NCBI GenBank assembly: GCA_030272155.1
Contig: CP126204.1
Span: 372,001-436,000, forward strand
Length of the DNA stretch: 64,000 nucleotides
From: Tetradesmus obliquus
Taxonomy: Eukaryota; Chlorophyta; Chlorophyceae; Sphaeropleales; Scenedesmaceae
Direction of reading: 5' to 3'
Of the stretch, positions 1 through 64,000 are shown in pieces. Under the pieces are notes generated by a model. It saw only the letters and a program-made list of their open reading frames with translations. It was not told where the DNA came from and ran no database searches. Both the position numbers and the translations under genes were made by a program. The number at the start of each line of letters is the position of its first letter. Positions within the stretch are counted from its first letter, which is position 1.

Positions 1-29
1 AGCGCAAACAATCTCACTGTTACCACATG

Positions 30-115
30 CTCACAGCCGTGCTGCCAGCTTTTGCGCTTTGCAGCCAGGATGTCCAGCGCCATGCGCAACACATCCTCTG
101 CAGGCACGCAGCCAT
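30..115 (-). repeat. Exon echo: 3' half of RPAC1 exon 8, beyond the stop codon
   Basis: Minus-strand reading gives [19 protein letters not shown], nearly the same as the genuine last exon ([19 protein letters not shown]). After AAK the copy is one base shorter than the original, so it loses the original stop frame. It lies 3' of the real stop and is best read as a degenerate tandem copy in the 3' UTR. Confidence 0.75.
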
Positions 116-264
116 AGACTTGCGGAGCTTCACACCATCATACCTTCCCCGTCCTTGCGGCCCAATCACAGCACACTGGCTGCATGATGTGCCGCCGCAT
201 TGCAGCCGCCGTGTTGCAGCCGCCGTGTTGCAGCCCCTTCAGCGGAGCACAAGCACACACTGCC

Positions 265-1235
265 TCACAGCCGCGCTGCCAGCTTGTCACACTTTGCAGC
301 CAGGATGTCCAGCGCCATGCGGAACAAGTCCTCTGCAGGCACGCAGCCGGTGCTCTCTATAGTGAAGATGAAGTGGTCCTTGCGCTTGCGCAACTGGATG
401 GCCTCGGCCCACTTGTCTTGCTCCAGCAGCCGCCGCACCTGCAAGTTTGAAAGAACACAGCATCATACCAGGAACTTAAGTAACACATGGTGAAGATGAA
501 GTGGTCCTTGCGCTTGCGCAGCTGGATGGTTTCAGCCCACTTTTCCTGCTCCAGCAGCCGCCGCACCTGCATTTTTTTTGAAAGAACACAGCATTGAAAG
601 CAGTACAGTTTGTGTGAAGCTGAAAGGTTGCGGGTATAAGGCGCTTGCGCAGCTGGTTGGGCTCAGCTAACCGCTGCTGCTGCAAGGGCCTGACTCTTGC
701 GCAAGGAGAGCTACACATGCACAACTGCAGACGACTGCGCGCCTATACACAGCTTGAACCACAGGCACATACATACACACACCCATACCCAGCACGCACA
801 CATGTACACAAGCACAAAAGCAGGCGCGTAAACAAAAACAGCAATGTGACAAGCCTCAGGGCTTTCCCAAAAGGGTTTTGATCACTGCAGGTTTCCCTGC
901 TACAAATCTACTATCTAGTTAGCAAGCATCATAGGCCGGAGTCACACAGCCACACAAACAGGCAAACATGGCACCACACCAACACCCTGCAACTGGCAAC
1001 ACACACGACAAATCGCTGAGCACCAACATGCATCAACTGCACCATGCTACAGCAGCAAACAGCAACAAAAAACGTCTGTCTGCATCTTCACCAACCTCTG
1101 CCACATACACACACAGCTGAGCAGCACCATGCCACTGCCATAGCTGCCAAGCGCACGCACGGCAGCAGCAACAACAGCAGCTGTAAACACGCAGCAGCAT
1201 ATCTGTAACAATATCTACACAGCAGCCGCACATGC

Positions 1236-1268
<33 letters not shown>

Positions 1269-1910
1269 CTCACCCGCTCGAGTTTGTCCTCATGCTGCCG
1301 CGCCTCCCCCACCACCAGCTGCCCATCCTGCACACTGAACAGGCCAGGCACTGCTGCTGCCAGCTCCTGCGCATCTGCACCTGCCACTGGCTGCAGCAGC
1401 ACCACCTCAGGATGCAGCCTGTACCATGCTGTGGCCACTGGAGACCACTTGGCATGCTCGCGGCCCACGCCTTTCACTGCATGTGCTTCCAGCTCTATGC
1501 ACTGCAAGGGTGACAGCAGCAGAAGCAGCAGCAGCAAGGAGAAGTCAGCTGCAGCAGCAGCAGCAGCCGAGGCCTCCAGCGGTGCACACAGCTGACAGTG
1601 CCGCACTTGCACATGTCGGACCTCGGCGGAGCAGTTCGTGCTTGTGCCTGCCGCGCAGCAGAGCAACATGTTGCAGCAACATGTTGCAGCAATGTCATAG
1701 CAGGGAAAGCTGTGCAGGTGCTGCAGCCATGCAAGCCAGCGCAGCCAACACTACATTTAGGAAACAACTGCTACATCCTGATGTGTCAGATATGAAATCA
1801 GCAGGTGTGGCAAGACCCACCTGGCCAGGACGCAGCTTTGCCAGCAGAATGTTTTGCTCCACGTCCCGAGGTGGCGCTGCAAACATGCCCTCCTGGCTGC
1901 GGCCAAACCT

Positions 1911-1955
<45 letters not shown>

Positions 1956-4900
1956 CATATGCACGGTCAACGTCGGCCAAACATGGTCAAACATGGATTG
2001 GTGTGCCGCCGGTCCAGCGCCAGCACTTGGTGAAACCCAGCAGCACAGGTGTATTTGGGGTGATGGCCGCATAGCTGCAGCAGCAATATGTGCCATTGCT
2101 GTGGCAGTATGTTCCCTGGCTGAGTAATGACAGCATACATGCGGCTGGTGAGCAGCCGCATGCATTGCATGGCCAGGAGGTGCAGCACATCTGCTTGCCT
2201 GACTTGCATAGCTCGGCACGGCACTTACAAGCCGTGCGGCTGCCAATGCAGGCAGAAATTGTGAAGACAGCACAGCATATTGCACTACTGTGACCCATGC
2301 CCTCTGCCGCAGTGCACTGCGGCTGCCAATGCATGCAGTGATTGTGAAAACGGCAGAGCATGGTGCACTGCTGTAGCCCCGCGCCCTATGCCGCAGTGCA
2401 CTTGCTGTCTTAGGAAGTACCTCCACCTGCTGATGCTGTAGCTGCTGCTGCTGATAAACGCCGCTGCCTCGCCGCCGCTGCTTCACACTTTGTCCTTCAA
2501 AGCAATTTTTCAACTGCTGCTGCTGCCCCTGCTCTTACAAGGCTTGCATCACAAGGAGAATCAGAATTAACAAAACAAAGTAACGCCCTGCTCACCTGCA
2601 GCCAGTCTCGTCAGGCAGCTCACTGCCACTAGGCAGCCACACCAAATCGCGCGAGTACACTGCAGTACACAGCAGGCGGCGCAGGACACACAAGTTTACG
2701 TAAGTAAGTGCAGGCAAAGTCAATGCTAGAGCATAGGCAAGCGCAGCAGTCAGTCATGGCAGAGCTACTTGACCAAAGGCAATTAGTGTACACAGCAGAC
2801 GCTCTCCTGCAAGTCTGCACATAACGTTACATGCTCTCCTACGCCCAAAAACATCCTAGCGCAGCTGTCAGCCAATCAAACAGCCCTCACCATTGTCGTT
2901 GACCATGCTGCCGTCCGCCACCCTGCTGCAGCGCACCGCCAGCCCAACATGCCGCAAGCATGCCGTCAAACATGCCTCAAGCAGCCTCAAACATGCGTCA
3001 AACTGCCCTCTAACACGCAACAAACATGCCTCAAACAGCCCCCACCTTTGTCGTTGACCATGCTGCCGTCAGCCGCCCTGCTGCGGCGCACCGCCAGCCA
3101 GTCAAACATGACTTAAACATGCGTCAAACATCCGGTCAAACATGCCCCAAACAGCCCTCACCTTTGTCGTTGACCATGCTGCCGTCAGCCGCCCTGCTGC
3201 AGCGCACCGCCAGCTTGAACACAACGCTGTTGCTCTCCCCGGCAGCATCCTCACCAGAGCGCCACGCCAGCGCGTTGGGGTCCACTGCAAGTGGCACCAG
3301 GCCCAGCCTGTGCGACAGCACCTCATCCTGCAGTGCATCAGTCAGGGTGGCAGTGCAGTGCAAGGCAGCATGGCAGTATGTGAGCAGGTGCTGCTGTGCT
3401 GGGGTGCACTGCCAGGGGCACCAGGCCCAGCCTGTGCGACAGCACCTCATCCTGCAATTCAATAATGGGGAGTAGCAGCACAAGACATTAAGAGGCCTTG
3501 CAAGCGAGCTAGGGTCAACTGCCAGGGGTGCCAAGCTCAGCCTGTGGGACAGCACCTCGTCCTGCAATTTATGAATGGGGAGTAGCAGCACAACACATTA
3601 AGAGCCTTGCAAGCGAGCTAGGGTCCACTGCAAGCGGCACCAGCCCCAGCCTGTGCGACAGCACCTCGTCCTACAGTAAAGCAGTAGCAGTGCCAGTGCA
3701 GGGCAAGGCAGCAAGGCAGTATGTGAGCAGGTGCTGATGTGCTGGGGTCCACTGCTAGGGGCACCAAGCCCAGCCTGTGCGACAGCACCTCATCCTGTAG
3801 GGTAGCAGCAGTGCAGAGCAGCATGCTTGCGTTGTTCACAATGAAGACGGGCTCGATTGCAACAGTGGGCACCTCACTGATGAGGATGCGCTGCAGCATC
3901 TGAAGCGGCCAAGGTGGGTGTGGCACCGAGGCAATCAGGCAAGCTGTGACAGGCTAGCAAGGTGAAGGGGAAGGGGAGGGGCACAACAGGCACAACACCA
4001 AACAAGATGTGCAGACATGCTGCACGGCCGCGCCTCCCACCTGGATGATGCTTGTGTTGTTTACGATGAACATGTGCTCGATCGCAACAGTGGGCACCTC
4101 GCTGATGAGGATGCGGCGCAGCATTTGAAGGCCAGAGTGTGTGTGGCACCGCGGCAACGGGGCAAGCTGTGACAGGCTAGCGAGGCGGAGGGGAGGGGGA
4201 GGGGCACCTCAGGCACAACACAACCACCAAACAAGATGTGCAGACACGCTGCACGGTTGCGCCGCCTACCTGGATGATGCTTGTGTTGTTCACGATGAAC
4301 ACGTGCTCGATCGCAACGGTGGGCACCTCGCTGATGAGGATGCGGCGCAGCGCATTCGCGAGCGCGGGGTCTGCGCCGATCATGTCGAACACCAGCCGCT
4401 CCGGCGACAGCTCCTGCACCTGTGCATATACACACCACACCACATTTGCACAAACAAAGCTTGAGACACGTCCGCAGCAGCCGGCAGCTCTTTGCAATGT
4501 TTGTGCGCGTGGCAGCGCGGCTACGGCGGTTGTGCTGTGCTGCCGCTGTTGCTGCTGTTCTTGCATTGTCAACTCCAACCGCTTGCTGATTGCTGCTGCC
4601 GTTGAAAGCTGTTATGCCAAGCAGCCTGCTCCCTCAGCTGCCCTGTGTCCTGCTGCTGCTGCCAACTTGGCTGCTGCGTCTTGTGCAGTGCGCCAGCCGC
4701 ATTTCCCACTGTTGCAGACCACCCACCTGTATGTCAAAGTGGCCTGTCCAATCATCCAAGTCCCATGCATTGTCCACAGCCGCCTGCCTCTACTGCTGCA
4801 CACTCGCATGCACGCCACGCGCGCTGTTCTATCAGCTGCCCCTGTGTTCTGCTTGGCTGCTGCATTTTGCGCCATGCATCCGCCGCATTTCTCCCTGTTG

Positions 4901-5616
4901 CAGACCACGCACCTGTATGTCGAAGTGGCCTGTCCAGTCGTCAAAATCCCAAGCATTGTCCACACCCAGCGGCATGTACATGCTGGCTGAGGTGGCGGTG
5001 CTGGTCTGCAGTTGAAAAGGATTCCAAGTGCAGTATGAAAGGCAGGCAAGGTGCAGGATGGCTTGATGGATTGGCTACAGCTGATGACTGCAAGAGTGTC
5101 TGCACTTGATGTGTGGGTCAGTGGTGTGTCTAGGGGGTGCTGGAGGAGTTGGCTGTGGCTGCATAGACTGAAGAGCAGACTTATGGCAGCTCCATGCTGA
5201 AATGTCTTGAGCCACATTCACACCAGGAACAGTGGCTACTGCTGTCTCGGCAGACAGAGATACAGGCACAGTCTGGCCGTGCGGCGACTGTGCAGCAGCT
5301 GCAAGGCAAATGAAACATGCACTGGTTCATTGGCCTAGATTGAAACTACCCAGCACAGCTGCTTCCTCCTGAGCAGCTGAGGTGCTGTTGCAATGTAAAC
5401 GGCCTGCTTTGAGGCAGTCAAGATGGGCAGGCCATGCAGCACTCTGAACTGCATGTGGCACAGCCGGCTGGCAGCACAGCAGCCTGACAGCCGTAGACTG
5501 CCGACCCTGGCCTGAGCACTCACGTGGGTGTTGACGATTGGGCCACATAGCACATAGTTCCGTTGAGTTTCTAGAGGCTCCGGCAGCTTCTGCTTCTCCT
5601 TCTTCTTCTTTGTCAT
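265..5616 (-). CDS. RPAC1: RNA polymerase I and III subunit RPAC1 (AC40/POLR1C), 8 exons
   Basis: Shared alpha-like subunit of RNA polymerases I and III; it pairs with AC19 to form the nuclear assembly platform for rRNA and tRNA transcription. Exons on the minus strand: 5616-5524, 5005-4913, 4419-4270, 3327-3162, 2659-2596, 1908-1821, 1501-1274, 438-265; every junction keeps phase and gives 351 residues, within the family range. The family signature runs across exons 3-4: [20 protein letters not shown], then [20 protein letters not shown], then [17 protein letters not shown]. Later come [23 protein letters not shown] and, near the C terminus, [15 protein letters not shown]. The start ATG precedes a Lys-rich stretch ([10 protein letters not shown]). 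Stop TGA is at 265-267. Introns carry about a dozen degraded copies of exon edges. The gene is divergent from the Gln/Ser-rich gene. Identification is secure; the choice among duplicated exon starts rests on phase and on continuity with the rest of the exon. Confidence 0.93.
488..690 (-). repeat. Exon echoes: two copies of the 5' half of RPAC1 exon 8
   Basis: The segment 488-566 reads [20 protein letters not shown] plus DHFIFTM behind a CTGCAG-like acceptor, then turns into intron. A weaker copy at about 635-685 retains only [14 protein letters not shown]. Both lie upstream (in gene sense) of genuine exon 8 at 438-265. They could serve as decoy acceptors. Confidence 0.75.
1911..1953 (-). repeat. 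(CTG)n tract forming the acceptor of RPAC1 exon 6
   Basis: On the gene's strand this is an uninterrupted CTG run ending in CAG directly before exon 6 (which starts with GTTTGGCC). A second run of the same triplet, 1231-1267, follows the donor of exon 7. The repeat takes the place of a normal polypyrimidine tract. Confidence 0.85.
2236..2400. repeat. Tandem duplication inside RPAC1 intron 5
   Basis: Two diverged copies of about 88 bp start with gcggctgccaatgca, one near 2236 and one near 2324, and share a downstream block ending tgccgcagtgcact. There is no exon in the unit, so duplication here is not confined to exon edges. Confidence 0.6.
2890..3103 (-). repeat. Exon echoes: two copies of the 3' end of RPAC1 exon 4
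   Basis: Segments at 2890-2948 and 3046-3103 repeat the exon end that encodes LAVRC(S)[11 protein letters not shown] plus its donor, found in genuine form at 3162-3228. Both lie downstream of the real exon in gene sense. The surrounding intron is built of variants of a short caaacatgcctcaaac motif, which travelled with the duplications. Confidence 0.75.
3403..3797 (-). repeat. Exon echoes: four copies of the 5' half of RPAC1 exon 4
   Basis: Copies at 3403-3451, 3511-3561, 3626-3670 and 3746-3794 each read [17 protein letters not shown] or a close variant behind a CTGCAG/CTACAG/CTGTAG acceptor, and then break off into intron. The genuine exon begins at 3327 and is the only one that continues into the rest of the domain. 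Unit spacing is about 110-120 bp. Confidence 0.85.
3823..4117 (-). repeat. Exon echoes: two copies of the 3' half of RPAC1 exon 3
   Basis: Segments 4041-4117 and 3823-3895 read [13 protein letters not shown](H/P)VFIVNN plus the exon end; the first still has a donor-like GTGGGA. Genuine exon 3 is at 4419-4270, upstream in gene sense. Flanking intron sequence (agcaaggtgaagggg, gcacaacaccaaacaagatg) is co-duplicated. Confidence 0.8.
4722..4790 (-). repeat. Exon echo: 3' half of RPAC1 exon 2
   Basis: Minus-strand reading gives [18 protein letters not shown], a near copy of [18 protein letters not shown] in genuine exon 2 (5005-4913), followed by a donor-like GTGGGT. The spacing to the original is about 190 bp. 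Confidence 0.75.
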
Positions 5617-7060
5617 GGCTGCTGCTGCTGCTGCTACTGCTGCTCTGCTGCTGTGTGCTGATGCTCTCGACTACTATCCACGAATGTGTTCTTTCCTGTT
5701 CAGAGTATGCTTGTTATCTACCAGGAAGCAGCAAACGTACAATTTGCTTTCAGCGAGCAGGTAGAGGCTTCAGCTCGGGAACACAGAAGTGGACGTCCCA
5801 GACGGCAACGGCAGATCGAAACACAGTAGCTGGCGTCAAAATATGCTTCAAAAGGCTGCAGCTCGTTGAACTGATTGAACGGCAGCAAAGCTTACGTAGT
5901 CCGCAGTCTTTGGCACTTTGACATGTCATCTGACCTGTTGTCTGCCCGCCTGTTGCAGTGCGCCCCAACAGCTCAACGCGGTTGATATATTAATGGACTT
6001 ACACCTGATGAGATTGCCTTCCTTGACAGCGAAAGTACCTATCTGTGCCGCACTGTTTGGTAGGGGTAGATGCAGGAGTAGCAGCAGGAGCAGCACCAGC
6101 AGCAACAGAAGCCCCGCATCTTTGAAGAGAGATTCGCGCTCACACTGCATCTGGCCATTCAGAGCTCAAGGTTGAAAGCTATCACGCATTGTGTTGGCGG
6201 GTCACACACACGCAACTAGACCCGGGTCTGGTGACACATGAGAGTGTCAGGCACTCTCTGCCCCTTTTTTGAGCCAACAACATGCTCCACCACTGAATTA
6301 CCACCAAATTGTGTCCAACGGTATGACAGTCGCACAGCAGCTGATCTGGCGGGCGGCCCCAGGCTGCATGATGGAAGGTTCATCATGCAGTGTGCAGTGT
6401 GTTGACAGGGCAGGATTCAGCAAGAGAGGCTGCTTAGGTGCTGACATCTCACCAAAAGCGCTGTACGTCAATGATGGGTTCAGCTGAGATGGTACAGGCT
6501 GGTCTGAGGGGGGGGGGAGGGCAGCAAGTACAGGTTTTGTACTGTCTGATCACCCTGTACTGCTCCACGGAGGTTGCTGCAGCTTGATGTATATTTTACT
6601 GCTGATACGTTCAAAGGGCCAGACAGCAACCGATAGGTATGTGTGCCAGCGTACCTGCCGTGGACGTCACCCGTGCTGCTACTGACGGTCAGGTGACCGT
6701 CACTCGGATATGGAAACGGTCCGCGGTAGACCGCCAGGGTGGCCTAGTAACGTTGGATTTCAACACTTTCTGCAGTAGGAGGTGCTTGGAGCAACATTCA
6801 GCTGTTGTCCAGCATGTCTACACTGTGCGGTCCACGCAGTATCCGAGTGGTGCGCACACAATCTACGAAGATGCTCCAATGACATGGCAGGGATGTTGTC
6901 CCCACTGCAGGCGGAGCAATGAGCATATGTGCTGGTATGATCAACTCGTTATCGGTGTCTGTTTCCATAAAGGCGTCCTATTGGGCTCACAGGTCGCCCT
7001 GCTCGTCGGTCGTTGGAAGGCTGCCCTGCACACGCGAAACTAGTTAATGTTTATCAAGAC
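5617..7060. promoter_or_regulatory. Divergent intergenic region between RPAC1 and the Gln/Ser-rich gene
   Basis: This holds the 5' flanks of two divergently oriented genes. I see no clear TATA box. A G-run (nine or more G) lies near 6508-6517. The only other item is the open frame at 6639-7043, listed separately. Upstream non-coding exons of the plus-strand gene may be hidden here. Confidence 0.35.
6639..7043 (+). CDS. Possible small Cys-containing ORF, unassigned
   Basis: An ATG-started frame of 134 codons without the low-complexity bias of its surroundings. It has spaced cysteines and histidines (FCSRRCLEQH, then CCPHCRRSNEHMCWYDQ) that could bind zinc. It ends only 17 bp before the proposed start of the next gene and is in a different frame from it. 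It could be an upstream exon, a remnant of a mobile element, or chance. I do not recognise a family. Confidence 0.2.
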   Translation: MCASVPAVDVTRAATDGQVTVTRIWKRSAVDRQGGLVTLDFNTFCSRRCLEQHSAVVQHVYTVRSTQYPSGAHTIYEDAPMTWQGCCPHCRRSNEHMCWYDQLVIGVCFHKGVLLGSQVALLVGRWKAALHTRN

Positions 7061-7898
7061 ATGATTATATCAATGAACGCAGAACAGCTGGAAAAGAAAG
7101 GCAGTGGCACCGGTGTATTCCTGCCAAGGGTGTCTGTCTCTTGGCCTGTGAAGTGGGCTGCTGCAGGCAGCGACGGCATCTCGAGCAACCCTCATACTGC
7201 TTCACGTATTCCGCGCGTTCACCAAGGCAGTCAGCTTCGCCAAGCGATGACAGAGCACGCTGCCAGCGCTGCTGTGGTCGAGGTGCTGCCCAACCTCACG
7301 CCAGTGTCTTCGCCCACGGCAGGGGCAGTAGACCAACACATGTCCAACAGCATGTCAGACGGCTTCACCAACAGCGGTGCCATGCAGTTCAGCAGGGGCG
7401 CAGCATCAGAGGAGACATACAGCAGCAGCAGCTGGAGTGACCAGCTCTCAGCAGCACCAGAGATCGGTGGATGGAACATCAGGCGCAGCAGCAGCACCGC
7501 CAACAGCCAGCAGCCACGATCCAGATCTCACATGAGGCAGCTCCTACAGCAGCACCAGCAGATGCAGCAGCAGCAGCAGCAGATGCAGATGCAGCAGGGC
7601 CAGTCAAACAGCAGCGGCCAGCGCCCACCGCCCGCCTGCCAGGACAGCCGCAGCTGGAGCAGCGGCAGCAATGCTGCCATGAACAACGCTGCAGCAAGCT
7701 CCCTCCCGCCAGTGCCCCCTCCTCCCAGCCGCTCCTCAACAGCATCTGCTACAGCTACAGCATCAGCCCTTGTTCCTGCAAGCCGTAGCATCCAGATGCA
7801 GCAGCACAGCTACAGCCTAAGTAGCTCCCACTTGGAAATGCCCGGTACATCCACAGACACCTATGGCACTGCGTGCACCGAGGCTTCAGGCACTGCCC

Positions 7899-7936
<38 letters not shown>

Positions 7937-8965
7937 GCAGCACTCGCAGCAGCACTGGCGAGGATGATGACAGGCAGTGAAGGCATGCAGCCTCCAAACT
8001 TCTGGGTGCCTCCTGAGCAGCTGCAATCAACTTCGCACAGCATTGGCGGCGGCAATGGCAGCTTTGCTGTGAGTGTGGGTTTCAACAGTACGCTGCAGCA
8101 GCAGCAGGCTACTAAGCACAACCACAGCGCACCAGTGCCTGGCAGGATTGAGCAGCAGCAGCTGCTGCAGCTCATGCAGCAAGCTGTGAGCAGCAGGGCG
8201 CTTGGTGACGAGCAGCTGCAGCAGGCCATGGGCAGCCAGCAGCACTCTCAGGCGCTGCTCAGCGAGCTTGATGCGCAGCTGCTGCAGCTGCTGCAGCTGC
8301 GGGAGCATCTTGAGTCCTGCAGCAGCAGCTCTGCTGCTGCTGCTGCTGCTGCTGGCTCGCCTGCGCTGCAAGATGCTGCTTACATGATGGGCTGCGGCGG
8401 TTTTGAGGCATGTGGTGATGCTGCTGGTATGGCATGTGTGCCAATGGCTGCTGCTGCAGGCATGCTTGACATGCCAGCAGCAGATTGCGCTGAGCTGCTG
8501 CAGCTGCAGGCAGCTTCCGCTGCTGAGTCAGCAAACAAGCTGGCAATGCTGGGCTGTGATGCTGGCGGCCAGCCGCTGCTGCTGCTGCAGCATAACAGCG
8601 ACCCCTGCTTGGCTGGGCACAGAAATGTGGCACGCAGCAGCAGCTATGACCAGCAGCAGCAGTTTGTAAACAGCGAATCGATGCTGGCTGGTGCTGGTGG
8701 TGGCTGGAGGGAGGCGAGGCTGTCGGAGGTGCAGCAGAAGATGCTGCAGCTGGCAGATGTGCAGACGGTGAGCGTGGTGTGCTGTTGCGGGCGCAGCAGC
8801 AGCAGCAGCAGCAGCGTCTGCGTGATGTGTGATATGTGATGGCGTTGCGGAGCCTTTTTGTTTGTATGTTTCAACCCGTGGAACGGATGCATCAGCCAGG
8901 GGGCGCAACGATGCAACCTGCATGTTGGCTTCCTGTGCATGTGCTCTGACACCTGCTGCACTCTT

Positions 8966-8998
<33 letters not shown>

Positions 8999-9045
8999 AG
9001 GCACAGCGTCAACTTCAGGAGGAGCTGCTCGCCTTGCTGCGCTGA
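7061..9045 (+). CDS. Gln/Ser-rich low-complexity protein with C-terminal coiled coil, 2 exons
   Basis: Exon 1 runs from ATG 7061 (or an earlier in-frame non-ATG position) to 8767; the donor is ACG|GTGAGC. Exon 2 is 9001-9045, behind a (CTG)n-CTCAG acceptor, in phase, and ends in TGA, giving about 583 residues. The protein is mostly Gln, Ser and Ala runs (poly-Gln around residue 170, poly-Ser around residue 290). It begins with a more ordinary stretch containing GTGVFLPRVSVSWPVKW and ends with a predicted coiled coil spanning the intron (LSEVQQKMLQLADVQT joined to AQRQLQEELLALLR). There is no signal peptide. Such composition is common in algal transcriptional or RNA-binding regulators, but I see no DNA-binding domain and assign no function. 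The N-terminus is uncertain. Confidence 0.6.
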
Positions 9046-9325
9046 TGCGCGGCTGTGATTCCGCGGCGAAAACGCGTGTACTACCGTGAAACTACCGACA
9101 TCACACACTGTGGACATGTCTGAACACCTGCATGCAGTGAAATGCTGCAGATCTTTTGCGTTGCTGGGCTGTCAGCTGGGGTGCTCGGATGGCCCTCAGT
9201 CTGCTGCTCTGTTTCCTGTCGGCTGTGCTAAGAAACCAGCCCTATTCATCGCTGTACTGTGTGTACTGTGTGCATGATTGCAGCCTGCAGCTGGTGCAGC
9301 CTGCCGGCTGCCAGCCTGTTTGTTT

Positions 9326-9514
9326 GTGGATGCGCGTGTGTTCTGGCTGCGTGGCGGCTACTGGTGCTGTGCTTCTGCCTGTGCTGCTTGTTGACTGCGC
9401 ATGCCGCATTACTGTACTTGTGGATCCACATGTGTTCTGGCTGCGTGGCGGCGGTTGGTGCTGTGCTTCTGTCAGCGCTGCTTGCTGGCTGTGCACGCTG
9501 CATTCTTGTACTTG
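9326..9514. repeat. 94-bp tandem duplication, two diverged copies
   Basis: Copy A is 9326-9419 and copy B 9420-9514; both share gtgttctggctgcgtggcgg, then a block like ggtgctgtgcttctg, and end gtacttgtg. They differ at roughly one base in five or six, so the duplication is not recent. Confidence 0.75.
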
Positions 9515-10333
9515 TGCGCTGGATTGAAATAATTGTATGCGTGCCGATGGTGTGTTCGTGCTGTGGCGCTCTGGGCGTTGCATGCCTGCCACCACACATA
9601 CAGATATTATCGTTCTTTCAAAAAGCAGCATTGCGTCGCCGCAGGCAGTGTTTCAGCTGGTTCATTCCCCTGTCCCCTCCCTCACGTGCGACCGCAGCAA
9701 CCCGCAGCCTTGCTGGTGTTGTGTTGTTCTGTTTCTGACTTGCACCAAGCGCCAAGCATGGCGGTGCTTGCTGTGTAGGGCAGAGGAGGGTGAGCCACTG
9801 CTTGTTGCCACGGCTAGATGTTGCTGGTGCCGGCGTCACCTGGTTGGTTGCATGATCTCTTGATTACAAAGAAGATTATGGTGAAGATGACGACGATTGT
9901 TGATGTCAGGCGATCCAGATATCACTAGTTGGTTGCTCCACAGATCGGTGTTGGGGGTGTTGCTGTTGCACGCACTACATTTGCTCTGTTTGGGGTCTCT
10001 GAGTGTGCCTGCTTGCTGAAAACACAATCTCAAGCGTGCTTTGTCAGGTGCTTAAGCAGCACGCGCCGCCCTGCCTCAGCATACTGCACGCAGCCGTATG
10101 CATGCCGTGCAGCGCATGCAGAGCCACTTGCGGCTTTGGCTACTTTCGCCCGCTGCCACAGTGACGCTGCTGCAGCTGCTGCAGGCCTCGCTTGCCCCGG
10201 ATCGGGTTGATGAGTCATTGCATCTAGTGGTAGATCAATGCTGGATTGGTGTGCCTGTATATGGGTGTTTGTGACCAGAAAGTGCTAGATGTTGGTGGGT
10301 CGCTTCTGCCAATCACGCAGCAGTAGACAATGT

Positions 10334-10367
<34 letters not shown>

Positions 10368-12403
10368 CAGGAAGGCTGGTGCAGCCGCGAAAGCTGCACA
10401 GGCACTGCTGCCGCTGCGTGGCTGCTGCATTCGGATGATGGGTCTAGGTGGGATGCAAATGAGCTGGAACAGCTCGTCTAGCAGTTTGAACAGCTCTGCT
10501 ACTAGCAGTTCGAACAGCTGCTGCAGCACAGCTCAGATTTCAGATGGCTGTTGCCTTGCTGTTGCAGCCATGCTTGTGTCTACTGATATGGACGGTTGCA
10601 GTGATGCCTATCTTGGCTGCGGTAGGCCTGCATTGGCGTTGGCTGTTTTTTGCGTGCAATTTTAGCCTGCGTGTTATTCATACAGTTTACATCACCTTTG
10701 CATGTTGGATTACGCTTGCGTCTTTGTTGGCTGTCATCAGACACACCGGGCAGCACGAGGCTTTTGTCGAGGAGTGGTGCAGCAGCCATTGGCTGGCAAA
10801 CATGTCACACTTTGCAGTGCTGTATGTTATTTAACATGTTACATGTGTTAGCTTTGGCGGGGGTCTTGTCAGCACCAGCAAGCAGCCTGGCTTGCTTTAT
10901 GCACGGGCCTGATGTGGCAGGCAGTCGGGTGCGGATGTTGTATTGGAGGCCTGACAAATACGGCGTACAACGTTGTCCTGCTAAAGTTCCAGTAAGTACT
11001 GTGGAAAGCTCTAGTTTCTTTGGTACGCCAAGGCGGCGCTGTGCCGTCACTGCCACCTCAAACCTGTGGGCTGCTCTGCTCAGGCTTTTCTCAAAGCTCT
11101 CCATCACTGCTGCGATGTATTGAGGTTGAGGACTGCCTGCTGCTTATGCGGCTTGGAGGCACGCCTGAGTCTTGCCTCCATTCATGCAGCACGGCAAGGA
11201 GATGGCCCGTGGAATGTGTGACATTGCATGCAGCTGCTGCCATTGGCAGCCGGCAGGCAAGCATGGCGCACCCTTGCAAAGAAGCTGGTGTAATGTGTTT
11301 TTGCGCGTGTATGTTTCTGCTTCCAGGGTTGGCATTTTACACCGGCAAGCAACTTCATTTGGTGCATGTGGCGTTGTTGGTTCATGTCAGGGCGTAGTGT
11401 AGTATTTGGGGGTGCCTGATCACGCACTGCTGCCAGAAGCTTTGGATAAAGAGGGCAGTTGCTTGTGTGTGTTATGTTGATGTGTTATGACGCATATGCT
11501 GTGCTGCACAACTGAAGCATGTGAGCAGCTCAGGTTTCCCCCTGTCTTCAGCAGCTATCAGTTCCCTGATCGCGATCACAGACCATCCGCTGCTGTATGC
11601 AGCAGGAATGTGTGCCAGGAAGACTGCCGTTGTGCACGCACTTGCACAGAGGGTTTTGGCGTCTGTGGTGTGCGACATTGTGTGCAGCTGCCAGTACTGT
11701 CTACAGCCTGCATGCTCTCAGCTTGCCTGCTGCCTGCTGGCAGCCAGCGCTGAAGCTGCACCTGCATGCATGCATGCAACATATGCTGCAGCCGCAGTTG
11801 ACCTGTTGACGTGGCAGCGAGAGCAAGGGCTGTGTGAAGCCTTCAGCGCCTTGCCCGTTGCTTGAATAATGCACTTGGCTGTGCTTAGTCATGGTCATTT
11901 GCGTGGCGAGCCCTTCCGACTGTGGATAAAAGCGTATGGCAGAATGCCATACCTGGTGTACGATATGCAGTTGTGCAGTTCCCACCCATTGCTGTTAATC
12001 AGGCGTGCTTCCATGACGATTACTATGTGGTACATATATTTGCAGCAGAAAACAAGTGCTTCAATCACATAAGAGTCTGGTGTGACTGACCGGTACCCCA
12101 GTACTCAGCACTGCTAGGTGGCGATATCAGTGCATGTTTGTCAGTCAGGGTTCGTGCATCTCAACTTGAGACGGGTTGACAGAGGGTTGGCATTTCACTG
12201 TGTGTGGCGTGCTGCAGTCTGTTGCCTGGTCGACTGCACAGGGCACACATTTGTGCGTTTACCACGCCTAAAATTGTCATTATACACAGTCTATCATGTA
12301 GTGATCACCTGTATGCAGCGGGTTTTCCGAGCTGTCTTTGACAGTTTGCTGCGCTTCACCTTTTAAATCTTTATTGGTACCTTGGCACGGTTTGAGGAGA
12401 TGT

Positions 12404-12479
12404 GTTGACAGCTGATGCGCTTGTTGACAGCTGATGCGCTTGTTGACAGCTGATGCGCTTGTTGACAGCTGATGCGCTT
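12404..12479. repeat. Minisatellite, 4 perfect copies of a 19-bp unit
   Basis: The unit gttgacagctgatgcgctt is repeated four times head to tail without a mismatch (12404, 12423, 12442, 12461). Perfect copies suggest recent expansion. It lies in intergenic DNA. Confidence 0.95.
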
Positions 12480-12902
12480 TCTCAGCTTCTGTAACATGTC
12501 AAGTGGCGCTGACACTTTTCAAGATGGGTAGCCTGGTGCAACAGATCAGACTACGACTGCCACTGTGTGGAAACTGATGCACGCACTGGCTTTACCACGG
12601 CTACTTCAACTTCAGATATTGCGGCGCTGCTGCTCCTCCTATCTGTTCTAGTATTACCTGCAAATCAAAATAAAACCTGGTCAGTGTTGTTCCCAGTAGC
12701 CACGATGCCTGCCAGCTCACGGCGTCTTGTAACCTGTAGCTGTAACTGTTACGCCGACTCAGCATAATACGTGTTATAACAGCTGAACCCATAAGCGCAG
12801 GGCCTCAGGCTGACTCTTTAAATACAGCAGGCGTACACACAGAAGCTGTAACACCTTTACATCCTGAACTCACAACTCAGAGCATGGTGCGGCTGCAGCA
12901 GA

Positions 12903-12907
12903 TTACA
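12903..12907 (-). terminator. Candidate TGTAA poly(A) signal of the sulfotransferase gene
   Basis: TTACA on the plus strand is TGTAA on the minus strand, the usual poly(A) signal of many chlorophytes. It lies about 675 bp beyond the stop at 13581. The motif is short and could be chance. Confidence 0.3.
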
Positions 12908-13580
12908 CCACGAAGCTCACAGTGAACTCTATCAGTCAGCGCTGTGTGCAGCCTAGCCCTTCACCCCCTCCCAAAAGAGAAGACTGATCTTCTCTTGCCT
13001 CAGTACTGAGGCACGAGCAAGCCATCTCAAGCTAACAATATGATAGAACAACCGACAGGCAATGCAAGCAAAGCGCGGCAGCATAAACAATCCTGCAACA
13101 AGCACAGAGCCACACCAACCAGGGACATCATGTCCCATGCAGCATGATGCAGATGCAGCACAGCTGTGGTGACAATTCATACTCATACGATCCAGCAATC
13201 AAGCACCACTTAAAAAAGCAGAAACTCACACAAACACCCAACAGTGCACAGCAACAGCAGAGCACTGCAAATCACAGACTACACAAACTTCAGTGCTTGT
13301 GGCAAAAGTTCCTAAGAAGTTGCAGTGCAGCAGCGCAGCAGTGCAGCAGCTGCGATGTGCATGATCTCATCATATCATGCATATTGGATACCACGGCAGG
13401 GTGGGGCATGGCACATACATACTGGGAAAGTGGCATTATTGGATCCGCAGCACGGCATGGTGTGGAATACGGCATACATGCAGGGATAAGTGCTTTCATC
13501 AGCCATGCACATGTCTTGCCGCACGGCAGCCCAACTTACTGGCGAGCTGTACAAGGCCCGCTGGTGACCCTCACTGAACT

Positions 13581-15352
13581 TCACTCAAAGTCAAAGTCCA
13601 GGCCAGAGCCCGCCATGCGCTGCTTGTACAACTTGTCAAACGCCTCACTCTGCGCAACAGTGAACTGCTCCTTCCAGGACCCGGTTTCCCCCTTCCTGAA
13701 GAAGTTCTCGAAGCCCCGCATTGTCTGGTGGTTGGCAAATCGTGACTGCTTCATGTGCTTGAAGCTCGAGGCGTTGACCACGTGTTCAAATGCCTCGCCC
13801 GACAGCTTGTGCCCAGTGAAATTCGTGATGCGTTGCAGCTGTGAAGGGAAGTCCCGCTTAAGGTCCTCGTACTTCACAAAAAGCATATTTTCCGCATCTT
13901 TGACATGCCACCAGCTGAGCACGTGGTCAAACCAGGAGCCACGCTGCACCTTGCCGTCAAGGAAGAGCTGCAGCCAGTGCTCCCAGGGGCCGTTGTACCC
14001 GCCAGACCAGGACTGGTTGCTCTCAAAGTGCCAGTAAGAGACGGCAACATCTGCAAAAGCGACGATGTGAAATTCAAACACATAAGCGCCCGCTAGAATT
14101 GCTTTGCAGCCGCGCATGCGCTGCATGCACCGGCACCATCATGGTATTGAGTCACTTGCAGTGCTGTTGAGCTGTAAGCAGGCGTGACGACAGAGCAGCA
14201 TGCAGTTGCCTCTGGACATGACAGCAGCAAAGCCACGTACAACTTCCTGCAGCAGCTGCTGCTGCCAGCCATGGCAAGTAGCCACAGCTGCAGTGCTGCA
14301 CGGTTAAGGTTTGTGTTTTCAACCTGCCCAGGCCTGCGCACCTTTGGGGTTGCGTGCAATGTAGATATAGCGGCAGGGCGCCTTGCTGGGCCCCCCACCC
14401 AGCGCATAGCCGTGCGGCATGTGGCTTTTGAAGATGCGTGGGGACGGCATGGCGTCCACTTCTGCTTGCGTCCTCGGGAAAGTCCAAGAGCTCTCCATCC
14501 AATGCAAATTTGAGCGCAGCGGCATATCACTATCTGACTCAACACCATCGTGCAGCATTAGATGCAGCACATTTGCGAGCCATGTTGAGCCAGACTTGGG
14601 GAAGGAGCAGTAGCAGATGTCGTCGGCGCGGGTGATGACGCTCTGCGCCGCCGCCAGGCGCTTTGGGGTGACATACGGAGGCAGTACGAGGCTGTCGATG
14701 GTGCGGTACTTGTAGCCGTATTCGCCCGTGTGGATTCCCGCCAGGTCACCTTCAGCGTGAACTTCATCCCTGTACTCCCCTGTCACGTACTGCTGTGCAA
14801 TTGGCGCTTGGACAGGTGCAGCGGGCTGCGAGGTGCAGAGCAAATGCATGGAGTGGGTGATTCCATGCGGTGTAGAGACGCAGGAACAGGCAGCAACGGT
14901 ATTTGCAGTTCCTGCTGATGTGCCTGCAACCTTGTGCCGGGATATGTGCTGCTGGGCAGGTGCAAGTGTGCCGTAGTTAGCTGCACTGCCTGCTGTGAGT
15001 GCTCATCATGGCCTCAGATGCGTATCCATAGATCCACTGATTCACAGATACACAGATCCTCAGATCCAGATGCGTATCCACAGATCCAGACGTGTACCCA
15101 CAGGAGCTGCCGCACATCAAGAGACACGCGTGTGTTGGTCATGCAGCTTGCACGTACTTGAGTGTTGCCGCCTTTGCTGTCTTCTGCCGCAGCAGCACAT
15201 GTAGCAGGTGATACCAGGGGCTGCACAGCAGTGCACAAAGCAATAAGCAGTGCAGCAGCAGGCAGGGTGCATTTCAGACCAGCGCTGAGCTTGAGCTGCA
15301 CTTTGACGCATGAACTACCCGCCAGCAGCAGCACTGACATAGCAAAGCACAT
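13581..15352 (-). CDS. Sulfotransferase (Sulfotransfer_1 family) with N-terminal membrane anchor, 3 exons
   Basis: Transfers sulfate from PAPS to an acceptor, which cannot be told from sequence. Exons: 15352-15158, 14825-14342, 14050-13581; all junctions are in phase, giving 382 residues. The 5'-phosphosulfate loop is FPKSGSTWLANVLHLML in exon 2. The 3'-phosphate motif is rebuilt across intron 2: YIYIARNPK joined to DVAVSYWHF, exactly the family pattern. Exon 3 then gives FVKYEDLKRDF and RKGETGSWKEQFT, close to the RKG-GDWK C-terminal motif. Exon 1 supplies a hydrophobic segment (LPAAALLIALCTAVQPLV) that looks like a signal anchor, suggesting a Golgi or secretory-pathway enzyme although the catalytic part resembles cytosolic enzymes. 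The exon 1 donor GTACGT is strong. I saw no exon echoes. It is divergent from the secreted-protein gene. Confidence 0.88.
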
Positions 15353-16886
15353 GTTGAGCTCGTGGCTGCACCGTAACGGAGACGACTGCACTAGTGACTG
15401 CATGATAAGCACGCCATACAAGATCCTGGTGATGTTTCCTCTGTGTTTGGATACCCCACTCTGTTGTGGTGTGAGCAGCGAAGTGTTGAAGACAGCAATG
15501 CTGTGCGCGTGCATGCTGCTACTCGCCTTGTGTTCATGCTGTGCAGCAGCAGGCATGCGGAGTCCAGTTTCTACAGTGCCTGCACGCGCTGCTTGTGTGG
15601 CGCATGCTAGCAGCATCGCCAGCAGCGGCAGTGCGGCTGCATTCGGCCTGCAGGACGGGAGTGACAGGCAGTTGCCAGCAGTGACAGCAACACAGCAGCT
15701 GCTCAGAGTTACGGATGCTGTCACCAGCGAAGCTTGGTATGAACGGACAAACTAACACCATGAGGCAACTGATGTATGGGCTCAGCAGCAGCAGCAGCAG
15801 CAGCAGCAGCTGGGTCCCGTCTCTGATGCCCAAGGCAGCCTGCCACTTGCTGTTGTGTCTGCTGTGCACGCACACTGTGACAGCTGCACATGATTCAAAC
15901 GGCAGTGACAGCTGCACATGGACTCAAACGGCAGTGACAGCTTACCCGTGGCAATCTGGTTTAGATACTGCAGATGTTCACACACTGCGCCACAGCCACT
16001 GCAACCTAGCCTAGTAGGGTGACAGTGCAGCTGCTCTGCCAAGCAGCAGAACCCGGGTTATATGCATAGCTGTTGCCTGATCGGCTTGGACATGTTTCAG
16101 CTGTTACAAACCCTCCTGCTTATAGTTAACGTGCAGCACGCTCGTGCTGGAGCATGCTCACACCAGTGAACCCACCCGGCCTGTTTCCCCGGCACCCACC
16201 TGCTTCGCGACATGGCAAGCTCTGATACTGTGTAACAGCTAATTTAAACGTTCGATATTGTATATAACACGCTGGATGGTGCTGTTGTCGCCTGCACGTT
16301 GAGCAGCGGTCTGGTGGGATTAGATGTCGGGCGGGATTAGATGCAGCTGCGGTGCATGTGTTTTCTGGGTACGTTGGTTGGATTTTGGTTGTGCAATGAT
16401 TAGCTGCTGTATGGTTGCAAAACAAGCAGGTTAATTCAGTTTGAGCACAGACCGCTCTCTGTCACTTTGACGGTCGTCGGAAAAAGGAAGAGTAACCTGA
16501 CTTCTTCACACCTGAGCGGCATATCCGCCTGAGCAAACGCCCTCTTACAGCATTCAACATCTGCATTTCCAGGGTGTTTGTGAACAGATGAACCCGCTAC
16601 AGTCACTGTTAAACATGGGATGGCATGCCACAGGGTGCCGGAGTGGTTGAGCACCTTCAAAACGTTTCATTCACCAGCAGCGGTGAAGTTTCACATGTCC
16701 GATACAATTGAACATATGCCGCAGTCAGCGAGGCTGGTGGTTACGGTGGTTGCCCGCGGGTTCACTGTGCAACAGCTGATGAAGTGAAGTAAATGACCAT
16801 ATCGCGCTTCTTGATGCCCTGGGATCAAATACATTATGTTTTTGTCGTCAGCGCGTTTTACTGTAATCCGAACAAAAGCGCCCAGG
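15353..16886. promoter_or_regulatory. Divergent intergenic region, sulfotransferase and secreted protein
   Basis: About 1.5 kb between two divergent start codons. It contains a (CAG)n run at 15785-15810 and a short tandem repeat at 15877-15942. No promoter element is clear enough to place. Confidence 0.35.
15877..15942. repeat. 28-29 bp tandem repeat, about 2.3 copies
   Basis: The block gtgacagctgcacatg, followed by a variable dinucleotide and tcaaacggca, occurs at 15877 and 15905, with a third partial start at 15934. Confidence 0.8.
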
Positions 16887-17263
16887 ATGGGGCGATTCTG
16901 CTTGTTGATGGTTCTGCTGCTGCTGACAAGTTCCCTTGAGCACATACTCTGCTTTGAGCCGTTGCCATCTGTCTGTCCCGATGTAGAACAGCCCCGCTGC
17001 GATGGCAGGTGTGTGCTACTGCGAGCTACTTCGCTTCCCCAGCGCATATGCAACCAACCAACCGCCACATGCCTACGAGCGCGTACCTGCCTGCTGGTTT
17101 ACTCACAATACCACCCATGTCGACAGCTGTAAGCTGTACTTTGGTGCTGTCTCTTGCACTGTTGGCGTTGTGCTGTGCGCAACTTGCAGCAGCACATCTG
17201 CAGGTGCTGTAACTGCCGCTTCTACAGCAGCCGCAGCAGCAGCAGGGACAGGACACACGCCAT

Positions 17264-17299
<36 letters not shown>

Positions 17300-19516
17300 C
17301 AGCTACCCCACCAGAGCAGCAGTCTGCCATCATCAGGCACCTGCGTGCTCTAGAGGATGCAGAAGCATCACAGCTGGATGATGCAACCGCTGCAAACCTC
17401 GCCAGTGGCACACAGGACCAGGCAGTGCTCGATCTTGGTCAAACTCCTCCAAGCTCTTTCTTCAGCAGCAGCAGCAGTTCTGCAGGACCTGCTGATGAAG
17501 GAGCTGGAGGAACTCAAGAGCTGCCTGTCATCTTCACAGCTCAGGTGCCAGCCGATTCACCAGCAGCTGACCCCACTCGCAGCAGCAGCAGCAGTGCTGC
17601 TAGTATTGCGTCACAGCCGCCGCCCAGCGCTGTGCCCCGGAGCCTGGTGCAGCGCAACCTTACTTTCCTGCAAAGCACCAAGCTCAGGATTGGCTTGGAT
17701 GTGAAGCGCCTGGGGGCGGTGTCTTGGCTGTCATCCTCGCTGATCCCTGAACCCTGGACAGACAGAAACCTGATCAACGTGTATGACCAGGGCAGGTGAG
17801 GCTGCTTAGCGTTGTACCCTGCATAGCGCTGTACCCTGCATAGCGCTGTACCCTGCATAGCGCTGTACCACAGTCTGCACCTGAACCAGCACAGCAGCAG
17901 CACCGCTCTGGGAGTTGCAGTCAGGCCCATGTCTCGGGATGTGCGCAGCGCTGCAGAAAGCATGTTGCACGGCTTGCCTGATGTGCCCCAGGCCTGCTGC
18001 TGATAGTTCAGTGAGTTGTCATCATGTTACCCATCAAGCCATAGCATCAACGCCATCGGCCCCGCGCGCCAATGGAGCGGCAACAGGACGGAGCACTACA
18101 CCATCATGTTTGCAATGTCAGTGAGCTGTGTGCGCTTAAATCCACCACGATGGCGTGGGATCGCCAAGCGCAGCCACAACCACAATGTTCCCCTGAACTG
18201 TTTGGCTGGGTGCTGCCCCAAAGAAAGCAGCACTAGCAGCAGCTCTAACTGCCTTGCACAGTGCGCATGTCGGGCCAATTGCTGCTGCTGCTGCTGCTGC
18301 TGGTGCTGGTGCCGCTGCAGGCTGCTGCAGCAGAGCTTCTACGGCTGTGAGGATGGCAGCTGCTGGGCAAGCAGGTGCGCTGAGGCCGGCACTCTGGTCA
18401 GGCAGAGCTCTGTAATTGCTCTGTATCGGATCTGTAGGGTCAACTGCGGTTCTGAATGGGCAGCTGGACCTTCTGTAAACTGAATGCACCCATTTCATAC
18501 TGCTGGAGCTACTGAGCGAGCAGGTGCGCTGCCGCTCGCCTGCTTCGTGACGCGACACAACGTGACGTTATTTGCTGTGAGCTGTGGCTGGCTTGCTACA
18601 GCGTGCCTCGCATTTTTGTTTGCCCATAAAGCTGGTAGTTGCTCGTCGATGCGCAAGGCCGCTTGCATTAGAGGTCCGTGAGGCTTGTGTCAGGTAAGGG
18701 CCGAGGCACGCACACCTGGCGATTCATCACAGCAGAAAATCTCAGCCGCTGCAGCAGCTACAGCACCGTGCTGATCGGCGTGTCATGCATCGTGTGGCTG
18801 TTGTGTCCCCGCACTGCTCACCGCCCGCAGGCCGTGGCTCTTCAGCCCTGTCCGGCAGCCGGCACTCATTTGTGCACATGTGTGAGCGTCTGTCTCACTC
18901 CCCTGCTGCCCGCACTGCCCGCAGGTCGTGGCGTTCAACCCTGTGCAGGGCGGGTCGTGGGACCACAAGCCCAGCCTGACCACCAGGCGCGAGGTGCACC
19001 ACGCACAGGGCAGCGTGTATGTGGAGGGGCACCCCAGGTGAGCGGGGGGCGTTCAAGAAGGCGCTTGCATGCAGTGAAACAATGTGACATTTGAACAATG
19101 AGTTTTGTTGCCACGCCTTGTAACATGCAAATGAGCCAACAGGTGAGCTTGAGGGCCCCTTGGCGCGCCTGTGGCGCTCGCACCCGGCACATGTTGTGCT
19201 TCACAGCATATGCATTATGCGCTGACGCCCGCATTAGCTCAGTGTGTACGTGGAGGGGCAGCCTAGGTTAGCAAAACGGTTCCACAGCATGTGCCTGCAT
19301 TTGCGACGTCAAGATGGTAATGTTCAGACCGTGACGTTAATGCAGTTGTGCCAGCACTGTGTTATATCCCAGGCAGCCGCTCGCTCAGCGACAACGAGGC
19401 AGGCAGGACGCGCTTCACGTAAGGTGCATCGTATGCACCAGCAACCAGCACCAGCTGAGCGCCTGGTGCTTTGTAAACTTAGCCTGCAACTTGAGCCTGC
19501 TTCCTTTGAAAGTATC

Positions 19517-19556
<40 letters not shown>

Positions 19557-20228
19557 AGGAACTGGGGCAAGGGCACGCTGCTGCGCTCGGTGCAGTTCAC
19601 ACAGCACGCCCATGCTCATGATGACGTGGCAGTGCTGAACTTCAGCGTGCACTACACCGGGAACTTCACACCCCCCTACCTCACACATGAACTTCCCGCC
19701 GTCTTCATAGATCGCCGATTTGGCGTGTTGGCGTACTATGCTGGCGATGAACCCTGGACAAATGACAGGAACCTGAGTTACAGTTTCCCGCCAGCCAGCA
19801 ACATATACATGCCAACAACTGAGGGCTGGGCGGCTTATTTGAACCCTGTCACCGGGTGGGGTGTGGGAGTGATGGCGCCACATGCTTGGGCGGGCTTGAC
19901 CGCCTACAGAGTGGGGCCAGACTGGAGCACTGCAGCTTCAGACTGCAGGTGTAGCCTTGCTCCTGCATCATCCTGCATCAACATGATTGACCTTTGCAAC
20001 AGTGCTGCACCTGCAATTAAATCCTGCAGCTGTCCTGCAGCTGAGTCCGTAGGCTGAGCTGCAGCTGAGGTGTTTCTGACTGGCTGCGATGCATATGTTT
20101 TGCATGGCCACTGCCAGCTAGCTTAAACTCCGCAGCTTGCGCAGATCATGCATCAACCCACCATGCCTCACCAGCTGCAGTCCCAGCGCCAAGAAATGCC
20201 CAGCTGGGTCCCGACCCAACTCGCCGGA

Positions 20229-20263
<35 letters not shown>

Positions 20264-20406
20264 CTCATGCCGCACTTTGCTGCCGCAGCTACTTTGCGCA
20301 CACCATCCGCATGCAGCTGCACCATGCCATGCGGCGCTACAGCTACAAGGTCTACGTCACAATGGGACGCATTGGCGCCATGCGGCACCTGGGTGTTACG
20401 GAATAA
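16887..20406 (+). CDS. Secreted protein of an unnamed conserved family (VxGRLxQQSxYG...NPVQGGSW), 6 or more exons
   Basis: Exons seen: 16887-17008 (signal peptide MGRFCLLMVLLLLTSS), 17190-17795, 18321-18374, 18925-19037, 19558-19947, 20288-20406. Exon 2 has poly-Gln and Ser runs and then STKLRIGLDVKRLGAVSWL and NLINVYDQGR, which joins in phase to LLQQSFYGCEDGSCWAS. Then come AFNPVQGGSWDHKPS and GHPRNWGKGTLL, followed by LPAVFIDRRFGVLAYYAG and DEPWTND. I know this block order from uncharacterised bacterial and eukaryotic proteins with a probable beta-sandwich, possibly carbohydrate-related, but the family name is not certain to me. The phase at 18374 (2) does not fit the reading at 18925 (0), so a small exon or another donor is missing from this model. 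An alternative start with its own signal peptide lies at 17117. It acts outside the cell or in the endomembrane system. Confidence 0.65.
17811..17861. repeat. 17-bp tandem repeat, 3 copies, in an intron
   Basis: The unit gctgtaccctgcatagc occurs three times (17811 with one mismatch, 17828, 17845), immediately behind the donor at 17796. Confidence 0.9.
18831..19268 (+). repeat. Exon echoes around exon 4 of the secreted-protein gene
   Basis: 18831-18858 is a diverged copy of the exon head (gccgtggctcttcagccctgtccgg against gtcgtggcgttcaaccctgtgcagg) behind the same cccgcag acceptor, 94 bp upstream of the real one. 19241-19268 repeats the exon end (SVYVEGQPR against SVYVEGHPR) plus a GTTAGC donor-like site. 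The genuine exon is 18925-19037. Confidence 0.7.
19523..19557 (+). repeat. (CTG)n tract ending in the acceptor of exon 5
   Basis: About eleven CTG units end in CAG directly before GAACTGGGGC, the start of the exon. A second run near 20228-20262 lies just upstream of the acceptor of the last exon. Confidence 0.9.
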
Positions 20407-20689
20407 AGCAGCAGGCTGCCAGAATTGGTTTGGTGTTGGATTTGGTCTGCTTGCTTCCTTTGCATGCGCGCTCATGCTCTAGCTGGGCAGCTGCACAAAA
20501 CTGCATGTCGGGGTCATTGGCACTCCTGCAGCAGTAGTCTGTGTCCACTGGTGGCTGTCATGCGGGGCATGCGTGCTGCACGTGCAGCAGCTGCCGCAGG
20601 GCAGTACTGGCTCCGTTACTTGTGGCTGCAAAGGCTGGGTTTGAAAATTGGAGCTGTGGGTGAGGCGTGGCTGGTACCTTTGGCTGCCT

Positions 20690-21779
20690 GTGCAGGGTGC
20701 AGTTCACGTTCCTGCGTACACTTGCAGGACGCGTCCGCAAGTCCACTGCTCGCTGGCTACTGTCAAGAGAATTTGGGGCCCAGCCTTTGGTCAGTTTGTG
20801 GCTCCGTGCGGCAGTGAGCATGTGGAACAGGGTTTTGGATCTGGATGCGTCCTCCCTTTTGGCCCGTGCTATGCGTGACAACTTGAGGCTGTCCACTACT
20901 TCCAGCAGCGGCGCAGTGTGGTGCACACAGTTGCGACGTGTACTTGAACATGTGCATGCCCACTCACAGCAGCTGGGAGATGCCGTGCAACGGCTGCAAA
21001 ACTTCCAGTCTCTGGATCTGAAAACCATTGCGCGTGCTTTTGATGGCGCTTTGTATCAGCAGTGGCAGGGGTGCCCTGTCAACCCGCGTGATGCTGCTAG
21101 TGGCCATGGCGTCTACAGTACTTATGAGCGGTGGTTTCCGGCATGCTCTTCTACTGACATGATGTCTGTGAGTCCAGCTCTATGGTGCCCAGGTTATATC
21201 TCTCGAACTGCTGGCATCAACAGAGAGCATCTGGGGTCCTTGACCCGTTTCCGTTTGGGTGCTCATGATTTACGTGTCTGCAGTGGCAGGTGGCAGCGAC
21301 CACCTGTGCCGCGAAGTGACAGGGTGTGCCTACGCCCTGGCTGCCAGTCTGAGGTTGTTGAGGATGAGTTTCATATGGTCTTTGAGTGCCCTTTCTATGC
21401 ACCAGTCCGCGAGCGGTTTGCTATGTTGTTCGAACCCTTCGGGGACTCGTCACAAACATGGGCTACTATTGCTGGTTGCCATCCAGCAGGCGATGACATG
21501 ATCACTTTTATGAAGCAGGCTCCTGCTTTAGTGGCTGCTTTTGTGCACTGCTGCTATCTGATGCGGTGTCACCCGGACACTGATCCTGAGGTCCTTCTGT
21601 CATCTCAGGCTATTGCTCAAGCTATTGATGATGCTGATGAGTTCTTTTCTGCGTTTTCTTCTGGCGGTTTGGACGATGATGAGTTGTTCTTTGATGTTTC
21701 CTCCCCCTATGAGCATCTCGTTGGCTCCTGACTGGGGTTCCCACTCCTCGTTGAGTGGAGCATGTAATGTAATGTAATG
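20690..21779 (+). mobile_element. 5'-truncated non-LTR retrotransposon (LINE), 3' end with C-terminal zinc motif
   Basis: An open frame to the TGA at 21729-21731 of about 340 codons matches the part of LINE ORF2 that follows the reverse transcriptase. It contains the CCHC-type motif C-LRPG-C, then EDEFHMVFECPFYAPVRERF, typical of the C-terminal zinc region in non-LTR elements. Reverse transcriptase and endonuclease are absent, so the copy is 5'-truncated; the left boundary is approximate. After the stop, a short 3' UTR ends in about three copies of TGTAA/TAATG (21765-21779), the simple-repeat tail expected of such elements. The frame has no internal stop, so the copy is either young or constrained. 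Clade is not assigned (L1-like and RandI/Dualen elements occur in green algae). Confidence 0.75.
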
Positions 21780-22991
21780 CATGTGGTTCCACCGGGCCGC
21801 CGGCATTCGTACCCTGCTGCTAGTGTGGCATAGCAACCACGATTGAAATATGTTTGCACGGCTGCAGCTTCATGATGCGTTGCATGTTGGGCAGGCGTGG
21901 CAGCGATGGCTGCAATTGCGCCGCAGCAGCTGCTGGACATGCAGCTGCGCGTGTTTTGCGCGCACACTAGGCTGGTGCAGTGCTGTGTTTGGCAATCTTT
22001 TGGCCATGTTTGTGTGGTCACCTTTCGGCTCAGAGGCTTCCATCAACTCAATGACATGCAGATCCGACGGTGTGGTGAAGCACCCAGCATTGCAATCAAA
22101 AAACACAAACTTTGAGTTTGGCCCTCTGCCTGTGAGTCGGCGGCATGAGTGGTTTGGCGCGTGTACGCAGGAGCTGCTGCTGCTGGCAACAGAGGTGTGC
22201 TTTGCTTGCAGGCCAACAGTCTGTTAGTAGTCACCGAGTGTTGAGGCAGCAAAGCGAGCACACGGCTGTGTTAGTGCATCTGGCGCACGTGCTTCAACCC
22301 CTCCTGGTTTGTTCATGTGGTCACAGAGTTGTCACACCCTGAACCTGCCTGTACTACTGTGGGCGGTAGTATGCATCCACGCGTGTCGTCACTGGGGTGC
22401 TTACACACTGCAACATCAGGCATGTGTACAGCTGCACATGCGTGATTGAATCGTTTGAAGGTTGTTTTGCAGGGGTAATGAAGTGTAGTTAAAGGTCGAG
22501 CGGGTGCTGCCTGTTGTGGAGTGGTGAAGGGCGTTGGATGCAACTGCACTGATCAGGTGCTTGTGAGCATGTTCAACAGGCAGTCGTGTTGCCTGCCACC
22601 AAGGCTGGAATCATCACTGCCGGATTTTATTATTTGTAATAAGGATCACTGCTTCTTTGCACACATTCTCGAAGAGACTGCATCAGGGTCATTTTGTCAA
22701 CTTGCAATTCTATATACCGATGGTCATCTCTCATCTTCGTCCAAACAGGCTCTTTCAAGTGTCACACTGACAGTGTAGCCGCTGCATACACAGTGACAGT
22801 CGCTGTGTGTTGAATGTTAGGACACATCGCCTGCAGCTATTCATACACAGCACGTTGGTTTAAGAGTCATATTAAACTAATCCAGCCGCAAACCACGTCG
22901 CAGACCTGTGTCAGAGCATTTCTCCGTGAGATGGCCAACTGCGTGCTCAGCAAAGCAGACGTAGCTGTTCCCGCCTGCAAGCGATGAAAAC
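21780..22991. other. Intergenic, no gene recognised
   Basis: 1.2 kb between the LINE tail and the start of the transporter gene. Open frames here are short and have no recognisable motif. It should contain the promoter of the transporter gene; no element is clear. Confidence 0.4.
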
Positions 22992-23351
22992 ATGAAAATG
23001 TTAAGCTCGGTCACGAATTGGAAGGCATGGCTGGCTGTCATGACAGTGCTGTTTGTGCGATTAGCTGTCGGAGCGGGCACAGGGCAGCAGCATGCAGACC
23101 CCGACCCCCCTGTTGCACCAGCTCAAGCATGGCAGATAGGTGGGCACCACATTGCTGTGAACCAGTTAAGGTGCTCCTTAAGTCTGATGTACAGGCCGCT
23201 TCAGTCTTGCTGTGCATCTTGCTAGCTGGCACATGCTGCACTGGTGCAAGCAGTGCTTGTCAGCTTGTGTGCACTCCTGAGTGTAGCGTTGGATGGCGGT
23301 AAACAGCCGCGCAGAATGTCTGTTTACAAGCAAATGCTGTAAATATGTGGG

Positions 23352-23426
<75 letters not shown>

Positions 23427-25313
23427 AGGCATCTACCTTGTCACCGCCTTCGGCCTCATGCTAGCTGCTGCTGGCGGTGTAGGGGCAGTCGCAGTCTTGG
23501 TAACCTTCTACATTGTCATTGGTGGCCAGCAGCATGTGCCTGCAGGCACTGCTGTTGGCATGATATCTTGTGTAATGGCTGGCAGCGGCCTCGCGCATGT
23601 GCTGTATTACAGCAGCCAGCGTCACCCGGTGTTTAAAGACAGGGCTTTGATAGACCCTAACCTCATGATCCTCATAACAGCCCCCGGCATTGCTGGCGTA
23701 GCCTTAGGCGGTTTAGCAAACCGCGTGGCGCCAGTCTGGCTAGTGTATGTGTGCCTCATGCTGGTGATGCTGGCAGTCAGTTGCATGCTGTTTCGCAAGG
23801 CAGTGGAAGCGTACCACAGCCACACAGCAGCAGTACAAGTGAAGCGAGCCGCCAGCGTTGTCTTATCGCGGTCTTTCATCGGTCCGCCCTGCCCTCAAAG
23901 AGCAGCAGCAAGGTCCAGGTCACGGACTGATGCAGCAGCAGCTGCTGCAGGTGCAGCTGCGGATGCCTCGGCTCGCAGAGTGCGCCAGAAATGGCAAGCT
24001 GCTGTGCTGAAGCTTGTGGCAGTTAGGTTTGCAAGGGTCGGCGCACCAACACAGCAGCAGCAGCAGCAGCAGCAGCCAACCGTGGTGGTTGTGCAGGATG
24101 ACGCTGAGGTTGCAGAAGATGCTGACTTCTTTGCTGTAGATGCTAGTGAGTGCCAGAAGGAAGCATAAGAGGTGAAGCACAAACACATGCGATGCACCGC
24201 CTCTCCTGCCCCACAACATCATGCGGCTGCTGGTACATAAGCAAATCAATTGGCGTGGCTTTGCTGGTGGTTGGCAAAGTAACTGCTTCACGTCAAGTGT
24301 TTGCATTACGCCATGCGCTCACCTGCTCAACCTGCTTTGCTGATGCTTTGGAGTTTGACGGCTAGCTGCTGAGCTGTACCAGCCAGGGCTAATTGCCGGC
24401 ACCCCATCAATACCTACACTGAGTAAGTACTGATGCTGCCGCTGCCGCCGCCGCTGCTGCTGCTGCTGCTGCTGCTCCCGCAGATGAGCGCATAACATCG
24501 TTGAAGAGCCAGCCGCCCATCCTGCACCAGAGTAGCCGGCTGCAGAGCTTCAGCCGCTGGGAGAGCTTCCTGGTGCTGCAGCAAAAGAGTCCCTTGCAGG
24601 TGTGGCGCAAAAAGCACTTTGTGCTGCTGGCCCTTATGGCGGCAGCTGCTGCACTGCCAGGTACTGCGGCGCTGACTTACTGTGGTTCAGGGGTTTGGGT
24701 TTTAGCTGTGCTGTCAGGGCTGCCGGTGCTGCTTGCAGTGCTGGGGTTCACTGCGGTATGGCTTGGTGTGTATGTGCGCAAAGCTGCGCGGCAGCAGCAG
24801 CGGCGGCAAGCCGCGGCAGCCGCAGGCTATGCTGCTCCGGATATGCCTGAGCAGCAGTGGACTGTCGGCCGCTTGACTGCTGTGCCTGCTGCATGCCTGC
24901 TAGCTGGCGCGCTGAATGGTTTTACCGGCACTGGCGGGGCGTTTATCTTGGCGCGCATTGCACTTGCTGTAGACACGCACCCGGCGGTAATGGCCGCAAC
25001 GCTGCAAAGCAGCGTGCTGGGGTGGGCGGCGAGTGGCTTGGCGGTTTATGGTTTGCTGGGGCAGGTTCCGTGGAGTATGGGGGGCATCTTGATGATGATT
25101 GCTGCTGCATCAACTGCACTGGGCCACGCGACTGTGAGTCAGTACATAAAGCGCACCGGGCGGTTCTGGGTCATTCTTGCGGTGCTGGCTGTGTGTGCTG
25201 CTGTGAGTGCTGCCATGGCTGTGTACAACACGGCGGTTGTGCTGCGCATTGTTGCGAAGCAGCCAGAACTGTGGACAGCAACAGGCACCATGTGCCACAA
25301 AGTGACATTGTAA
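22992..25313 (+). CDS. TauE/SafE-family membrane transporter (sulfite-exporter-like), 3 exons
   Basis: Family members are anion exporters with two similar halves of about four membrane helices; substrates include sulfite and organosulfonates, but the substrate here is unknown. Exons: 22992-23139, 23429-24145, 24484-25313, all in phase, 564 residues. Exon 1 encodes an N-terminal hydrophobic segment (WLAVMTVLFVRLAVGAG), likely a signal peptide. The first half contains AGGVGAVAVLVTFYIVIGG and, as in plant members, QRHPVFKDRALIDPNLMIL. The second has GALNGFTGTGGAFILARIAL and VSQYIKRTGRFWVILAVLAV. Between them a loop with Ala and Gln runs and basic residues (about residues 200-290) is longer than in bacteria. 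Intron 1 ends in a (GCT)n run of about 25 units that abuts exon 2; in-frame reading through it is open, so the exact splice site matters. It is convergent with the PHD gene. Confidence 0.87.
23353..23428 (+). repeat. (GCT/CTG)25 microsatellite forming the acceptor of transporter exon 2
   Basis: An uninterrupted triplet run of about 25 units ends in CTGCAG directly before exon 2. If the intron were retained, the run would read as a long poly-Ala in the transporter's frame. It is one of the longest perfect repeats in the window. Confidence 0.95.
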
Positions 25314-25750
25314 CGTGTGACAGAACAGTTGGTTGTCCGTTTGACGCGTTTATTGTGAGTGACCTGCATGCTTCAGAGTGTGGGCATCCGCGCTGCAATC
25401 ACGCGTGGGCAGCACTTGCCCTACACAATTCTGTACAAATCTTCTCTCACTTCTTTTTTGATGACAGAGGGATGCCATGTAGGTGCATTGTCAGCAAGTA
25501 AGCAGCCAGCGGTCTGCTGATGATGTTTGGATTGCCAACCACACATGCGGCATGCCCTGCAGGGCAGCTGCTTCACATTGCATACGGAATTGTCACTGGG
25601 TCCAGGGCTGCTGTCATTGAGGGTTGATGGTTCACTGCCCCAAGAGTAGCACTGTATTTGTTACCTTGTGGCATTTGACGGCCACGCCGTCTGCACACGC
25701 TTGACGGCGTTGCGACATACTTCCTTTCTCTTCCTCGTACCTTATTGCCG

Positions 25751-25769
25751 CCCGGGGGCGCCCCCCGGG
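25751..25769. repeat. GC-rich imperfect palindrome
   Basis: cccgggggcg followed by ccccccggg can fold into a hairpin of nearly all G:C pairs, with a single extra C on one side. It is followed by a second C/G-rich word (cccccgg, 25780-25786). It stands out from the surroundings. It might be part of a terminal structure of a small DNA element or simply a local GC island. Confidence 0.5.
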
Positions 25770-26623
25770 GTATATGCTTCCCCCGGTGTGTTTTATTAAC
25801 TGGCAAAAAATGCTTTGCAAATTCCGGCATTAGCCGTAAATACAACATGGAAGCAGCAGTTCTCGGTAAATCTGCTGCGGCTGTTCGATGTAGCGTGAGT
25901 AATTTCTGTCGCAGGGAGCAGTTCCCGCTCGAAGTGTCATTTCTGTGGCTGCATCGCAGCCGGCTGCAAAGGGCTTCAACACATACTTTGGAACATTGCA
26001 GGCGCTGTGGCAGCGCCTGCTGCGTGAGCGAGCCACGTACCTGCGAGCAATCACTATGGCAAAAAGCATCCACAGGATGTCCTCAAATCGTCCACATGCA
26101 CCCCATGGGGATGGCCATCCTGCATCCACGGGACCATGCTGTGGATGGCTGTCAGTGGCTGCTCATAGAATCTGTAAATCCTACGCATGATGCATCACTG
26201 ATGTGCATGCTGTGATTCTACAACAATAGCACACCAGTGCAGCGGCACCAGTACCCTGCACATGGCCGCCTGTTCCAACTTGGCAGCTGAGCCGCCCCGC
26301 ACCCGCCTGCCAGACCCTGAGGGCAAATGCACGATCAAGGCAGGTGTGAAACCCCTTCAATACAATTTTTTTCAGCAGGGTTTGTTACTGTTCCTTTGCA
26401 GTCGAGTTGTAGAGAATCCTTCAGGACTGGCTCAGCACTTGGTGTGCCATTGGCAGCGCTTGCTGCTAGCACAACTGGCAGCTTTAAAGTTATACATTTA
26501 TATTACAGGATTGATGAGCATTAGTAGTAATAGCTCCGGTCACTCGTTCAAATATCGTATGTTGAAACTGACAGCCCACCCCGGAGGACCCCATGGCTGA
26601 TGTAAGTTCTGTAGACAGCTCCT

Positions 26624-27073
26624 TTGGGATACAACGGTCTGCGTGTATCTGTGATTGCAGCACTGCTACGCTCGCTTGCACCGGATCATGGGGTACTGCA
26701 GCGCACCTGCAGGGCTGCATCTCACGAGGCGTTGAAATACCACATGTCGAAGCAAAATCGAACATTACACCGTTTTTGCGTAAAACAGATGGCGCAAGGA
26801 AAGGACCAGCCCGGGATCAGCGAGATCAGCAGTGCTACTGCGAAAGCAAGGATGGCTGATGTGGCTGAGTATGAGCAGATCACCGTCTTACACTTCATTG
26901 ATCGATGTTATTGCCACGCACGCTGTGATGCTAGCAACTCTACTGGCTGGTGCCGGTCTGATCAACCACCAGCTGATGCAGACAGCAGCTGCACAGCAGC
27001 AGCTGGCATAAACAGCAACAGAGGATGCTCAGGCACACATGTGCAGAGGCCCATAGCCGGGACGCTGGTGTGA
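26624..27073 (+). CDS. Doubtful ORF of 149 codons
   Basis: The frame lacks the CAG-type bias of the region and contains a fairly ordinary-looking stretch (HEALKYHMSKQNRTLHRF, then DVAEYEQITVLHFIDR). I find no family, no clear splice partners and no neighbour that would explain it. It may be a remnant exon or chance. Confidence 0.15.
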   Translation: MGYNGLRVSVIAALLRSLAPDHGVLQRTCRAASHEALKYHMSKQNRTLHRFCVKQMAQGKDQPGISEISSATAKARMADVAEYEQITVLHFIDRCYCHARCDASNSTGWCRSDQPPADADSSCTAAAGINSNRGCSGTHVQRPIAGTLV

Positions 27074-27555
27074 CAGCTCACCAAGCCTAAAGCAGCAGGC
27101 GGCAGGTGAGCAAGCTGTTAAGGGGACAGGCAGGCTGGAGCAGTAGCTGACTTCAACTCTCCTCATGCACACATTATTAATACGCAGAATTGACGGCCCT
27201 ATCATATGAAAAGGCCGCAAGCACGTTTGGGAGACTGTGCAGCCGCAGCTCCAGTGCCGCTGACAACTTATTGTTGTATAGTGTGCTGCTGCACGTTAGT
27301 CACGGTGTCGCGTCTTGCAGCGATCTCGCAGCACATCTTGCTCATCAATGCGTCTTTTCAACTAATATAACAGCGACGCACCTTGCAGCTGTCCCAGCTG
27401 TCACGTCTTGTGGCAGTCATGTCATGTCATCTTTGCTCCGGAATCTCAGGCTGTTCCTTTGGCTTCGGCATCAGGCGTAGCTGCCAACAACGTAATTTGA
27501 AACTCAAACAACAACCAAAGCAAGTGCTGTCAACGCCAATGGCGCTGCGAGCAGG

Positions 27556-30357
27556 TCAGCAGTCACAAGGTCTGTGCAGCTGCGGCAGCCTGCTCAGGAA
27601 CTTGCCGACACCAGCGCTGCTGCGCAGGTGCATGCTACCTAAACCTGCAAAGTCACGCAGCAGTGCTACAGGCAGCTGCTCGTCTGTGCCGGCATCACCC
27701 AACGCTGGCTCATACAGCTGGCTGTTCAGCAGCGTCTCATCCCCAGCCCAGCTGTGCACAAAGCTGTCCATGCCCCTCACGCAACGCTGCATACCGCTGC
27801 TGCCCAGCACAACTGCCAGCATGGCGCCCCTTGGAGCTGCTACTGCGCTAGGCCCGTAGCTGAGCATGTCCACATCCAATGGCACGCCAGCAATGCTGGA
27901 GCTAGGCTGCAGCTCTGGTGGCAGCTGGCCTTCCCGCCACTCAGGACTGGCCTACGTACACACACAGTTTGGCAGTGTACATGCAGTTTGTATTAAGTAC
28001 CACACATTCAGGTGATGCTGTGCAACAATGCTTGCAAGGCTGTTGGCTCTGACGTATCACAACCAGACTGACCACACTACAAGCTGATAGCCAACAACTG
28101 CAGCCTTATTATACAGCTCACCAGCTTGATTGGTGTGCCGGTGGCTGCTGCTGCCTCGTAGCAACTGTTGGCTGCGTATTTGAGTGCCTCCTCTGTACTG
28201 TGTGTAGCCAGCTGTGCGCTCACAGTCAGCCGCACGCCGCACTGCACTGCACACTTATGCACACTGTGCCGCACATCATAGCCTGTCAGGGGCTTCAGCT
28301 GCAGCAGCACGCCCTTGCCTCCCCTTGGCTTCCTGTGTACCAGCCTAAGCACATCACCTTCACACTGCTGCTGCTTGCTGACATGAGGTGGCGCCACAGC
28401 GGCACACCATACTCGCAGCAAGCGCGTGCCTTCTGCTTGGCCAGAGTGGCATTGAGGCGCATGCGGCTGCCACGCACACGAGGGGTTGTCAGCACCTGCA
28501 CAGGGCCCACACCGAGGCAGTTCGCTTCACCTTTTGCAAGAATACCTGGCATTGCTGCATGCAGATGAGCAGGAGCGGAGATTCAATACACTGACACAGG
28601 GACAGCTCACAACCCCCTATCAAAAAGCTAAACAGCCTGGTGATTACCTTGTACACCACGCGCGTTGATGCACCTGGGCTGCCATGCTGAGCCTCCACAT
28701 CACTGCCTGCTGCAGCTGCTGCCGCTGCTGATGATACGCCAACCTGCTGTTGCTGTTGCTGCTGCTTCTGCTGCCGCTGCTGCAGTTGCTGCACTGCACC
28801 AGGCAGGTAATCATCATCGCTGGTGTCACTGAGGGTCTTGTTCTGCCTGCCTGGCCTGACAGCCACCTCAACCACCTCCTGCTCAGCAAGCAACCCTGCC
28901 CGACCCACCCGCTGTTTCTTGGAGCTGCTGAACTGGGCTGACCCCCTGGCTGTAGATGGGGAGACTGGTGACTGCATGTTGGCAGCTGGCGTAGCCAAGT
29001 TTGCAGCTGGTGCTGCAACGCCACTGCCCAGCCCGAGTGCTGCTGGCAGGCTCGGCCCACCCAGCACAGCTGGCTGCCCTGCAGCACCCTGAAGCAAACC
29101 CTGGATCTGCACCAGCTGCTGTAAAGGCGAGGCCTGCACTGGTTGGCCCAGCAGCTGCTGCAGCAGTGAAGGTGGCTGTGCTGCAGCAGGCTGCAGCAAC
29201 TGCAGCATTAAAGGAAGCTGCAAGCCCTGCGGCTGTTGCACTGGTTGCAGCAGCTGCTGCAGCATCTGCAGCTGCCCCAGCGCACCACCCAGCATTGGCT
29301 GGCCCAGTAGCTGCTGCAGGAGAGCTGGCTGGCCTAGAGCTGCACCCGGCATAGCCGCACCGCCCTGCAACTGCAGCAAATGATCCAGCAGCCCCACTGG
29401 CTGCTGCTGTGGTGCAGCTGCCCCTGCTGCTGGCTGCAGGGATGCCGCAACGTCTGGCATGGCAGCCTTGTGCTGAGGGGGTGCAGCGTCTCCAGCCAGT
29501 CCATCACTGTCAGCTGACTCATCAAAGTCATGTTGCTGTGCTGGCACTGGCTTCCTTGCCCGCAGGAGTCTGCTTGCAGTGCCCCCGACTGGTGACAGCT
29601 GCTGGTTTGCAGTTACTGTGGCCTCAACCTCATCCTGCTGGCTTGCACTGGTGTTAGAAGGCCCTGGCTGCTGCCTGCTGCTGCCAGCTTGGCCTGCGCT
29701 GCTGCTGCTGCTGATGCGGCTGTGGTTCTTCTTCACTGCAGGAGGTGCTGTGGCAACCAAGTCCTCCATTGCCAGCTGTGCCGCAGACGGACCAGCCACC
29801 CATGCCTCTGTGTTGCTGCCCAGAACAGCTGCTGGCGTGCCGAAGCCCCTGTACCTGCTGCTGAGAAGGCGGTACGTGCACACCTCTGTACCTGGCTGCT
29901 GGTACAGAAGCGCCACTGGCTTCATGACCTCCCAGTGAAGACGCTTCAGCTGCTAGTGTGGGGCTGCAACACTATACATGCGCACGCTGTCCCTGACAGG
30001 TGCCTCGGGGCATAGCGCTTGGATGTCCCTGAAAGCACCACGGTCTGCCAGTGTGATGTCACCCATGCTGATGACGCTGTTGCAGAACAGAGCCTGGCTG
30101 AGGTGTGGCTGTTTTTCATCTGCATACAGTGGCTGTGGCGCTTCAACCACTACAACGCAGCCTGGCTGCAGAAGTGCCAGCTGCTTGCACCCCTCGCTGC
30201 AGTAGCATTCACCAGCTGGCACATCAGGCAGACCCAAGCAGTGTGTGTGGTTGCCTGTGTTGCATGTGCTGCACAGCAGCATGTGGTCTGCATCATCTGT
30301 TTGCTTGCACACACTGCAGAAGGGATCATCGTCGTCAAAACCAGGTGCAGCTGCCAT
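27556..30357 (-). CDS. PHD-finger protein with Gln/Leu/Pro-rich middle region, about 5 exons
   Basis: Probably a nuclear chromatin reader. Exon A (ATG 30357 down to about 29986) encodes a Cys4-His-Cys3 PHD finger: PFCSVCKQTDDADHMLLC, then STCNTGNHTHCLGLPDVPAG and ECYCSEGC. Exon B (29949-28648) has repeated LLQQLLGQP-type blocks, poly-Gln and an acidic patch (DTSDDDYLPG). Then 28495-28358, 28298-28122 and 27951-27556 follow in phase, including LTTPRVRGSRMRLNATLAKQ, LKPLTGYDVRHSVHKCAVQC and SPEWREGQLPPELQ. Total about 794 residues. Intron 28357-28299 is only 59 nt. An in-frame TAG at 29953-29955 separates the PHD part from exon B; removing it needs a very short intron (36 nt, donor at 29985), so this junction is the weak point. 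Upstream exons may exist beyond 30357. The C-terminal family is not recognised. Confidence 0.68.
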
Positions 30358-31188
30358 GCTGTTGCCTGTGAGGTTACTGGTGGACGCTGCAGGTGGTTTT
30401 TGCAGGGTTTTCTGCAGCACGGCGAGGAACAGCAAGAACTTGTGTGTATGTGTGCATCAGATGCCATTCGTCTGCCAGCAGGGTGCCGCAGGGTGCAACA
30501 GGGTGCCGCAGGGTGCAACAAGGTGCAACAGGGTGCCGCAGGGTGCAACAGGGTGCCGCAGGGTGCAGAAGGGTGCCGCAGAGGGCCAAGGGTGCAGAAG
30601 GGTGCCAAGGGTGCCGCAGGGTGCCAAGGGTGCCCAGTGGTGACACTGACCTGCTTATACGCTGCTAGTTGCACATGAATGCACAATAGGCACGTCACCC
30701 TCGTCAATACGCCTGAACATACGTGCGTGACGTCACAGCTGTATTTCTGCTGCTGCTACTGCACTGCAACTCACGTGTGAGTTCGTTAAACTGTATAGCC
30801 CTCTTCAACCAGGCGTAGCCTCAGCACTTCATGTTGAGTGTCAATGCACAGCAGACTGTGCTTCACGCAATGCTGGCAGTCGTGGACACATTGTTGGCGG
30901 CTGCAGGAGACGTATTGCGCATCATATAAAGAAAGTTGCCGAATTGCATTCATTACAAGCATAGGCATCATGCAACATAATGTGCACTCACATGGCAAGA
31001 AGTGGTCCCCCGAAAGGCCACCGTGGCTGCTGCACCTCAGATTAGCATGTGCATCACTGGACCTTTCAGTATTACGCACATCGTTTGGCATTAAACACAT
31101 CACACTTCAATCATAATTGAGAGGTGTGATGTCTCACTCATGTCCTGAGCCTGAATTGTGTTACAGATCACAGGGCCGTCATCTATCG
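30358..31188. other. Region between the amidohydrolase 3' end and the PHD gene
   Basis: Both neighbours are on the minus strand. It contains a 10-bp minisatellite next to the PHD gene and two TTACA words (30953-30957, 31161-31165) that could be TGTAA signals ending the PHD-upstream side's neighbour, the amidohydrolase. No coding exon is clear, although a small 5' exon of the PHD gene could lie near 30650-30700. Confidence 0.4.
30481..30635. repeat. 10-bp minisatellite (gggtgccgca / gggtgcaaca)
   Basis: About fifteen head-to-tail units of a decamer with two main variants, gggtgccgca and gggtgcaaca, decaying rightwards into gggtgcagaa and gggtgccaag. It lies in the presumed 5' flank or first intron of the PHD gene. 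Because 10 is not a multiple of 3, each unit shifts frame, and all three frames stay open over it. Confidence 0.95.
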
Positions 31189-34100
31189 TCATCTACTATC
31201 GGCAACAGCAGCAGCCGCTGCTTGCACATCACCCGCCACATCACCATCATCACACCCAAACGCACACCGCCCATCCACATACGTCTTCACCACCCGAGGC
31301 ACACCAGCCGCAAAACCGCCGCCCCCATCTTCATCCATGCCCTCAAAAGGCGATCTATCTAGCACCACAAAATCATCCCGCAGCCCCGCCTTCAACTGCC
31401 CAGCCCACCGGTCCAGCCGAGCCACTGTGGCGGCTGTAGCGGTGTGCAGCTGCAGCGCAACCTCTAGCGGCATGGCTTCCTCCGGGGCCCAGGGCTGCTC
31501 CTCTGGCGGAGCCGGCGGCTGCGGCTCTGTACTGCTGCTGCTGCCTTGCTGTCCTGCTGATACTTGTTTGTCTTGGTGGGCTTGCGGAGGCGCCTTGCGG
31601 AACACCGACGCATACACGCTTGCCAGTGGATCCACCTCGACGATCGGCCAGTCAGATGCAAAGCCGATACTCACGCCCATGCTAGCAAGCGTGCGGTACG
31701 CATGGCTGCGACCCGGGCCGGCTCGCTCGGCCCCCAGCTTGCGCAGCAGCATGCTGCGGTCACTGATCAGGTGCTGCGGGTTGGGCACAGCATGCAGCCG
31801 CAGCACTGCCAGCTTTGCAGCACTCACAGCACTGGAGATGTGCTGCACGTGCTCAATGCGGTGCTGCACACACTGCTGCTGCTGCTGCTGCTGCTGGTCT
31901 GCGTCGCTGCATTCCTCCAGCTGCTCAAATGCCCCCAGCACCTCATCTACCGCCCTATCACCAATCGCATGTATCGCAACTTGCAAGCCGGCCCCAGCTG
32001 CCCCCTGCACAAGCTGCTGCAGCTCTTCAACCTCAATCAGCCGCATGCCTGTGGTAGATCCAGAGACATCATCAGAATACGGCCGCCAGAAAAGTGCAGT
32101 GCTGCTGCCCAAGCTGCCATCTGCAAAATCCTTCACACCGCCCCAAATGAGCCGGCCAGAGGCATGGTGGCTGCCGTTGGAAGCGAGGCGCTGCGCGGCA
32201 CGCTGCCAGCTGCGCAGCGGCACGTAAGATGACACCCTGCAGGGCCACGGGACAACGGCACAAACAGCGCTTGTCAGCACAACCGAAACCGCTAAGGAAC
32301 TGGTTGAGAAAAAGCATCTTGGCAGTTTATGCAGCGGCCAGCGGCGTGGTGGCTGCCGTTGGCTGCGAGGCGCTGCGCGGCACGCTGCCAGCTGCGCAGC
32401 GGCACATACGAGGACACCCTGCGAGCATAAACAATATGGCAGAAACTCGATGGTCAGTCAGACTGATACAGCTCCCTGCAAGGCCCCAAGCCGCTGAGAA
32501 CACCCTGCACTGGCGTGGGCAGGCCGCTGCTGTTCAACTCGTGATTCCACTGCCCCAGCAGCTGGGCCTTGTCTTCCAGTGCCGTAAGCATGCATGTGAT
32601 ATGGTGAAGCAACCCATCACTACATGCCACAAAATCTTTTCTCACCTAATTGGCAGCTCCCAAGCTGCCACTGTAGCATCATACACATCCTACAAATACA
32701 TCCACGTCTCCTCAGCAGCGCCAAACATGAATTGCATAACAAGCCGCTGACCTGAATGACATGCACATAAACTGCCATGACACACCTTGCCAGCGAACCA
32801 CATGAAACCAAATTGAAGCACGCGCCTCCCACCTGATTGGCATCTCCCCAGCTGCTGCTGCAGCGTCATACACCCTCTCCACATCCATCCACGTCTCTTC
32901 AGCAGCGCCACCTGGCATGAAACCTCAACACACCGCTCGCCAAATTGCAGCACCACACGACGTCAAGTAAACACCCATCTCACCTGATTGGCAGCTCCCC
33001 AGCCGCTGCTGCAGCATCATACACTTCCTCCAGATCCGTCCAGGTCTCCTCAGCAGCCCCAAACACGCCCCAGCCCATGTCACCCACTGCTGTGACGCCA
33101 CGCGACAGCAGGTAGCGCGCAGCAGCAGCCAGCGCAGCCTTACGTTCCTGCAGCGAGGGGCTGGGGATGATCCCGCGCATTGCCACCATCGCGTGCTCCC
33201 TGCGGGCAAATATGTGCGCACGTAACATGGGCGTAGATGTTAGTTCAGCAGCTAAGAGAATATTTGCTGCGTTCTTGCGGCGAGGGGCTGATCTAGCGCA
33301 TTGCAACCATCGTGTGCTGCCTGCGGGCGCAGCCAAAAGAAGCATGGCAGGCGCAGAAGAAACATGGCAGCGGAGATGGTGTCAGACCAGCAGCGCCGGC
33401 ATGTAGGGCATGCCATGGAGCAGCAGCATAACAACATGATATGAGCGTGTGCTACATACATAATCCACTCTCGAGTCCTGCATATCTGGCTGCAACAGCT
33501 GCTGGGTCTCTGAAGATGCAAGCGCTTGCCTACTTTTTGACAACAGCAGGACCTGCTGTCGGCCAGAGCACTGGCAGCAGTGTAGCACACGCACAAAGCA
33601 TCTGCGCGCTGCAACTAGAGGAAGTACAGCCCAGCGCAGCCCTGTACACGCACCAAAACATGCAACAACACCTGACAACTGCCCACCTGAGCATGCCTGT
33701 GGGCCGGCCAGTGGCTAGATCCTTATCCACTGTCACTGCATCTGACCCGCAAAGCGGTAGCAGACAGTTGCGGTGCATGCTGTGCTGTTGCAGAGCCTGT
33801 TGCTCACCTCAACAAGCCTGTGGGCTGGCCAGTGGCCGGGTCCTTCTCCACTCCTGCTGCATCTGACCCGCGAAGCGATAGCAGACAGTTGCGGTGCATG
33901 CTGTGCCGTTGCAGAGCCTGTTGCTCACCTCAACAAGCCCGTGGGCTAGCCAGTGGCCGGGTCCTTCTCCACTCCTGCTGCATCTGCATCTAGCATGCAT
34001 CTGCAGCTGCGCCGCAGCCGCTGCCAGCAGTGGTACCAGTATACGGCAGCCCCGCTAGCTGCAGCGCTGCTGTGTTGGGCCAGCGCCATGTGGGAGTCCG

Positions 34101-36643
34101 TGCACTTCTGAAACGATGAAGCCTCACAACTGCCGCTGGTCACAGTGGCACGCACAAGGCCTGCTGCTCACAACGCCCACCTGAGTAGGCCTGTGGGCCG
34201 GCCAGTGACTGGGTCCTTATCCACTCCCGCTGCATCTGCAGCAGCATCGCCCCCGCAGCTGCAGCCGCAGCCGCTGCCAGCAGCATCAGGTGCATGAAGC
34301 AGCCCCGCCAGCTGCAGCGCTGCTGTGTTGACTAAAGCCATGTGGGAGTCCATGCGCGTGAGAAATACAGGGTGGGCGCCTGACGCCTGTGCAGGCAGTA
34401 TCACGCGGCACAAAACAGTTGTTGATGTCAGATTAAAGTGCTGCAGCGCTGCTGTGTTTACTAAAGCCATCCCTATCAGCTTGATGACTGCTGATCATGC
34501 TTACAACCACCCTCAACTTACTCTCTGTCAACCAAGCAACAGAATTGCAGCCCCTCCTGCCCTCACCTCATCCAGCCAGCTGGCATCTGGCAGCGCCCCT
34601 CCCCAGTCCGCCTCAGACCAGCCGCCACCCAGCAGCCAGACGCCGACATGCGTGCACTGCAACCCTTTCTTCACCTTCACATACGAAAATTGCAGGCTAC
34701 TTCTTGGCTGGCTGCCCCTGCAGCTTCCGAGAATTTCATACATTGCTTGCTAGTTTTGCAATCAGCCTTACCTTATTCCATTGTTGAGTACTGTGCAGCC
34801 CCTTCTTCTCTCACCTCATCCAGCCAGCTGGCATCAGGCAGCCCCCCTCCCCAATCCGCTTCAGACCAGCCGCCGCCAAGCAGCCATGCCCCGTCTGCTG
34901 CTGCTGCCGCTGCTGCTGCCACGCGCGCCGCCACCTCCTGCCTGCTGCTGGCGCCGCGCAGGTTGATTTGCGACAGCGACAGACCGCCAAAGATGAGGTG
35001 CACGTGCGGATCTACAAAGCCCTGCAGGCAGCAGCAGAGACAGCAGCAGCAGGAACAGCAGACATTGAATCAACATGGGTTCACAAAGCCCTGCAGGCAG
35101 CAGCATGCAGCAGGAAGGGTGGAATGCAGCAGTCAGGGCAGCCACCACAACAGATGCTAGGTGAGCAACGCCCAACTGAGGTCAGCAAGAAGAGTGTCAG
35201 AGAAGGCAGCAGCCCCACACTCCTATCACACTGCTGCCCTGCCCTGCCAAAGCAGGTTGGGCATAATGGCACGCTAGCACGCAAATCCAGCCAAAAACTT
35301 GACCCAAAGGCATGTCGGATACCCGAGCACGCTGCTGCTGTGCATGCTGCAGCATGGTGTCAACATACTAGGCGGCTGACACTGCGTACAGAACAACATG
35401 CCATGGCAGCTGCCAGTAAAGGCATGCATGACTGCCGCAACCTGCTGATGCTGCTGCTGTCGCTGCTGCTGCTTCTGCGCTCACCGGCATCACAAAAGCG
35501 CCCTGCAGGTCCACGACAGTACTCCCAGCAGGCGCAGCAGCAGCAGCAGCCGCTGCATCATCTGCACCTGCAGCCTTACAGCTGCCTGCTGCCGCTGCTG
35601 CTGCCGCTGCTGCAGGGCTGCTGCTGCTGCCTGGCGGGGCGCAGCTGCTGCTGCTGGGGGTGCCTGCTAGGTGTGTTATTTCGCCGCTTGCTGCATCCAC
35701 TGACATGTGGCTGGCCCATGGCACCTGCATGTGCACACAGCCGTAGCATTGTCTTCAGCAGATCAGTGCTCAAAGAGATTATACGACTGGGACTTCCTGA
35801 CGCAATGATGCAAGGCATGGCGCAACCACCCCGGTGGCGCTATGAGCACAATATGCTTATCTCACAAGCACACTCATGGATCAGCAAGTAGTAGCATATT
35901 TGCTCCTGGTCCATCTCATAGTTACATGCACAACCCTCGTCAGCAAGTGGTGCCTCCCCGTCCCCCTCCTGGGCCCACCTCAGGGTTGGCTGTCCAGATG
36001 TGGCCGTTCACAAACACATGCTGCGGGCCGCTGCTGCTGCCGCCTGCTGCTGCTGCTGCTGCTGGTGCTGGCAGTGGGGTGGCTCCTGCTAAGACTGGCC
36101 CCAGCCCCTGCTGCTGCTGCCGCCGCTGCTGCTGCTGCTGCTGCTGCTGGCCAGTTGGCGGGTGATCTGCTGGCATGGGACCTTCATAACCCTGCAGCAG
36201 TAGCAACAGATCAGCAAACATGGATGAAGTTGACTTACGTTGTTGAAGTGAGCATTGTGCAGCAAACCGCTATGAGCGAAACCACTGCTGTGCTGCGTGG
36301 TCTGCTGGTGTGCCTACACCACTTGGACAAGTACGGCAGATGATACGGCTCAGTAACGACTCGCTACAGCTGCCAAGTAAGCCTGATTTAGCACTTGACT
36401 TGTTGACGGGGGTGAGCCATCCCGTGCTGCTCCCTGGTTGCACAGCAGCAGGGCCAGCAGACACTGCCTTGCACCAAACACAACCCTCACCAGTGGGCAC
36501 TTGGTGCCAGAGCTGCCGGTGCGGTTGACAGACGCATGATGGCTCTGCAGATACAGTGTTTCAAGCTGCGGCCAGAACAGTGCACACGCGGCCACGAGCA
36601 ACGAAGCAGTGAACAGCAAGCTGCTGCCAAGGGTCAAAGCCAT
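31189..36643 (-). CDS. Amidohydrolase family 3 protein (LAF3/YtcJ type), 7 exons
   Basis: A metal-dependent TIM-barrel hydrolase. The plant homologue LAF3 is linked to phytochrome A signalling; the reaction is not established. Exons: 36643-36491, 36191-35979, 35724-35485, 35021-34815, 34386-34181, 33199-32984, 32236-31189, all in phase, about 760 residues. Exon 1 is a signal anchor (MALTLGSSLLFTASLLVAAC). Exon 2 ends in VFVNGHIWTANPE, the usual family start. Exons 3-4 join to GAFVMP plus GFVDPHVHLIFGG, with the HxH metal ligands. Exon 7 carries GGVKDFADGSLGS (candidate bridging Lys), VAIHAIGDRAVDEVL, RIEHVQHI and FASDWPIVEVDPLASVY, which complete the His and Asp ligands. Poly-Gln and Ala insertions make it longer than bacterial YtcJ. 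Introns hold about ten echoes. The start codon is 335 bp from that of the divergent lipase gene. Confidence 0.9.
32340..32410 (-). repeat. Exon echo: 5' part of amidohydrolase exon 7
   Basis: The minus strand reads PLRSWQRAAQRLAANGSHHA, copying PLRSWQRAAQRLASNGSHHA of the genuine exon (32236-31189), about 180 bp upstream. It then diverges into intron. Confidence 0.85.
32655..32915 (-). repeat. Exon echoes: two copies of the 3' end of amidohydrolase exon 6
   Basis: Genuine exon 6 ends ETWTDLEEVYDAAAAAGELPIR at 32984. Copies at about 32837-32915 (ETWMDVERVYDAAAAAGEMP) and 32655-32730 (ETWMYL, then DVYDATVAAWELPI) follow it downstream, each with a CCACCTGATT-like donor region. The second has an in-frame stop. 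Confidence 0.85.
33290..33335 (-). repeat. Exon echo: 5' edge of amidohydrolase exon 6
   Basis: The minus strand has CCGCAGGCAGCACACGATGG and ATGCGCTAGATCAGCCCC, a diverged copy of the acceptor and first codons of exon 6 (REHAMVAMRGIIPSP), about 120 bp upstream of the real site at 33199. Confidence 0.65.
33690..34100 (-). repeat. Exon echoes: three copies of the 3' end of amidohydrolase exon 5
   Basis: Genuine exon 5 ends AAGVDKDPVTGRPTGLLR at 34181. Copies follow at about 33930-34100 (starting at HMALAQHSSAA and reaching AAGVEKDPATG), 33810-33870 (AAGVEKDPATGQPTGLL) and 33690-33760 (VTVDKDLATGRPTGMLR). The intron sequence gagcaacaggctctgcaac is duplicated with them. Confidence 0.9.
34440..34645 (-). 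repeat. Exon echoes: head of exon 5 and tail of exon 4 of the amidohydrolase
   Basis: 34440-34470 reads MALVNTAALQ, copying part of exon 5 upstream of its acceptor at 34386. 34566-34645 reads WLLGGGWSEADWGGALPDAS plus WLDEVR with a donor, copying the end of exon 4 (34815) downstream of it. Another short copy of the exon 4 head (CTGCAG, then GFVNP) lies at 35075-35100. Confidence 0.8.
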
Positions 36644-36978
36644 GGCTTGCAGATCACATAGCTAAAGCATCTGCAGCTGCACGCGTGCTGTAAACACAAC
36701 GTTTGGCAGCGTGGTGAGCTCTTCACAAGCTTTACTAGTTCGTGCCCGGCTATCTTACTCTAATCCGCTTTTGCAACTGACACGAGTAACAAGGCCGATC
36801 TAAGGTGGCTGCTTCTGATATATAATATTTAGCAGCACATAACTTTATGTGGTTTTCCACTTCACTGCTTCGCTAGCCAGCATGCTCTTGCAGTACCTAT
36901 GCTACGTCTGGTGACGTCTGTGCCTGCGGGCTTCCGGCTGTGCGCGCTACATGAGGCTGCAATCTACTCCAGCTTTGA
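36644..36978. promoter_or_regulatory. Compact bidirectional promoter, amidohydrolase / lipase
   Basis: Only 335 bp separate the amidohydrolase ATG (36643, minus) from the candidate lipase ATG (36979, plus). A TATA-like AT-rich word, gatatataatattta, lies at 36817-36831, about 150 bp from the lipase ATG and 175 bp from the other. The rest is unremarkable. If the lipase starts further downstream, the region is correspondingly longer. Confidence 0.5.
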
Positions 36979-37638
36979 ATGTCTTATTCAGCAGAAGCTG
37001 CTGCTTTGCTCCGGAGCAAGTGGGTGGACGAGCTGGCGCTGCTTGCTGTTGTGAACTTGTCCAACCTTTGCACGCTCATCAAATGGCACACGATTGATCA
37101 CAGCAGTGTTTATACAGCTTACGTTCGTCTTGGTTTGCTGTATGTTGATGGCTCAGCGTAGCTGCGCTTGTATGGTGCGCTTAGCAAGACACATTGCTGT
37201 CCTGCATGCAGCTGCTTGTGCTGCTGATTGCCAGTTCTGCGCTGTGCAAGTTTATGTGGCGTGCACTACTCATGTAAATCACATATCTCTCGTTCGTGAT
37301 TGTAGTTACCAACACCAATGACCAATACCATTTGTTCATTTTCCCCCAGGCGTGTGCGGCGGGCCAGCCGCGTCAGTGCCGCAGCTGCTGCCAGGGGCAC
37401 TGCCAGTCTCTGCCACCCAAGCTGCGCAACACAGAAGCAGCAGCACCAGCAGTAGTAAGCCGAGCCAACAGCAGCAGCACGCTGCACAAAAAGCTGACTC
37501 TCACTCGCCAGCAAGTGGCTTTCAACCGTCTGTGCAGGCTGCAGCGGAGTCCAGGGCGTCTGCTGCAGCTGCAGCCAGCCCAACAACCCCACACCATACA
37601 CATGGCAGTAGCAGCAGCAGTAGTGCTGGACAGCACGA

Positions 37639-37678
<40 letters not shown>

Positions 37679-37839
37679 TGGTTTGATCCAGGCTCCCACC
37701 CACTGTCTGCTGCAACCGCTGCTGTTGGCAGCTCCCTGCGCAAGGCTGCAGGCGCAGCAACAGCAGCAGCAGAGGACGCCGCAGCCGCACTCGCTGTGCC
37801 GGCATATGCAGCAGCAGCAGCAGCAGCTAGCACTCCTCA

Positions 37840-37878
<39 letters not shown>

Positions 37879-38399
37879 CGAGGATGTGCCTGCTGTGACA
37901 TATGCTGAGCTGGCAGCGAGTGTGTACAAGGCGACTGAGGAGGTGATCGGTCCCCTGAGCTTGGGAGACCTGGTGTTTGGCCTGCAGGCGCTTGCCAAGC
38001 AGCATAAGGAGCATGGCAGAGCATACTCAGTGCAGGTGCGCTGCGCGCAGCGCATATTCCTAGGCTGTCCTACAAAACAGAACTGGCTTGTGCCTCACTG
38101 CCTCCATAACAGCGCTCCGTTGTTGCGCTGCATCAATCTGCCTACAATGCGCTGCAGGGCACGCCGCGGCTGGACAAGGCCCTGCTGCGTGTGCCCGCTC
38201 CTTGTGTGTATGTTGTGTGCAGTTGTTGCCCTCTGTTGCTGCACTTCATCTGTTGTTTGAACTTCGTTCCTGCAGGGCACGCCGCTGCTGGACACGGCCC
38301 TGCTGGCGCAGCTGCTGGAGGCTGCCGACCTGGCCTTCGCAGCCTACAAGGTCAACCCGCAGAGCGCCTGCGCAGTCAGCCACCTGAGGGTGAGGGCCC

Positions 38400-38443
<44 letters not shown>

Positions 38444-41400
38444 TAGCCAGCCACCTCAGGGTGAGAGGCGGCAGCAGCAGCAGCAGCAGCAGCAGCAGCC
38501 AGCCAGCCAGCCAGCCAGCCACCTGAGGGTGAAGGGCAGCAGCAGCAGTAACTGTGGCTGCAGCATCACACCAAACACGGTGTATGCAGGCTAGGCTGCA
38601 TTCTAAGGCTTTTCCTGGCCTGGAACATGACGTGCACCTTGTAAATGCATTTGCATCCGCGACACAGGCAAACATGACAGAGCCTGCTGCTGTTGCTGCT
38701 GCTGCTGCCTGCCACGCATGCTGCTGCAGCTGCACAGCATCCGCAAGTTTGTGCCGCACAACACGCGGCTGCGGCCCGCCTACTTTATCGCAGTGGACCA
38801 CGCGCAGCAGGCCATTATATGGGGTGAGGATATGGGTTGTGGTGCAATGCTACATTGTAAGATTTGCAGTACCTGGTTGCTATGACGTAGTTTGGTCACC
38901 TGGGGTGAGGCGCGCGCTGTAGTGCGGTTTTCCACTTCCGTGTAAAGCGCCGGGCTTGACCAATGTTTTGTGGGCTGCTGTATGACACTGCTCCACAGCA
39001 CCTACGTCTGTGCAAAATGCCCAGCATACGCATGTGCTTGTAGCATCTGCACCGCCCAAACATGAATCTGGATGCAAGCACAACCTGCAGCATTGCTCAT
39101 GTACAGTGTGCAGTGAATACGACTACCTTGACAACTCTTACAACCCCCGACACGTTCCTCCTGTCTTGACACTGAAACTTCTGCTGGGCGTTATGTGTGC
39201 GTCGCGTGCAGCCATCAGGGGCACGAAGAACGTCAGTGACGTCATCACAGACATCAGCGGCAGCAGCACGCCGCTGGACGGCGGCCGCGTGCACTGGGGC
39301 ATGCTGCAGGCAACCAAGGTGCAGCGGCATTGCATGCCTCGTAGCGCATCTGCCACAGCTGCATGCCTTTTGCTAGTCGCCACTGTCGCGGCATGCTGCA
39401 CGCAACCAATGTGCGGCGAGCATACATGCCACATAGATGAAATGCCATAAATTCTGCAGTGCGGCACTCATGCTGTGCGCATTGGGCATGGGCTGGGGCA
39501 TGCTGCAGGCAACGAAGGTGCGGCCGCATGCATGCCACATAGAACGTCTGCCACACTCCACGCAGTGCGGCACGCATGGTGTGTACAGTGCGGCATGGGA
39601 TGGGGCATGCTAAACAACAACAAAAAAAGACAAAACAATAGAAGACAAAAAACAAATGCATGCATGCATGCAGGCAACCAAGGTGCGTCATGCATGTATG
39701 CCGCATACCTTAATCAACATGCATCCCGCAGAGCCGCACGCATGGTGTGCACAGCGGGGCGTGCACTGAGGCATGCTGCAGGCCACCAAGGTGCGGCATG
39801 CACGTATGCCACATAGCCACTCGCCAGACATCACTCAGTGCTGCTGGCAAGCTCTGCACAAGCCAAGGCGCTGCGTGCATGCCTCTTGAGTTGCCACCAT
39901 CACGAGCTGCACCATGCAGCAACCAGCATGCGCTTACGCTGCTCCAAAACTGCAAATTCGTGCTGCGACGGCTGCTGGCGCTGCTGCGTGAGGAGCTGCG
40001 GCACCTCAGCCAGCCTGCATACACTGCTGTTCTGCATCTACATCTGCAAGGGGCGCCCGCACACATGCTGCTGCTGCTGCTGCTGCTGCTGCGTGAGGAG
40101 CTGCCTGGCTACCGCACCTGCAAACATGCTGCAGCATGTTGCTGCTCTGCACTCAAACAAGTTTATATCTTTTTGTGCTGCAGGCGCTGCTGCGTGAGGA
40201 GTTGCGCCACCTGAGCCAGCTGAGTAAGGGCCTGCCGGGCTACCGGCTGCAGCTGGTGGGGCACAGCCTGGGGGCGGGCGTGGCAGCCCTGACAGCATAC
40301 ATGCTCAACACACGGTGAGGGAGGCATGAACAGCATATGATTTTGGGTCAATATGCAGTGAGACAGTCGATTTGGAGAGCTTCTGTGCTGCGGCATTGAC
40401 GGAAGCTGTAGCGATGTTATGCTGTGCTGTATAACAACCATGCCACGCGACTAAGCTTCAATGCTTAGCGTCAGCGCTGCCCTACTGCGCCTGTGATGGT
40501 TCGCGTTCGCTGCGTCATGTGATTGCGCAAAGTGCTGCTGATTGCGTCACGTGTCATGTGTCCTGCTTGCTTGCAGTGTGCCGCTGAGGCGTCAACTGCG
40601 CTGGTGTCCCTCAGTGACGGCCACTGTGGTGGCACCTCCCTGCGTGATGAGTGAGAGCCTGGCAGCAGCGTCGGGTGAGGCCCGCACCAGCAGCGCAAGC
40701 ACTATTGTTGTGGATGCATGGTATATGGCTGTGGCAGCACATGGTACAAGTACAGCACACAACCACTGCAGTGCTGCAGTTGTCACCTGCACCCTTGAGC
40801 TCTTAACCTAAATAACCTAATAACCTAATAACCTAATAACCTAATAACCTAATAACGGCAGCCTGATCAACAGACGTCACCAAACAATGCACTGCTGCAT
40901 TGCTTGTGCAAAGCGCTGGACCACCCGCCTCGTCTACAGCCATGACCCGGTGCCCCACAAAGCTGGACATGCTGATATAGTCTGAGTTGTACAAAGCTGC
41001 TGCCTGCATATTGCTGCACCACCTGCAGAGCGCTGGACCACCAGCCTCATCTACAGCCACGACCCGGTGCCCCAAAAGTCTAGGGAGTACGGCATGTTTT
41101 TGCTCTTACAATACATTGTGCTGTTGTCTGTGTGTGTTTCTAACGCCTCGCAGAGCGCTGGACCACCAGCCTCATCTACAGCCATGACCCGGTGCCGAGG
41201 CTGAGCCCGGCTGCCGTGCAGGCGCTGCGGGGCGAGCTGTGCGGCGTGGACTGGGCGGGGCAGCTGCGCGCGTCACTGCTCGAGGCAGAGTATACACAGG
41301 TGAGCGGCGGTCAAGCTACAAAGCGTCAGACACACCAGATGTGTGTTTTGTGGGTTGGGGCGAGTTGTGCGGCGTTGACAGGGCGGGGCAGCTGCACGCG

Positions 41401-41646
41401 TCACTGCTTGAAGCAGGATACACACAGGTCACGATGTGTGTTTTGGGGGTTGGGGGGCGAATTGTGCGGCGTGGACTGGGCGGGGCAGCTGCGCGCGTCA
41501 CTGCTGGAGGCAGGATACAGACAGGTCAGATTATATCTGCGTGCATGTACTGGCGTGTCTTTGATGGATTGAGCGGGGCAGCTGCATGCATCACTGCTTG
41601 AGGCCGAGTATACGCAGGTGAACGGTGACGATTGTACTTACAATAT

Positions 41647-41680
<34 letters not shown>

Positions 41681-42016
41681 TTGTCTGGCATGGATTGGGC
41701 GGGACAGCTACGCATTGTCGCTGCTTGAATCACGTCCGCCAGCAGCGGCACAGCAAAAGCGGCAGCGCAGCTGCAGACAAGCGGGCGTCCCTGGCCCTCC
41801 TCACCCTACATGTGCTGTTTTAGGTTCCAAAACCAAACAAACCATGACGTTTCCCTTGCTGTGCCTGCAGGCGCTGACCGCTGCCATCACCTCGGCCAGT
41901 AGCGGCACCGCACAAGCCGCCGCGCAGCTGCAGAAGCTGGCTGCGGAGCTGCTGCAGGGCCGGCAGCTGCAGGAGCTCAGTTCAGCACTCAACCTGGTGG
42001 TGTATGGTGTGAAGGG

Positions 42017-42049
<33 letters not shown>

Positions 42050-42607
42050 CAGGAGTGAGGCTGCAGGGGAGTACCAGCAGCAGCAGCAGCCCGGCAGTGT
42101 TAGTATGGAAGAGGAGTGGTGGCAGCAGCAGCAGCGGGAGGAGCAGCAGCTGGCGCAGCAGTGGCAGCGGCAGCTGAAGCAGTGGGAGCAGCAGCAGCAG
42201 GTGGCGGTCATCCGCAAATGGATGGATGACGTGAGTGGCAGGATACGGCCAGCTGCACTGCTGTACAGCGGACGACCTGGCTGGCGCACTGTTGCGCATC
42301 TCGCTTGGGCAGCCACCGTGTGTTTGAAGCATCGCACTTTCTGACTCACTCTCAGACTCTACGCATATACGTCTTAGTTGCCACCTGTTGCTGCTCACAT
42401 GTGTGTGCTGCTGCTGCTGCACCGCAGGTGTCGTCCAAGCTGGTGCCGTTTGTCAAAGGCGTGCCACTTCCTGATGCCGACATCAAGCGCATGGCTGATG
42501 CAGCAGTGGCCAGCCTCACCAGCAGCCTGGGCAGCATCAGCAGCAGCATCAGCAGCAGCAGCATCGGCAGCAGCCTCGCCAGCGTGGGCAGCGGCTGGGC
42601 CGGCGGC

Positions 42608-42656
<49 letters not shown>

Positions 42657-42743
42657 CCAGCCCCTGGGAGGAGGCTGCTGAGTCAGCTGCCAGCAGCTTA
42701 GCAGATGGTATGCAGCAGCTGAGAGATCTGCTGCCATTGTCAG

Positions 42744-42802
<59 letters not shown>

Positions 42803-44224
42803 GTTCAGCAGCAGCAGCAGCAGCAGCAGCAGCCCTCAACTTGGCAGGGCTTGCAGGCAGCTGCTGGGCGCATGATGACTGTCTTCTCTAGCGCTGGGCA
42901 GCTGCAGATCAGCAGCACTGGCAGCAGCAGCAGCAGCAGCAGGGAGCAACAGCAGCATGATGCTGGCAGCTCAGATGGCTTGCTAGGGATGACTGCTGAC
43001 AGCATGATGCATTTCTTCCAAGGAAGGGACAGGCAGCAGCAGGAAGGGCAGCAGCAGCAACAAACCAAAGCCAGCAGCAGCAGCAGCAGAGAGTGGTTTT
43101 CGGATATAGCAGCAGGTACAGGGGCAGACACAGCAGTTGCAGCCACAGCTGGAGCTGTTGCCAAGGCTGCTACAGAGCTTCAAGCAGCAGCTGCTAGTGC
43201 AGTAGCAGCGACAGCAGCAACGCTGTCAGCGGACTCTGGTGCTGACGCCGGCACTGCTGCAGCGACAGCAACAGCAGCAGCGGCAGCAGCAGCTGCAGCA
43301 GCAGATGCAGAGGTAGTCAATATGTACCCACCTGGCAAGCTGCTGTTTATTGTCAGGCAGGAAGATCTGGCAGCAGCAAGACAGCAGCAGCAGCAGCAGC
43401 AGCAGGCCTTGTCAGGCAGCAATGGTGGTGCAGACCACTATGATGAGGAAGGATCTGAACTACTGGATGATGAATTGGGTCCTGCAGGCAGCAGCAGCAG
43501 CAGCACCATAGGGAGGCACAGACACCCACCATCCAAGCAGCAGCAGCAGCAGCAGCAATCGCGCTGGCAGGGGCTGCAAGCAGCCGCCGGCCGCATGATG
43601 ACTGTCTTTTCAAATGCTGGTCAGTTGCAGATCAGCAGCGGCGGATTGGAGCAGCAGCAGCAGCAGCAGCAATCTCGGTGGCAGGACATCCAACACGCAG
43701 CCGGCCGCATGATGACTGTCTTTTCAAATGCTGGTCAGCTGCAAATCAGCAGCGGCGGCTTGGAGCAGCAGCAGCAGCAGCAATCTCGGTGGCAGGACAT
43801 CCAACACGCAGCTGGTCGCATGATGACTGTCTTCTCTGGAGCTGGCCAGCTGCTGATTAGCAGCAACCCTGCCGCTTTCAACCCTGCAGCAACTGATGGC
43901 AGCAGCAGCAGCAGCAGCACGTTCAGGTCGGCTGTTGCTGCCCTAGCGCGGCTGAAGCCTGGCAATACATCAGGCAGTACAGCAGCAGCAGGCAGTACAA
44001 CAGCAGGCAGTACAATTCAAAATGCCAGCTGGCTCATGCAGGAGCCACAGCTGCCGCGGGGCCTTGGCAACTGCAAGCATGTGCTGCTGCAGGGTGAGAG
44101 GGCAGGGCATTTTGAGCAGTTGGTACTGCATCCAGACATGTTTGGAGATCATAGGACGCGCAGCTACAGGGCGGCACTGCTGGACTTGCTGAAGCGCTCT
44201 GCACTGAGCCGCGGCAGCAGCTGA
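36979..44224 (+). CDS. Class 3 (sn1-specific DAG-type) lipase with long Gln/Ser-rich tail, about 10 exons
   Basis: Hydrolyses acyl glycerols at a membrane or lipid-droplet surface. Exons: 36979-37105 (weak), 37350-38035, 38276-38389, 38730-38823, 39212-39318, 40184-40314, 40577-40674, 41154-41299, 41871-42230, 42428-44224; all phases agree, roughly 1,200 residues. Catalytic Ser lies in GYRLQLVGHSLGAGVAALTA, the candidate acid in TSLIYSHDPVPRLS, and the candidate His in LVLHPDMFGDHRTRSYRAAL near the end. Other family blocks are YFIAVDHAQQAIIWG, AIRGTKNVSDVITDISG and MYPPGKLLFIVR. The region between Asp and His is expanded by poly-Ser and poly-Gln and holds four copies of an AAGRMMTVFS-type motif. 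Exon 1 rests only on an in-phase but poor GTGTTT donor. Introns contain about sixteen echoes. Confidence 0.87.
38156..38532 (+). repeat. Exon echoes around lipase exon 3
   Basis: 38156-38195 copies the head of the exon (GTPRLDKALL against GTPLLDTALL) behind a CTGCAG, upstream of the real acceptor at 38276. 38437-38470 and 38513-38532 copy the last codons and donor (SHLR, then GTGAGG/GTGAAG), separated by CAG runs, downstream of the real donor. Confidence 0.75.
39391..39805 (+). repeat. Exon echoes: five copies of the 3' end of lipase exon 5
   Basis: The genuine end is HWGMLQATK with donor GTGCAG at 39319. Copies of GCATGCTGCAGGCAACCAAG plus GTGCGGC occur near 39391, 39486, 39587, 39668 and 39755, at about 95-bp spacing, each followed by a block resembling atgccacatag. 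All lie in the following intron. Confidence 0.85.
39954..40130 (+). repeat. Exon echoes: two copies of the head of lipase exon 6
   Basis: Near 39957-40012 LLALLREELRHLSQ and near 40075-40115 LLLREELPGYRT copy the start of the GHSLG exon (ALLREELRHLSQLSKGLPGY at 40184). The second copy has an internal deletion that joins REEL directly to PGYR. Confidence 0.8.
40804..40855. repeat. 8-bp tandem repeat (aacctaat)n in a lipase intron
   Basis: About six perfect copies of the octamer aacctaat/attaggtt. It resembles, but does not match, chlorophyte or plant telomere repeats. Confidence 0.9.
40914..41740 (+). repeat. Exon echoes flanking lipase exon 8
   Basis: Two head copies upstream (40914-40960 and 41028-41077) read as CGCTGGACCACC plus a copy of LIYSHDPVP. 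Four tail copies downstream (about 41362-41427, 41464-41524, 41572-41619 and 41690-41735) read GELCGVD(W/R)AGQL(R/H)ASLLEA plus a donor or its remains. The genuine exon is 41154-41299. The first two tail copies keep an open frame. Confidence 0.9.
41649..41678. repeat. (TG)15 microsatellite
   Basis: Fifteen uninterrupted TG units in the intron before lipase exon 9, between two exon echoes. It is the only long dinucleotide repeat I noticed in the window. Confidence 0.95.
42838..43860 (+). repeat. Four in-frame protein repeats in the lipase tail
   Basis: The block W-Q-(G/D)-(L/I)-Q-(A/H)-AAGRMMTVFS-x-AGQLQISS occurs at about 42841, 43564, 43679 and 43793, always preceded by a Gln run. The last three are nearly identical at DNA level over more than 75 bp and spaced 114-115 bp. 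These duplications are inside an exon and keep frame, unlike the intron echoes. Confidence 0.9.
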
Positions 44225-45501
44225 GGGTGGCTGCGGAGACCCATGGTTGTGGTTGACAAGGCGTTTCTCTGTGCATAGCACGGGGTGGAGGGAGACATGT
44301 TTTTACCTGGACAGGCGACTGTTGTGTGGCTGCAGCAGCTCAGATGACGCTGTCAGTGACAGCTGAGGTTGCGCTGCAGGGTAGCTGCTGCTGTAGCAGG
44401 CACTGTGTTGGTGCTGCTGGAATGATGCTCATGAGGCAGTCACTGTCTGGCTGACAACTGTGACAGCAGCAGCAGCAGCGCATCACTTGCTGTGCTTGCT
44501 GCTGCGCCAACAGCCACTAGGCTGTCACTGAATGAGCAGACAGGCAGCAGATGCCGGCTGAGGCATCCCCCTGACTTGCATCTGTTATTTGTGAGCTGAG
44601 CAGCAGACGTGCCTTGAAGAGCCTTCCAACATCAGGATCTTATTGTTGTCATAATACTTTGGGGCTTGGAGATCCATGCTGTGAGAGAGGTCTGTTACAG
44701 GGGTGGGCAAGCTATCACCCTAGAGCGAGTCACTTGCCCCTCTTTCAGCTCACGTATCTTGAGAACCCGATAGCAAGCCACAAGATGCAACCAAAGTAAA
44801 ACTCCAGAGTGCTGTTGGTTGTGCTGCCCAGAACAAGGCAGTTTGGCTTTACTACAGTTGTGTATGTGGGCTGGGCAGCTCCCGGCCAGGAGGTGGCTGG
44901 GTGCAGCCTGACGTCTGTTGCCTTATGCCACCTGCTGCGACTGGTGTATGCCACATTACGTTGAAAGCAAGGATTATTGTTTCCATGCAAGTTGGTTGCA
45001 TGTGCATCCTTGTCACAGAGAGTTCCACCACAGGAACGATTCCGTCATCGAGGCTATAGCATGCTAGCTGCAGCTACAGCCAGCTGCCGCGATCTGACAC
45101 CTTCTACACCGGCTGCAGTAGTAGCATGCATGGAAACTTGAGTTTCTGGGACTGTATAAAGTCTCGTATGCTTCAACCGCAAGCAGCTGTATAAGTGGTT
45201 CTGTAGGAGCATTGGAGGAATCCAAGGCAGCATCGATTCGAGTTCCAAGTTGCGTTCCATCCTGTGACAAGTTTGCGTCAGACTGCTAGCCTTCGCACCT
45301 TTTTAATCGTGCTTTTGAGCACGTAAGCAGCAGACGCAGCCTCTCCCCGCGTGGGACGTACGTTTTGCTGCGCCAATCTCGATTGCAGCCGCGAAAGTGT
45401 CTTAGCTGCTTGATTTAGAAGATAAAAACTCTCTTAAAACCTTGTGGCCGTCGGACATACCCGCGAGCTGTGTGTTGACTGACCTTCCAGCGCCCTGCAG
45501 C
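44225..45501. other. Intergenic, lipase to Ca2+-ATPase
   Basis: 1.3 kb holding the lipase 3' UTR and the Ca2+-ATPase promoter. It has only a short (CAG)n run near 44465. I saw no TGTAA motif and no gene. Confidence 0.45.
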
Positions 45502-48500
45502 ATGGGTAGCAGCCCTTACGGCGTGGAGCCAGCGGAGCTGTTTGCCATCAACTCGGTGAGTACTTTCAGTGCATAAATTAAAAATGTATGTTTGGTCTTG
45601 GGGTCGAACGTTCATGCCGGCGGTACCGCACGTGAATTGCAGCCCCAACCCAGTGCCAGCCACAACAGCAGCAACCAGCAGCCAAGGCAGCAGCAGCATG
45701 AGCAGTGCAGCTGCAGCCAGCCCCCAGCACGCAACCTGACATGCACTGCCCACCAGTAACAGCAAACCACATACGTCTGCAAGCATACTTGCATGCATGC
45801 GGCATGCGCCAGCACCGCACTGCGTGTGACACGCCAGCTTCACACCCAAGCGCCGCACACCCAGCCCTCCCCGCCAGCACTAACAACAGACATAACACAA
45901 ATAACACTTGCAGGAAAAGGATTCCGAAGCTCTGAATGGCAAGCTGGGTGGCGTGGCAGGCCTAGCAGCCAAGCTCAATTCAGACATCAAGGCCGGCCTC
46001 ACAGCTGAGGCAGCTGACGCCTCGAGGCAGCACTTTGGCGCCAACACGTACCGCCAAGTCCCTCCCAAATCCTTTTTCAGGATCCTGGCTGAGGGCTACA
46101 AGGATCCGGTCATCCTGCTGCTGTGCGCGGCAGCACTGGTGCGTGTCAGCTTGAACGCTGTGCTTTTAGCAGTTTAGGTATTTAAATACCAAATTTGCTG
46201 TATATTATGCTCAGCATGTACGGGCTGCAAACACTTAATCATAAAGCTGCTGCTGTGTGCGGCAGCACTGGTGCATGTTGCAGCGCAGCAGTGGTGCCAC
46301 AACGCAGCAATCAGAATGGGCATATGGTCCCTTCAGCGGTCGGGCCTCATTGGAGGCTTGAGTAGGAAGGGCGCGTGACACGTGTTGACAAGCCAGCTGT
46401 TCATTCGCTGCAGCAGGCGGCCAGCAGCCGTTTGTGTTGTAAAGGGAGAGTTTACATTTTACAGCATGTAATGTAAGCAGGGCTGAAGCTGGCTCTGGCG
46501 CTGAAAGGCTGTATCCTACTCGGATGAAACGATTACGACACGCTTGGGTGAAATACCCCGCTTTCATATCTTGCAAGATGTTATGTGGTAGGCTTGCAAG
46601 GTGTGCCCCAGCGCATGATGTGCGTGGCCCCTTGAGAATGTGTGCCAGCACATGATTTTCTGGGACCCTGGCGTGCGCTGCATGCTGCTGGCATCTGGCT
46701 GCTGCGCTGCGCCATATGGAGCATATGGAGCAAATGCCACAGCCGCAGCCCACCCAGCTCGCTATGGCAGCAGCCAGCGGGATCAGCAGCAGCAGCAGCT
46801 GGCCGCATGCTTGCTGCAGCAGCGACAGAGGGCTGCAGCTACTTTGCAGCTGACAATCGTAGAACTGCTTACTCATGTGGCTGCTCTTGCCTGTCTGGCT
46901 GCCTTGTGTTGCTTTCGCCTGCAGCTATCAACTGTGCTTGGTGCCGCCATTCCTGAGGAGCGCCACGAGGGCAAGTGGATCGAGGGCGTCGCCATCTGGG
47001 TGGCCATCTTCCTGGTCACCTTTGTCAGTGAGTGGCGGCTAAGTTGTCGCTTCTGTTCTTTTTGTTACTGCTCCTCTTTTGTCACTTCCCTCAGTGTTGA
47101 ACTGATTGCAGCCTCCTTTAAAACCACATTTGAACTGCGCCATGCAGGCGCCATTAATGACTTCCAACAAGAACTGCTATTCCGCACATCAGCATCCATC
47201 ATCAGCTCCCGTTATTCATGCTAAATTGCATATGTTGGTTCTTAACTTTGCTGCCGTGCAGGTGCTATCAACGACTTCCAGAAGGACCTGCAGTTCCGCA
47301 AGCTCAATGCGCAGAAGGACGTGATCGAGGTGAAGGTGCTGCGCGGCGGCGACACGCGCCTCGTGCGCAACAGCGACGTGGTGGTGGGAGACCTGCTGCT
47401 GCTGGACACAGGTGCGGGGTGTTGCAGCAGCAGGGGCAGCGGCAAAACACTGTGGTTGGTGTAGGCTGTAGGCTGGTGCGCAACAGTGGCGTGGTCTGGG
47501 GGGACCAGCTGCTGCTGGGCACAGGTGCGGATACAGGCCAGATAGCAGCAGCAGCAGCTCAGGGTGATGATCAAGTATAAGTTGGTCAACAACAGTGACA
47601 TTGTCGTGAGAGACCTGCTGCTGCTGTGCTTAGGTTGACTCATATGGGCTGGTTGCTGACAAACTGACTCCCCGTTGCTGCTGCTGCTGCAGGGGACAAG
47701 ATCATTGCTGATGGCTTGGTTGTTGATTCGTACGGCCTGGTTGTGGACGAGGCGTCCCTCACCGGCGAGAGTGACCCCATCAAAAAGCATGCGGAGGACC
47801 CCTGGTGCAGGAGCGGCACGCAGGTGAGGGCATACGGAGGCTGCTGCTGCTGCTGGTGTTGGTGCTGCTGCTGCTGCTGTTTGGCTTTTGGTGTTGTGTG
47901 ATGGTTGAAGAGGAGTGAGGGCCCGTAGTGCAGGACCGGCACGCAGGTGAGGCTGCTGCTGCTGTTATGCTTGAGGTCATGGCTGAGGCATCGGTGCTGC
48001 TGCTGCTTCTGGTTGTGGCTGTGGGCAATATCTGAAGCATACAGAGGACCCCTGGTGCAAGAGCGGCACCCAGGCGAGAACATGCTGCTGCTGCTGCTGC
48101 TGCTGCCGCTGCTTCTCACTGCGAGTTGATGGCTGGAGTGCTGCTGCTACTACTGCTGCATAAGATCAGCTTGCGCTCTTCATGTTGCAAGAGTGCAAGG
48201 ACAGCACTACCGACAAAAAATGCAGGCCAGCAGTTGACCCAGCAGCATGCCATCCGCCTGCATACAGCCCCTGTGACAACAGCTGTTCGATGGTGTCCTC
48301 TCTGTAGTGCTGTTCCCAGAAGCAACGTGTATGTGCTCCTGCTGCTGCTGCTGCTGCTGCTGGCTGCAGGTCAGCGAGGGCAGTGGCAAGATGCTGGTGA
48401 CTGCTGTGGGTGACGCCAGCGAATGGGGCAAGACCATCAGCCTGGTCACAAGCAGCGGAGACGAGCAGACACCACTGCAGGTGCACAGAACGCATCGCCG

Positions 48501-49072
48501 GGCAGCGGTGCAGCTGTGCAGCAGCGTTGCTGTGCACAGTTGCATTGCTATATGCTGCGGCGGCAGCAGCAGCAGCAGCGGCAGCAGCAAGTTGGTCCAC
48601 CTGACTGCTAGCTTGCACACCAGCCAGGAAAACCGAAACCTCCTCTCCTCTCTCTTGCATTACTGCAGGAGAAGCTGGGCCATGTGGCGGCCACTGTGGG
48701 CAAGATCGGCGGCAGCGTGGCGGCGACGTGCTTTTGAAGCATTGAGCTAACAATGTAACATGTTATATTGCCCCTTGCAGGAGAAGCTGGGCCACGTGGC
48801 GGCCACTGTGGGCAAGATTGGCGGCAGCGTGGCGGCCACGTGCTTTGTGGCGCTGCTCATCAAGTGGTGCGTGATCAACCGGGGCTTCCCGCTGAGCAAG
48901 ATCAACGACAACGGGCCCGTGCAGGTAATTGTTTCTTGTTGCAACCTTCCTATGTAAATTCGAAAGCATGTCCCAGTAAGACTTGTGAGCGACATCAGCA
49001 TGCACTGCGGCTTCCCGTTCAGCAAAATTAACGACAACGGGCCCGTGCAGGTGAGGGCTGCATGCTTACTTT

Positions 49073-49129
<57 letters not shown>

Positions 49130-49218
49130 GCCAGTCAACGCGCAGCTGTCGACTTGCCGCTAGGGGCAGCGCTTCTCTTTGCAGAACATCGTCGTTTGTG
49201 AGGGGTGTTTGGTGACTG

Positions 49219-49260
<42 letters not shown>

Positions 49261-49340
49261 AGTTTTTCCTGTACTCTGTGACCATCATTGTGGTTGTCAT
49301 CTTCGAGGGCCTGCAATGATAATCATGCTGCTGCTGCTGT

Positions 49341-49376
<36 letters not shown>

Positions 49377-50412
49377 ATTGACATATTTGATATGCAGTTT
49401 TTCATGTACAGCGTGACCATCATCGTGGTGGCCATCCCTGGGGGCTGTCACTGACTGTTCTGCTGCTGCTTCTGCTGCTTCTGCTGCTGCTGCTTCTGCT
49501 GCTGCTGCTACTGCTGCAATGATATCTGGTATGCAGTTCTTCCTGTACTCTGTCACCATCATCGTTGTGGCCATCCCCGAGGGCCTGCCCCTGGCGGTGA
49601 CCATGGCTCTGGCCTACTCCATGAAGAAGATGATGAAGGACCAGAACTTCGTGAGGTGTGTGGGGTGTACTAGTATTATTTTCATCATTGTTATTATCAT
49701 CATAGTAGTAATTTGTCATTGACTTTATTTATTTGATTCATGGTAAAATATTTGTTATACCTGGTGTCTCTGTCATGCTGGTCCTTGATGGCGCTGGCCT
49801 ACTCCATGAAGAAGATGATGAAGGACCAGAACTTCGTGAGGTGCGCAGACGTGGCTCGCTTTTTGACATCAAACAGTCTGAGGTGCTTAGCACCGTGTTT
49901 TGTCGCGCTGTTTGGTGGCTGCAGCATGCTGCAGGTATCCGCCTTGCCAGGGCATTTTTTTCTGACAGTGCTCGCACTTAGCCTTGCGGTATGTTTGCTG
50001 CTGCTGCTGCTTGTGTTGTCATTGCATATGCAGACTGCTGTCTGTGAGACCATGGGTGTTGCCACAGCCATCTGCTCCACCATAGTTGCTGACACTGCTG
50101 CTGCTGCTGCTGCTCTGCTGCTGCTGCTGCTGCTGCTGCAGGGTTCTGGCCGCCTGTAAGACGATGGGTGGTGCCACAGCCATCTGCTCCGACAAGACCG
50201 GCACGCTCATCGAGAACCGCGCTGCTGCTGCTGCTGCTGCAGGGTTCTGGCTGCCTGTGAGACCATGGGCGGGGCCACAGCCATCTGCTCCGACAAGACC
50301 GGCACACTCGCAGAGAACCGCCGCTGCTGCTGCTACTGCTGCTGCTGCATGTGCAGGCTGCTGTCTGTCTGTAAGACAATGGGTTTTGCCACAGCCATCT
50401 GCTCCACCATTT

Positions 50413-50443
<31 letters not shown>

Positions 50444-53339
50444 AGGGTTCTGGCTGCCTGTGAGACCATGGGCGGAGCCACAGCCATCTGCTCCGACAAG
50501 ACCGGCACACTCACAGAGAACCGCATGACAGTCACCGAGGGCTGGTTCGCAGGCGTGAAGTTGGACCACGCGCCAAACCCCGAGGAAGTTCCCGGCGAAG
50601 TTCGCAGCCTGCTGGAGCTGAACTTTGCGCTGAACTCCAAGGCCTTCCTGATCGAGCACAGCAAGGATCTGGTGGACTTTGTGGGCAACAGGACTGAGTG
50701 TGCGCTGCTGATGCTGAGCCGCAAGTGGGGCAGCGATTACAAGGCGCTGCGGGACGCACACCAGCCCAAGATCGAGCAGGTGTGTTTGGGGTTTGCACTA
50801 ATGTTTGTCTGTGATGTTTTCGGAAACTGCCAGGAAACTGTCGGAAAACTAGTATTCACAGCAGTGTATTTTGGTCCACAGTTGTACTGCAAACTAGCAC
50901 TGCAGTGCAGCTACATGGTGTAGCTGTTTGCTTGCAATATTGTGCGCTGCTGATGCTGAGCCGCAATTGGGGCAGTGACTAGGCAAGGCGCTGCGGGACA
51001 CACACCAGCCCAAGATCGAGCAGGTGCGTGTGCAAAGTGTGTGTACAAGCCTCCCAGTGTATTGCAGCCAGAGAGTTCACAAAGGGTTGAGTGAAAGTGC
51101 AACTTCAGCGCATATTAGCACCTGCTTTTGCACATACGCATCTAGCCTTTGCAGCTGCTGCCAGCCGCAGTAAGGTGCCAGCTTGACTGCACACACCCAC
51201 ACACCTTGGTTGCGGCCCCTCCCTCTCAACCTCCCACAGCATGGAAAAAACTTCACCAACCCGACACTGCAACAACACTATCATTTGCATGTTTATTCAC
51301 TCACCACCCGCAGATGTACCAGTTCACCAGCGCCAAGAAGATGGCGCACCTAAGGACTATGGTTGCTGTGCCTGATCACTCTCTGTTGCAATTTATGTGT
51401 TTAGGGTCTATAAACCCTTAACCTCTGGATTTATCTGTTGTTTACCGTGTGCCTCCTGCAGATGTACCAGTTCACCAGCGCCAAGAAGATGGCCAGCGTG
51501 CTGCTGCGCACCTCCCCTAACTCACTGCTGCTGCTCAACAAGGGAGCAGCAGAGTGGGTGCTGGCAAAGTGCAGCAGCATCGCAGTCACCGACAGCAGCG
51601 GCAAGATGTCATCACAGCCATTAGATGACGCCAGCCGAGCACAACTGATGGATACTGTTGTCGGCATGGCCTCCCGCGGCCTGCGCTGCATCTGCCTGGC
51701 CAGCCGTGAACTTCCGGCGGAAGATGCGGCTCGCGCCGTGAACTTCTTCGAGGACAGTGCGAACTTGGACGTGAACATGACCGCGCTGGCGGTGGTGGGC
51801 ATCAAGGACCCTGTGAGGGCGGAGGTGCCGGCGGCTGTGGCAACGTGCCAGAAGGCGGGCATTGTCGTACGCATGGTCACAGGTGAGCTTGGTTGAATCA
51901 GAGGCAGCAACAAGCAATTTGATGAAAGGAATGGATGCAGCTCGTGCAGGCGCCTGCGAGCAGGGATTCTGGCAGTGGCTGCCAAGCAAGCAGCGTGCAG
52001 GGCACTGATGTGCAGTGCAGGTGCAGTGTGCGCAGCGCTGCCGGGTTGTTGAAACATGTGGCAGCATTGCGCCAGCTCTGGTCTTGCCCACTAGCAGACA
52101 GCATCCCCTGCACTGGCATAGCTGTACGGCCCGGTCGCTCAAAAGCATGCGCCCTAGTAAAACCTGTGCTGCTGCTGCCACTGCTGCTGCTGCCACTGCT
52201 GCTGCTGCCACTGCTGCTGCTGCTGCTGCAGGCGACAACATCCACACGGCGCGCCACATTGCGCGAGAGTGCGGCATCCTTTCCCAGGACGGCATCGCTC
52301 TGGAGGGGCCGGACTTCCGCAACATGCCCATCCACGACCTGCTGCCGCTGCTGCCAAAGCTGCAGGTATGATGCAGTTAGTGATGCAGTGAGTTGACCAG
52401 GTTGCGGCAAGTGATGCTGCCAAGCTTGGGAGTCAAACATGTGACAGCGACGCGGCCTGCTGCTCAGCAGAACCTACTAGGTTCTGCTAGGCTGTTGTAC
52501 AGCTGTACAGCAGCCGCAAGCTGATGATAGCTTGTGTATGGCACCCTGCTGCTGCCAGTCACCACTGCTGCTGCCCCTCACTGCTGCTGCTGCTGCGGTT
52601 GCTGCAGGTGCTGGCTCGCTCCAGCCCCGAGGACAAGCTTACTCTGGTGTCACTGCTGAAGCACCACGGCGAGGTTGTGGCAGTCACTGGTGATGGCACG
52701 AACGACGCGCCGGCCCTAAAGGAGTCTGACGTGGGCCTGGCTATGGGCATTGCGGGTGAGGCTGCAGGGCATGTGTGCATCATGCACATCGTGCACATGA
52801 TGTTGGAGGGCAGATTGTGGTTTGCGTTGCCGTTGCTGCTGTGATCAGACGTGGGCTTGGCCATGGGCATTGCAGGTGCGCTGCGGTTGCTGACGGTTTA
52901 GATACTGCTGCTGGCTGTTCGCAGCAGCGATTTTTCTTATGTTGAGACCTGGCCATGGGAATTGCAGGTGAGGCTGCAGGGCGATGCGTTATGCATGTTG
53001 CATTGCAGTTTGTGCTTTGGGTTTCACGGCACCAACGACGCGTCGGCGCTCAAGGAGTCAAACGTGGGCCTGGCTATGGGCATTGCGGGTGCAGGTTTGT
53101 GGATTCCGGCTGTCTACAGATAAAGATAAGATAGAAAGATAATCTTTGATGATGTGGGTCTGGCTATGGCACTGCAGGTGCGTTGTGGCTTTGGCAGTTT
53201 TTTAGTTGATGCCGGCTGGCTGTTTGCGGTGCCAATTTCACTTATCCTTAAGGCCTCCCAGAGATACAATGTATGCGTTGAGAGGCATGGCAGTGTGGTG
53301 TAGTCATATACTGCACTGACTGCGAGTGTGTGGCGTTGC

Positions 53340-53398
<59 letters not shown>

Positions 53399-54029
53399 TC
53401 TGCCTGCAGGCACTGAGGTGGCCAAGGAGGCGGCTGACATTGTCATCCTGGATGACAACTTCTCATCCATCGTCAAGTGCGTGCTGACGGGCTACTTGGC
53501 TGATTGGGCTGATGCATTTTGTTGCAGCCAGCTGTCCAGTCCAGTAGCAGTGCAATGTGTGCTTGCAAGCATATTGCCAGACTGAACAGCATGAGCACCG
53601 AGCACTTGCAGCTGGTCTCTCCTCTTTATGCACACTAAAAACACAGCAGCAGTCATTGAACTGCGCATGTGCATATTGTTGTGTTTGTAGTCTCACATTC
53701 AAGCTGCACACATTTCAAAGAATTTACACAACTTTTCCCCTGCACCATGTGTTGTGCTGTGCTGCCCGCCATCCACCCCGCAGGTCGGTGCTGTGGGGGC
53801 GCAGCGTGTTCACCTCCATCCGGAAGTTCCTGCAGTTCCAGCTCACCGTGAACTTTGTAGCTCTCATCGTGAGCTTTGTGGGAGCCATGGTGGGCGGCCG
53901 CATGCCGCTGAACGTGCTGCAGCTGCTGTGGGTGAACCTGATCATGGACACCATGGGGGCGCTGGCGCTGGCCACGGAGACGCCTTCCTCAAAGCTGCTG
54001 GATGAAAAGCCTGCCGGCCGCTCCGTGAG

Positions 54030-54066
<37 letters not shown>

Positions 54067-57066
54067 AGTGACGGTTGCTTGTGTTGGCTGCATTGTACTT
54101 CTGGGCAGCAAGCACATGGCACAGCCGTTGTGGATGACGCTAATGCTTGCTGGTGCACACCGCTCAGCACATCACTTGCCTTGCCAGCTGACCTGGACTG
54201 CTGCTGCTGCTGCTGCTTGCAGGAGCCGCTGATCAACGGCAAGATGTTCAAGCACATCCTGCTGCAGGGCGTCTACCAGCTCTTCTGGATGTTCCTCTTC
54301 CTGTACGGCCTACCCACCCTTGTGCCGCAACGCTACGCCTTCACCACCCCCTGCCAGCTGTACACCCCAGACTTCTGCACCAACAGTGTGGCCATACAGC
54401 AGCTGGGCATGGCTCCTGCGGATGCGGCCCGCTACTGCAGCTATGTGAGCAGCTGCAGCCTGCCGTGCAGCAGCAGCAGCAGTGTGTGTCCGCTGGGAGA
54501 TGCTGCTGCTGCTGCGGCTGCTGACCCGGCTGCTGCCATCTGCAAGGGGCAGGCTGGCTGCAGCGACTACGACACCTTCAAGTGAGTGCTGCCGCTGCTG
54601 CTGCTGTTGCTGCTCCTGCTGCTGCTGCTGCTGCTGCTGTGCTTGCAATGTGGTGGCTCAGCACCAAGCTCAGGTACCTGATGGTGAGGTGCCAGTATCG
54701 TGAAAAACTTCAATGTTGCACTTTCGCTGCATTTCCATGAAACGACCGGTGCATAATGTGAACACCTGTATGTGCAACGGATCTTGAACACACCGGTATG
54801 CTGCCTGCTGCCCTGTAGGGGGCTGCAGTCAGCGCTGGAGCGGTCGCCTGCACCAGCAGCAGGATATAATCAAATGTTGCAAACCTTCTGCAAACATGCC
54901 ATCATGACCCTATGCTTGCTCGCCTCTTTGTTCTGCCCTGCAGGGGGCTGCAGTCAGCGCTGGAGCGCCGGCTGCACCAGCAGCAGGACAAGGACTTCCT
55001 CAGGGTGGCCTCAGTGCTGTTCAACACCTTCATCTTCGCACAGGTGCGGTTGGCAGCTTGTTTGTTTTGGCTGTGTTGGTAGTGCCTCCCTGCTGCATGT
55101 GCCTACCTGCGCGTAGCCTCAGTACTGTTCAACGCCTTCATCTTTGCACAGGTGCGGTTGGCAGCATGGATGTCTCAGCACCAGATAAGTTGTTGCCGCA
55201 CTGGCCTGTGTATTTGTCACACACATACAATTGCAGCTGCACAGGCCAGCCGTCACAGCTGATGCATATGGCCTGCTGGCAGTCCAGTGCACTTCACACC
55301 AACAAATATCTATGCTGATAGGTAGATAGATATAGGGGTTACATGGAGTGTTCATGCTGCATACGCCACCACAGACACCTGATAAAATAGGAAGCTGCAA
55401 GCAGCTCAGCTCGGGCTGTCTCTCTGAGGTTCAACCCCAGGAAAGCCTCTGTCTATGCTCAAGTCGACCTGCTTGCCTCACCGCTGCTGCAGATTTCAAC
55501 CTGGTGGTCAGCCGCCACAGTCGATGCTTACCTTGCATGGCTGTACAGTGCTTGTCAAATCCATGCAAAACCCTTTGCCGACACAAGCCTGCTGTGCCGC
55601 TGCCTTGTCAAAACATTGCAGATCTTCAACCTGGTGGTCAGCCGCCGCATTAATGACGAGTACAACTTCTTTGAGGGCCTGCACAAGTCGACGCTGTTCT
55701 TGGTCATCCTGGCCATCATTGTGTTCTGCCAGGTGAGGTTGGAATGCCTCTATTGTAGCCTGCCTCTACTTGTGGTTGTTGGGGTCCGCTCACGTGTTTC
55801 AGGTGTTTGAGCAAGCACACGTGCATTACATCTGCTTTTGCTGGAGATCCTGGCCGTCATTGTGTTCTTCCAGGTAGGGCTGCTGCCTCCACTGCTTTAC
55901 AGGTGTAGCGTAAAGGCTACCTAGCTAGGTCTTTTTGTGGTCGTTGAGTTTGGTGTTGAGTTCACGCTGTTCCTGGTCATCCTGGGCATCATTGTGTTCT
56001 GCCAAGCGAGCTGGTGTGGCTGTGGTTGTCCCTTTCGCTGTTGCACCTGTTGCCTTTTGGGGTGTGTTGAAACGCTGTTTCTGGTCGTCATTTTGTCTGC
56101 CAGGTGAGGCCGCTGCCTCCGCTGCATTGTACATCTCCTTCTAGTTGCTGCATATGACTACTCATCTGTTGTGCTGCTTTGCTTACCCCAGCTGCCTACG
56201 CTGCTGCTGCTGCACCACGCTGTCTACATGCAGACCATGATAACGGATTTCTGGGCTTCTTTTCCGCTGTGTTTGTTGACACTGTCTCCTCTGCTGCTGC
56301 TGCTGCTGCAACTGCCGCAAACCATGATCATGAACCTCCTGTGCTTCTTCTTCAAGGTGCAGCCGCTGACACACCACGCATGTCCTCTGCTGCTGCTGCT
56401 GCTGCTACTGCAGCAGACCATGCTTATGAACTTCCTGGGCTTCTTTTTAAAGGTGCAGCTGCTGACATCTCCTCTGCTGCTGCTGCTGCTGCCGTTGCTG
56501 TATATGTTTCTTTGCTGCAGACCAGTGTCATGAACTTCCTGGGCTTCTTCAAGGTGCAGCCGCTAACATCACCTGCCACATATCTGCTGCTGCTGCTGCT
56601 GCTGTATCGATATTCACCGCAGACCATGATCATGAACTTCCTGGGCTTCTTCTTCAAGGTGCAACCCCTCACCTGGCAGGAGTGGCTCTTCACCATCGCC
56701 ATCGGATCAGGCGCCATGCTGTGGTCAACCGCCGTGCGCTTCCTCTCCCGCAACGTCAGCTGCGGACAGGTCAGCATCTTCACTGCCATAGGCAACAGGC
56801 TGGCGCGCATGAACCAGGTCACATCAAAGCAGATGGCTGCAAGCCATGCTGTGTATGACGGCCCTGGGAGCAAGCAGATGACTGTGCATGATGCTGTGGC
56901 GCTGGCTCGGGGCAAGGCTGCTGCTGCTGAGTCAGCAGAGGCAGAAGCTGAAAAGGCGGCAGAGGGTAAAAAGAGGGGCGGCTGGCTCAAGGGCAAGGGC
57001 AAAACCACAAAGCAGAACGAGCGCACAATCAGCGGCAGGAGCGACAGTGCGGCGTCCCTGAACTGA
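45502..57066 (+). CDS. P-type IIB (PMCA-type) Ca2+-ATPase, 18 exons
   Basis: Exports Ca2+ from the cytosol at the plasma membrane or an endomembrane. Exons: 45502-45555, 45914-46138, 46925-47027, 47262-47411, 47693-47823, 48370-48480, 48781-48924, 49537-49655, 50446-50779, 51462-51882, 52232-52365, 52608-52755, 53410-53476, 53784-54024, 54223-54581, 54944-55043, 55622-55732, 56623-57066. All junctions close in phase: 1,131 residues, usual size. Motifs: actuator [12 protein letters not shown]4 [20 protein letters not shown]; phosphorylation [14 protein letters not shown]; hinge [21 protein letters not shown]6 [17 protein letters not shown]. The N-terminus is short, unlike the long calmodulin-binding N-terminus of land-plant ACA pumps. 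The C-terminal tail has [20 protein letters not shown], where animal PMCAs bind calmodulin, and a Lys-rich end ([12 protein letters not shown]); C-terminal autoinhibition is inference. Nearly every intron holds echoes of the adjoining exon. Confidence 0.95.
46243..46275 (+). repeat. Exon echo: 3' edge of Ca2+-ATPase exon 2
   Basis: Repeats ctgctgctgtgcgcggcagc-like sequence plus actg and a GTGCAT donor-like site, copying the end of exon 2 (LLLCAAAL) about 105 bp downstream of the genuine donor. Confidence 0.65.
47146..47190 (+). repeat. Exon echo: head of Ca2+-ATPase exon 4
   Basis: Behind a CATGCAG acceptor, gcgccattaatgacttccaa and onward reads [12 protein letters not shown], copying [12 protein letters not shown] of the exon at 47262. 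It lies about 114 bp upstream. Confidence 0.85.
47472..47640 (+). repeat. Exon echoes: two copies of the 3' end of Ca2+-ATPase exon 4
   Basis: The genuine end is [19 protein letters not shown]. Copies at 47472-47525 ([19 protein letters not shown] with a GTGCGG donor) and 47580-47636 ([19 protein letters not shown]) follow in the intron, about 105 bp apart. Confidence 0.9.
47918..48085 (+). repeat. Exon echoes: two copies of the 3' end of Ca2+-ATPase exon 5
   Basis: The genuine end is [10 protein letters not shown] with donor GTGAGG at 47824. Copies at about 47918-47952 and 48043-48080 repeat the codons and (the first) the donor; both are followed by CTG-rich stretches like the original intron start. 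Confidence 0.8.
48670..48737 (+). repeat. Exon echo: head of Ca2+-ATPase exon 7
   Basis: Behind a TACTGCAG acceptor the copy reads [20 protein letters not shown], nearly identical at DNA level to the genuine exon head 111 bp downstream (48781). It then reaches an in-frame TGA. A copy of the tail of the same exon ([14 protein letters not shown] with GTGAGG) lies at 49006-49050. Confidence 0.9.
49075..49128. repeat. (CAG)18 microsatellite in Ca2+-ATPase intron 7
   Basis: A perfect CAG run on the coding strand. It is in the opposite orientation to the CTG runs that end at acceptors, and lies mid-intron, not at a splice site. Confidence 0.95.
49219..49446 (+). repeat. Exon echoes: two copies of the head of Ca2+-ATPase exon 8 with their CTG acceptors
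   Basis: Copies at 49263-49315 ([18 protein letters not shown]) and 49398-49446 ([17 protein letters not shown]) precede the genuine exon head at 49537 ([20 protein letters not shown]). Each is preceded by a (CTG)n run and a CAG. A tail copy of the same exon ([18 protein letters not shown]-like) lies at 49788-49842. Confidence 0.9.
50033..50409 (+). repeat. Exon echoes: four copies of the head of the phosphorylation-site exon
   Basis: Copies at 50033-50077, 50142-50220, 50243-50321 and 50356-50409 precede genuine exon 9 (50446). Two of them run through the catalytic aspartate motif ([15 protein letters not shown] and [15 protein letters not shown]) before dissolving into CTG repeats; the other two stop at ATAICST. 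Each follows a CAG acceptor, three of them behind CTG runs. Confidence 0.95.
50943..51347 (+). repeat. Exon echoes: tail of Ca2+-ATPase exon 9 and head of exon 10
   Basis: 50943-51022 copies the exon 9 end ([13 protein letters not shown], then [13 protein letters not shown]) with a donor GTGCGT, and carries a short insertion-type shift. 51315-51347 copies the exon 10 head ([11 protein letters not shown]) behind CCGCAG, about 150 bp before the genuine one at 51462. Confidence 0.85.
52840..53180 (+). repeat. Exon echoes: four copies of the 3' end of Ca2+-ATPase exon 12
   Basis: The genuine end is [12 protein letters not shown] at 52755. Copies: 52846-52875 ([11 protein letters not shown]), 52950-52970 (LAMGIAG), 53025-53092 ([20 protein letters not shown], a longer one) and 53140-53178 ([10 protein letters not shown]). 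Most keep a GTGAGG or GTGCG donor. Confidence 0.9.
54819..55152 (+). repeat. Exon echoes flanking Ca2+-ATPase exon 16
   Basis: A head copy at 54819-54866 ([15 protein letters not shown] behind CTGTAG) lies 125 bp upstream of the genuine head at 54944. A tail copy at 55114-55152 ([13 protein letters not shown] with GTGCGG) lies downstream of the genuine donor at 55044. Confidence 0.9.
55488..56110 (+). repeat. Exon echoes flanking Ca2+-ATPase exon 17
   Basis: A head copy (CTGCAG, then DFNLVVSRH) at about 55490-55520 lies upstream of 55622. Tail copies near 55848-55874 (ILAVIVFFQ with GTAGGG), 55960-56008 ([15 protein letters not shown]) and 56063-56106 ([17 protein letters not shown] remnant with GTGAGG) lie downstream of the genuine donor at 55733. 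Confidence 0.8.
56228..56575 (+). repeat. Exon echoes: four copies of the head of the last Ca2+-ATPase exon
   Basis: Copies at about 56231-56290 ([10 protein letters not shown]), 56317-56372 ([17 protein letters not shown]), 56416-56470 ([17 protein letters not shown]) and 56520-56574 ([16 protein letters not shown]) precede the genuine head at 56623 ([17 protein letters not shown]). Each has its own CAG or CAA acceptor-like site behind CTG-rich DNA. Confidence 0.93.
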
Positions 57067-57179
57067 TGGGATTAGATCCTTTAGAGTTCTGTGTGATGCG
57101 CCATGGCTGAAAGTTCTGGCGCGAGTGGAGCTTGCACGATGAGTGAGCAGCTCTGGCTGTACTGCAGCTGGAGCTGATT

Positions 57180-57339
57180 ATTCGAGGCATGCCATGCTGA
57201 GTCAGCAGCAGAGGAAGTTGAGAAGGCAGCAGAGGGCAAGAAGAGCGGCGGCTGGCTCAAGGGCAAGGGCAAGAAAGATGCGAAGCAGTACGAGCGGACA
57301 ACCAGCGGCAGGAGCGACAGCGCGGCATCCCTGAACTGA
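57180..57339 (+). repeat. Copy of the Ca2+-ATPase C-terminal cassette, 3' of the stop, frame intact
   Basis: From 57199 the sequence reads [19 protein letters not shown], then LKGKGKKDAKQYERTTSG and RSDSAASLN followed by TGA at 57337-57339. It matches the genuine C-terminus over its whole length with substitutions but no frame damage, including its own stop. It may be a plain 3' UTR duplication or an alternative last exon. Confidence 0.88.
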
Positions 57340-59521
57340 TTCGGGTGTGTCTGCTGGCTGATTGTGCACTAATGAGTGATCCGTTGCGGGGTGTGAGCAG
57401 TCTTGGCCACGCTGTATGTGGCAGCTGCCGGCTGGTGGCAGGCGGCTTGGTGACTGGTGTCAAATCCGCCTTGTATTAGAAGCGATGGTGTATATGCGGT
57501 AATGTGCACAGCTGGAGTGGAGTGGAGGAGCCGGTGCTTGACTGGCTGAGGCAGTTGACTCGTAGCAGGCGGTTTGATGAATGGAGCCACATCTGCATTG
57601 TATTAAGAGTGATTGTGTGTATGCTGCGCAGCTGGGAGCGGAGAAACAGGCATGTGGCTGCCCAATTGGCTGGCTGAGTGACCAGCAGCTGTTGATTTGA
57701 GGTTTGAAGTGCCTGCAGAGGCCAATAGCGGGGTTTGAGTTTCAGCTCGTTGCTCGAGGTGAATAGCCAAGTAGAGTACCTGGCGCTGCATGATGAAGGA
57801 CGCTGCTGCAGCACCAAGGCGCACTGCTGTGCCCTTGGTTTCTGCATGCATGTATGCAACTTGTGTCTTGATGCTTAGGAGTTGCTGCAGTGTTGTTACT
57901 AGAGCAGTTCAGCGGGTGTAGGTTTTTTAAAGCCGACAGCCTGTTGTTTATACAAGAGATCGGGATGAGCTGTGGTGCACAGAAATCACAGTCTGAAAGC
58001 GAGCCAGAGTTGTGTCTCGCCTTGTGTTCTGCAAGCATGCACAGTGTGCAGTCCACAGCTGCCACTGCCTGCTGCCAGCAGAAGGCTGTTGCATTCGTAA
58101 CTCTCCGTTTTATGGCAAATGCATTCAATGGCAGCATGTCAAATCTCCTTTCATATCATCACATACCAGAAACCAAAGGCAGTGTGGACGTTGGCTTCTA
58201 TGTGTGTCTGCTTTCTGCGTGGCTGCCAGGTCAGTGCTTCATTTCTGAAGGTCATGTGTTGAATCAAAAACACAACTTGATCCGGTGTGCGGCACAACGC
58301 AATTGCTGCTGTTGTGCGCTGGGTTGCTTTGTCATCATGGTCAGCGCTTGCTTGAGCTACTCGCATGATCACAGCCTGTGATAGCCGGCATAGCTGAGGA
58401 GAAGTGATTGTGGCTAGCTCATGTTCACGTTTTACCCTCACTTTCCTGCTATCAGTTTGATTGTGGCAAGCTGGTTGTGAGTGCTGCCTGCTGTTTCAGC
58501 AGTGGCTGCTGCTACCATGATGGTGTTGTGCCTGCAAAAGTCAGCCAACCAATCGCATTGGTGGCCTTGCTGAAAATCGCAGGACCACCAGAGGTGTTCA
58601 AACTCTTTGAGGCACGGTTGAGGCTTCAGCACATGTTGTTACTGCATGAACCAGGCACAGGCTGCCAACTGTGCGCCTTGGTCAACGACCTGCACATCAA
58701 GTGTGTGTTGCATGGAATTGCATGCTACAACAGCGCGTCCAACCCAATCATATCGTTATTATTAGCTGGTTGCTTCACAGTGTTGCTTGCCGCTACAACG
58801 ATGTGCAGCACACAGCCTTGCAGCCTCGAGTCCTGACTGTCTGTGGCGTTTGCTGTGAAATTGTGGCAACTGCCATACTCTGCTGCAAGCAAAGAAGGAG
58901 TGGCATGTGCTGCAGTTGAGCACAGAGTGAAGCCTCTCACCATGGCGAGGACATGTCATTGGGGCTGAGGGTGGCTGCTTCTGCTGGCCTCTCGGAGCAT
59001 ATCTTTTGTTTAGCTGTGTGGACACTATGGCAATGCTGTGTGGACATTGTGGCACCAGCTCCTGCAGGCTCATCAGGCTGCTGTTGTCGGTGCTGCGCTC
59101 AAGTTGCTTCACATCAAAGTAGGCACAGGACCAGCATGGTGTGCTGCTGTGGCTTGCATGGTAACCTAATTACTGCAAATAAGAATTATTGTATCACGGC
59201 TGGCTGGTTGCACATGCGCATTATTTCGTTTGCTAGCAGCGCGACCATCTCAATGCGCATTGATTGCAAGAACGTTATCAGCTCAACATACAACTGTGAG
59301 CGCCTGCCACCAGCAAACTCACGGTATGCACATAGCTCCTGCGTATGCATTCCAGTCAACCACTTGACCAAAAACCCAAACCAGAACATTAGCCCTGGAC
59401 TGCATGAGCCTCACAGCAACTCCATGCAACAAAAAGGCGACCGATGCCCGGTATTCTAGTTGGGGCTGCCACACTGGCAGGCTTGCGCTTGGCAAGCTCT
59501 CATCTAATCAGCAACCACCTG
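57340..59521. other. Convergent intergenic region, Ca2+-ATPase to DRC11
   Basis: 2.2 kb between two converging genes, so it holds both 3' UTRs. A diverged tandem duplication of about 130 bp is visible (57430-57515 against 57560-57640, sharing gcaggcgg-t-tg-tga and ttgtatta). Open frames here have no recognisable motif. Confidence 0.45.
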
Positions 59522-62500
59522 CTACTTCTTTTTCTTCTTTCCCTTTTCATCCTTTGCTCCCTTTTTGCTGCTGCCGCCGCCAGCGGCTGCTGCTGCCTTG
59601 TCTGCTGCCGCGCCCTTGATTGCTGCCAGTGCTGGCGTGCGGTCTGCCCACTTGTGCAGCGCTTCGTCCACTTCCTGAGGCACAGCTTGCACCTGCACAC
59701 CACCAGGTGACAGCAAGCCATGCATGCGCAGTCAGCGCAGCAGTTGGGTACAGCTGCAAGCACGTAATACACGAAGCTTTGAGTCTTGCTGCACAGGATA
59801 GACAAAGCGTAGCTGGGTACAAATAGATCGCTTGAGCGCCCAAATGCTGCCAGATGCAAGACACATGATGCCAGCCGCAGCAGCCCCTTGGTGACCAGCT
59901 AGCAGCCGCAGCGCAGCGCTCACCCTGCAGAGCCAGTGCAGGATCTCCTGTATGTCCACTGGGTGCATCTTCAGCCGCTCCCGCCGCACTGGCGTCAGCA
60001 GGCCAGACACCACAGCGTCCAGCGCACCTGCAGAAACACACCGGAGACAGCAAAAAGCACATCAGCCCTGCAAACAACTGATTGGGGAATGTACCTGCAT
60101 TTCAGATGTGAGCTGCACTCGGCTGATGTGTTTGGGGAGCAGCACAGCTGCTGCATCCTGCCTGCGCTGCAGCTGCTGAGATCACATAATAAAAAGATAG
60201 CTGGTCATGTCTCGTCTTCTGCATCAACACTGGCACATCCGTTCCTTTTGTCGCAGCCATTTGAAGCATCTACTGCACCTCACCTGCTGCGTAGCCCTCG
60301 CTGAGCTGCGCCAGCGTGCTGAGGTCAAAGTCGTATGCCAGCTTGCCGCCGTGCCGCGCAAACAGGCCCGGCCAGATCAGCTGCGAACAAGAACAGCCAG
60401 CGATCGGTATTGTTATGCAGCATACAGCAGCACAGCTGGCCTGGGAACCACAGAAGGCCATGCGCCACCTGCCCTCAGCCCATCAACTTGCAAACAACGC
60501 CAATCGCCATGCGCTGAGTCCACAGCCATGGCCCAGGCTGCCACCCCACTCCTGCATACAATACATATCACCCCACGCCCCACCACTCACCCGCCGTGCC
60601 GCATAATCTGGCAGCGGCATGTGCAGCGCCTTGCCCCACACGCCCATGAAGGCCTTCTCGTCCTTCTTGGCAGCCAGCCACGGCTCGCGGCTGGCGCCCA
60701 CCATCAGCACGCGGTCGCCCGGGGCCAGGCCCTTGAGCTCGCGCAGCAGCTCCTTCTTGATGTGGCTGAAGGGCTCCTGCAGCAGCAGCAGCAGCAGCAG
60801 CCAGTGCAAAACAAACAAGTGCAAAACATGAAGTTATCAGCAAAATGTCAAATGGGCATTTGCTGCAACTGCAACGCGCAGCTCTTTTGGTGTGGAGCGC
60901 TGTGGCTGCATGCCACACCATGTGCAGCCGCGCACCTGCCCCCCGAACTCCTTGGCCTTCTTCTTGTCGCTGACAAACACCTTCTCCACCTCGTCAATGT
61001 AGATCACGGACGGCGCCATGGTCTTCGCCACCTGCAGCAGCAAGCACCAGGGCACTGTTTGATGCAAGCGCATTCTTGAAACTGGTCCTACCAGCTGGAG
61101 CTGGTACAGCACAACGTACATCTGCAGGCAATGCATGCATGTATCCTGGCAGCAGCTGCCTGGGTTGCTGTGTAGCCTCTGCAGCCCCACCTTGAACACC
61201 ATGTGCAGCAGCATGGCCACTGCCTTGCCTGGGTAGTGGCCGTCAGTGTTGCGCGGCGACAGGTCGAAGAAGCAGGAGCCACTCAGGTGCGCGATGGCCT
61301 GGCAGCGCAGGCAGGCAGGCAGGGGCAGCGCGCGGTTAGAATCCGCTCAAGTTCAGCTGTTGTTCCCTTCCTGGACGGTTTCTTAGCTGCTGCTAGCCTG
61401 CATCCCATGTTCGGCTCAAAGGCAGCACCATTCAAACTGACAGCAATAACCAACATGCACAGGACCGCACACAAGAGTGCAAGCCTACCTATCCATGTAC
61501 ATGTCGCACCACTGCGCAGCTGTACACAGCGCGCACCTGCGCCACCATGGTCTTGCCAGTGCTGGGCGCGCCGTACAGCAGCAGGCTGGGCTCAACCGAG
61601 ACATACAGCAGATACGAAGCAACATTCATGGCTAGGACACAGCAACATTCATGGCTAGGACACAGCAACATTCATGACAGACATGCACGACTGTTCAAAG
61701 ACCTGCCATACCACCGCCCACCTGCGCCACCATGGTCTTGCCAGTGCTGGGCGCGCCGTACAGCAGCAGGCTCTTGATGTGCGGCAGCCGCTCATGCACC
61801 AGCTGGCTGCCCAGCGGCAGGATCGCAAACTCCGTCACCGCCTGGCGGATCTGACGCCACCAACCACGCACACAAACAGTCAACAGCAGCAGCAGCAGCA
61901 GAAGCAGTCGGAACTGTAGCCGCTAGCTGGCAACAACTGGATTGCAGCGTGTGTTTGGCAGTGCCGAACCCTTCTGCGTGTGATATACGGTGCGCTCAGG
62001 GCGCACCTGCGCCAGCGAGAGGTCTGGGTTGATGCCAACAGCGACAGCAGCAGCAGCAGCAGCAGCATGCGTAGCTGGCAGCCAGCAGCAAGTGACATCT
62101 GTTTTGCACCGTATGTGGCCCCACCTGCGCCGACGAGGGGTCTGGGATGACGCCTGCCTTCTCCAGCGTGATCCCACCAACAGCGACAGCAGCAGCAGCA
62201 GCAGCAGCAGCATGCGTAGCCGCTAGCTGGCAGCCAGCAGCAAATGACATCTGTTTTGCACCGTATGTGGCCCCACCTGTGCCAGCGAGGGGTCTGGGAT
62301 GATGCCCGCCTTCTCCAGCGTTGCTCCCATGAAGGAGTAGCCGCCCAGGTAGTCTGCCAGCTCCACCTTGGGGGGGCTCACCAGCACGCCGTTGCTGGCC
62401 AGCTCAGCAAACAAGGATTCCATGGAGCGGTCGGCCTGCAGGGAAGAAGGGATTGACACATGCAGCCTGTTGGTGTGAAATGCAGGGGGATCTGAAGGCA

Positions 62501-64000
62501 GTGGCAGTGGCAGTGCAGCACGCCGTTGCTGGCCAACTCGGCAAACAGGGACTCCATGGAGCGGTCGGCCTGCAGTGGAGCCACAGGGAGGTCATTGGCG
62601 TGAAATGCAAGGATTTTGAAGGCAGTGCACGCAGTTGCTGGCCAGCAAACAGCGACTCCATGGAGTTTTCGGCCTGCAGCGAAGCAGAAGCAGTGGAGAG
62701 CAGTGGAGAAGAGGCAGACACAGGGAGGCTGCTGGTGTGGGCGATGGCGACGCATGAAGCAGTGCTGTACATGTGTACACGCCGTTGCTGGTCAGCTCCG
62801 CAGCTCGGCAAACAGCGACTCCATTGAGCGGTCGGCCTGCAGTGCAGCAGAAACAGACACATGAAGCCTGTTGATGTGAAGTGCAAGAGGGTCTGAAGTT
62901 GTGCACCGCATGTACACGCCATTGCTGGCCAGCTCAGCAAACAGCAACACCATGGAGCGGTCGGCCTGCAGTGCAGCAGAAACAGGCACAGGGACGCCAT
63001 TGGCGTGAGGTGCGGGGGGATCAAAGGCATGCACCGCATGTGCACGCCGTTGCTGGCCAGCTCGGCAAACAGCGACTCCATGGAGCGCTCGGCCTGGTGT
63101 GCAACAGAGGAAGACACAGGGAGGCAGTTCAATACCTGTGTGCCTGCGGTTACTGGCCAGCTGGCTAACAGAGGCTCCATGGAGCGGCCACCCTGGCGCA
63201 ACACAGGCAGACACACAAGATTATTTGCGGCGTAACACTGTGTGGGGCGAGTACAGCTAGCTTTCCCAGGCAGTTACAGCTGTACATCGTGCACATAAGC
63301 ACACCGTGGGGTCATTTTTCTTCTTGCCCTTGCCCCCCTTTGCCTTCTTGCCGCCCGCCCCTTTCTTGGCCTTGCCGCCCTTCTTCTTCTTGGCCTTCTT
63401 GCCTGCTTTTGCCGCTGCCTCTGCCGCCACCAGCTCCTTCAGGTTGGCCAGCAGCGTGCGCATCTCCTCGTCAACCTGCAGGGGCATGAACGAAGCCCTA
63501 GTGCAACTGAGACACGCAGGCTACGACGTGGCTTCGGCATTACGTTTCATGTGGTGGTCAGGCGTCCATTCCAGGCTGGATCCAGCTGGTCCTGGCAGCT
63601 GCACAGCAAATGCGCGTCCACATACTTGCCTGGAATTGAACATCTTAGTTGTTGCTGCCTGGGCGCTACTGCCTGCTGCCGCGGCATCCCCATACAGTGC
63701 AGTGAGGCAACACGCTGCATTTCATGAGACCCGCCCAGCCGCACCTGCTGCCGGACCTCCTCAAACACAAGCGGCCGCAGCTCATCTTTCAGCAGCTCCG
63801 GGTCGTGCTGCTGCTCCCAGCTGGCGCCCCCAGGGGCGGGCCGCTCCTGCCACTTGCCGATGTACTCAGCCACGGCCCCTTCTATCAGCGGGATGAAGGC
63901 GCTGCTGATGACCTCAGCTGTGCCGCTGCCCTCTGCAGCGGCATCACCTGCAGCGCACAACAGCCACAAGCAGCAGCACTCGGGTTCCCTGTTGGCCACA
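59522..64000 (-). CDS. DRC11: DRC11 (IQCA1-type AAA protein of the nexin-dynein regulatory complex), C-terminal half, 10 exons seen
   Basis: A structural AAA subunit of the N-DRC, which links outer doublets in motile cilia. The gene runs off the right edge. Exons: 63947-63745, 63475-63305, 62435-62277, 61850-61722, 61298-61191, 61031-60936, 60776-60591, 60380-60284, 60027-59924, 59692-59522; all in phase, 473 residues to a TAG. The order matches IQCA1: LRPLVFEEVRQQ plus VDEEMRTLLANLKEL; a Lys/Gly-rich linker (KKAKKKKGGKAKKG); DPT plus ADRSMESLFAELASNGVL; IRQAVTEFAILPLGSQLVHE; Walker A GAPSTGKT; FFDLSPRNTDGHYPGKA; Walker B SVIYIDEVEKVF; RVLMVGASREPW; LSTLAQLSEGYAAG plus ALDAVVSGLLTP. The end is a Lys-rich tail. 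Any IQ motif would lie in the missing N-terminal part. Introns before exon 62435 hold the longest echo array in the window. Confidence 0.93.
61545..61605 (-). repeat. Exon echo: Walker A end of DRC11 exon
   Basis: The minus strand reads SLLLYGAPSTGKTMVAQ followed by a GTGCGC donor, copying the end of the exon at 61850-61722 almost exactly, about 175 bp downstream in gene sense. Confidence 0.92.
61620..61675. repeat. 23-bp tandem repeat, 2.4 copies
   Basis: The unit caacattcatggctaggacacag is repeated twice perfectly with a partial third copy, between the Walker A exon and its echo. Confidence 0.92.
62003..62172 (-). repeat. Exon echoes: two copies of the tail of DRC11 exon 62435-62277
   Basis: The genuine end is EKAGIIPDPSLAQ with donor GTGGGG. 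Copies: 62122-62172 (EKAGVIPDPSSAQ with GTGGGG) and about 62005-62035 (INPDLSLAQ with GTGCGC). Both are followed by a (CTG)n run and an ac-tgctggctgccagc block, also duplicated. Confidence 0.88.
62522..63195 (-). repeat. Exon echo array: six copies of the head of a DRC11 exon
   Basis: Copies of acceptor CTGCAG plus ADRSMESLFAELASNGV or close variants lie at about 62522-62573, 62634-62680, 62783-62841, 62922-62973, 63051-63097 and 63149-63193, upstream of the genuine exon head at 62435. Spacing varies from about 97 to 150 bp. Each breaks off into its own short intron-like spacer; variants include AENSMESLFAGQQL and ADRSMVLLFAELASNGV. Between them a block such as cacagggaggc or tgaaatgcaagg recurs. 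Confidence 0.95.

Follow-up and report, generated by a model that had tools for sequence, protein, structure and literature searches.

In potato, an RdRp gene has been described with a tandem duplication across an intron-exon boundary (Ma, Lan and Niu 2016, PMC4974935). As in the copies of exon edges that we report here from the green alga Tetradesmus obliquus, the potato duplicate consists of an intron tail and an exon head, it inherited the parental splice signals, and a small exonic piece was turned intronic (PMC4974935). The potato gene is, however, described as a single case, in which a new intron arose and the mRNA gained an exon piece (PMC4974935), while in T. obliquus 30 of the 64 exon edges of three genes are copied and the homologous proteins, P0001 apart, are without the copies. 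The system reviewed in PMC3443670 shares with T. obliquus the local, within-gene tandem duplication and the duplication of splice sites, but the intron of that model is the duplicated exon itself, whereas in T. obliquus an intron already in place becomes longer and the boundary in each copy is one that was there before. Fill-in by polymerase alpha-primase at DNA breaks also generates small direct duplications, for which repeats are not needed (PMC8355091); these were demonstrated in mouse and human cells as short insertions (<100 bp), and the relevant passages of PMC8355091 draw no link to exon edges. Introners resemble the present case in bringing about mass intron change, green algae included, but they form dispersed families (PMC9860276), whereas the T. 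obliquus copies are local and derive from the adjoining exon; the words Tetradesmus, Scenedesmus and tandem have 0 occurrences in the accessible portion of the introner paper (PMC9860276).

The window, a 64,000-nt stretch, belongs to a T. obliquus genome of 104.66 Mb in 17 contigs. The exons of three genes were set by spliced alignment to homologous proteins. These are a Ca2+-transporting ATPase gene of the plant ACA/PMCA type (45502..57066, plus strand, 18 exons; aligned with the T. obliquus protein P0001), the gene of the RNA polymerase I/III subunit RPAC1 (265..5616, minus strand, 8 exons; P0164, P0123, P0125, P0191 and the Pfam domain RNA_pol_L) and an Amidohydrolase_3 gene (31192..36176, minus strand; Pfam and P0241-P0243), in which the exons 31192-32236, 32984-33199, 34181-34386 and 34815-35021 have good support and two 5' exons are uncertain. 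Exons outside these genes (lipase region, AAA-type gene, random sample) are de novo predictions. From each exon edge up to 90 bp were used in the search, and the detection threshold for the three window genes (15.5) was the 99.5% point of 192 shuffles.

Self-comparison of the window, with simple repeats masked, excludes chance as the source of the copies and bears out the preliminary description, which had claimed dense local copies of exon edges. At a score of at least 30 there are 94 near (<3 kb) direct pairs, 0 far direct, 0 near inverted and 2 far inverted ones; at a score of at least 25 the same classes hold 114, 6, 2 and 8 pairs. The three genes contain 53 copies with a score of at least 18 (25 head and 28 tail copies; ATPase 32, RPAC1 12, amidohydrolase 9), with identities of 0.70-1.00. 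Adding the pairs from the regions of the lipase and DRC11 makes the earlier count of ~80 plausible. Between ~13 and 28 kb the window has a single pair (17802-17869) at a score of at least 25. An assembly artefact, a transposon or an introner family has a negligible probability as the source: nothing was found in its favour, the copies differ by up to 30%, and they are encoded in P0242 (OEZ85 tag, from another T. obliquus contig set) and P0001 (from another record). When two stretches of ATPase intron and one amidohydrolase array were searched against the genome, with very common words skipped and only the best candidates scored, only local copies and exon parts of the paralog came back; with no dispersed similar copies of these three query stretches, an introner or transposable element was rejected.

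In the ATPase gene (plus strand) copies with a score of at least 22 are present in 11 of the 17 introns. The head copy of exon 7 (48781-48924) at 48664..48734 is 96% identical over 71 bp, 5 bp of which are intron-side, and has a polypyrimidine tract of its own, unlike that of the exon. The tail copy of exon 8 (49537-49655) at 49788..49843 is 98% identical over 56 bp, with the similarity stopping 3-5 bp past the splice site. Exon 9 (50446-50779), which encodes the DKTGTLT motif, is preceded by head copies at 50037..50096 (the farthest, 84% identical), 50142..50220 (90%, behind a CTG tract), 50243..50321 (a clean tandem duplicate, 97% over 79 bp, also behind a CTG tract) and 50361..50405 (82%), and followed by a tail copy at 50941..51032, the exon part of which (50941-51023) is 95% identical with one 2-bp indel; P0001 takes a piece of it, 50976-51023, as a coding exon. 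The head copy of exon 10 (51462-51882) at 51314..51345 is identical at 32/32 positions. Exon 12 (52608-52755) has tail copies at 53028..53091 (exon part 90% identical) and 52845-52873, and exon 18 has four head copies, at 56234-56264 (weak, score 18), 56321-56370, 56417-56466 and 56521-56578. Downstream of the gene, the coding end including the stop codon is copied at 57141..57340, with the similarity stopping 1 bp past the TGA.

The 3' flank of RPAC1 (minus strand) likewise contains a copy of the coding end with its stop codon (30..113), similar to 1 bp past the TGA. The head copy of the last exon (265-438) at 487..594 includes 25 bp of near-identical intron, exon 4 (3162-3327) is accompanied by an array of four head copies (3400..3808) with the intron parts also repeated, and exon 3 (4270-4419) has two tail copies within a 229-bp tandem array (3823..4122). 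In the amidohydrolase gene (minus strand) exon 34181-34386 has three tail copies (33687-33751, 33816-33865 and 33937-34017), and exon 31192-32236 a head copy, 92% identical, at 32335..32422. In the database proteins P0242 and P0243 the stretches 33687-33741 or 33808-33862 serve as coding exons, while P0241 (from a 2002-bp, cDNA-like contig) contains the full true exon 34181-34386; the proteins of this one gene disagree because gene predictors picked different echoes, which is the cost of the copies to annotation. Copies at 41221..41625 (plus strand) surround the de novo predicted exon 41154-41299 (head score 41, tail score 50) in the lipase region, which has a Lipase_3 match (Pfam) at ~40.2 kb, and others at 61527..63215 (minus strand) surround the exons 61722-61913 and 62277-62435, likewise predicted de novo, in the AAA-type gene. 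The name DRC11 for this gene comes from the preliminary description; our analysis gives an AAA match (22.6 bits against a cut-off of 21.2, with no single stretch passing alone). Six copy-bearing genes had been named. Strong copies occur in RPAC1, amidohydrolase, ATPase, the lipase region and DRC11, while exon 18925-19037, perhaps belonging to the sixth, a "secreted protein", shows a single tail copy, and a weak one (score 20).

The copies obey a side rule, as had been claimed. In the three window genes exon heads have an upstream copy in 13/32 and a downstream copy in 2/32 cases, and exon tails a downstream copy in 17/32 and an upstream copy in 0/32; mid-exon pieces have copies in 1/13 (upstream) and 3/13 (downstream), weak save one. 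The rule recurs, patchily, in a genome sample of 19 readable random 10-kb stretches, where 84 de novo exons have head copies at 15 upstream to 2 downstream and tail copies at 17 downstream to 4 upstream. The copies that extend across two stop codons agree with a rule about constraint rather than splicing. Splice dinucleotides are retained, as described earlier, the AG in 23 of 27 head copies and the GT in 28 of 30 tail copies (edge-reaching copies with a score of at least 22, window and random sample). The reading frame, said to be often kept, survives only in the indel-free copies (33 of 53), because 30 of the 34 indels are frame-breaking (4 are multiples of 3); nor are the offsets governed by frame, with 13/40 divisible by 3. 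Duplicated alternative exons were rejected, since the copies carry one edge and 30/34 indels and 27/40 offsets break the frame; one copy covers 185 of 206 bp. Intron gain by tandem duplication under the AGGT model, in which the 5' end of a new intron would match the head of the next exon, was also rejected: the head copies lie ~90-470 bp before the exon inside a longer intron, with an acceptor of their own, and not at the 5' end of the intron.

The nearest copy of an edge lies at an offset of 102-151 bp in 19 of 29 cases. The longer the exon part, the shorter the spacer (rho -0.72 for the 20 edges whose offset is <160), so that the repeat unit is roughly constant, ~120 bp, with the boundary anywhere inside it; the standard deviation of the offset is 14.7 versus 19.6 under constrained permutation. 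Intron length increases by 98 +/- 19 bp per copy (rho 0.67, 27 introns), and echo-bearing introns minus their outermost offsets have a median of 262 bp, the size of an ordinary intron. Clean tandem arrays that include intron are found in RPAC1 and at an L010 exon. An origin in the instability of CAG/CTG tracts, as had been suggested, would agree with the position of the head copies of ATPase exons 8, 9 and 18 behind CTG tracts and with the tract within 30 bp of 9 of the 17 ATPase acceptors. Only 9/48 and 8/48 copy ends have such a tract within 15 bp, a weak excess over 10% of random intron positions; RPAC1 (2/7 acceptors) and amidohydrolase (1/5) are tract-poor yet copy-rich, and across 19 loci tract content is uncorrelated with duplicate density (rho 0.25, p 0.30). 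It is thus very unlikely that the tracts create the duplications, and their role is minor at most.

The random stretches hold 195 near direct pairs, 6 direct pairs farther apart and 10 near inverted ones. Intron-only windows of this sample have copies in 72/609 (upstream) and 79/609 (downstream) cases, nearly as often as edges on the permitted side (15/84 and 17/84), and these copies resemble edge copies (median offset 132, median identity 0.88). Because of this, and since two copies span stop codons, the duplication is not special to splice boundaries. In the window ATPase, by contrast, boundary copies prevail, and non-echo intron windows have copies in 2/76 (upstream) and 1/76 (downstream) cases. 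Mid-exon pieces of the sample have copies in 7/61 and 7/61 cases; these are unexplained and count against tandem duplication unless the exon calls are partly wrong or the proteins repeat. Duplicate density is highly uneven (index of dispersion 13, 19 loci), for which GC, CTG tracts and coding density over these loci gave no account. The chromosome also carries a paralogous ATPase gene, some exons of which equal those of the window ATPase in length and phase (103, 148, 67 and 111 bp); there, 1 of 40 edges has a copy and the mean intron is 248 bp, against 481 bp in the window gene.

Even where a copy is at least 93% identical, similarity falls at the splice site, as it does past the two stop codons, and the intron side of many copies is unrecognisable past 6-10 bp, so that plain duplication is insufficient for these. 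At 11-15 and 21-30 bp the intron identity is 0.45 and 0.38 in the window and 0.49 and 0.29 in the sample, against 0.60 and 0.48 in a decay simulation (tail copies, 0.3 indels per substitution); when only copies with 93% identity or more are taken (12 of them in the window), it is 0.48 and 0.30 against 0.74 and 0.63. The simulation nears the data with a threefold intron rate or one indel per substitution, and for neutral decay the divergence of the intron half appears about threefold too high. Third-position excess is largest in young copies (90-95% identity; 0.057/0.038/0.150) and smallest in old ones (<85%; 0.147/0.147/0.246), and is therefore unlike random decay from an identical start. The donor score of tail copies is 4.58 versus 3.46 +/- 0.45 expected after decay (p 0.007; 0.024 if a different ancestor is assumed), in a test partly ascertained through its restriction to copies reaching within 3 bp of the edge; the acceptors of head copies (5.07 versus 4.74 +/- 0.53) are no stronger than expected. 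Plain neutral decay was rejected on third-position excess, intron divergence and donor strength, although acceptors and indels do fit it.

Could the breakpoint be the splice junction itself, with a spliced or partly spliced transcript or a cDNA, for example, as the template from which only the exon edge is pasted or an old copy rewritten up to the junction? Such exon-edge-specific copying is consistent with the drop within 6-10 bp of the junction, seen in both data sets and in window copies at least 93% identical, with the near absence of intron-only copies from the ATPase gene (3 matches in 152 one-sided tests on 76 non-echo windows), and with the L017 tail copy, which is identical at 64/64 positions while its flanking units are clearly diverged, if still recognisably related. 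Among the 29 nearest copies, intron parts are unrelated in 16, some of them among the most identical, but related (z>2.5) in 13, several of these through CTG tracts; relatedness has no visible link with exon identity in these 29. Tandem duplication would naturally give the near-constant unit and the strict side rule, copies end at stop codons, and intron windows are duplicated too, and so we consider exon-edge-specific copying unlikely. A similarly unlikely reading, with slightly less to commend it, is unequal exchange between diverged haplotypes, by which exon parts would stem from functional alleles with mainly silent differences and intron parts would differ from birth. The silent-site excess, strongest in the youngest copies, agrees with it, as does the fact that copy and true donors differ at 21/60 free positions (4 and 6) but at 10/120 of positions 1, 2, 3 and 5, most donors staying canonical; the silent divergence at birth would, however, be ~3-7%, probably far too small for introns that cannot be aligned.

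A role of the copies as selected decoy or nested splice sites, for example in the stepwise removal of an inner ancestral intron, is very unlikely. Tail-copy donors above the decay expectation and the ordinary-intron size of echo-bearing introns minus their outermost offsets point towards it, but head-copy acceptors are unremarkable, a frame rule is absent, the paralogous gene is almost without copies, and copies also lie past stop codons. Strong donors were thus the only, and little, positive evidence for the decoy or exon-inclusion role suggested earlier; the orphan halves are apparently ignored in splicing.

We regard recurrent tandem duplications of ~120 bp, spanning a coding/non-coding boundary by happenstance, as the best reading and a probable one. 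Tandem duplication across the boundary had already been proposed; the direct orientation, locality, side rule and unit stand, whereas boundary specificity does not and the intron side is often unrecognisable. We propose that local duplications with a unit of ~120 bp, arising in some repair or replication event, would be frequent, and that a unit spanning an exon edge would leave a full-length exon and an orphan edge in the intron or past the stop codon, the head-upstream and tail-downstream placement following from geometry alone. The orphan would be tolerated, probably since the exon remains defined by the inner acceptor-donor pair, while duplications within exons would presumably be purged by selection and those within introns would be free. 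Repeated rounds would lengthen introns in ~100-120 bp steps; afterwards the intronic half would decay and the exon half would remain similar via constraint on the exon. Most likely, gene conversion would also keep replacing the copy with exon sequence once the intron halves differ too much to pair, and this exon-to-copy conversion is our preferred, if unproven, addition to duplication and decay. A stronger version is doubtful: exon edge and intronic copy would form a self-renewing pair, in which the exon or its spliced transcript serves to rewrite old tandem copies as far as, but not beyond, the splice junction or stop codon while the intervening introns turn over, and introns grow outward in ~120-bp steps, the inner, fully signalled ancestral intron possibly still being removed stepwise.

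If recurrent duplication is the correct reading, T. obliquus has a genome with introns measurably lengthened by duplication of their own borders. Its introns average 462 bp and 15.7% of the genome is coding (PMC5966456); border duplication may partly account for the long introns and the low coding share. Each gene would also offer many natural tests of how the spliceosome chooses between two near-identical sites, and the preservation of the exon half beside an intron half that is lost poses a neat problem in gene conversion. Among the ATPase copies 1 of 28 resembles the paralog more than its own exon. Conversion would carry the exon changes of a strain into that strain's copy; one echo instead holds a residue T that its exon no longer has.

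Homology-based exons were derived with a small spliced aligner for three genes of the window: a Ca2+-ATPase (45502-57066, plus strand), for which a homologous protein gave 18 exons, RPAC1 (265-5616, minus strand), with 8 exons, and an Amidohydrolase_3 protein (31192-36176, minus strand). The ATPase draft matches a Tetradesmus obliquus protein with 97% identity over 95% of its length. Self-comparison of the window, with simple repeats masked and pairs counted at a score of at least 30, yielded 94 near direct pairs (less than 3 kb apart), no far direct and no near inverted pairs, and 2 far inverted pairs; nearly all internal similarity is in direct orientation and at short range. Across the three genes, 53 copies of exon edges (echoes) were catalogued. 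Exon heads have an upstream copy in 13 of 32 cases and a downstream copy in 2, while tails have a downstream copy in 17 of 32 and an upstream copy in none, which bears out the rule of the preliminary description that head copies lie upstream and tail copies downstream of the true exon. Four head copies apiece belong to one RPAC1 exon and to exons 9 and 18 of the ATPase. The side rule is wider than splice sites, since coding ends that include the stop codon are copied past the gene as well (the final 137 coding bases in the ATPase, the final 84 in RPAC1). The evidence for the stop-codon copies includes a subset of the 53 with a score of at least 23 and at most 8 bp from the edge.

The geometry of the copies was examined with the nearest copy per edge (score of at least 22, at most 8 bp from the edge), a set comprising 29 of the 53. 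The offset of the nearest copy is 102-151 bp in 19 of these 29 edges, and the exon part of the copy measures 28-90 bp, 90 bp being the length searched. The exon part and the rest of the unit are inversely related (rho -0.72, n=20, offsets below 160 bp), and the spread of offsets is smaller than permuted pairs permit. Such a pattern is expected from tandem units some 120 bp long in which the boundary falls at a random position. Clean tandem repeats that include intron sequence occur at RPAC1 exons 3 and 4 and at one exon of L010, a random stretch of the genome. Together with the unit length and the trade-off between its parts, they uphold the proposed origin by tandem duplication across the boundary. 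Copies that lie entirely within introns resemble the edge copies in offset and identity.

Each copy goes with 98 +/- 19 bp of additional intron length (regression over 27 introns of the three genes, the two 5' amidohydrolase introns being excluded); the mean is 357 bp for introns without copies (n=9) and 634 bp for those with copies (n=18). When the outermost offsets are subtracted, a median of 262 bp remains. A paralogous ATPase gene on the same chromosome has 20 exons, some of which equal those of the window gene in length and phase (103, 148, 67 and 111 bp); one of its 40 edges has a copy, and its introns average 248 bp against 481 bp in the window ATPase.

As the window genes were those selected in the preliminary description, 30 of 64 edges is not the fairer genome estimate; this comes from a random sample of twenty 10-kb stretches (L003-L022) of the genome (104.66 Mb in 17 contigs), of which 19 count, L005 being unreadable. 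At a score of at least 30, the near pairs of the sample number 195 direct and 10 inverted, and 6 direct pairs lie farther apart. Exons were predicted with a codon-usage finder that recovered 20 of 26 internal exons exactly, but with models trained on those same genes, so that the sample exons contain some error. Of the 107 exons it returned, 99 stood in gene context and 84 had sufficient flank. In these 84, 15 heads are copied upstream and 2 downstream, and 17 tails are copied downstream and 4 upstream; copies on the permitted side are thus present at 32 of 168 edges (19%). No shuffled control (0/168) reached the threshold. Mid-exon pieces have copies in 7/61 and 7/61 cases on the two sides, single intron windows in 11/63 and 8/63, and all intron windows of the sample genes in 72/609 and 79/609. 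Local duplication is thus a general feature of intron windows and exon edges; at exon edges the half of it that is permitted is seen, slightly more often than in introns. In this sample the enrichment of boundary matches over intron positions is a modest excess, on a background of introns that are duplicated as well. The duplicates are patchy: a 10-kb stretch holds between 0 and 32 local direct pairs, with an index of dispersion of 13, and in the 19 stretches this patchiness was not explained by GC content, CTG tracts or coding density. Within the window, 13000-28000 holds a single local pair (score of at least 25) while the neighbouring stretches are full of them; echo density therefore varies gene by gene.

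Several properties of the copies are at odds with plain decay after duplication. In 38 of the 53 window copies (score of at least 23, at most 3 bp from the edge), identity stays near 0.9 as far as the junction and falls in the intron to 0.51 (7-10 bp), 0.39 (16-20 bp) and 0.28 (31-45 bp). A similar drop past the junction is seen in 27 random-sample copies, and copies of intron windows lose identity more slowly (0.65, 0.59 and 0.44). A simulation of decaying tail copies in which the exon and the donor core were both under constraint came close to the data only with about threefold faster intron change or with one indel per substitution. Single cases are more extreme: in the random stretch L017, 64/64 exon bases are identical with flanks that are related yet diverged, and the tail copy of ATPase exon 8 is 98% identical with unrelated flanks. 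The clean tandem repeats named above, intron included, and the related intron parts in 13 of the 29 nearest copies speak the other way. At codon positions 1, 2 and 3 the copies differ from their exons at rates of 0.080, 0.073 and 0.187 in 48 of the 53 window copies (score of at least 22), and 0.085, 0.066 and 0.125 in 21 sample copies chosen likewise; the third-position excess is greatest in young copies. Since several copies may derive from one exon and are then not independent, this evidence against plain decay has moderate weight. In 40 window copies (score of at least 22, at most 3 bp from the edge, stop-codon cases excluded) and sample copies selected by the same rules, tail-copy donors exceed the strength expected under decay (p 0.007 or 0.024); head-copy acceptors in this set do not.

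Tandem duplication with tolerance of the copies is well supported. In our preferred reading, the surplus conservation of the exon half is due to gene conversion in which the exon repeatedly overwrites its copy. As the exon does not drift, it would continue to pair with its copy and keep that half preserved, while the two intron halves would drift apart until pairing ceased and the intron halves were lost; a similarity border would then arise exactly at the limit of constraint, whether this is a splice site or a stop codon. On its own, conversion does not yield the excess of silent differences in young copies; this excess points to haplotype exchange or to a functional period. Nor does it supply the residue that an echo at 50941-51032 keeps and its exon has lost: the echo codes T, the true exon of the window A, and the true exon of P0001, a T. 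obliquus ATPase database protein, also T, so that the echo retains a state found in the exon of another strain. A plain function of the echoes appears unlikely from the sequence, because the copies keep no frame, occur past stop codons and are scarce in the paralog.

Echoes have entered database proteins. P0001 contains a nineteenth piece (50976-51023) that corresponds to one ATPase echo and starts with a stop codon in the window. Among the amidohydrolase proteins, P0241, from a 2002-base contig of cDNA-like appearance, contains the exon 34181-34386, while the annotated proteins P0242 and P0243 have instead a shortened piece of it together with the echoes 33687-33741 and 33808-33862, respectively. 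P0243 (OEZ86_008304) is identical in 523/523 residues to the window translated through its own exons. P0242 has another locus prefix and another contig, and we therefore take the two to stem from two T. obliquus assemblies, in each of which the gene predictor was misled, differently, and both of which presumably carry the amidohydrolase copies. An assembly artefact, named in the preliminary description as a possible refutation, is disfavoured to the extent that P0242 represents a second assembly.

Self-comparison revealed a local repeat in 9 of 120 ATPase proteins, several being Ser/Gly-rich tails and only that of P0001 being traceable to an echo, and in none of 63 amidohydrolase proteins; such counts say little about the introns of relatives. 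In the open-access literature, we found no description of exon-edge copies in an alga, nor of a genome full of them. In potato, one gene is reported to carry a tandem duplication over an intron-exon boundary (PMC4974935); T. obliquus has many copies in several genes.

CTG/CAG tracts are plentiful between 1237 and 54643. They lie at most 30 bp upstream of the acceptor in 9/17 cases in the ATPase, 2/7 in RPAC1 and 1/5 in the amidohydrolase, and given their proximity to the ATPase acceptors they may act as polypyrimidine tracts. A short array of the 8-base unit TAACCTAA (40804-40856) lies close to the lipase region. The Lipase_3 match is itself close to the ATPase gene (39000-57066), and P0003, an annotated protein of Scenedesmus sp. 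NREL 46B-D3, carries a Lipase_3 domain ahead of the ATPase, being either a merged gene model over a conserved neighbourhood or a true fusion.
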